DNA from: a virus
DNA: 26,217 bases
Strand: one strand, 5' to 3'
Virus record (IMG/VR): IMGVR_UViG_3300023184_000461
Span: 1-26,217 of that record
How positions within the stretch are numbered: the stretch's first letter is position 1; each line of letters opens with the position of its first letter. The position numbers were made by a program, and so were the translations under genes. A model generated the notes under the pieces. The model was not told where the DNA came from. It made no database searches and saw only the letters and a list, made by a program, of their open reading frames with translations. Of the stretch, positions 1 to 26,217 are shown one piece after another.

Positions 1-2316
1 TGGGTATTCACCACTGTTTTTGATTGGAGATGATAACTTAGCTACGGCTACAAGATCTGATCCTGTATATAAACCAATAGTTGTAATGTATGGTGCTAAA
101 TATGAACCGGTGACATCCAAAGATGCACTATCTTGATAATTTAAGAAATCTGGTTTAACCGTTGGAATTCCATTTGTATTCGTATATTTTGATGTTTTTG
201 AAGTAATATATGCAACAACGTCAGAAAGAGTCTTACGTGTTGAAAATGGATTGATTAGTCGAGTATAATCATTAATACCCAACGATCCAATAAAGAACTT
301 CCACAAGATCTTTGCATCCTGAATAGAAACTTTTCCATCGCCATCAAAATCAAATTGTGACTCCAATCTGAATAATGTTGGTTTAAACGTAGCATATTGT
401 TGTTTTAATGTATATTGACCATATTCATAATATGTTGTATAGTATTCAAACAAACTACGTTCCGAATCAGATTCAATAACATATTCGTCCCAGAAAGTAG
501 AATCTTGATCAAAATTTGGATTTCCCGGTGTATTGATATCAACGATGTACAATAAAATCAAATTAATATCTCTAAAATCAACATCTCCGCTACCCAACAA
601 GTTAAATGGTGGGTTAGTAACATTCAATGCAGTTGGATTGGTACTAACATTAAATTCACCAGAGTCAACTACACAAATCACGGATTTTTCATTAATTGTA
701 TATTTGCTACTATAATCTATGGTGTATTTGTACTCGTAAGTATCGTTTGTAGACAACACATTTGTAAATTGGGATCCGGTATTTGAAAAAACAATTTCAC
801 CATTCTTGTAAAAAATATTTCCAGCATGATAATCTGTTCTCAATGAACTCAATGTAGAAATATATGCATGTCCTTTCATGTTTTGTAATACAGATTGTGG
901 TACAAGTGGTGTCACCACAAACGAATTACTTGAAGTAAAGTCTGTCAAAATCAACGGCGATCCAATCACAATCCCGGTATCACTAATAGCTACATCATAT
1001 CCATATGACATGTATGGATATCCAATTGATTTCTTTTTGTAATCATAAGTCACAGGTATAACAGATGATCCAGTCCTCTCTAACAAAATAAACTGTCCAT
1101 TTAAGACATGCGTATCATCATATGATTGACTAATAGAACTAGATATGTTGGCTTTAACCGCCAAGTCATTGCTTGATGATACACACCCTACAATAATATT
1201 GTTGTTAAATGTATCAACAGAAATTCCTAGTTTATTCTGTTTAATTGTGTTTACATCACCAATATACTTCTCAACCAAATCCCAATATACTTGTCCACTA
1301 TCAGCATAAATTCCATTTGCTTCAGGTGTGTTTACTGGACATTCTGTCTTTTTATAGATATATACAGCGCCTCTATCATACTGTGTTGTGGATCCACTGA
1401 ATTCATAATAACTGGCATCATATGGAGCACCAATTACAATTGTATCACCATTAATTTGAATATCCGAACCAAACCCATCATATGACTTTTTGACATAATT
1501 ATAAGAATTAACATCGTCAAATGGAACTTTTTGAGAACCGGTAATAGATGAAAACGTATGTGTTAATGACCAACCACCTGACGCACTTTCATACAAATAT
1601 ACTTTGGGGTTTTCTATAGAAACATCTTCAGAAACCAAAACTGAATTTGTTCCTGATTTATCAATTCGAACTATAGATCCAAAACTATTTCCTACTGTAG
1701 GAGAAGTAATATATGTGGTTGGTGATGCTGGAATTGATACACTATTAGATCCCGTAGTGTAACTATAAAAGTATACACGATCATATGCATTTGCACTTAT
1801 TGCAATATAATTTTTATTAACCGCAACGGAATGTCCAAATGTATTGTATGATGTGTTTATGGGAGATACTATCTTTGATACACTCAACAATGATGCCGAC
1901 AAAGAATACGCAACCGATGATGATGGATTCAATAAATATACATCTGTTAAACTATTATGTGAATATGACGTACCATCATACGATCCACTAAAATATTCAT
2001 CACCGACCACAAAAATATTGTTATACAAATCAAATGACAATCCATATCCATCTTTAATAACATTACCGCTCGTTCCACCACTACCACCACTACCACCTGT
2101 GCCTCCTGTACCAGACGTACCATACGCCTTCATAGACTGTGCAGTTCCATAATAAGTATAAATCCCTTGTGAAGCATTAAATCGATAAAGATCAATACTA
2201 CCCGTACCCTCTTGAGATGCATATTGTGGATTTGGATTTCCTATAGCTGCAAATTTACCATGGGCTTCTACCTTATATCCAAATAGTGTTACAGGTCCAA
2301 TCGTTCCATTATTCAT
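1..2316 (-). CDS. Partial giant fibre/adhesin-type structural protein: seven FG-GAP-like repeats plus dockerin-like calcium loops
   Basis: The gene runs off the left edge, so the C-terminus is missing and 772 residues are visible. The ATG at 2316 is supported by an in-frame TGA 6 nt upstream. Seven repeats of the FG-GAP type (FG-x-x-hydrophobic, then I-V-I-G-A/S-P-like) begin near residues 12, 91, 160, 212, 282, 363 and 438; the clearest is FGSDIQINGDTIVIGAP with a closing GAVYIYKK. This fits a seven-bladed integrin-alpha-type propeller. A Gly/Ser/Thr-rich linker (67-84) lies between blades 1 and 2. Residues 656-667 form a perfect EF-hand/dockerin loop (DFDGDGKVSIQD) and 572-583 a degenerate one (GSGDVDFRD). 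The last visible stretch (GLYTGSDLVAVAKLSSP) matches the C-terminus of the 2880-4136 protein. Role inferred: host-surface-binding fibre or baseplate appendage. Start, frame and domains are seen; function is inference. Confidence 0.8.
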   Translation of the reverse strand, partial: MNNGTIGPVTLFGYKVEAHGKFAAIGNPNPQYASQEGTGSIDLYRFNASQGIYTYYGTAQSMKAYGTSGTGGTGGSGGSGGTSGNVIKDGYGLSFDLYNNIFVVGDEYFSGSYDGTSYSHNSLTDVYLLNPSSSVAYSLSASLLSVSKIVSPINTSYNTFGHSVAVNKNYIAISANAYDRVYFYSYTTGSNSVSIPASPTTYITSPTVGNSFGSIVRIDKSGTNSVLVSEDVSIENPKVYLYESASGGWSLTHTFSSITGSQKVPFDDVNSYNYVKKSYDGFGSDIQINGDTIVIGAPYDASYYEFSGSTTQYDRGAVYIYKKTECPVNTPEANGIYADSGQVYWDLVEKYIGDVNTIKQNKLGISVDTFNNNIIVGCVSSSNDLAVKANISSSISQSYDDTHVLNGQFILLERTGSSVIPVTYDYKKKSIGYPYMSYGYDVAISDTGIVIGSPLILTDFTSSNSFVVTPLVPQSVLQNMKGHAYISTLSSLRTDYHAGNIFYKNGEIVFSNTGSQFTNVLSTNDTYEYKYTIDYSSKYTINEKSVICVVDSGEFNVSTNPTALNVTNPPFNLLGSGDVDFRDINLILLYIVDINTPGNPNFDQDSTFWDEYVIESDSERSLFEYYTTYYEYGQYTLKQQYATFKPTLFRLESQFDFDGDGKVSIQDAKILWKFFIGSLGINDYTRLINPFSTRKTLSDVVAYITSKTSKYTNTNGIPTVKPDFLNYQDSASLDVTGSYLAPYITTIGLYTGSDLVAVAKLSSPIKNSGEYP
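2065..2118 (-). repeat. Gly/Ser/Thr-rich coding repeat (flexible linker)
   Basis: This low-complexity stretch encodes residues 67-84 of the propeller-type protein, almost only Gly, Ser and Thr in the pattern GTGGTGGSGGSGG. On the plus strand it appears as repeated ccaccactacca units. It lies between the first and second FG-GAP-like blades and probably acts as a flexible or exposed loop. Such tandem codon repeats can vary in length between related phages. Confidence 0.7.
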
Positions 2317-2324
2317 AAATCAAT

Positions 2325-2813
2325 TCACAATGCTGAAGTTAAATCCACATAATTGATGAAATGTGTACCATCTACATATAAGTTTCCGTAGGTATCATCA
2401 AAAAATGTATAGACTTTATCCTTCGAATAATCAACAATCACAACTGAATCTCTTAAAATAGAATCACCAAAATAAATTCTTGGCAATGTTATTCTAATAC
2501 AACTATTCTGAAGAATCTTAATAACCTTATCGGTATCAGTAGTTTCTAATCCAAAATTTTGTGCAATATTATCATTGTAATATGCGTTTTTAACCACCTG
2601 ATACACCAACCGTTTATATGTGCCATTTTCATTTTGTTCGTCTGCAGTGACACCATACAACGCAGCTGATGCTGAATCATAAAAGTTGTAACTGCTGCTT
2701 ACAAAATATCCCTCTTCCACCGTTTGGACCGAACTGATTGAATTCAGTGACCACGATTTGTTTGATACAAACGGCGTATTAAATATTTCATTCGTTTGAA
2801 TGGGCTTGATCAT
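2325..2813 (-). CDS. Structural protein, fibre-module type (unknown function)
   Basis: 162 residues, no signal peptide or membrane segment. The C-terminal half has the series ITLPRIYFGDSI, then a strand-rich stretch, then TFFDDTYGNLYVDG. From memory, this IPR-x-x-FG ... DD-x-x-GNLY arrangement occurs inside larger virion proteins of T4-like marine phages, just ahead of a GNIFY-type module; here that second module is in the next gene (GNIFYKNGEIVF, about residue 499 of the 1-2316 product). The stop lies 8 nt before the start of that gene, so the two are surely co-transcribed, and they may be two halves of one composite fibre protein. The ATG is preceded 7 nt upstream by a TACTTATA motif. Coding status is firm; family assignment is recollection plus context. 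Confidence 0.7.
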   Translation of the reverse strand: MIKPIQTNEIFNTPFVSNKSWSLNSISSVQTVEEGYFVSSSYNFYDSASAALYGVTADEQNENGTYKRLVYQVVKNAYYNDNIAQNFGLETTDTDKVIKILQNSCIRITLPRIYFGDSILRDSVVIVDYSKDKVYTFFDDTYGNLYVDGTHFINYVDLTSAL

Positions 2814-2820
2814 CTTCTAT

Positions 2821-2828
2821 TATAAGTA
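2821..2828 (-). promoter_or_regulatory. TACTTATA start-proximal motif (candidate late promoter)
   Basis: The coding strand reads TATACTTATA, ending 7 nt before the ATG of the 162-residue structural gene, inside a 66-nt gap. It is one of six copies of TAYTTATA found just before minus-strand starts in this window. It could be a late promoter element for the gp55-like sigma factor, but the short distance to the start codon would give a leaderless or nearly leaderless mRNA. Motif seen; function inferred. Confidence 0.4.
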
Positions 2829-2879
2829 TAATCCAACAATAGATTTGATCACAATCCGATTGGATTTTAGATTAAACGA

Positions 2880-4136
2880 TTAAAAATCAAGTCGTACTTT
2901 AACCAAAAGTTCATTTGAAAATGTCTTTTGAGAAGGTCTACTTAATTTGGCGATTGCAACCAACTCGTTATTTCCATTGTACAAGCCAACAGATGTAGGA
3001 TAAACCTTCGGATCAGTCAAAAAGTCTGTTTGCTTGATATCACCACGTTGATGAATCTCTAATGTTACAGGATCTTGTACCGATGTTTGATATGAGAACG
3101 TAGGATTATTGGTATAGTTAAAATCACGGTTTTTAACACGTACAAAATAATGTCTAGATGGTACATACTCGCTTCGTCTAAGTCTCATATTGTCATCAGA
3201 CGCTCTAATAGCATTATATACAGCTTCTTTAAACAACTGGTTGTTCAAATATGTACCAGACGCAGGTGCATTTGTTCTTGCGTTATTAAGTGTATTTACA
3301 GACGGAATAGTAATGTTTGCATTAGAGGAAGCATCTCCTCCTCCAGCGGAAGTCATCAAAACATTATTTAAAAACTCACAATTCAAAACCACTGTACCCG
3401 ATTTTGGAAATATAATACCTACTCCAGTGTTTGGATGATATTGTGCAACTGATTTTGCGCCGGTGTAATTTGATGTTCCAGTTAACAATCCGGTTGCATT
3501 ACCTGAATAATCATTGTATGTTGCTTCTCCGGTAGTTTCGTCATAATTACCTAAAATCAAATTGTAATATGTAGATGAACCACTACTTTGATTTGTAATA
3601 CTAGAATCATCAATCAAACGAACATACTGACCGCTTACATCATTTTCCAAAGTTATTTGAAATTGTCCAGCATCAATTCCATCTCTAATCTTTTGAGAAT
3701 TATAAGATAAAACAATAAAGTCTGTACTTAACGATACACTAGAAACCGTAGTTGAACCAATAGCTTGTGACTTCACTGAAAAAGTTTCACCATTATTAAG
3801 AGAATTTACATATTGTGTATAAATTGCCTTAGTAGGTGCTGCTTGAATGTTTGTATATTCATCATAACTAACACCAAATCCATTAATATTGCCATAAGCA
3901 ACACTTAAAATAACGTCGTTAGAACTTGATGTAGCAGAAACGCTAGGATATACATCCAAATAGTAATAACCATTATATAAGTCAAATCTATTTGATCCGG
4001 AGATTACTGCTTGCAAACTACCTGTTGCAACCTGATTTTGGACTTGATATACGGAACCGTTATTGAAAATTCCGGTTGATACTTTTGTAGATCTTCCTAC
4101 GACAATATCAGACTGTTCAAATTGTTTATAGATCAT
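2880..4136 (-). CDS. Virion structural/fibre protein with conserved C-terminal attachment-type module
   Basis: 418 residues, beta-rich, Ser/Thr/Asn-rich, no signal peptide. The C-terminal 120 residues carry a recognisable series: RRSEYVPSRHYFVRVKNRDF, then NYTNNPTF, then YPTSVGLYNGNNELVAIAKL and a terminal LLVKVRLDF. To my recollection this combination marks a family of virion structural proteins common in T4-like cyanophages and pelagiphages. The same C-terminal motif recurs in the partial 1-2316 protein (GLYTGSDLVAVAKLSSP), so the two are modular relatives. The gene follows the 4140-4772 gene with a 3-nt gap, in one operon. Role inferred: baseplate-proximal fibre or adhesin. The N-terminal 270 residues have no motif I recognise. 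No ribosome binding site is obvious. Confidence 0.75.
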   Translation of the reverse strand: MIYKQFEQSDIVVGRSTKVSTGIFNNGSVYQVQNQVATGSLQAVISGSNRFDLYNGYYYLDVYPSVSATSSSNDVILSVAYGNINGFGVSYDEYTNIQAAPTKAIYTQYVNSLNNGETFSVKSQAIGSTTVSSVSLSTDFIVLSYNSQKIRDGIDAGQFQITLENDVSGQYVRLIDDSSITNQSSGSSTYYNLILGNYDETTGEATYNDYSGNATGLLTGTSNYTGAKSVAQYHPNTGVGIIFPKSGTVVLNCEFLNNVLMTSAGGGDASSNANITIPSVNTLNNARTNAPASGTYLNNQLFKEAVYNAIRASDDNMRLRRSEYVPSRHYFVRVKNRDFNYTNNPTFSYQTSVQDPVTLEIHQRGDIKQTDFLTDPKVYPTSVGLYNGNNELVAIAKLSRPSQKTFSNELLVKVRLDF

Positions 4137-4139
4137 ATG

Positions 4140-4772
4140 TTAGGAAATTCTTACAGTAACAGGGATAACAACCGTTCCACCGCTTTCATTACCGACCACG
4201 GTAATTGTAGCAGATGTTGTAACTGTTAATGATGTATTTGGCACAAACTTAAATCGATTACCAACAACCACTTGGGAACTAGTACTAATCAAATCATTGG
4301 CAAACGATGGAACAGTACTTGTAGTAGTATTTGCAGCATTTGTTTGATCAACGATCAACGTACCAATTTTCTTATTAGACAAAATAGCAGTATATCCAAG
4401 TGTAAGGTTATATGCTGGATTAGTCGTTGGTGAAATCACATTATCAGATTTATTATCTTTTTGAACGTCAATTGATTGAATATTCAAACTAATGACTGGA
4501 ATTGATGTTACGCCTTGTGCGAGAGTAACCAATTTATATTTCATTGACTGAGTTTCATCAGACAGTGGTTGAAATACAGGTGTATTTCTAATAGCAATAT
4601 CATAATATGCACTACCCTGTGGATGGTTTGGATTGTACAAACTATAGTCAACTTCATCATCTGCCAATGCAAATGACGTAATATTTAGATTGCCAGTCTG
4701 AGCAAGAAGTTCTCTCCCTCTTTTCGTAAGGACCGCATCCACAGTAATTGATTTGTTATCGACGTATGCCAT
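4140..4772 (-). CDS. Conserved phage virion structural protein
   Basis: 210 residues. The N-terminus (MAYVDNKSITVDAVLTKRG, then RELLAQTG, then FALADDEVDYSLYN) matches, from memory, a conserved family of uncharacterised structural proteins in T4-like aquatic phages that is encoded among baseplate and fibre genes. The middle part (MKYKLVTLAQGVTSIPVI) is also typical. The C-terminal third is Thr/Val-rich and beta-type, ending in repeated TVTTSATITVVG-like strands that suggest an Ig-like fold. It begins 52 nt after the stop of the 1428-residue protein and has a TACTTATA motif 13 nt before its ATG, so it may start its own transcript with the two or three genes downstream. Specific function unknown. 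Confidence 0.75.
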   Translation of the reverse strand: MAYVDNKSITVDAVLTKRGRELLAQTGNLNITSFALADDEVDYSLYNPNHPQGSAYYDIAIRNTPVFQPLSDETQSMKYKLVTLAQGVTSIPVISLNIQSIDVQKDNKSDNVISPTTNPAYNLTLGYTAILSNKKIGTLIVDQTNAANTTTSTVPSFANDLISTSSQVVVGNRFKFVPNTSLTVTTSATITVVGNESGGTVVIPVTVRIS

Positions 4773-4785
4773 ATATGTGTTTGTT

Positions 4786-4793
4786 TATAAGTA
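4786..4793 (-). promoter_or_regulatory. TACTTATA start-proximal motif (candidate late promoter)
   Basis: The coding strand reads CAATACTTATAAAC, ending 13 nt before the ATG at 4772, in a 52-nt gap between two structural genes. TATAAACA here also matches the T4 late consensus TATAAATA at 7 of 8 positions. It is part of the six-member TAYTTATA set. Confidence 0.4.
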
Positions 4794-4824
4794 TTGTTTT
4801 AACTGTCTTTTTGTTTATTATTTT

Positions 4825-7800
4825 TTATTGAACTGTCAAAACTCCGTTATTTCCTGTAGAGACAGATGTGTTGGTTATTACCGTACTTACTATTGGTAAA
4901 CTTTTATCTGGATTTCCACAACTATCTACAGTATAGTTACTGGTTTGTTTTGATTTAACAAAATATCCATATTTAACACTATCATTAGCAATTACCTTAA
5001 ATAAATCCCAACGAATCGGATTGTGTCTAGTTCCCAAAAAGTTTTGTGTCGATCCACGAAATGGATTTCCTATCGTATATGAATACAAATCATACGTTTT
5101 CTTTGGTGTAACAACTAGTTTATTTAAAATTTTAGTATAAGACACGACAGAATTATTGGTTCCATATTCCGATACAGATGAACTAAATGGAATCATCCAA
5201 GTAAAATGTGGTACAGATTCAGATACATCATTACTTCTATAGGTAGCGTCAAATGATCCGTTAATAACATTAGTATCAAAATACATAATACCATAATCAG
5301 TACCAGTGTATAATTCACTATTTACCCACAATTCTTCATAAGATGTCACATCGTTAATATAAGAATATCCTCCTTGAAAATTCTGAAAATTATTATTGAG
5401 GATTAACGAACCAGTCTGTGGGAATATTAAGATTGGTTTCTTATCCACAAACTGTTGATAAGAACTTGAATTTTCTGTTTGGATTTGATCATTTCTGTAT
5501 ACAGTAATATTTGCAGCCGAACACGAATTTATCAAATGAGTCAATTCAAATGACTCTTCGTTAATAGAAACTTCAATTGGTTTAGATGGAAATTTAATTC
5601 TCTCCAAAATTGTTGGTTCAATTAAAATACCCGACAACAAAATATTACGAGCAGCAATAACATTACGAATTGATTCAAAAATACTTGAATCAAAATACAA
5701 TTTATAAATACTCGTAAATTCTTGATAAAGAATACGTCCACTGTATGTTGGTGATCCAGAAGAATAATACGCTGCACGCATGTCTTCAAGAAGTGAGTAA
5801 CTTGACGAAAACTCTTGACGTGGGTCTCCCAACTCACTCAATACATTTGTATCGCCAAAATATCTTAAAATCTCTTCGTTCTTACTAGATACCGGAGACA
5901 TAAACACACCAATTAAAGGAGAATCAGTATCATTGTCAAACGATGTGCTCTTATCAAACGGAGTTAAAGCAGATAAATTTTGATGATTTTTAATTGAAAT
6001 CTTATTGTTCCATAACAGATTTGGACCATAGCCAGATAATCTATATGATTGATTAACATTATATTGAATAAAGTTATAAGGAAATGCAGATGATGATTCT
6101 CCTAAACATATATTTGCGTATGGATACAATGAACTGGTTGGGTAATTTCCAGAATACATTGATCGAATAACTAATGTGTCATCATATAAATCCGGATTAT
6201 TTTCCAAAGAACTATATGTTGTATCCGAACTAACATCTTTACTTGGAATATTATATAGATAACATGTTAATGTTCCAGTGATTGATTCATATTGATACGT
6301 TTGAAGTGACGTACTTAACGATCTAGGATAATTGTAAGCTAAACGTAAATATAAATTGTTTCTAATATCGTTATAATTTGATTCATAATACGAATCGAAG
6401 TTATTTGCATGTTCCTTAAAGTTATTGTCAGTTATAGGAACCGTCCACAAATTCAATTTATCAATCGATCCGCTAAATTGTGTAGAACCCAATTTTAAAA
6501 ACGGTAATGTTCCATCGGTAAATGATACGTTCTGATCATATTCAAATATATCAGATGTAATTGAACGCAACCTATTATCACCTTCTTCATTGATTTCAAC
6601 AAATAAATCATATTTCGTTGGTATTTCATTGACATCCAATGAACCAGTATACAACGATGATGGATCGTTTTTACGAACCATAACACTATAAACATTTCCA
6701 TCAAATATTGGCAATAAGTCAGAAGAAAGTTCAGAGTCACCAATTTTAAATATAATTTTACCATTATTACTTAACGACTCTTTATAGGCATAAATTCTAT
6801 AATCATACTGTGAGGATGAGTCTGGAAACTTTCTTAATAAATCAATTTGACTTTGTTGAGCATAAGTCTTGCTGTAATTGTTACTAAATGCAAACTTAAA
6901 TTCAACTGTTTGCACCGAACTTGTATACGGTGTTAAAACATATGACTGAGTTGACATATTCAACAAATAAGAGTGTTTATCGAATGTGTACAATGATTGT
7001 GATACGTCTGAATATGCACCAAATTCACGAACGTTAATAATATTTGTTGGCACTCCATAACACGCCAACAACAATTTAACGCCCTCAACTGTACCTTTAG
7101 CTTTCAATATCGCAGGTAAACTATTTAAAATTCTATTGTTAATGATATTTGTTTTATCAGAAACCGAAGCATAATTTGTTCCTGCAATATAGTTACTATC
7201 CAAGTTAACATCATTTACTGACGATTGCATTTTCCATCCAAATGATGCCAACATACCATCCAAAATATTATTTGGAATGAAAGTATCCGTTCCCGTTACG
7301 TTATATGACAACATCGGGAATTTATCAATGTAAATATAAATGTTATCAAAATGATGACCGATCATTGATAAGAAAATCAAAAAGTCATCGTTATGTGAAT
7401 CTGATAACAAATAAGATGGTAAATTATTTATTAAACTGTCACGGTTATTTCTATCATATTCATCAGCCGCATCTTCATATGATTGTGGAAATCTATTTAT
7501 ATTGTTATATAAACTGTTAATCCACAAATAATATTCATACCCGTCAAAAGACAATTTAATATCATTAATCTCCCGATTTAATGTTTCAATTTTTTGTACA
7601 GTGTACTGATCCGAATAAGGTGCAGCATTTAAAGATGATATTGAAGCAAGTTTATTATTAATCGACGTTAACTTATTTTTATATATTATGATACGAGTTT
7701 TTGCAGATGAATACACTACAAAGTTTTCAAAGTTAGTATAATCTACATCAATTGTCGAAAATCTTTGTTTTAAAATTAAATCAATATCCTCTGACTTTGA

Positions 7801-9111
7801 TATATCTGACTCCGAGTAATTTACAGACAATGATGTCTTTTTATCATTGACCTTCAAATTAACATTTGCAGGTTTGATAGTAAAGGTGTTGTATTTTGAC
7901 GTTGTTGTTAAAACAACATTTTGTACGATTGGAGCCAACGATGTATTAGTAATCCAAAATGTACTGTTAATTCCTATCGTATTTGGCAACTGTTCTTGTA
8001 ACTTTAACACCAATGTTCCGTCTGAAAATACTTTAAATGACAAAATCTTAATCGTTAAATTTTGTCCAAAGTTAATTGAATTTTTTAACGGACCAATATA
8101 CTTCTTATCATACTCAATCTTAATATCAGCCAAATACTGTTGAATCTGTTGATTGAAAACTGCGTACAAATATGAATAACATGTTAATGTATCATTGTTA
8201 TCAATATCATGTATGTTCTTCAGTCGTATCTTAATTGTTTCAGATACAATGGTATCTAAAATACGTGAATATTGATCATATGAATAACATTCAGCATAAT
8301 TTTCATAGAGAAATGTTTTGATATAATCGGCAATACCAATAAATTTAATATCTTTTGATATACTGTTAGTTGCATTTGATGGAATAATGAAACCGTTATA
8401 AATCTCATTCATCAACTTGTATAACCCTTCACCACCAACTACAGAATATGCTTTATCAAATGTACTTAAGATATCATCAGGAGTTACATTTACAAAGTTA
8501 AGCAAATATGTTTGTTTAAGATAATATTCAAAATATGGAATAATATCTCTTGCTTCAATCTTACCGCTTACATAACAATCATATTCACTTTTAAAATCGA
8601 TCTTATCTTGATCATTGAAATTTTCTTTTTCAAGAATCAATGATGTTTTTATTTCTTTTCGTGACGGAGAAATCTGTTTAATAACCAAACATTGTTTGTC
8701 ATATGTACCCACAATGTTTGACAAAAAGTTGTATACAACTCGATAACTACCATTTTGAATTCCATATATTGCCAAATCCAAACGAGGATTCAATAAAATT
8801 TTTGCATTTTCATACAATGTAAACGTAGGAATAAATTCATTATACGTTACCGAAATTGTATTATTTTTAATATCCTGATATTCAACATTACGTGATTGAT
8901 AAGTATCATCTTGGTATACAGGTTGCCACAAGTTAAGATTTTCTTGAGAATCAAATACTGACAATTCAATATAATCATCAATTTGTGATCCATAAAACCT
9001 TTCTGGTGACGGTGGAACCTTCTTCATCAAAGAAGAAATTTCAGCAGGAAAATAAGATGAACTATTTACCTGATCTACATAATCAGTTGTAGTTGGAAAA
9101 GGATATGCCAT
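4825..9111 (-). CDS. Very large baseplate/tail protein: tail-protein-I-like core plus lectin-type domain
   Basis: 1428 residues, the largest gene in the window. Order of parts: an N-terminal region with PPSPERFYGSQIDDYIELSVF; a possible coiled coil near residues 470-530; a conserved segment near 590-690 (NILDGMLASFGW, then SLPAILKAKGTVEGVKLLLA, then CYGVP) that resembles the phage tail protein I / baseplate-wedge family, where the usual pattern is 'LP.ILK.KGT..GL..LL..YGIP'; then about residues 715-905, a concanavalin/LamG-like beta-sandwich pattern (QTVEFKFAF ... VYSVMVRK ... GSIDKLNLWTVPI ... FKEHANNF). The remaining 500 residues are beta-rich and unrecognised. It lies directly after the PA14-like gene in the gp25-gp6 cluster, so a gp7-like wedge or fibre-attachment role is likely. 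The lectin-type domain may bind surface glycan or hold partner fibres. Confidence 0.8.
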   Translation of the reverse strand: MAYPFPTTTDYVDQVNSSSYFPAEISSLMKKVPPSPERFYGSQIDDYIELSVFDSQENLNLWQPVYQDDTYQSRNVEYQDIKNNTISVTYNEFIPTFTLYENAKILLNPRLDLAIYGIQNGSYRVVYNFLSNIVGTYDKQCLVIKQISPSRKEIKTSLILEKENFNDQDKIDFKSEYDCYVSGKIEARDIIPYFEYYLKQTYLLNFVNVTPDDILSTFDKAYSVVGGEGLYKLMNEIYNGFIIPSNATNSISKDIKFIGIADYIKTFLYENYAECYSYDQYSRILDTIVSETIKIRLKNIHDIDNNDTLTCYSYLYAVFNQQIQQYLADIKIEYDKKYIGPLKNSINFGQNLTIKILSFKVFSDGTLVLKLQEQLPNTIGINSTFWITNTSLAPIVQNVVLTTTSKYNTFTIKPANVNLKVNDKKTSLSVNYSESDISKSEDIDLILKQRFSTIDVDYTNFENFVVYSSAKTRIIIYKNKLTSINNKLASISSLNAAPYSDQYTVQKIETLNREINDIKLSFDGYEYYLWINSLYNNINRFPQSYEDAADEYDRNNRDSLINNLPSYLLSDSHNDDFLIFLSMIGHHFDNIYIYIDKFPMLSYNVTGTDTFIPNNILDGMLASFGWKMQSSVNDVNLDSNYIAGTNYASVSDKTNIINNRILNSLPAILKAKGTVEGVKLLLACYGVPTNIINVREFGAYSDVSQSLYTFDKHSYLLNMSTQSYVLTPYTSSVQTVEFKFAFSNNYSKTYAQQSQIDLLRKFPDSSSQYDYRIYAYKESLSNNGKIIFKIGDSELSSDLLPIFDGNVYSVMVRKNDPSSLYTGSLDVNEIPTKYDLFVEINEEGDNRLRSITSDIFEYDQNVSFTDGTLPFLKLGSTQFSGSIDKLNLWTVPITDNNFKEHANNFDSYYESNYNDIRNNLYLRLAYNYPRSLSTSLQTYQYESITGTLTCYLYNIPSKDVSSDTTYSSLENNPDLYDDTLVIRSMYSGNYPTSSLYPYANICLGESSSAFPYNFIQYNVNQSYRLSGYGPNLLWNNKISIKNHQNLSALTPFDKSTSFDNDTDSPLIGVFMSPVSSKNEEILRYFGDTNVLSELGDPRQEFSSSYSLLEDMRAAYYSSGSPTYSGRILYQEFTSIYKLYFDSSIFESIRNVIAARNILLSGILIEPTILERIKFPSKPIEVSINEESFELTHLINSCSAANITVYRNDQIQTENSSSYQQFVDKKPILIFPQTGSLILNNNFQNFQGGYSYINDVTSYEELWVNSELYTGTDYGIMYFDTNVINGSFDATYRSNDVSESVPHFTWMIPFSSSVSEYGTNNSVVSYTKILNKLVVTPKKTYDLYSYTIGNPFRGSTQNFLGTRHNPIRWDLFKVIANDSVKYGYFVKSKQTSNYTVDSCGNPDKSLPIVSTVITNTSVSTGNNGVLTVQ

Positions 9112-9128
9112 ATGACTATGAATATATA

Positions 9129-10808
9129 TTACCGACTTAGATTGTTAATCTGTACATTTCCGGACGCCCCATAAGATTTATTTAATCCTCCTCCGATATT
9201 TAGAGATCCATCACGATTATTACCACCAACTAATTGAGTTGTTGATGATTTTGAACACTTCAATTGAAATACTTCAATATTATATGTACCTTCGCCACTT
9301 CTTCCATCCGCAATATCAATTATTGCGGTATAGTTATTAGAAGAATTTGGTTGTTGGCTAATTTGTACAGATCCACGACCTGCCCACTTGATAGTCAAAT
9401 TAGTATTATAGGATCCAATACCATTATTAGAAAATTCACTAACAGTACGTGGTAATGTACCATGATATTGTTCATTAGAATATGTTACATTAGTTCCACG
9501 TAATGTAATGCGTAACGTATGATCAACATTACCTGTAAACTTAAATACACTCTTCGGATTAATACAGTCTTCGGATGTATTTTGTATTGATTGGACTCCA
9601 CCGGAACATTCATTATAGTCTTTCTGATTATAAGCATAACGACTCGTCCAAATAATACGACCGTCATATGAAATTAATGCGGCAACTGAATGTGGTCCTC
9701 CCCAGTTCTTATAAAACAATTCAACGGTCTTCCACCCTTCAGTTAACTGAATCGCTTTTGGATGATCGCCCTGATAGTTTTCCAACTGTGAGGCATATGG
9801 AGATTGAGCAGTAACACTTGTTAGATCAATATATTTTACACCATCGATTGCCATGTATCCGGAATTATCTACAGAGTACTTTAATGTATACGTTCCAGTC
9901 GTTGGAATATACACTTGATATGTTAGTGTATCAGACGATTCGACTTGGAAAGATTCCCCAACTTTTTCACTATACACACCATAACTATACATCATTGGAC
10001 TCTTACCAACTCCGTATGATGGCCATACATTATCATACTTACCAAATGGATAGTATTTTTCAACGCATGAAACCAACGACGGAATAACTTTTTGAACAGC
10101 AAGTTGATGTACAGGAACAGACATGACCACAGTCACAGGTTTAACATCTTGTATTAAACTCACAGGAGCAACTGGTTTTAGTGGAGGAGGAGTTGGATCA
10201 AAAAACTCTGTAGGTGGTGAAAATTGAATATCAGACTGACGTTCACATTGTTGTGGCGATGGTATCAATCCTTTTTGAGCACCAGTTAGTTCTGTTGATG
10301 TCGTCTCTGTAGAAGTAGATGTTGTTGATGTAACGTTAACTGTACCAGAACCCAATCCGGTAGATGATGCGTCCGATTGTACTGCTGCTGCAGATTTTAA
10401 TGGCAAGTATGGAAATACTGTATTGAAATCGGATGACAATTTTCCTTCACCCGCTTTAATACGAAGTCCAATAATAATATCTTTACTTGCAGAAATAAGA
10501 GCGTCTTTACCAGACGAATTGGCCATATTTGACAACTCAGATGTAAGACTATTGATTTGGGATTGAAGGGTTGTTTTTTCAGATTTCAAAGTAGATACGA
10601 CGGCGTTTTCTTTAACGGGAATATCCTTGAACTCTTCAATATCAACCGTATAAATGTTTGATACCGAATTATTTTCATACACTTCACGTGTGAGTGTTAC
10701 GGCCAAATACTTCTCAGTAGAATCAACTATAACTAAATTGCCGTATTCATCAAACTGGTTAGTATATGAACCATCACTTTTAAATGTACTTTGTATATCT
10801 GTAATCAT
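9129..10808 (-). CDS. Baseplate-associated protein with PA14/GLEYA-like carbohydrate-binding domain
   Basis: 559 residues. Parts in order: residues 1-66, a small beta region; about 68-98, a short coiled coil (LKSEKTTLQSQINSLTSEL), which could trimerise; 140-176, a Ser/Thr-rich linker; 196-216, a Pro-rich stretch (SPPTEFFDPTPPPLKPVAP); about 265-390, a PA14/GLEYA-like beta-sandwich with GTYTLKYSVDNSGYMAIDG, then GWKTVELFYKNWGG and ALISYDGRIIW; then a second beta domain from 410 and a Gly/Asn-rich tail. PA14-type domains commonly bind sugars, so an adhesive role at the baseplate rim is inferred. The ATG overlaps the stop of the upstream DNRLRE-like gene by 4 nt, so the two are probably translationally coupled. 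The domain call rests on pattern only. Confidence 0.7.
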   Translation of the reverse strand: MITDIQSTFKSDGSYTNQFDEYGNLVIVDSTEKYLAVTLTREVYENNSVSNIYTVDIEEFKDIPVKENAVVSTLKSEKTTLQSQINSLTSELSNMANSSGKDALISASKDIIIGLRIKAGEGKLSSDFNTVFPYLPLKSAAAVQSDASSTGLGSGTVNVTSTTSTSTETTSTELTGAQKGLIPSPQQCERQSDIQFSPPTEFFDPTPPPLKPVAPVSLIQDVKPVTVVMSVPVHQLAVQKVIPSLVSCVEKYYPFGKYDNVWPSYGVGKSPMMYSYGVYSEKVGESFQVESSDTLTYQVYIPTTGTYTLKYSVDNSGYMAIDGVKYIDLTSVTAQSPYASQLENYQGDHPKAIQLTEGWKTVELFYKNWGGPHSVAALISYDGRIIWTSRYAYNQKDYNECSGGVQSIQNTSEDCINPKSVFKFTGNVDHTLRITLRGTNVTYSNEQYHGTLPRTVSEFSNNGIGSYNTNLTIKWAGRGSVQISQQPNSSNNYTAIIDIADGRSGEGTYNIEVFQLKCSKSSTTQLVGGNNRDGSLNIGGGLNKSYGASGNVQINNLSR

Positions 10809-12475
10809 CTTACTACTTTGAAATAAGTATTGTTATCAAACACTTCCACAGCGCCATTTACTTCGGTTTTAATCAAAATCTTAAAATATCTTTCCTGAGG
10901 CAATCCTGACATATCCAACATAAAGTAATTACCATTTGAATCACAACTCAACTTACTACCATCATCAAAGTCAATAATTACTTCTTCAGTTTCCGTGTCT
11001 TTGATTGAATAATAAGAATCGGTTGGTAAATATTTTGGAGTCAAATAAGATGTTTGTTGAGTAGATTTTGTAAAATTCTTCAATATAAAACGTTCTCTTG
11101 CAAATACGTTAATTCTAGCAACACTATCATTATTGTATTGTTTTTTAACATTTTTTAATACGACAGTTAATTGAACATCGTCTGAAATTGGACTCAAACT
11201 GCCAGTGTTATATGTACTATCATCATATACCACATCCAAATACGGAGTGTAAATTGTATTTGTTTCTTTACTGTAGAATCCAATATTGCCGTTTGATACA
11301 TTTTGAGTATTTAACTCCTCAGATGTAAGCAAAATAAATCCTTCATTTGGTATACATCCACACATCCACGATTTAACAACCGGGGTTACCTCCATCTTAA
11401 TATCAGATGCCTCATATGAAAAACTTTGAGACATGATTAAAGAACTACCTGTAACAAGAGTTGAACAGAAACTTGATGTTGGAACCGTTACTGTATTTGG
11501 AACTGAATAGTACCATGTACCACCTCCATTACGAAATGCATATGATTTATTCGACTCATTTGTCAAATAGTTGTACATATCGTTTGTTGGTTCAAATGGA
11601 TACCAATTTGTTCCTTCAGAAAAATCTTTATACAACCAACTCGCTCCAATAGTGGAACCATCATCAGCATATCTTCCGGTTCCCATTTCCCAACTTTGAC
11701 TAATTGGATATGAATAAATTGTATAATCCAATGGAAGTTCTTGTTGTTTTAAAACTTTCATGTTTAAAACAAACTTCGGATCAACAATGTCACCAGATGC
11801 TATAGAACTTGATATAGAAGATACATCAAATTTCAACAATGTTCTACTAAATTTTGAATTGGTGACAAATGAAAATCTAGGATTATAGTAACTATAACTT
11901 CCAGACATATCACCTTCTAGATTTCCAGAAACACCATATAAGCTTCCAGAAAACACTATGATGGTTCCATTGAAACTACCAGATACATCACCATTTACAT
12001 TCGATCCGGATACACTTCCTGATAAATTAGTAACACTTCCACTAACGTGTGTTAACGATATCGTTTGTGACGTATATGTATTTCCGTTCAATACAGCGTT
12101 TGAAACATATCCGGAAATACTTCCAGTCACATTTCCTGTAAATAGTGACGAGCTAAAATCTGCACAAGATGATGTAGGATTTACTGTGCCTAATACAGAT
12201 CCATATGAAATTGTTGTTGCGTCAGAATCGTCAGATATAATTACATTTGTTGTAGTTCCTGACAAATATCCCACTAACGATCCAGTGTAATTTACTATAT
12301 TGTTTAAAATATAGTTCGTAGAATCTATAGTGCCGTATTGATATTTGACCACCGATTTGGCGGTAGATGCAATACAACTAACATTTAAAAGTTCATCTAT
12401 ACCAAAATTTCTATCAGAAAGATTGGTTAAATTTGTAATGTATGTGTCTTTTGATGGATATATGAAAATATGCAT
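10805..12475 (-). CDS. DNRLRE/CBM96-like structural protein with a Gly/Ser-rich repetitive insert
   Basis: 556 residues. The N-terminus (IYPSKDTYITN, then NFGIDELLNV) and the stretch from residue 211 (RTLLKFDVSSI, VLNMKVLKQQELPLDYTIYSYP, then SQSWEMGTGRY) follow the pattern of DNRLRE/CBM96-type carbohydrate-binding domains (DTYI ... NFG ... L.V ... LLKFDLS). These halves are separated by about 165 residues (41-205) rich in G-x-V/L/I-x-G units such as GNVTGSISGYV and SGSVSGSNVNGDVSGSFNG, suggesting a beta-solenoid-like or extended insert. The C-terminal 130 residues are another beta region (ERYFKILIKTEVNGAVEVFD). The start lies 1 nt after the gp6-like stop. An adhesin or wedge-decorating role is inferred. 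Confidence 0.7.
   Translation of the reverse strand: MHIFIYPSKDTYITNLTNLSDRNFGIDELLNVSCIASTAKSVVKYQYGTIDSTNYILNNIVNYTGSLVGYLSGTTTNVIISDDSDATTISYGSVLGTVNPTSSCADFSSSLFTGNVTGSISGYVSNAVLNGNTYTSQTISLTHVSGSVTNLSGSVSGSNVNGDVSGSFNGTIIVFSGSLYGVSGNLEGDMSGSYSYYNPRFSFVTNSKFSRTLLKFDVSSISSSIASGDIVDPKFVLNMKVLKQQELPLDYTIYSYPISQSWEMGTGRYADDGSTIGASWLYKDFSEGTNWYPFEPTNDMYNYLTNESNKSYAFRNGGGTWYYSVPNTVTVPTSSFCSTLVTGSSLIMSQSFSYEASDIKMEVTPVVKSWMCGCIPNEGFILLTSEELNTQNVSNGNIGFYSKETNTIYTPYLDVVYDDSTYNTGSLSPISDDVQLTVVLKNVKKQYNNDSVARINVFARERFILKNFTKSTQQTSYLTPKYLPTDSYYSIKDTETEEVIIDFDDGSKLSCDSNGNYFMLDMSGLPQERYFKILIKTEVNGAVEVFDNNTYFKVVR
11861..12355 (-). repeat. Gly/Ser repeat insert within the DNRLRE-like gene
   Basis: This stretch encodes residues 41-205 of the DNRLRE-like protein. 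It carries many loosely spaced G-x-hydrophobic-x-G units (GSLVGYLSGT, GNVTGSISGYV, GSVTNLSGSVSG, GSLYGVSGNLEGDMSGS). On the plus strand this shows as recurring 'ccagaNac' / 'acttcc' words. Such short-period repeats suit a beta-solenoid or flexible stalk between two halves of one domain. Confidence 0.55.
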
Positions 12476-12476
12476 A

Positions 12477-14432
12477 TTATACAGCCGTGGCTTTAATATC
12501 TACGTCTGGGTACTTCAACTCAAATACACATGGATCAAGCGACGGATAAATGATTTTGTTAACAATTGCAGCATCAATGTTATATTCAACATTCGAATAG
12601 TTTCCATTTTGTGATGTTAAATTATTTACTTTTAAATGTGCAACTGATTGTACACCCTCTACACGTGCAATTTCCAATTCCAATTGACTCAAGTTAATTG
12701 GTTGATTGAATCCCCACAAATCGATATTGAAAAAGTTCTTGATTGACTGTACACAGTTTGCAAGTACTTCTTTCTTGTTAAAATTATTATATGTTACGAT
12801 CTTAAACTCTACGCCAATGTTGATGATATATCCATCAATCAAATTGATGCCGTCTGTCATCATACGATAACGACTCAAATACTGACGTAAATTATGTAAC
12901 AAAGCAATGTTTGGTTTTGTAAGTTTTTTATCATTATCATAACTTAACAAATACATGTTTACAGCAAATGGATTTTGTAAATTTCCACTTATTTTTCTAT
13001 TACTTAGTACCTGATCAGTTTGTGTAAGTTCACCTTCCACAACTGAATTTGCATTTAAATTGTTATCAGAAATTACCGTTGTTTTTGCAATCGATCCAAA
13101 CTTCGCCGGCATTGCGTAACAACGAGCAATATAATCATCCGCAGTTACAACACGATTTTGAGCAGCAAAAAATGCTGTAGCGTTTTGTTTAATTTCATCT
13201 GTTGATTCTGGTCCATCACCCCCAACAGCAGGAGTATTGTTTTCAGCTGCTAGTGAATTTCTTACAACCTGAAATAAGTTCTGTTCAGCCGTGGATAAAA
13301 TTGAAATGTCATTTTCATACTCGACACTAACAATTCGGTTAATATCATTGGTTTGACTGTTTGACTCAACACCACCACCTACCAAATATTTAATCGTAAA
13401 CTGAGTTCCTTGTTTTGGATATACACCAAACGAATCCGAATTTACTATGTTAGATGGATCGATTGTTGCGTTTAAATTACCTAAATTAGATAAACTTACG
13501 CCTAAAATTTCAGCTGATGGTATAATAATTTCATCATTTACACTGTCATTGCCTGGTCCAAACTCAATGTGTGTCAAATTGTTTTGATCTATATTAGTTA
13601 CAAATTTTCGTTGCGTTCTTAACAATTTAACAATATTCGGTACTGAAGACTGATAACGAATAAATCTATCATCATTTAGTGATGTATTTTCATACGATGT
13701 TAATACAATATCTTGAGCAAGAAAATCGACTTCGTACCATGGAATATTATCTTGATCACGGACATCTAGTATTTCTAATACGTTTGATTCATCCAAATAT
13801 AATTTGTAATATGGTGTACTTTCATTTACAATAAAAGTCTTGGTTACAATCTGACCAGAGATTCCGTTGACGGTTTTCTTAATCAGAAAGAATTGTGGAA
13901 TTCCAAAATCATCACGGGAACTCACTGTTATTTCTCTTGGTGAATTTGTCGTATCCATTGAGAAATCAATCACATCTGTAGTTACAAATCCCACTCCACT
14001 ACTATTGATCAGCTGCATTCCAGCCTTAATGCGTAATGTATATTTTTCATCGGGAATATACTCACCGGACGAGTTTTTAACAGACGGTACTAACTGATAT
14101 ACATCAAAATTTGTTAAAGACGGTCTAGAAACTTTAGGTTTATACCCTAAAAATTTAGACAATGCTAATACGTTTTTACGTTCCTCGGTATAAGGAAACA
14201 AACTTTCTTTGAACTGTTGATCCAAATAAAATGACAAAACATCACCAACGTATGCTGCCATATCTATAAAAATAGTACCCGGCGATGAATCCGAAAAGTC
14301 TTGATAGTTTTTTGGAAAATAAGTTTTGGTATAATCAATCAGGTTTTTCTTGAACTGAGAAAAATCACGGTTCAAATAAGAAACGTCCTTATTTGTTAAC
14401 GGTTTAAATGTTTTCTGTGTATTAGAGGCCAT
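12477..14432 (-). CDS. 6: Baseplate wedge protein, T4 gp6-like (baseplate J-like)
   Basis: 651 residues, close to the T4 gp6 length (660). The N-terminus is diagnostic: DVSYLNRDFSQFKKNLIDY, then FSDSSPGTIFIDMAAYVGDV and LSFYLDQQFKESLFPYTEER. These are hallmarks of gp6/baseplate-J wedge proteins. Later parts include STDEIKQNATAFFAAQNRVV and ADDYIARCYAMPAKFG (the region conserved with Mu gp47/J proteins) and IGVEFKIVTYNNFNKKEVL near the C-terminus. In T4, gp6 dimers form the inner ring of the wedge together with gp25 and gp53 and drive baseplate assembly and conformational change. It lies 2 nt downstream of the gp25-like gene, the conserved order. The ATG at 14432 has a purine-rich GGAAGAT nearby. 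Confidence 0.92.
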   Translation of the reverse strand: MASNTQKTFKPLTNKDVSYLNRDFSQFKKNLIDYTKTYFPKNYQDFSDSSPGTIFIDMAAYVGDVLSFYLDQQFKESLFPYTEERKNVLALSKFLGYKPKVSRPSLTNFDVYQLVPSVKNSSGEYIPDEKYTLRIKAGMQLINSSGVGFVTTDVIDFSMDTTNSPREITVSSRDDFGIPQFFLIKKTVNGISGQIVTKTFIVNESTPYYKLYLDESNVLEILDVRDQDNIPWYEVDFLAQDIVLTSYENTSLNDDRFIRYQSSVPNIVKLLRTQRKFVTNIDQNNLTHIEFGPGNDSVNDEIIIPSAEILGVSLSNLGNLNATIDPSNIVNSDSFGVYPKQGTQFTIKYLVGGGVESNSQTNDINRIVSVEYENDISILSTAEQNLFQVVRNSLAAENNTPAVGGDGPESTDEIKQNATAFFAAQNRVVTADDYIARCYAMPAKFGSIAKTTVISDNNLNANSVVEGELTQTDQVLSNRKISGNLQNPFAVNMYLLSYDNDKKLTKPNIALLHNLRQYLSRYRMMTDGINLIDGYIINIGVEFKIVTYNNFNKKEVLANCVQSIKNFFNIDLWGFNQPINLSQLELEIARVEGVQSVAHLKVNNLTSQNGNYSNVEYNIDAAIVNKIIYPSLDPCVFELKYPDVDIKATAV

Positions 14433-14434
14433 AA

Positions 14435-14824
14435 TTAGTTATCTTCCAAAAACATTTCAATTTGTGTTGTATCGTTGTTCACTGAAATTGTAAGGTTAAT
14501 GTGTAATCTATAAATATCAACGTCCTCTCTTTTTAAAACTTTAACATCAATATTATTGATTGTCACTACCGGTACCCAAAATGTTATATCAGAAGTGAGT
14601 GATTGTTTTACTCGTTGAGCCAACGTTGTATCATTGGGATCAAAAACAAAATTATTCAATGAGTGACCAAACGTGGGTTGCATACGACGTTCTCCTTTTT
14701 TGGTACTCAACAAATTACGAATATTTGTTTTCACCTGTTCTAACGTATATATGGTTTGATTAAAAAAACCACTATTACCGTTTTGAATGGGTAAAGTTAA
14801 TCCTATTGGATACAATGTTGCCAT
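14435..14824 (-). CDS. 25: Baseplate wedge protein, T4 gp25-like
   Basis: 129 residues, matching the T4 gp25 length (132). The family signature is clear: TIYTLEQVKTNIRNLLSTKK, then GERRMQPTFGHSLNNFVFD, then TLAQRVKQSLTSDITFWVP and VVTINNIDV. The E-R-x-M/x-P-x-F/YG core is the conserved gp25/GPW motif. gp25-like proteins sit in the inner baseplate ring, bind gp6 and are thought to start sheath assembly; they are conserved in all contractile tails, including T6SS TssE. The start codon follows the stop of the upstream gene by a single nucleotide (TAAT-ATG), so translational coupling is likely. Confidence 0.95.
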   Translation of the reverse strand: MATLYPIGLTLPIQNGNSGFFNQTIYTLEQVKTNIRNLLSTKKGERRMQPTFGHSLNNFVFDPNDTTLAQRVKQSLTSDITFWVPVVTINNIDVKVLKREDVDIYRLHINLTISVNNDTTQIEMFLEDN

Positions 14825-14825
14825 A

Positions 14826-15248
14826 TTACATCATTCCCACAAGATTTGATGAACCTCCACTACCACGTTTCTTATCCATAGCTTTCATCAACGCAGAATA
14901 GTCTTTTGTTAGTGCCTGGGCGACCGCTGGAGGAGCTTTATCAACATGATCCATGACTGATGATACATTATTCATTCCAGACGAAACTAGGTCACCTTCT
15001 CTTGGAAGACCACCTACCGTTTCATTTAGTGCTTTATTAAGAAGTTCATTATCTGTATATTTCTTGTATTCCTTCTTAACTGTAGGTTGTACTATAGGCT
15101 GTACCGTTGGTTTTTGAGTCACCGGTTTGTTAGGTACAAGTTGGTTTAATTTTGAGGAAAACATCTCAGTCATAATTTGAGGAATCGCTATACGAACCTC
15201 TTCTTGTACTATTTCACGTATGATTTGTTTTAATGTGTCTTTTGTCAT
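14826..15248 (-). CDS. Small unknown protein in the baseplate operon
   Basis: 140 residues from the ATG at 15248 (MTKDTLKQIIREIVQEEV). A longer reading from a GTG at 15287, which abuts the upstream stop, would add 13 hydrophobic residues; I prefer the ATG because the helix beginning MTKDTLKQIIREI looks like a natural N-terminus. Parts: an amphipathic helix (about 1-30) that may be a coiled coil, a Pro/Thr/Val/Gln-rich linker (about 40-60, VQPIVQPTVKK), a middle section with NELLNKALNETVGGLPREG, and a Gly/Ser-rich tail ending GMM. It sits between the hub candidate and gp25. The position suggests a small baseplate or assembly protein. I recognise no family. Confidence 0.7.
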   Translation of the reverse strand: MTKDTLKQIIREIVQEEVRIAIPQIMTEMFSSKLNQLVPNKPVTQKPTVQPIVQPTVKKEYKKYTDNELLNKALNETVGGLPREGDLVSSGMNNVSSVMDHVDKAPPAVAQALTKDYSALMKAMDKKRGSGGSSNLVGMM

Positions 15249-15287
15249 AGTAATATTAAATATCAAAATATATGGTCTGAAATCCAC

Positions 15288-17003
15288 TTATGTTTCAATT
15301 TGACTCTGATCAGAAACTTGTCTTGTTCGTCTATCAAAGTTATTGAATCCACCGGGAACGCCTTCACCCGTCTCAGTATTGATCGTTACTGGCGCTGCAC
15401 CATCTGTTATTGTTCCGCCGTTTTGACCCGGAGCATATCCTCCACCCGTCAAAAACACCCTTCGACTTAACATAGTGGATAATCTATTTTGTATCTTCTC
15501 CAACTCAACCAACTGAACAGGCACTTGTGTGAATGGGGGTTCGGCACCACCTGCATCAGGATGTGAATGGTAATACCAATGAACGTGGGTTTTTAACCAT
15601 TCACACATATCAAATAGTAAATCAACAGTTGTTTGACCCAACAAAGCAGGTTCGTTTGTTTCATCATATTGTCCCAAATAAATCGCAGGACTGTTTATTA
15701 CAGCTTTAGTATTTGTAGTAATTACAACTTGTTCATGGGCATCTACTGTATATTCACTATCGGTTACAATGGCATATCTCTTTTTTGAAAAATGTAATGT
15801 TTCAGAAAATCTACTACTAAAAATAATACGATCTGTATTAATAATAATTTGGTCTTTATTAAGTATGGGATACTTGAACTTAGTTGAATTAGATGGAGCA
15901 AATGCATCAACTTCTTCTCCAGTATCATTTCCCGCAATTCCAAAAATCTTTTTGTAACATGTACTTACAAACTTTGATATAGTACATCCAGATGTAATGT
16001 GAATGGATGTACCATCGTTATTAATATCCTCTAATAAATATCCTCCAGTGTTTCTTTCAGGATGCGTTAAATCGGTTTCATCGATTGGATAGATTTTAGG
16101 AAGTCTTGGATGTAATTGTATTTCCGTTGTCTTTTTCAAAGGACGTTGACGGTTTCTCAATAAAACCATCGGATTGCCACCACCAACCTCATATTTGTTA
16201 TTGAAAAAATTGTTGGTTTTTCTATTTCCAATATTATAATCAGAATACCCTTTTTCAAAATCATGCGTGGGATTCGAATCATATGCCTTATCATTAGAAC
16301 GATTGTCATCGTAGGCAGAAAATCGAAGTGATTGTCCAAAACGACTCTCAATTACATGATCACCTTCAAATCTTTGTAAGGATCTAATATTTGGATTGTG
16401 TAAAAAATATCTTCCTAAAGATCCTTCAAACCCATATCCACCTTCTGCTCTTAACTTACTTAATGGCCCTTTATAATCAATAAACGGATCCGTGTCACTT
16501 TTATACTCTTCACGATTACCCATGTTTGCACCATAAGTTTGTTCAAACGCTACATCAGCGTTATTATTAACAAAATTCTTATAGTTAATTTTTCTAGTGT
16601 AGTATAAATTGTTGTTATACTTTATTATTCCAACAATTTCATTTACTAATGGATATTCAGAAATGTTGTTTTCAAGGGGCATTGCCCATGACAAACCTTC
16701 CTTAGGCAATGTGGTTTGTGAGTTAAGTAATCTAATTTTTGCTCTTCCAATCCACGTATAATCATAGTCATCAATGGTTGGCTTTTTACCAATGTAATTT
16801 TCAGGCCACTGATCTGGGTCCAGATAGTGTCCATTTTCTATTATTTCCGGGTGAGTTTTATCCAATATTATGTCGAGTACGACAGCTGGCTCATATTGAA
16901 AAGACGGTGAAATATCCGTCAATAAAAACTTTAAATCACGTTTTGTTGCCAAAAGATTTACGTCTTTTGACTGATCCATTGCTATAGGTGAATTTCCACT
17001 CAT
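15288..17003 (-). CDS. Baseplate hub/spike candidate with gp5-like OB-fold N-terminus
   Basis: 571 residues. Residues 38-130 (AVVLDIILDKTHPEI, then YTWIGRAKIRLLN, then LSWAMPL and VNEIVGIIKYNN) follow the pattern of the OB-fold of gp5/VgrG-type hub proteins (IGRVKVRI ... LPWA.P ... P.VGE.V). Residues 212-232 (FEGDHVIESRFGQSLRFSAY) and 382-450 (DQIIINTDRIIFSSR, YTVDAHEQVVITT, INSPAIYLGQY) look like beta repeats of a spike. Residues 455-490 hold LLGQTTVDLLFDMCEWLKTH followed by VHWYYHSHPDAGG, with four histidines (473, 475, 479, 481) that could bind a metal. No lysozyme domain is present, unlike T4 gp5. Inferred role: central hub/spike at the tail tip. The family is common in uncultured T4-like phages; the exact assignment is uncertain. 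Confidence 0.7.
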   Translation of the reverse strand: MSGNSPIAMDQSKDVNLLATKRDLKFLLTDISPSFQYEPAVVLDIILDKTHPEIIENGHYLDPDQWPENYIGKKPTIDDYDYTWIGRAKIRLLNSQTTLPKEGLSWAMPLENNISEYPLVNEIVGIIKYNNNLYYTRKINYKNFVNNNADVAFEQTYGANMGNREEYKSDTDPFIDYKGPLSKLRAEGGYGFEGSLGRYFLHNPNIRSLQRFEGDHVIESRFGQSLRFSAYDDNRSNDKAYDSNPTHDFEKGYSDYNIGNRKTNNFFNNKYEVGGGNPMVLLRNRQRPLKKTTEIQLHPRLPKIYPIDETDLTHPERNTGGYLLEDINNDGTSIHITSGCTISKFVSTCYKKIFGIAGNDTGEEVDAFAPSNSTKFKYPILNKDQIIINTDRIIFSSRFSETLHFSKKRYAIVTDSEYTVDAHEQVVITTNTKAVINSPAIYLGQYDETNEPALLGQTTVDLLFDMCEWLKTHVHWYYHSHPDAGGAEPPFTQVPVQLVELEKIQNRLSTMLSRRVFLTGGGYAPGQNGGTITDGAAPVTINTETGEGVPGGFNNFDRRTRQVSDQSQIET

Positions 17004-17004
17004 A

Positions 17005-17373
17005 TTAAGACTTATTAATCTTTATCTCTCCGTTTGCTTTGCTTATCGATTCGATTTCACTCATAATTTGACGTTTTTCTTCGTCAGTTAAAAATCCATT
17101 CGTTTCACCATCAATTCCAATTGTTTGTCGGCTCATAATACGTTGAATAACCGATGCCAATTTAACTAACTGTTCATCATTTTTAACCTGAATATCAAAG
17201 TACTCTCTAATCAATGGTACGATCATTAAAGCGTCATTTGCAGTTTTAATCATCGATCTTAAATCGCTAATCAAAATATCAAGTTGATCACGATTGTTTT
17301 GGGAATTCTTAACAATATCCTTGCACAGATCAGAAAACTTCTTGTTTTTATATATCTCAATATCATTATCCAT
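17005..17373 (-). CDS. Conserved unknown protein heading the baseplate operon
   Basis: 122 residues, mostly helical and acidic/basic mixed, without membrane segments. The sequence (MDNDIEIYKNKKFSDLCKDI; later ALMIVPLIREYFDIQVKN, DEQLVKLASVIQRIM) suggests a compact helical protein. I recall similar small proteins beside the hub gene in related aquatic phages, without a known function. It lies 1 nt before the hub candidate's start and is the first gene after a strong terminator, so transcription of the baseplate block probably starts here; a CTATTTATA motif lies 16 nt before the ATG. A role in tail assembly or as a chaperone for the hub is only a guess from position. Confidence 0.7.
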   Translation of the reverse strand: MDNDIEIYKNKKFSDLCKDIVKNSQNNRDQLDILISDLRSMIKTANDALMIVPLIREYFDIQVKNDEQLVKLASVIQRIMSRQTIGIDGETNGFLTDEEKRQIMSEIESISKANGEIKINKS

Positions 17374-17389
17374 ACTTGGTACTTATTAT

Positions 17390-17397
17390 TATAAATA
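17390..17397 (-). promoter_or_regulatory. TATTTATA start-proximal motif (candidate late promoter for the baseplate block)
   Basis: The coding strand reads TTCTATTTATAATAATAAG, with the motif 16 nt before the ATG of the first gene of the baseplate operon and directly after the sigma-factor terminator. An overlapping TATAATAAT could also serve as a -10 box. It belongs to the six-member TAYTTATA set. Confidence 0.45.
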
Positions 17398-17399
17398 GA

Positions 17400-17425
17400 A
17401 AAACCACTCCTTTTAGAGTGGTTTT
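17400..17425 (-). terminator. Rho-independent terminator after the late sigma-factor gene
   Basis: A perfect 10-bp stem (AAAACCACTC / GAGTGGTTTT) with a 6-nt loop. Read on the minus strand it ends in TTTTTCTATTT, a good U-tract. It lies 24 nt beyond the stop of the gp55-like gene and before the baseplate operon, so it separates the sigma-factor transcript from the structural transcript. Confidence 0.85.
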
Positions 17426-17448
17426 CATTATTTTATTTTATAACACTT

Positions 17449-18342
17449 TTATAGTATACCGTTCTTTACATATGACTTGGTGATATTATTCTGATAGTTT
17501 TTCATTCGATTAATAACCTTAGTTATCTGTTGTGTTTTACATGATGAAATCTCTCGTATATACAAATACAATGCTTTCTTATTAAACGCATCGATTCTAT
17601 CACTGTTTCTAAACAACTCAATAACCGCATTTGCAATGTTAATATCACGTTGTTTAGTGAAAATTTTATTTACGTTATTTTCCCAATATGAAACCATCAT
17701 GTTAATGAATTCACGATTTTCTTCTTCTTTATAATGTGGATCGTCTTGTTGTAGTTTATAAGTGTTTTCATTTGTATCATCACTTATTTCAACATGTTGA
17801 TTAAAACGTTTATAATTGGTGTTGTTTTGAAAGATCAAATAGTTTTTAGCAATAATACTAAAATAACTAAAGGCTTTACCTTTACCACTTTCAAACTTAT
17901 GTATATTGGCAACCAAATGAGCAATTGTCTCCTTTTGTACTTCAATTGGACCCGTTTCAAAATAACAAAACTTAAATGTATTAAATACGTTCTCAACTAA
18001 CTTTTCAAACGCATATTTGATTTTACTATTATAAATTTCGTCACGTTCTGACTGCTCTTGCGATTGATTATATTGATTAATCGCTTCCTCAGTTTCAGAT
18101 GTAAAATACATCTTATCCTTTGGCTTTCGTGTCCTTTTGGTTTTCTTTGAAGATTCGATTATTGGCGTTTCGGAAATTGTAACGATACGCAACTTATTTT
18201 TCTTAATCACTTTTTTATTAGATGTTTTTAGTTTCTTTGCAACTTTCTTTTTTTTCTTAGAAATAGAAGTAACAACTCCACGGTTAGATTTTTTGTTACT
18301 TTTTATTTTAGAATTTTTCTTCTTGGTTTTTGTTTTTAACAT
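17449..18342 (-). CDS. 55: Late-transcription sigma factor, T4 gp55-like
   Basis: 297 residues. From residue 78 the sequence follows T4 gp55 family proteins: MYFTSETEEAINQYNQSQEQ, then RDEIYNSKIKYAFEKLVENV, then KGKAFSYFSIIAKNYLI, the sigma region 2-like core that binds RNA polymerase and melts the promoter. A C-terminal helical part (about 215-290) could hold a helix-turn-helix. Unlike T4 gp55 (185 residues), it has a strongly basic Lys-rich extension of about 77 residues. In T4, gp55 directs RNA polymerase to TATAAATA late promoters with gp33 and the sliding clamp. The start overlaps the upstream small membrane-protein gene by 35 nt in another frame; a terminator follows. This predicts late-promoter control of the structural genes in this window. 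Confidence 0.88.
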   Translation of the reverse strand: MLKTKTKKKNSKIKSNKKSNRGVVTSISKKKKKVAKKLKTSNKKVIKKNKLRIVTISETPIIESSKKTKRTRKPKDKMYFTSETEEAINQYNQSQEQSERDEIYNSKIKYAFEKLVENVFNTFKFCYFETGPIEVQKETIAHLVANIHKFESGKGKAFSYFSIIAKNYLIFQNNTNYKRFNQHVEISDDTNENTYKLQQDDPHYKEEENREFINMMVSYWENNVNKIFTKQRDINIANAVIELFRNSDRIDAFNKKALYLYIREISSCKTQQITKVINRMKNYQNNITKSYVKNGIL

Positions 18343-18601
18343 TGGAGTCGATCCTTTGATTGAGTTTTTGAATTATTGAATATAACTGTGAAAAGGTTGA
18401 TCCCACATCATCGTCCTTTTCAAAAATATGTTTATCATCAACGATTTTTATTTCACGATAAACGTCATTTATATCATTTTTAAATTCTACTATCCAACCC
18501 TCATACACGTCAATTTTATATTGACAAGAATTAACAATATAACATAATATAATTGTTGTTGCACAAAACAATCCTGTCAATAAACTTAATATAATAATCA
18601 T
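18308..18601 (-). CDS. Small single-helix membrane protein
   Basis: 97 residues. Residues 1-24 form one hydrophobic segment (IIILSLLTGLFCATTIILCYIV), which can be a membrane anchor or uncleaved signal. The rest is an acidic, helical cytoplasmic-type domain with IKIVDDKHIFEKDDDVGSTF and SQLYSIIQKLN. The FEKDDDVG motif recurs, as I remember, in small proteins encoded next to the late sigma gene in T4-like aquatic phages, so this is likely a conserved neighbour. It starts 3 nt after the stop of the 45-residue gene and overlaps the sigma-factor start by 35 nt. Function unknown. Confidence 0.7.
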   Translation of the reverse strand: MIIILSLLTGLFCATTIILCYIVNSCQYKIDVYEGWIVEFKNDINDVYREIKIVDDKHIFEKDDDVGSTFSQLYSIIQKLNQRIDSNVKNKNQEEKF

Positions 18602-18604
18602 AAA

Positions 18605-18742
18605 TCATTCATCGTCTTCTTGTTCATATTCACTACAATAATTTGTAAGATATATAAACGCTTCGTCTACTAAATCCCAATCTTTGTTAATTTTTGCTTC
18701 TCTTAACATCTGTACAATTTCACAAATTTCTTCTTGACTCAT
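18605..18742 (-). CDS. Small acidic protein (45 residues), unknown function
   Basis: The protein begins MSQEEICEIVQMLREAKINK, continues DWDLVDEAFIYLTNYC and ends in an acidic tail (EYEQEDDE). It looks like two amphipathic helices. It is head-to-tail with the small membrane-protein gene (3-nt gap), which supports it being real. A near-copy of the start-proximal motif (ATATTTTAAG, one mismatch to TAYTTATA) lies 8 nt before the ATG. No family name known to me. Confidence 0.65.
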   Translation of the reverse strand: MSQEEICEIVQMLREAKINKDWDLVDEAFIYLTNYCSEYEQEDDE

Positions 18743-18820
18743 AAGTACTTAAAATATTTATTCACACTTGAACGAATAAAGTTAAATAGTACTAACAAAT
18801 GTAAACATCAAAAAAATAAA

Positions 18821-19858
18821 CTATCTATGTGAAAAATATCGTTTGAAGAAATCATCACCTTGATTTTTTACAATTTTTTTTGTTTCCTCTTCATCCAATT
18901 TTCCATCATGGTTTTCGTCGTATTTTTCAATAATTGTTTCTAAATTATTGACATTTTCTTCTTGATCTTTAATTTCATCTACAACATTTTCTTTTTGAGT
19001 TTCAACTACAACATCACTGGATGAAACCTTACTGTTATCATTTTCTGATTTATTCGGTTTATATATAGCATATTCTTTACTCATCGACATATTATAAGCT
19101 AATATTAAAGCAACGGCAAGTGGATCGAATACGAATATAAGTACTACAATAAACCATTTGACTACTGTATTCAAGTTCATATTCAATTCGTCAGCAACAA
19201 ATTTAAATGTCTGAATATCTTTATTGGCAGATGTACTTAATTTAAGTTCTGAAATTTTCTTATCAATATTATCAATAGCCGAAGAATATGTTAAAGACTT
19301 TTCATTTTCTGCTTTGATATTTTTGTCAGTCTGATCAATTAACTCCATTGTTTGATCCTGTACCTGTCTAAATTGTATTGGATTTCTAGCTAATAAAGAA
19401 TTAGTATTTATTTCACTAAGTCTTGATTCTTGTGTTTTTCTCAATGATAATAGTGATCCTACCCGTGATTTAACCTCTGTTATTTTTAACTGTTCTTGGG
19501 TTTTCTGTTCTTCTAACAATTTAATGGTATCCATCATCATACTGTATTTAATAGAAGACTGTTGATATGCACTAGTAAGATATCCAAAAATACCTAAAGA
19601 TGTAATCAACATTAGAATAAATACCGCTCCACATAAATACGACTTCAATATCCACTTGGATTGATTCCAATATCTATATAAAAAAGATGTGGCTACTAAT
19701 TTACCAAGTTCAAGTGATGATGCCATTACCATTGATGCAATCGAAGCACCTGAAAATAACAATCCTATTCCCCATATAGAGAAAAAAGCGGCACATCCAG
19801 CTATGAATAGTGCGGAAAACCCAAGTAACAAATTGAAATTGAATAAGTTTCTGTTCAT
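18821..19858 (-). CDS. Four-helix membrane protein with central coiled coil and C-terminal EF-hand
   Basis: 345 residues. Hydrophobic segments at about 8-33, 36-58, 75-97 and 233-256. Between the third and fourth lies a 130-residue helical, probably coiled-coil region (100-230, e.g. KLLEEQKTQEQLKITEVKSR). After the last helix is a hydrophilic tail that contains a canonical EF-hand loop at 314-325 (DENHDGKLDEEE: acidic or Asn ligands at 1, 3, 5, 9, 12 and Gly at 6). I recall similar membrane proteins in other large aquatic phages (SLELGKLVATSFLYRYW resembles a conserved core), but no function is known. It could sense calcium, shape host membrane or anchor a complex. It sits alone between two terminators or gaps, with TATTTATA only 3 nt before the ATG. 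Confidence 0.8.
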   Translation of the reverse strand: MNRNLFNFNLLLGFSALFIAGCAAFFSIWGIGLLFSGASIASMVMASSLELGKLVATSFLYRYWNQSKWILKSYLCGAVFILMLITSLGIFGYLTSAYQQSSIKYSMMMDTIKLLEEQKTQEQLKITEVKSRVGSLLSLRKTQESRLSEINTNSLLARNPIQFRQVQDQTMELIDQTDKNIKAENEKSLTYSSAIDNIDKKISELKLSTSANKDIQTFKFVADELNMNLNTVVKWFIVVLIFVFDPLAVALILAYNMSMSKEYAIYKPNKSENDNSKVSSSDVVVETQKENVVDEIKDQEENVNNLETIIEKYDENHDGKLDEEETKKIVKNQGDDFFKRYFSHR

Positions 19859-19861
19859 GGC

Positions 19862-19869
19862 TATAAATA
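19862..19869 (-). promoter_or_regulatory. TATTTATA start-proximal motif
   Basis: The coding strand reads CTATATTTATAGCC immediately followed by ATG, so only 3 nt separate motif and start codon of the membrane-protein gene. It lies just after the hsp20 terminator, which is where a new promoter would be expected. A promoter here would give a leaderless mRNA. Confidence 0.4.
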
Positions 19870-19884
19870 TAGAATAAAATAAAA

Positions 19885-19910
19885 AACCCCCATCTATTGA
19901 GATGAGGGTT
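19885..19910 (-). terminator. Rho-independent terminator after hsp20
   Basis: An 11-bp stem with one mismatch (AACCCCCATCT / AGATGAGGGTT) and a 4-nt loop. On the minus strand it is followed by TTTTTTATTTTATT, a strong U-tract. It starts 7 nt beyond the Hsp20 stop codon. Confidence 0.85.
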
Positions 19911-19916
19911 ATATAT

Positions 19917-20405
19917 TTACTTAACTGTAATCTTTTTTACGTCCGGTTTAACTGGTTTAACCTTAGGTAATGTAATAGTTAACATACCATTTTGAAATTC
20001 AGCCTCTACCTTTTCTTTGGATATATTGTCTCCCAAAGTAAAACTACGACGGAAACTTGAACGTTTCAACTCACGGCGTATATATGTACCAGTCTCACTT
20101 CGTTCCTTATCCGGAACTACTAATTTATTACCCACAATAGTCAAAACATTAGCCTCCAGTTCGACATTTACGTCAGTCTTATCAAGACCGGGAATTTCCG
20201 CTTCAATTACCACTCTGTCTGAAAAATCAATGACATTGACTTTTGGGTATGATCCTTTTTCAAAAAAATCTACACCGAAATCTTGCGTAAAACTAGGCAC
20301 ATTAGCGGCAAAGAACTCATCAAAGATCTTGTCAAATGGCGTTAAGAATTCATCACGATGAATCGCACGTAGTGGGTTTTTACTAAACTTATTTAGACTA
20401 CTCAT
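19917..20405 (-). CDS. Small heat-shock protein (Hsp20/alpha-crystallin family)
   Basis: 162 residues, typical of bacterial-type small heat-shock proteins. The alpha-crystallin domain spans about 50-145: YPKVNVIDFSDRVVIEAEIP, GLDKTDVNVELEANVLTI, RRELKRSSFRRSFTLGD and the near-invariant FQNGMLTITLPK. The C-terminal tail ends VKKITVK, a basic tail carrying an IxV-like motif. These ATP-independent holdases keep unfolded proteins soluble; phage copies are common in T4-like cyanophages, where they are thought to protect proteins during virion production. The ATG at 20405 has a good Shine-Dalgarno sequence (GAAAGGAAAA, AGGA 9 nt upstream), which is unusual here, and a 130-nt leader with several hairpins. 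It is a single-gene transcript closed by its own terminator. Confidence 0.95.
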   Translation of the reverse strand: MSSLNKFSKNPLRAIHRDEFLTPFDKIFDEFFAANVPSFTQDFGVDFFEKGSYPKVNVIDFSDRVVIEAEIPGLDKTDVNVELEANVLTIVGNKLVVPDKERSETGTYIRRELKRSSFRRSFTLGDNISKEKVEAEFQNGMLTITLPKVKPVKPDVKKITVK

Positions 20406-20500
20406 AATATATTTTCCTTTCGTTAATAGTCCTTTTGGACCTATTATCTCTTAATCTTTTGGACTTAAGAGTGTAAAACACTTTGTCTTACTAAGCAATA
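20406..20500 (-). promoter_or_regulatory. Structured 5' leader of hsp20 with tandem hairpins
   Basis: Three hairpins can be drawn: 20425-20445 (AATAG-g-TCC / AAAA / GGA-CTATT, one bulge), 20448-20471 (7-bp CTCTTAA/TTAAGAG with a 10-nt loop) and 20470-20482 (AGTG/CACT-type stem), the last two overlapping by 2 nt. The 9-mer GTCCAAAAG occurs twice, so the arms could exchange partners. The Shine-Dalgarno sequence lies just downstream of the first hairpin. The layout would suit post-transcriptional control of a chaperone gene, for example by temperature, or mRNA stability. Hairpins are seen; function is inference. Confidence 0.45.
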
Positions 20501-20535
20501 TATATTGTATATTATCAAAAAAATCTAAATATATT

Positions 20536-21813
20536 TTATATGTCTATAACAGACTGTATGATGATGCGATCAAATAAATCATACACGTGTAACTTACAAT
20601 AATATGATGTTTCTTCAATGGCATCAAAATTAATCGATATTGAAATGGGATCTATTTTGGTTAACAATGACAAAATAAACTTTTTGTCAATTGACTGTGA
20701 TATCATCAATTTATCATCTTTGTTATACAAATCTAATTTAATAAAACTCACATTTTGATGATTTATTAATTTTGACGGAATTGATACTGTCTTTGTAAGT
20801 GTTTTGATACTAACAGAACTCGTTTTTCCACTCACGTAATTTTGATTATTAGGCGTTGGTGCAAATTTACCACTCAATGTATACAGTGATATCGTCTGAT
20901 CTTTGAAGTTTATTCCAGCGTATCTTTCATAATCAGAAATACTTCTTTGAGTTCCCATTTGATATTTGGGAGAAATAATTATTGATTCGTCATTATCTAT
21001 TCCAAACAAAACTCTATTTCTTTTGTGTGACGACGCATCACGTTCCCACCACGATTTATCTATCTTAATACTTTTATTTAAATCGTGATCATCCCAGTGT
21101 TTAATTCTAGCTTCTCTTGTATATTCGTGCCAAATAATAACCTTATGAGGATGATACAAATCATATCCATGCGTAAACGCTCTTACGGTTATACTAATTT
21201 CCTCACCATAAAAATAATATTCCGGATCATGTGACACTTCTTCACAAAACTTTCCATCTGTAAAAGCAAAATGGGCAGAATAAAATCTCGCGGGTATCGG
21301 AGATGTAAACTTTTCATAGTCTTGTATTTGGTTGGGTACAAATAGTACAGTGCCTTCGTCTGTAAATTCATAAAAATCCATACGCCAAGGAACCTTTTCA
21401 TACGTTTCCTTGGGATTAAGTGGATTGAAAGAAGGAACGTATGAGGTAAGTATGGGCTTTTTACTTCCCATACTTACGCACTGACTATACATTTCTTTTA
21501 AAGACGTATCCCATCCATTTACAAATCTATGATGTGAATCGATCTGTAATGTGTATCTCTCGCCATTGTAATGACGTTGAATCAAATTTCTTGCCCAACA
21601 AGCACCCTTACTTTTTTGATACGGCACATCAATGATTTCAATGTTTGGATACGTATTAAAAATATCCAAATTTTCAAATTCATCGTGTTGCCAACAAATA
21701 CAAACATGTAAATTGTCTGGATTTTCTGCCGTTTCAAACATGTCCAGAATAGTTGGAACTAATTCTGGATCTCTATATGATGCTATTTGTACAAAAATTG
21801 ATTCCTCATTCAT
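20536..21813 (-). CDS. Glycosyltransferase, GlcNAc-transferase family type
   Basis: 425 residues. The N-terminal 230 residues fit the GlcNAc-transferase family (Pfam 'GlcNAc', Skp1-type): FVQIASYRDPELVPTILDM, then LHVCICWQ, KGACWARNLIQRHYNGE and the metal-binding DxH (LQIDSHHRF, residues 92-94), then YFYGEEISI (204-205) and VIIWHEY. This is a GT-A fold that uses a nucleotide sugar, probably in the cytoplasm. The last 125 residues form a separate beta-type region. The gene starts 3 nt after the HD hydrolase stop, so the two are co-transcribed. The substrate may be a virion protein, phage DNA or host surface glycan; the sequence does not tell. Confidence 0.85.
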   Translation of the reverse strand: MNEESIFVQIASYRDPELVPTILDMFETAENPDNLHVCICWQHDEFENLDIFNTYPNIEIIDVPYQKSKGACWARNLIQRHYNGERYTLQIDSHHRFVNGWDTSLKEMYSQCVSMGSKKPILTSYVPSFNPLNPKETYEKVPWRMDFYEFTDEGTVLFVPNQIQDYEKFTSPIPARFYSAHFAFTDGKFCEEVSHDPEYYFYGEEISITVRAFTHGYDLYHPHKVIIWHEYTREARIKHWDDHDLNKSIKIDKSWWERDASSHKRNRVLFGIDNDESIIISPKYQMGTQRSISDYERYAGINFKDQTISLYTLSGKFAPTPNNQNYVSGKTSSVSIKTLTKTVSIPSKLINHQNVSFIKLDLYNKDDKLMISQSIDKKFILSLLTKIDPISISINFDAIEETSYYCKLHVYDLFDRIIIQSVIDI

Positions 21814-21816
21814 AAC

Positions 21817-22476
21817 TTAGTTTTGCAACTTCCACATATCATATTCACACCTACATGATATATAGTCAGCAACATGTACAATCCTCGGCAAATTTGTCTT
21901 CAACTCATGATCTGGATTGTATGACATCAAATACGATTTATTAGCTTCATGATACAATCCATCTGATAGCTTAATCGCAAGTGTCTCCTTCCAAGTACAC
22001 ACAATTCCATACTGTTGAAGAATAAACAAAGCACGATCAGTAACATCCATATATTGCAATTCAGAGTTAAACTTATAAATTTCACCCTTATTCTTTCGGT
22101 GCCATTCACTTTCTTGAATAAGATAATATTCACCTTGTTGTTTATCGCCCAATTTTCCAAGATCGTGATGAATTGTAGCAAACGCAAGTTCCTCATCCTC
22201 GAAATCAATAGTTCCTCCACGTGCTTCATACAACTTCTTAACACCAAACGAAGTGGTCAAAACATTCATAATATGATCCATATATCCACCGGGATATGCA
22301 TTATGATAATGTTCCTTGGCACTAGCAGGTGCCATAATAGCACGATAACCATACTCGTTTTCACTGTATAGATGTTTCAACTTATTCAGTCGATCACCAG
22401 TGAAGAAATTTTCGAGTTGTTTTAGAAATTTTTCGTAATTAGCAAAAAGCTCTTTTTCAGTATAAGATTTAGTCAT
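21817..22476 (-). CDS. HD-domain metal-dependent phosphohydrolase
   Basis: 219 residues, the right size for a single HD domain. The metal ligands are in the expected order: H68 (YPGGYMDHIMNVL), H104-D105 (FATIHHDLGKLGD) and D204 (HVADYIS). HD proteins hydrolyse nucleotides or phosphodiesters; phage members are suspected of acting on nucleotides or signalling nucleotides. Similar proteins are frequent in T4-like aquatic phages. A sigma70-like promoter (TTGACG-N17-TAGGAT) ends 7 nt before the ATG, so transcription could start almost at the start codon. The glycosyltransferase gene follows 3 nt after the stop. Catalytic residues appear intact; the substrate is unknown. Confidence 0.85.
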   Translation of the reverse strand: MTKSYTEKELFANYEKFLKQLENFFTGDRLNKLKHLYSENEYGYRAIMAPASAKEHYHNAYPGGYMDHIMNVLTTSFGVKKLYEARGGTIDFEDEELAFATIHHDLGKLGDKQQGEYYLIQESEWHRKNKGEIYKFNSELQYMDVTDRALFILQQYGIVCTWKETLAIKLSDGLYHEANKSYLMSYNPDHELKTNLPRIVHVADYISCRCEYDMWKLQN

Positions 22477-22483
22477 GAACTAC

Positions 22484-22512
22484 ATCCTATACCAAAAAAG
22501 AGCATTCGTCAA
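22484..22512 (-). promoter_or_regulatory. Sigma70-like promoter before the HD hydrolase gene
   Basis: On the minus strand -35 TTGACG (22507-22512), a 17-nt spacer and -10 TAGGAT (22484-22489). Predicted initiation about 6-7 nt downstream falls at or next to the ATG at 22476, so the mRNA would be leaderless or nearly so. The -35 box is the same as in the 24689-24716 promoter, which supports early, host-polymerase transcription of this pair of genes. Confidence 0.5.
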
Positions 22513-22532
22513 TTTTTTATTTTGATATTAAA

Positions 22533-23039
22533 TTATAACGGAGGATTAACTTGAAACGTAGACGATCCGTTTGGTGTGGTTAATGTAATGGAATTGATTA
22601 CATCAGATAAATTTTCTTTTGAAAAACCACATTGATTGAATCTATAAACCATAGCATTTCTACTTATTGAATTATATGAAACATTAGTTTGGCCATATGA
22701 AAATTCAGTACCATCAACATATATCCAATTGACATTGGGGTCAGGATGTACACGAACTGAAGTTATAGTGGGCGGTAACTTTGGATATTCTACAGTATAT
22801 TCAATTTGACTAGTAAATGTTCCATCCGGTGTCACTACCTTGAAAACTCCGATGCCAGACGCATCTTCAGAAAGATGAAATCCACACTGTGATTCCGAAT
22901 ATACCATTACATTATTACACTGTATTGCGTTGAAGTATACTTGCGTTTCATCTTTTACAAATCCAGACCCAAATAAATAAACCCACTGATTTGAGGGTCC
23001 GATTGTTGGCGATATAGAATTAATGATAGGAGATGTCAT
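22533..23039 (-). CDS. Two-domain IPT/TIG (Ig-like) protein
   Basis: 168 residues made of two IPT/TIG-type Ig-like domains. Domain 1 (about 3-84): SPIINSISPTIGPSNQWVYL, FGSGFVKDETQVYFNAIQ, FKVVTPDGTF. Domain 2 (about 90-166): PTITSVRVHPDPNVNWIYVD, GTEFSYGQTNVSYN, ITLTTPNGSSTFQVN. This is the usual pattern of P-x-I-x-x-ISP-x-x-G, then G-x-x-F, then V-x-T-P-G. There is no signal peptide. In phages such domains decorate capsids, tails or fibres and can bind carbohydrate weakly. It is encoded away from the structural block, between phoH and the HD gene. TATTTATA lies 6 nt before the ATG. Role inferred: virion decoration protein. Confidence 0.8.
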   Translation of the reverse strand: MTSPIINSISPTIGPSNQWVYLFGSGFVKDETQVYFNAIQCNNVMVYSESQCGFHLSEDASGIGVFKVVTPDGTFTSQIEYTVEYPKLPPTITSVRVHPDPNVNWIYVDGTEFSYGQTNVSYNSISRNAMVYRFNQCGFSKENLSDVINSITLTTPNGSSTFQVNPPL

Positions 23040-23045
23040 ATCTAA

Positions 23046-23053
23046 TATAAATA
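23046..23053 (-). promoter_or_regulatory. TATTTATA start-proximal motif
   Basis: The coding strand reads TTATATTTATATTAG, with the motif ending 6 nt before the ATG of the IPT/TIG gene, in a 26-nt gap after phoH. A late-type signal here would allow a probable virion protein to be made late although it lies among early-type genes. Confidence 0.4.
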
Positions 23054-23065
23054 TAATAAAAAAAC

Positions 23066-23794
23066 TTACACCGTTATTTTCTTAAGTTTTTTTATTATAA
23101 ATTTAACCAAAGCACTTCGAACAATATCATCCTCATCAAACTTGAATGTTTGAATTCCATTTTCTTTACTTTCCACATCATCAAATCCATTCATCATTTT
23201 AATAAATCCGCTTTTACCATTAATATCACTTTGATCAGGATCTCCTAAAATAAAAACTTTACTAAACTCACCAGTACGTGTTATTAACGTAATAAGTTCT
23301 TTATAAGTCATATTCTGAGCTTCGTCAGCAACAATACATCTAGCATTCCAATTTAATCCTCTTAAAAATCCAATCGGAATACTTTCAAGACGTTCTTCCT
23401 TTTGAAGAGAATCAATAGTTGCTTTATTAGTTAATTCTGACAACTTTTCTAACAACGGTTGAATATATGGCGCCATCTTTTCATTTGCTTCTCCCGGCAA
23501 AAAACCAAGTTTACTATCTGAACTTTCTACAGCACTTCTCAAATATAACAAATCACTCACTCTTTTTTGATTCATTAAAGTTAATGCTGCTAAAATCGAC
23601 ATATATGTTTTTGAGGTACCAGCAGGTCCACTAACAAACATTATCTTTGTGGTTTTATCTAACGCAGTATCTAAAAACTGTTTTTGTTTAATTGTTAATT
23701 CACGTTGATATATGTCAATTTCATTCTTGATTTTATTTTTTTGTGGAACAACAGGACTCTTATCTACGCCAACTTTATTCTTGTTTTTTTTCAT
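23066..23794 (-). CDS. phoH: PhoH-like P-loop ATPase
   Basis: 242 residues. Walker A GPAGTSKT at 56-63 (IMFVSGPAGTSKTYMSILAA), Walker B CIVADEAQN at 153-161, and the family's LGDPDQSD at 183-190. The section FLPGEANEKMAPYIQPLLEK is the conserved PhoH core. The first 30 residues are basic and probably disordered. PhoH proteins are ATPases related to helicase SF1 domains; bacterial ones combine RNA-binding and nuclease partners, while the phage copies, very frequent in marine phages, have no agreed function. The start overlaps the upstream gene by 20 nt in another frame, indicating translational coupling. Confidence 0.93.
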   Translation of the reverse strand: MKKNKNKVGVDKSPVVPQKNKIKNEIDIYQRELTIKQKQFLDTALDKTTKIMFVSGPAGTSKTYMSILAALTLMNQKRVSDLLYLRSAVESSDSKLGFLPGEANEKMAPYIQPLLEKLSELTNKATIDSLQKEERLESIPIGFLRGLNWNARCIVADEAQNMTYKELITLITRTGEFSKVFILGDPDQSDINGKSGFIKMMNGFDDVESKENGIQTFKFDEDDIVRSALVKFIIKKLKKITV

Positions 23795-24116
23795 TCAGTT
23801 TTTTTGGTTTGTTAGTACTGTCTAGTAACAATTCGATTTGTTTTACTCTTTTACACAATTCGTATTTTTCTTCTTGTATGTAAAAATTATAAACGTTTTG
23901 TATGTTATCCAGAAAAGCCTCTCTGGAAATAGTAATTACAAAATCAGAATTTTTAAAATTGAAAACCTCTACCATTGGTAGATTTTTTTTGATAGCAAAT
24001 TCAATAGAAGAAATAACCCGTTCCGTTAAATCGGTTTTATATAATTTAACATACGACTCCAATTCTTTGAAGTCAGACGGTAACACAAATGGCTTGTATT
24101 TTTCTTTTATTGCCAT
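23775..24116 (-). CDS. Unknown protein coupled to phoH
   Basis: 113 residues, soluble, mixed helix and strand. A central part (FVITISREAFLDNIQNVYNF followed by YIQEEKYELCKRVKQIELLL) looks helical and, as I remember, recurs in small genes just before phoH in related aquatic phages. The C-terminal ten residues are basic. The 20-nt overlap with phoH suggests a fixed stoichiometry or a partnership. No catalytic motif visible. TATTTATA lies 8 nt before the ATG, and the region upstream holds the terminator of the preceding cluster. Coding status is supported by the overlap and codon composition. Confidence 0.7.
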   Translation of the reverse strand: MAIKEKYKPFVLPSDFKELESYVKLYKTDLTERVISSIEFAIKKNLPMVEVFNFKNSDFVITISREAFLDNIQNVYNFYIQEEKYELCKRVKQIELLLDSTNKPKKLNEKKQE

Positions 24117-24124
24117 ATAACACT

Positions 24125-24132
24125 TATAAATA
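24125..24132 (-). promoter_or_regulatory. TATTTATA start-proximal motif
   Basis: The coding strand reads GATATTTATAAGTG, ending 8 nt before the ATG of the phoH-coupled gene, 28 nt after the terminator of the upstream cluster. It is part of the six-member TAYTTATA set. Confidence 0.4.
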
Positions 24133-24160
24133 TCTTTACAAGTTAGATTAAGACAATAAA

Positions 24161-24184
24161 AAACGCCATCGTATGATGGCGTTT
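24161..24184 (-). terminator. Rho-independent terminator (perfect 10-bp stem, tetraloop)
   Basis: AAACGCCATC / GATGGCGTTT with a 4-nt loop, followed on the minus strand by further T residues (GGCGTTTTTTATTG). It lies 26 nt beyond the stop of the Lys-rich small gene and ends the transcript that begins at the 24689-24716 promoter. Confidence 0.88.
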
Positions 24185-24210
24185 ATAAATCGTAGTTTTT
24201 ACTTAATTAT

Positions 24211-24453
24211 TTACTTCTTTTTGCTATTGTTTTTCGTCTTCGTCTTCTTCTTCACACTAAGATCTAGATCAGTTTGTGCAGTATCAGATTGTACTGGAAT
24301 TGAATTGTTAAATTTCATCATTCGAAACTTGGCAGTAGACTTCCAAGCATTTTTGGTTTTATTTGAGGCATACTCAAATGCATTTCCCTTTGAAAGCAAT
24401 ACATTGATTTCCGCCTCAGATTCAGCGTTCTTAATTTGTTCACGTAGTCCCAT
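24211..24453 (-). CDS. Small basic-tailed protein, unknown function
   Basis: 80 residues from the ATG at 24453 (MGLREQIKNAESEAEINVLL). A TTG 12 nt upstream would add four residues but is less likely. The first half is helical (NAESEAEINVLLSKG); the middle has NAWKSTAKFRMMKFN; the tail is Lys-rich (KKKTKTKNNSKKK), which suggests nucleic-acid binding or just solubility. It begins 5 nt after the stop of the 59-residue gene and is followed by a strong terminator. No family recognised. Confidence 0.65.
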   Translation of the reverse strand: MGLREQIKNAESEAEINVLLSKGNAFEYASNKTKNAWKSTAKFRMMKFNNSIPVQSDTAQTDLDLSVKKKTKTKNNSKKK

Positions 24454-24458
24454 AAATT

Positions 24459-24638
24459 TTACCAAATACGATGCTTCTTGTCATCCTTTACTACAACTTC
24501 AACCACTGACCCGTCAGGCCAACGTTTGATAACCGAGGTCCAATGACTGAATTCCTCAGTTGCATCGGCGTGAGTATCATACTCTTGATCCGAAACACGT
24601 ACACCGTTTCGAACAACTACATACTTTTTATTTTCCAT
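24459..24638 (-). CDS. Small unknown protein (59 residues)
   Basis: The reading frame runs MENKKYVVVRNGVRVSDQEY, then a middle with HADATEEFSHWTSVIKRWP, and ends VVEVVVKDDKKHRIW-stop. The look is a small beta-alpha-beta fold. It is placed 44 nt after the predicted start of the sigma70-type promoter and 5 nt before the next gene, so a first-gene position in a two-gene early operon is well supported. No family recognised. Confidence 0.7.
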   Translation of the reverse strand: MENKKYVVVRNGVRVSDQEYDTHADATEEFSHWTSVIKRWPDGSVVEVVVKDDKKHRIW

Positions 24639-24688
24639 ATGTGTATCTAATTATTAATGTTTATATTTGCACTACGACTTACAAGATC

Positions 24689-24716
24689 ATCATATCACAA
24701 AACTTCTCTACGTCAA
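24689..24716 (-). promoter_or_regulatory. Sigma70-type promoter for the 24638-24211 gene pair
   Basis: On the minus strand -35 TTGACG (24711-24716), a 16-nt spacer and -10 TATGAT (24689-24694): 5 of 6 matches in each box. It lies in a 112-nt gap and predicts a leader of about 44 nt before the ATG at 24638. It is the best host-type promoter in the window. Confidence 0.65.
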
Positions 24717-24750
24717 CGTTTTTTTTACTAACAGCTGTGATTTTCTCTGA

Positions 24751-25131
24751 TTACGTTTGAAATTTATACGATCCGCCATCAGGGTGAATTGCTACGCTGT
24801 CATAATAAAAAGATTGCATTATTTCATATGTGGCATTATATACAGTGACACCACCATTTGGCCAACTTGGCTCTCCAGATACGTGAGTTTTATAAACGAA
24901 AATTTTGTAAAAATCCGGATAACTCGCAACTAATACTCTGGTACCCTTTATAGTAAATTGATCCACTTTATGGTCATTATCAACTTCCTGAAATGTCCAA
25001 TGTTCTATATTTGATTTTTTACTTACAATCCGTTGTACACATTTGTAATATTTACTATACCCTACATCATTTAATGATTGGGACTTTTTTGATTTTTTAA
25101 CTTTGTTTTCTTTTTTGTTTTTTGTTCTCAT
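24751..25131 (-). CDS. Unknown protein with basic N-terminus
   Basis: 126 residues from the ATG at 25131 (MRTKNKKENKVKKSKKS). A longer reading from 25182 would overlap the upstream gene by 50 nt; the ATG at 25131 follows that gene's stop by one base (TGA-G-ATG), which is the natural coupled start. The first 20 residues are Lys-rich; the rest is beta-type with aromatic residues (YPDFYKIFVYKTH, EPSWPNGGVTVYNATYEIMQ). No membrane segment or catalytic motif. Function unknown. Downstream comes the 112-nt gap with the sigma70-type promoter. Confidence 0.65.
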   Translation of the reverse strand: MRTKNKKENKVKKSKKSQSLNDVGYSKYYKCVQRIVSKKSNIEHWTFQEVDNDHKVDQFTIKGTRVLVASYPDFYKIFVYKTHVSGEPSWPNGGVTVYNATYEIMQSFYYDSVAIHPDGGSYKFQT

Positions 25132-25132
25132 C

Positions 25133-25339
25133 TCATTCTTCCACATCATTATCATTCGATGATATAGGCACCCCACATACATCCTCTACAACCGCTTTGA
25201 TTTCATTTTCCAATTCCTTAATACGCTCCTTGTATCCAGCTGCTACATCCTTAAAATCCTTCTTGGTATGTAGTAGTTTTTCAGTAAGTTCGTATACCTT
25301 CTTTTGTGCGTCTGGCTTTGATATTTTAATGTTACTCAT
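25133..25339 (-). CDS. Small coiled-coil protein, unknown function
   Basis: 68 residues, almost fully helical and highly charged (KKVYELTEKLLHTKKDFKDV, then YKERIKELENEIKAVVED), ending in an acidic tail. A parallel coiled-coil dimer is likely. It is divergent from the plus-strand gene at 25365 and coupled to the following gene (1-nt gap). No family recognised. Confidence 0.65.
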   Translation of the reverse strand: MSNIKISKPDAQKKVYELTEKLLHTKKDFKDVAAGYKERIKELENEIKAVVEDVCGVPISSNDNDVEE

Positions 25340-25364
25340 AACAAAGATACATATGTATTATCAT

Positions 25365-25586
25365 ATGGAAGAAGTAAATTTTCACGATATAAATATTCAT
25401 AACCATCGTATCACAATCTGGGCAGATCGATTCGTTGTACTACGTCATCCAGAAAAATGTGATTTGTACGAAGATGAATCATGTCGTGAACATATGATCA
25501 AATATCTGACCGACGAGGGTTATATTGATCCCGAAAAAAATAACTGTCTTGTTATTGACAGTTATATTGACTTTGATCCGCAATAA
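25365..25586 (+). CDS. Small unknown protein, the only plus-strand gene
   Basis: 73 residues from the ATG at 25365 (MEEVNFHDINIHNHRITIWA); an ATG at 25353 would add four residues and cannot be excluded. A longer reading back to 25122 would run through the divergent gene and is rejected. The protein is acidic, with FVVLRHPEKCDLYEDES and YLTDEGYIDPEKNNCLV; three cysteines are spread apart. It is convergent with the glycosyltransferase-like gene and separated from it by a hairpin terminator, and divergent from the 68-residue gene, which supports a real transcription unit. No ribosome binding site is obvious. Function unknown. Confidence 0.6.
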   Translation: MEEVNFHDINIHNHRITIWADRFVVLRHPEKCDLYEDESCREHMIKYLTDEGYIDPEKNNCLVIDSYIDFDPQ

Positions 25587-25587
25587 A

Positions 25588-25609
25588 AATCCCGAAACTA
25601 GTCGGGGTT
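25588..25609. terminator. Hairpin terminator between convergent genes
   Basis: An 8-bp stem (AATCCCGA / TCGGGGTT, one G-T type mismatch) with a 6-nt loop lies 2 nt after the plus-strand stop and 18 nt beyond the minus-strand stop. The T-run is better on the minus strand (TTTTTATTG), so it mainly ends the glycosyltransferase-like transcript, but it can serve both. Confidence 0.7.
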
Positions 25610-25627
25610 ATAAAACACAAATAAATA

Positions 25628-26217
25628 TCAGATATAATGTTGTTTGTATGGATGTGCAACTTTATTTTTTAAATCTAAATCACTAAGATTGTTTATGTAA
25701 TCACATGATCCACCATACTTGGACTGTCCATAAAAAGGAAGTTGTAATGACAATAAATAATCCTGATACCATACAAAGTTTTCTATATGCTTTTTGTAAA
25801 TATAGTTTAAGATATGTGATCTCTCAATAAATTTGTCCCATTCATTATAAATAGTACGTACAAAATTCATATTGTATATATCTCCACCACCACCCATAAT
25901 TTTATCATGTATCGGTTCTCTGTATACACCTTCTTTTTTGTAAAATGAAATAACTTCGGGTATAATTAATGATTGTATTTGTTTATTTCCTCTAAAATAA
26001 AAAATCCATTGCAACGTAGGATCTTGATTAACAATACAATCATAATTCTCATATGGAATCGTAATGTTACCAGTAACTAAACAATCTGGTTCAAGATTAA
26101 TAAAATACTTCTCTTTAAGACGTAATGAAGATTGAAAAAATCTATGTAAAAATGTTATGGGAACATTAATATCAGTTGATGCTGGATATCCGATTTTTTC
26201 ATGTGTGTCTATAAATT
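25628..26217 (-). CDS. Partial glycosyltransferase-like protein (N-terminus outside the window)
   Basis: The frame is open to the right edge; about 195 C-terminal residues are visible, so the start is not here (a TTG at 26014 is only internal). Suggestive motifs: FINLEPDCLV, a possible acidic metal-binding site after a hydrophobic strand; then NQDPTLQWIFYFRGNK; then IMGGGGDIYNMNFVRTIYNE, where a Gly-rich turn followed by D resembles acceptor-site motifs in GT-A type transferases; then YQDYLLSLQLP. I cannot place it in a named family and it could be another sugar- or surface-modifying enzyme. It is transcribed toward the lone plus-strand gene and ends at the shared terminator. Confidence 0.55.
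   Translation of the reverse strand, partial: FIDTHEKIGYPASTDINVPITFLHRFFQSSLRLKEKYFINLEPDCLVTGNITIPYENYDCIVNQDPTLQWIFYFRGNKQIQSLIIPEVISFYKKEGVYREPIHDKIMGGGGDIYNMNFVRTIYNEWDKFIERSHILNYIYKKHIENFVWYQDYLLSLQLPFYGQSKYGGSCDYINNLSDLDLKNKVAHPYKQHYI

Follow-up and report, generated by a model that had tools for sequence, protein, structure and literature searches.

The window analysed here, 26,217 nucleotides of viral DNA (IMG/VR record IMGVR_UViG_3300023184_000461, positions 1 to 26,217), carries six copies of the motif TAYTTATA shortly ahead of minus-strand genes. All six had been claimed in a first-pass annotation, and both their presence and their distances to the ATG are reproduced. The late-promoter-like element TACTTATA at 2821..2828 (minus strand, as are all features below) is located 7 nucleotides from the ATG at 2813 of the ORF at 2325..2813, and is present in three of six orthologue-group members, including the window's phage. 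The same sequence at 4786..4793 lies 13 nucleotides from the ATG at 4772 and precedes the ORF at 4140..4772 (38% to ORF 90688-91347, gp107, of Flavobacterium phage immuto); five of six group members carry it, with changes in spacing. The other four elements read TATTTATA. The copy at 17390..17397 is 16 nucleotides from the ATG at 17373 (five of seven group members, at -12 to -25), and its ORF at 17005..17373 (35% to immuto ORF 78906-79256, gp117) is the first of a series of closely packed genes, among them gp25-like (14435-14824) and gp6-like (12477-14432) wedge genes. At 19862..19869 the element is 3 nucleotides from the ATG at 19858 (four of six members, at -12/-13) of the ORF at 18821..19858, which has a sub-threshold EF-hand-like tail. 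The remaining copies are at 23046..23053, 6 nucleotides from the ATG at 23039 of an ORF with an IPT/TIG domain (22533..23039; two of four members), and at 24125..24132, 8 nucleotides from the ATG at 24116 of the ORF at 23775..24116, which overlaps the start of PhoH (23066-23794; four of five members). A near copy noted ahead of 18742 was also found, and reads TATTTTAA.

Hairpins with a T tract, resembling intrinsic terminators, lie upstream of several elements (coordinates approximate). One at 17399..17423 ends just upstream of the 17390 element, and the same site occurs in G009, the record that holds the window's phage, at the gene at 24998-25366. Two others, at 19881..19908 and 24158..24183, are upstream of the 19862 and 24125 elements (G009 genes 22513-23550 and 18255-18596). 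An A+T-rich hairpin upstream of the 23046 element was seen by eye only and was not called by the terminator finder. The window also encodes a candidate late sigma factor of 297 amino acids (17449..18342). Of two sigma70-type promoters previously proposed, the one ahead of the ATG at 22476 is visible by eye at 22477..22512 (TTGACG from -36, TAGGAT 17 nucleotides on), but no clear sigma70 promoter was recognized in the 60 nucleotides inspected by eye at 24638.

The reported clustering of the motif at starts that follow a gap holds. Of the 22 minus-strand ORFs listed up to 24116, nine have at least 20 nucleotides of gap before the start and six of these carry the motif, whereas the 13 with less space all lack it (the gap above 24116 being measured to the plus-strand ORF at 24173). 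By total count, the motif could be an A+T-rich 8-mer that lands by chance in the gaps of an A+T-rich genome. The window holds 12 copies where 8.5 are expected, which is no enrichment, and 15 of 100 shuffles reach 12; the earlier statement that only a few chance copies would be expected did not stand. The signal is one of placement and strand. The minus strand holds 11 of the 12 copies, and TAYTTATA is found in the last 26 nucleotides ahead of six of the 24 window ORFs (ATG start, at least 60 amino acids), against a first-order expectation of 0.24 and a maximum of 3 in 300 simulations. Six other records have 67 placed copies, where 4.8 are expected. Moreover, the last 26 nucleotides before starts hold almost no copies of the reverse complement, whose composition is the same (6 versus 79 motif copies, seven records summed). 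These numbers leave chance with a negligible probability.

For these comparisons, 14 of 72 relatives were counted for the motif and seven were analysed at full or almost full length (G006 lacking its final 68 bases), including the close relatives G001, G006 and G009; ORFs were called greedily from ATG only, at a minimum of 60 amino acids. Because the records are related, counts across them are not independent. The de novo search upstream of genes proposed by the first-pass annotation recovers the same element. Among 384 upstream regions from six related records without the window's phage, ATATTTAT ranks first of all 8-mers (67 occurrences) and TATTTATA second (62), where about 3.4 are expected. 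Expectation maximization (EM), run over 412 upstream regions from seven records, also finds the element (log-likelihood 321, versus 55 shuffled), in the slightly longer form [A/C]TATTTATA, where TAYTTATA seldom has C as its third base. Applied to single records, EM is weak in G009 (40.6 versus 35.8 shuffled), gives a degenerate form in G007 (45.0 versus 34.5), and in G001 finds an early-type box instead. Total TAYTTATA counts in the 14 relatives are uninformative, being similar to or below those of the backward control. That control shows an upstream enrichment of its own, owing to the overlap of ATATTYAT with the longer motif. A megablast search of window bases 1-25000 against phages gave no match.

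The element has many characteristics of a promoter. A stack of 115 sites reveals a single TATA-like element without a -35 box, and the one further feature is a weak enrichment in A+T at roughly 14-16 and 24-28 nucleotides upstream. Intergenic copies of [A/C]TAYTTAT in seven records are oriented (157 point toward a start, 26 point elsewhere and 2 reach the record end), whereas coding-DNA copies are split evenly between sense (68) and antisense (68). Genes with a terminator within 70 nucleotides upstream carry the element in 19 of 27 cases, compared with 88 of 368 without one (Fisher p 1.4e-6). Its position shifts between orthologues, and when 22 upstream regions with no near copy or of special interest were read to 140 nucleotides, 10 contained an element and 12 did not. 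Distal elements are found at -42 and -48 of sheath genes and at -100 to -110 in four of four copies of a gp67-like gene. Finally, 7 of 141 tRNA and tmRNA genes are preceded by the element and 0 of 141 by its reverse complement (all ARAGORN genes, seven records); this counts for a promoter, since no ribosome site is needed there.

The same observations bear on whether the motif acts in the mRNA instead, as an A/U-rich site for the ribosome or S1 that replaces the Shine-Dalgarno sequence. Such a signal would fit the sharply preferred distance to the AUG and the infrequency of Shine-Dalgarno words in these genomes (control: genes of at least 80 amino acids), and in Flavobacterium johnsoniae A residues at -3, -6, -12 and -13 correlate with initiation (PMC6847099). 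However, genes with gaps below 8 nucleotides need translation too, and only 1 of 196 of these has TAYTTATA within 30 nucleotides. A wider pattern over 40 nucleotides adds a few, such as in-frame coincidences of orthologue group 4; the three copies that fall within coding sequence by coincidence in this group (gaps -4, -1 and -4) were retained in the counts. A translation signal would also not be expected to follow terminators, to lie 40-110 nucleotides upstream of the sheath and gp67-like genes and further off in immuto, or to precede some RNA genes. We consider this explanation improbable.

If the element is a promoter, its gene associations suggest when it acts. Among genes with a gap of at least 10 nucleotides, it precedes 20 of 39 virion genes and 0 of 10 replication genes (p 0.003; both lists were picked by us from immuto annotations), which is the enrichment upstream of structural genes that the first-pass annotation had named as its own test. 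About half of the eligible virion genes have no element near the start, and the major capsid gene has no near element in three full-length copies read, nor in immuto.

Alternatively, the host's own sigma factor might read the element as a strong -10 box without a -35 box, in which case it would not be specifically late. TAYTTATA contains Pribnow-like hexamers, and it resembles the Bacteroidota -7 element TAHHTTTG at several positions (PMC6847099). Two tRNA promoters of G007 combine a TTGACA box with TATTTATA behind it, which could be an ordinary -10 box. In immuto (NC_055915; 150 of 160 kb covered), the element occurs at 15 of 27 gapped genes of the late region, and also at three of six at 1-11 kb, the replication end, and five of 26 at 20-50 kb. 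On the other hand, a distinct class, TTGACT-N16/17-TAnnnT, is also present in part of these genomes (mostly G001, G008 and G003), largely ahead of small genes; we call it early by promoter type and gene size rather than by timing. Within immuto, the early-type and the late-type elements each cluster in a different part of the genome, and the replication genes examined in the window's relatives lack the element. Reading by the host's sigma seems unlikely to us. Recovery in relatives and placement at virion genes but not at the replication genes examined support the first-pass proposal of a late promoter, and we think it likely, judging from sequence and gene placement, that the motif is the core of one. 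The core would consist of [A/C]TAYTTATA alone, occupying the -10 position and unaccompanied by a -35 box.

Late promoters of T4 offer a close comparison. They too are single 8-bp TATA-like elements that lie ahead of virion genes and have no -35 box, and the two sequences share TATxxATA in the same direction (six of eight positions). The consensus TAYTTATA is nevertheless neither TATAAATA nor NATAAATA, the latter being the T4-type late promoter of cyanophage S-PM2 (PMC2984593). It had been proposed that the motif is T4's element reversed, and TATTTATA is indeed the reverse complement of T4 TATAAATA. This reading was dropped, since the same-direction agreement and the depletion of the reverse complement before starts make a flipped reading unneeded. 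TAYTTATA itself occurs in a T4 late stretch ahead of 6 of 53 ORFs, at 11-55 nucleotides, which we take as background.

The distance to the start codon sets these uncultured phages apart from T4. Of 120 spacings measured in the window's group, 62 are 3-6 nucleotides to the ATG, with a sharp edge at 3; about half exceed 6 nucleotides, most of these falling within about 20. In contrast, 13 T4 genes with NATAAATA have 12-35 nucleotides (T4 sample of 50 kb plus 20 kb), and three of 35 ORFs in 50 kb of Syn1 carry NATAAATA with spacers of 12, 16 and 35. The T4 late 8-mer begins at -13 (PMC2988020), so a 5-nucleotide spacer would set the RNA start on the A of the AUG. If transcription begins roughly one helical turn past the element, the 3-6 nucleotide placement would put the RNA start at the AUG or no more than a few nucleotides from it, and many of the late transcripts may be leaderless or nearly so. 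The spacing thus implies what the first-pass annotation had suggested, for a predicted RNA start, and differs in this from T4 itself.

Ordinary leaders would result if the true start codon lay downstream of the first ATG or if the RNA began further down. Our ORFs are called from the first ATG, and about half of the spacings are longer than 6 nucleotides, as such a model would have it. Still, the sharp peak is measured to that first ATG and would be unexpected were it irrelevant, T4 processed through the same caller gives its longer distances, and many orthologues share these starts. We judge a late promoter with ordinary leaders to be rather unlikely. Start-proximal early-type promoters in the relatives were unforeseen by the first-pass annotation: among 47 of them, mostly from one relative, 44 have predicted leaders of 0-3 nucleotides.

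The element is probably read by host RNA polymerase together with the phage's own sigma-2 protein at 17449-18342, judging from a structural model of the latter. This protein has a basic N-terminus (low predicted confidence), a sigma-2-like domain at about 78-183 and a C-terminal helical domain at 200-297, and the AF2 core at 80-182 has pLDDT mostly near 90. The best solved match of the predicted fold is T4 gp55 (7d7c_F; Z 11.0, 117 residues, rmsd 4.7), followed mostly by other sigma-2 domains; gp55 is not singled out, because other sigmas follow within Z 1. The gp55-like sigma factor of the first-pass annotation is supported by predicted fold, but weakly by sequence. hhalign against gp55 gives a probability of 11.5% (E 0.0026, 86 columns), Foldseek alone gives no match under E 0.1, and no Pfam or PHROGs match was obtained for the protein. 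PHROG 234 matches one of 15 family members at E 0.62, and a gp55 HMM finds only T4's own gp55 among ORFs of the fetched loci. Likewise, a phmmer search with T4 gp45 gave no hit other than gp45 itself in the records covered, some of which are incomplete.

The candidate differs from gp55 in an extra C-terminal helical domain of 98 residues, and the protein shows no clear sequence match. The gp55 family is not known to have a sigma region 4. Folded alone, the extra domain matches best 9msj chain M (SigN polymerase complex) at Z 6.0 and SigR region 4 at Z 4.8, both below the tool's noise for helical folds, and its weak matches include unrelated helical proteins. Sigma and motif are not strictly coupled: the same sigma-like protein is found in Mel-JY01 (50 of 190 kb), which has a placed motif at 0 of 57 genes and yields no such motif in EM and 8-mer searches, and LR756508 (42 of 484 kb) has the protein with 7 scattered motif copies.

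Immuto resembles the window's group in carrying the element before portal, sheath, tube and other genes and in encoding a related sigma-like protein. It differs in spacing: 15 of 33 genes have 11-20 nucleotides to the ATG and 4 of 33 have 3-6, so that most often its mRNAs would be leadered. In F. johnsoniae, 87% of leaders exceed 10 nucleotides, and the Bacteroidota -7 element is A+T-rich, lies 4-5 nucleotides before the RNA start and has a weak -33 element (PMC6847099). The phage element differs in having no terminal TTG, and the early-type TTGACT/TAnnnT promoters of the window's relatives are unlike those of Bacteroidota. WhiB (PF02467) was found in 0 of 13 records, so this marker does not point to an actinobacterial host. 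The one match among genome contigs, to a 3.4-kb contig in an archaeal bin, is distrusted because the early-type promoters look like bacterial sigma70 promoters.

Cellular leaderless genes offer another parallel: they are marked by a TA-like signal some 12 bp ahead of the start codon (PMC3160421), a position shared by about half of our sites. There, the signal is a sigma70-type Pribnow box, whereas the phages have a separate late-type element besides early sigma70-like promoters. Single leaderless phage transcripts would be no surprise, since the AR9 paper calls them frequent (PMC5312081). The literature searched contained no description of this element or of start-proximal late promoters in such phages.

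We put at close to even odds a broader model in which, across this T4-related group, early (TTGACT-N16/17-TAnnnT) and late (TAYTTATA) promoters are both positioned so that RNA begins at the AUG or immediately ahead of it. Any gene that has a promoter to itself would then be leaderless or nearly so, Shine-Dalgarno sequences would serve mainly inside operons, and Flavobacterium relatives would place the late element further off to make leaders, with promoter position following the host's mode of translation start. A lytic phage group with many late virion genes set to start at the AUG would provide a natural example, at genome scale, of leaderless translation under high demand. A whole promoter class at leaderless distance, next to the leadered immuto, would let one ask whether phage promoters are repositioned to suit host translation. 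Single-element, apparently sigma-2-driven late transcription would also extend to a branch whose sigma has no Pfam or PHROGs match.

The TAYTTATA element is present in 12 copies in the window, 11 of them on the minus strand, where shuffles of this DNA (26,217 bases, G+C 0.32) predict 8.5 copies and reach at least 12 in 15 of 100 runs. Its copy number is ordinary and its placement extraordinary. The first-pass annotation had allowed for only a few chance copies, which was too low; all six of the copies that it located 3-16 nt upstream of an ATG (genes starting at 2813, 4772, 17373, 19858, 23039 and 24116) were confirmed. The last 26 nt upstream of the 24 ORF starts contain six copies, versus 0.24 expected when this upstream DNA is modelled as a first-order chain (maximum 3 in 300 runs). 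The proposed concentration at starts that follow a gap also holds: of the 22 minus-strand starts up to 24116, 9 lie behind a gap of 20 nt or more, and the motif precedes 6 of them; the other 13, whose gaps are shorter, all lack it.

By megablast, the window has no DNA match among phage records. Its gp6-like wedge protein has matches in 24 phage records, the best being in Microcystis phage Mel-JY01 (40%), the uncultured 484-kb phage LR756508 (39%) and Flavobacterium phage immuto (34%), and a PhoH query in IMG/VR returned 72 loci, ranging from identical down to 34%. The comparison set comprised seven of the 72 PhoH records (one of which, G009, includes the window's phage), 150 kb of immuto, 50 kb of Mel-JY01, 42 kb of the 484-kb phage, and stretches of T4 and Syn1. 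With 412 upstream regions from the seven records, EM yielded the motif (T)N[A/C]TATTTATA at a log-likelihood of 321 versus 55 for shuffled sequences; on single records with few sequences (G009 and G007) it gave little signal. When 8-mers were ranked in 384 upstream regions of the six records without the window's phage, ATATTTAT came first (67 versus 3.4 expected) and TATTTATA second (62 versus 3.5). The de novo search that had been suggested as a check thus recovers the element in relatives by both methods. A second box was sought in a stack of 115 motif sites and none was found. The element is also strongly oriented in the seven records, with 79 motif copies versus 6 reverse complements in the last 26 nt upstream of starts. 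Intergenic copies of [A/C]TAYTTAT point toward a start in 157 cases and do not in 26, and within genes the strands are balanced (68 versus 68).

Judging from its placement and from orthologue and terminator patterns, the element behaves as a promoter and not as a ribosome site. Among genes with a gap of less than 8 nt, only 1 of 196 carries TAYTTATA within 30 nt. Genes with an intrinsic terminator no more than 70 nt upstream have the element in 19 of 27 cases, versus 88 of 368 for other genes (p 1.4e-6). In the window, the elements of the genes starting at 17373, 19858 and 24116 each lie downstream of a predicted hairpin resembling an intrinsic terminator, and that of the gene starting at 23039 follows an A+T-rich hairpin spotted by eye. 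Distance to the ATG can vary within one orthologue group (-25, -24, -25, -14 and -12, with no nearby element in two of seven members). Of 22 upstream regions examined to 140 nt, 10 have the element farther up, including positions -42 and -48 of sheath genes, and 12 have none. The gp67-like gene has it at -100 to -110 in all four cases (G001, G006, G003 and G014); the leader of about 100 nt that follows has stretches common to the four records and could hold a regulatory RNA. In immuto, the element precedes portal, sheath, tube and other genes, and its distance to the ATG is 11-20 nt in 15 and 3-6 nt in 4 of 33 genes.

The element also lies upstream of 7 of 141 tRNA or tmRNA genes, versus none for its reverse complement. 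In two of these seven, both from G007, it is paired with a TTGACA box, so some copies may also serve the host sigma factor. The number of tRNA/tmRNA genes is 15-38 in six of the seven relatives and zero in G014; G001, G006 and G008 encode a tmRNA, and the tRNA cluster of G009 (locus L082) ends just past the high end of the window. ARAGORN labels a tRNA with anticodon CTA in G001 (L088:11347-11422) as Pyl, a possible amber suppressor, and calls with a four-base anticodon (ctct) occur in similar tRNA neighbourhoods in G003 (L105:4693-4768) and G008 (L111:13344-13419).

Of the 419 genes in the window's group whose upstream gap is 8 nt or longer, 120 have the element within 70 nt. Its spacing from the ATG is 3-6 nt in 62 of the 120 and below 3 nt in one, and the others tail to 61 nt. 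In T4 late DNA, by contrast, the same ORF caller gives longer spacings of 12-35 nt (13 of 53 ORFs). According to PMC2988020, the T4 late 8-mer begins at -13, which leaves five bases between the 8-mer and the RNA start. At this geometry, RNA would begin exactly at the A of AUG with a 5-nt spacer, and within two bases of that A with spacers of 3-6 nt. Shine-Dalgarno-like words are enriched at operon-internal genes (31 of 169 versus 9 of 169 in a control stretch, p 0.0003) and not at motif genes (4 of 120 versus 6 of 120), a contrast that weakly supports a leaderless reading, since the motif partly fills that space.

The enrichment upstream of structural genes anticipated by the first-pass annotation is found in relatives. 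In gene sets that we selected by homology to annotated immuto genes, restricted to upstream gaps of 10 nt or more, the element occurs at 20 of 39 genes for virion proteins and at 0 of 10 for replication (p 0.003); over all gap sizes the counts are 20 of 68 and 0 of 11. No near element precedes the major capsid gene in the three full-length copies or in immuto, so this gene may be transcribed from farther upstream. Near the structural genes of the window are also a GlcNAc-type glycosyltransferase (20536-21813) and an Hsp20 gene (19917-20405). In immuto, TAYTTAT occurs at 15 of 27 gapped genes in the late cluster (117-160 kb), and a TATATTTAG-like element, usually at -30 to -39, at 21 of 31 gapped genes in the 60-80 kb cluster; the two search patterns coincide at a few sites. 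TAYTTAT is also found outside the late cluster, at 3 of 6 gapped genes in the 1-11 kb stretch and at 5 of 26 in the 20-50 kb stretch. With these copies and the overlap between patterns taken into account, late action of the element is likely rather than established.

A gp55-like sigma factor had been proposed to be encoded here. The candidate, a 297-residue protein (17449-18342, minus strand), has no match in Pfam or PHROGs, and sequence profiles agree only weakly with gp55; its predicted sigma-2 fold does favor the proposal. Residues 80-182 mostly have pLDDT near 90 (mean 64.6 for the whole model), and VIA-align ranks T4 gp55 from the 7d7c open complex first (Z 11.0, 117 residues, rmsd 4.7), with sigma-2 domains of other sigma factors close behind. 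Foldseek alone gave no match below E 0.1, though it listed mostly sigma factors. The C-terminal 98 residues are predicted to form a helical domain with weak likeness to sigma region 4, a region that T4 gp55 is not known to have. In the loci surveyed, the family comprises 36 ORFs, counting fragments, among them one from immuto (gp118 by position) and one from Mel-JY01; a further member is encoded by the 484-kb phage. A 69% relative is encoded on a 3.4-kb contig (L156) that was binned with Methanoregulaceae and is probably mis-binned phage DNA. From gene content and architecture, we infer that the candidate reads the TAYTTATA element, and no more firmly than this because Mel-JY01 encodes the protein and the placed motif is absent from its 50 kb.

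Early-type promoters suggest a similar arrangement. In 44 of 65 cases the TTGAC box is at -38 to -34, and when it falls between -42 and -30 (n = 50), TAnnnT follows 16-18 nt after the hexamer in 47. With the RNA start set 7 nt beyond TAnnnT, the predicted leader is 0-3 nt in 44 of the 47. These promoters point the same way as the late element and appear start-proximal where recognised, mainly in one record: 27 of 46 aligned sites are from G001, with 9 from G008, 7 from G003, 2 from G007 and 1 from G009. Many small genes of G001 (L085-L090) are preceded, at about -37, by the long early-type word TTGACTTTCTCTAAAA and then TGATA-like bases.

The copies in the immuto replication region and the weight of G001 in the early class slightly lower our confidence both in a late promoter and in start-proximal promoters of both classes. 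TAYTTATA is likely a single-element variant of the T4-style late promoter, set at the start codon, and the data suggest that this phage group places its early-type promoters, wherever they can be recognised, close to the start as well.
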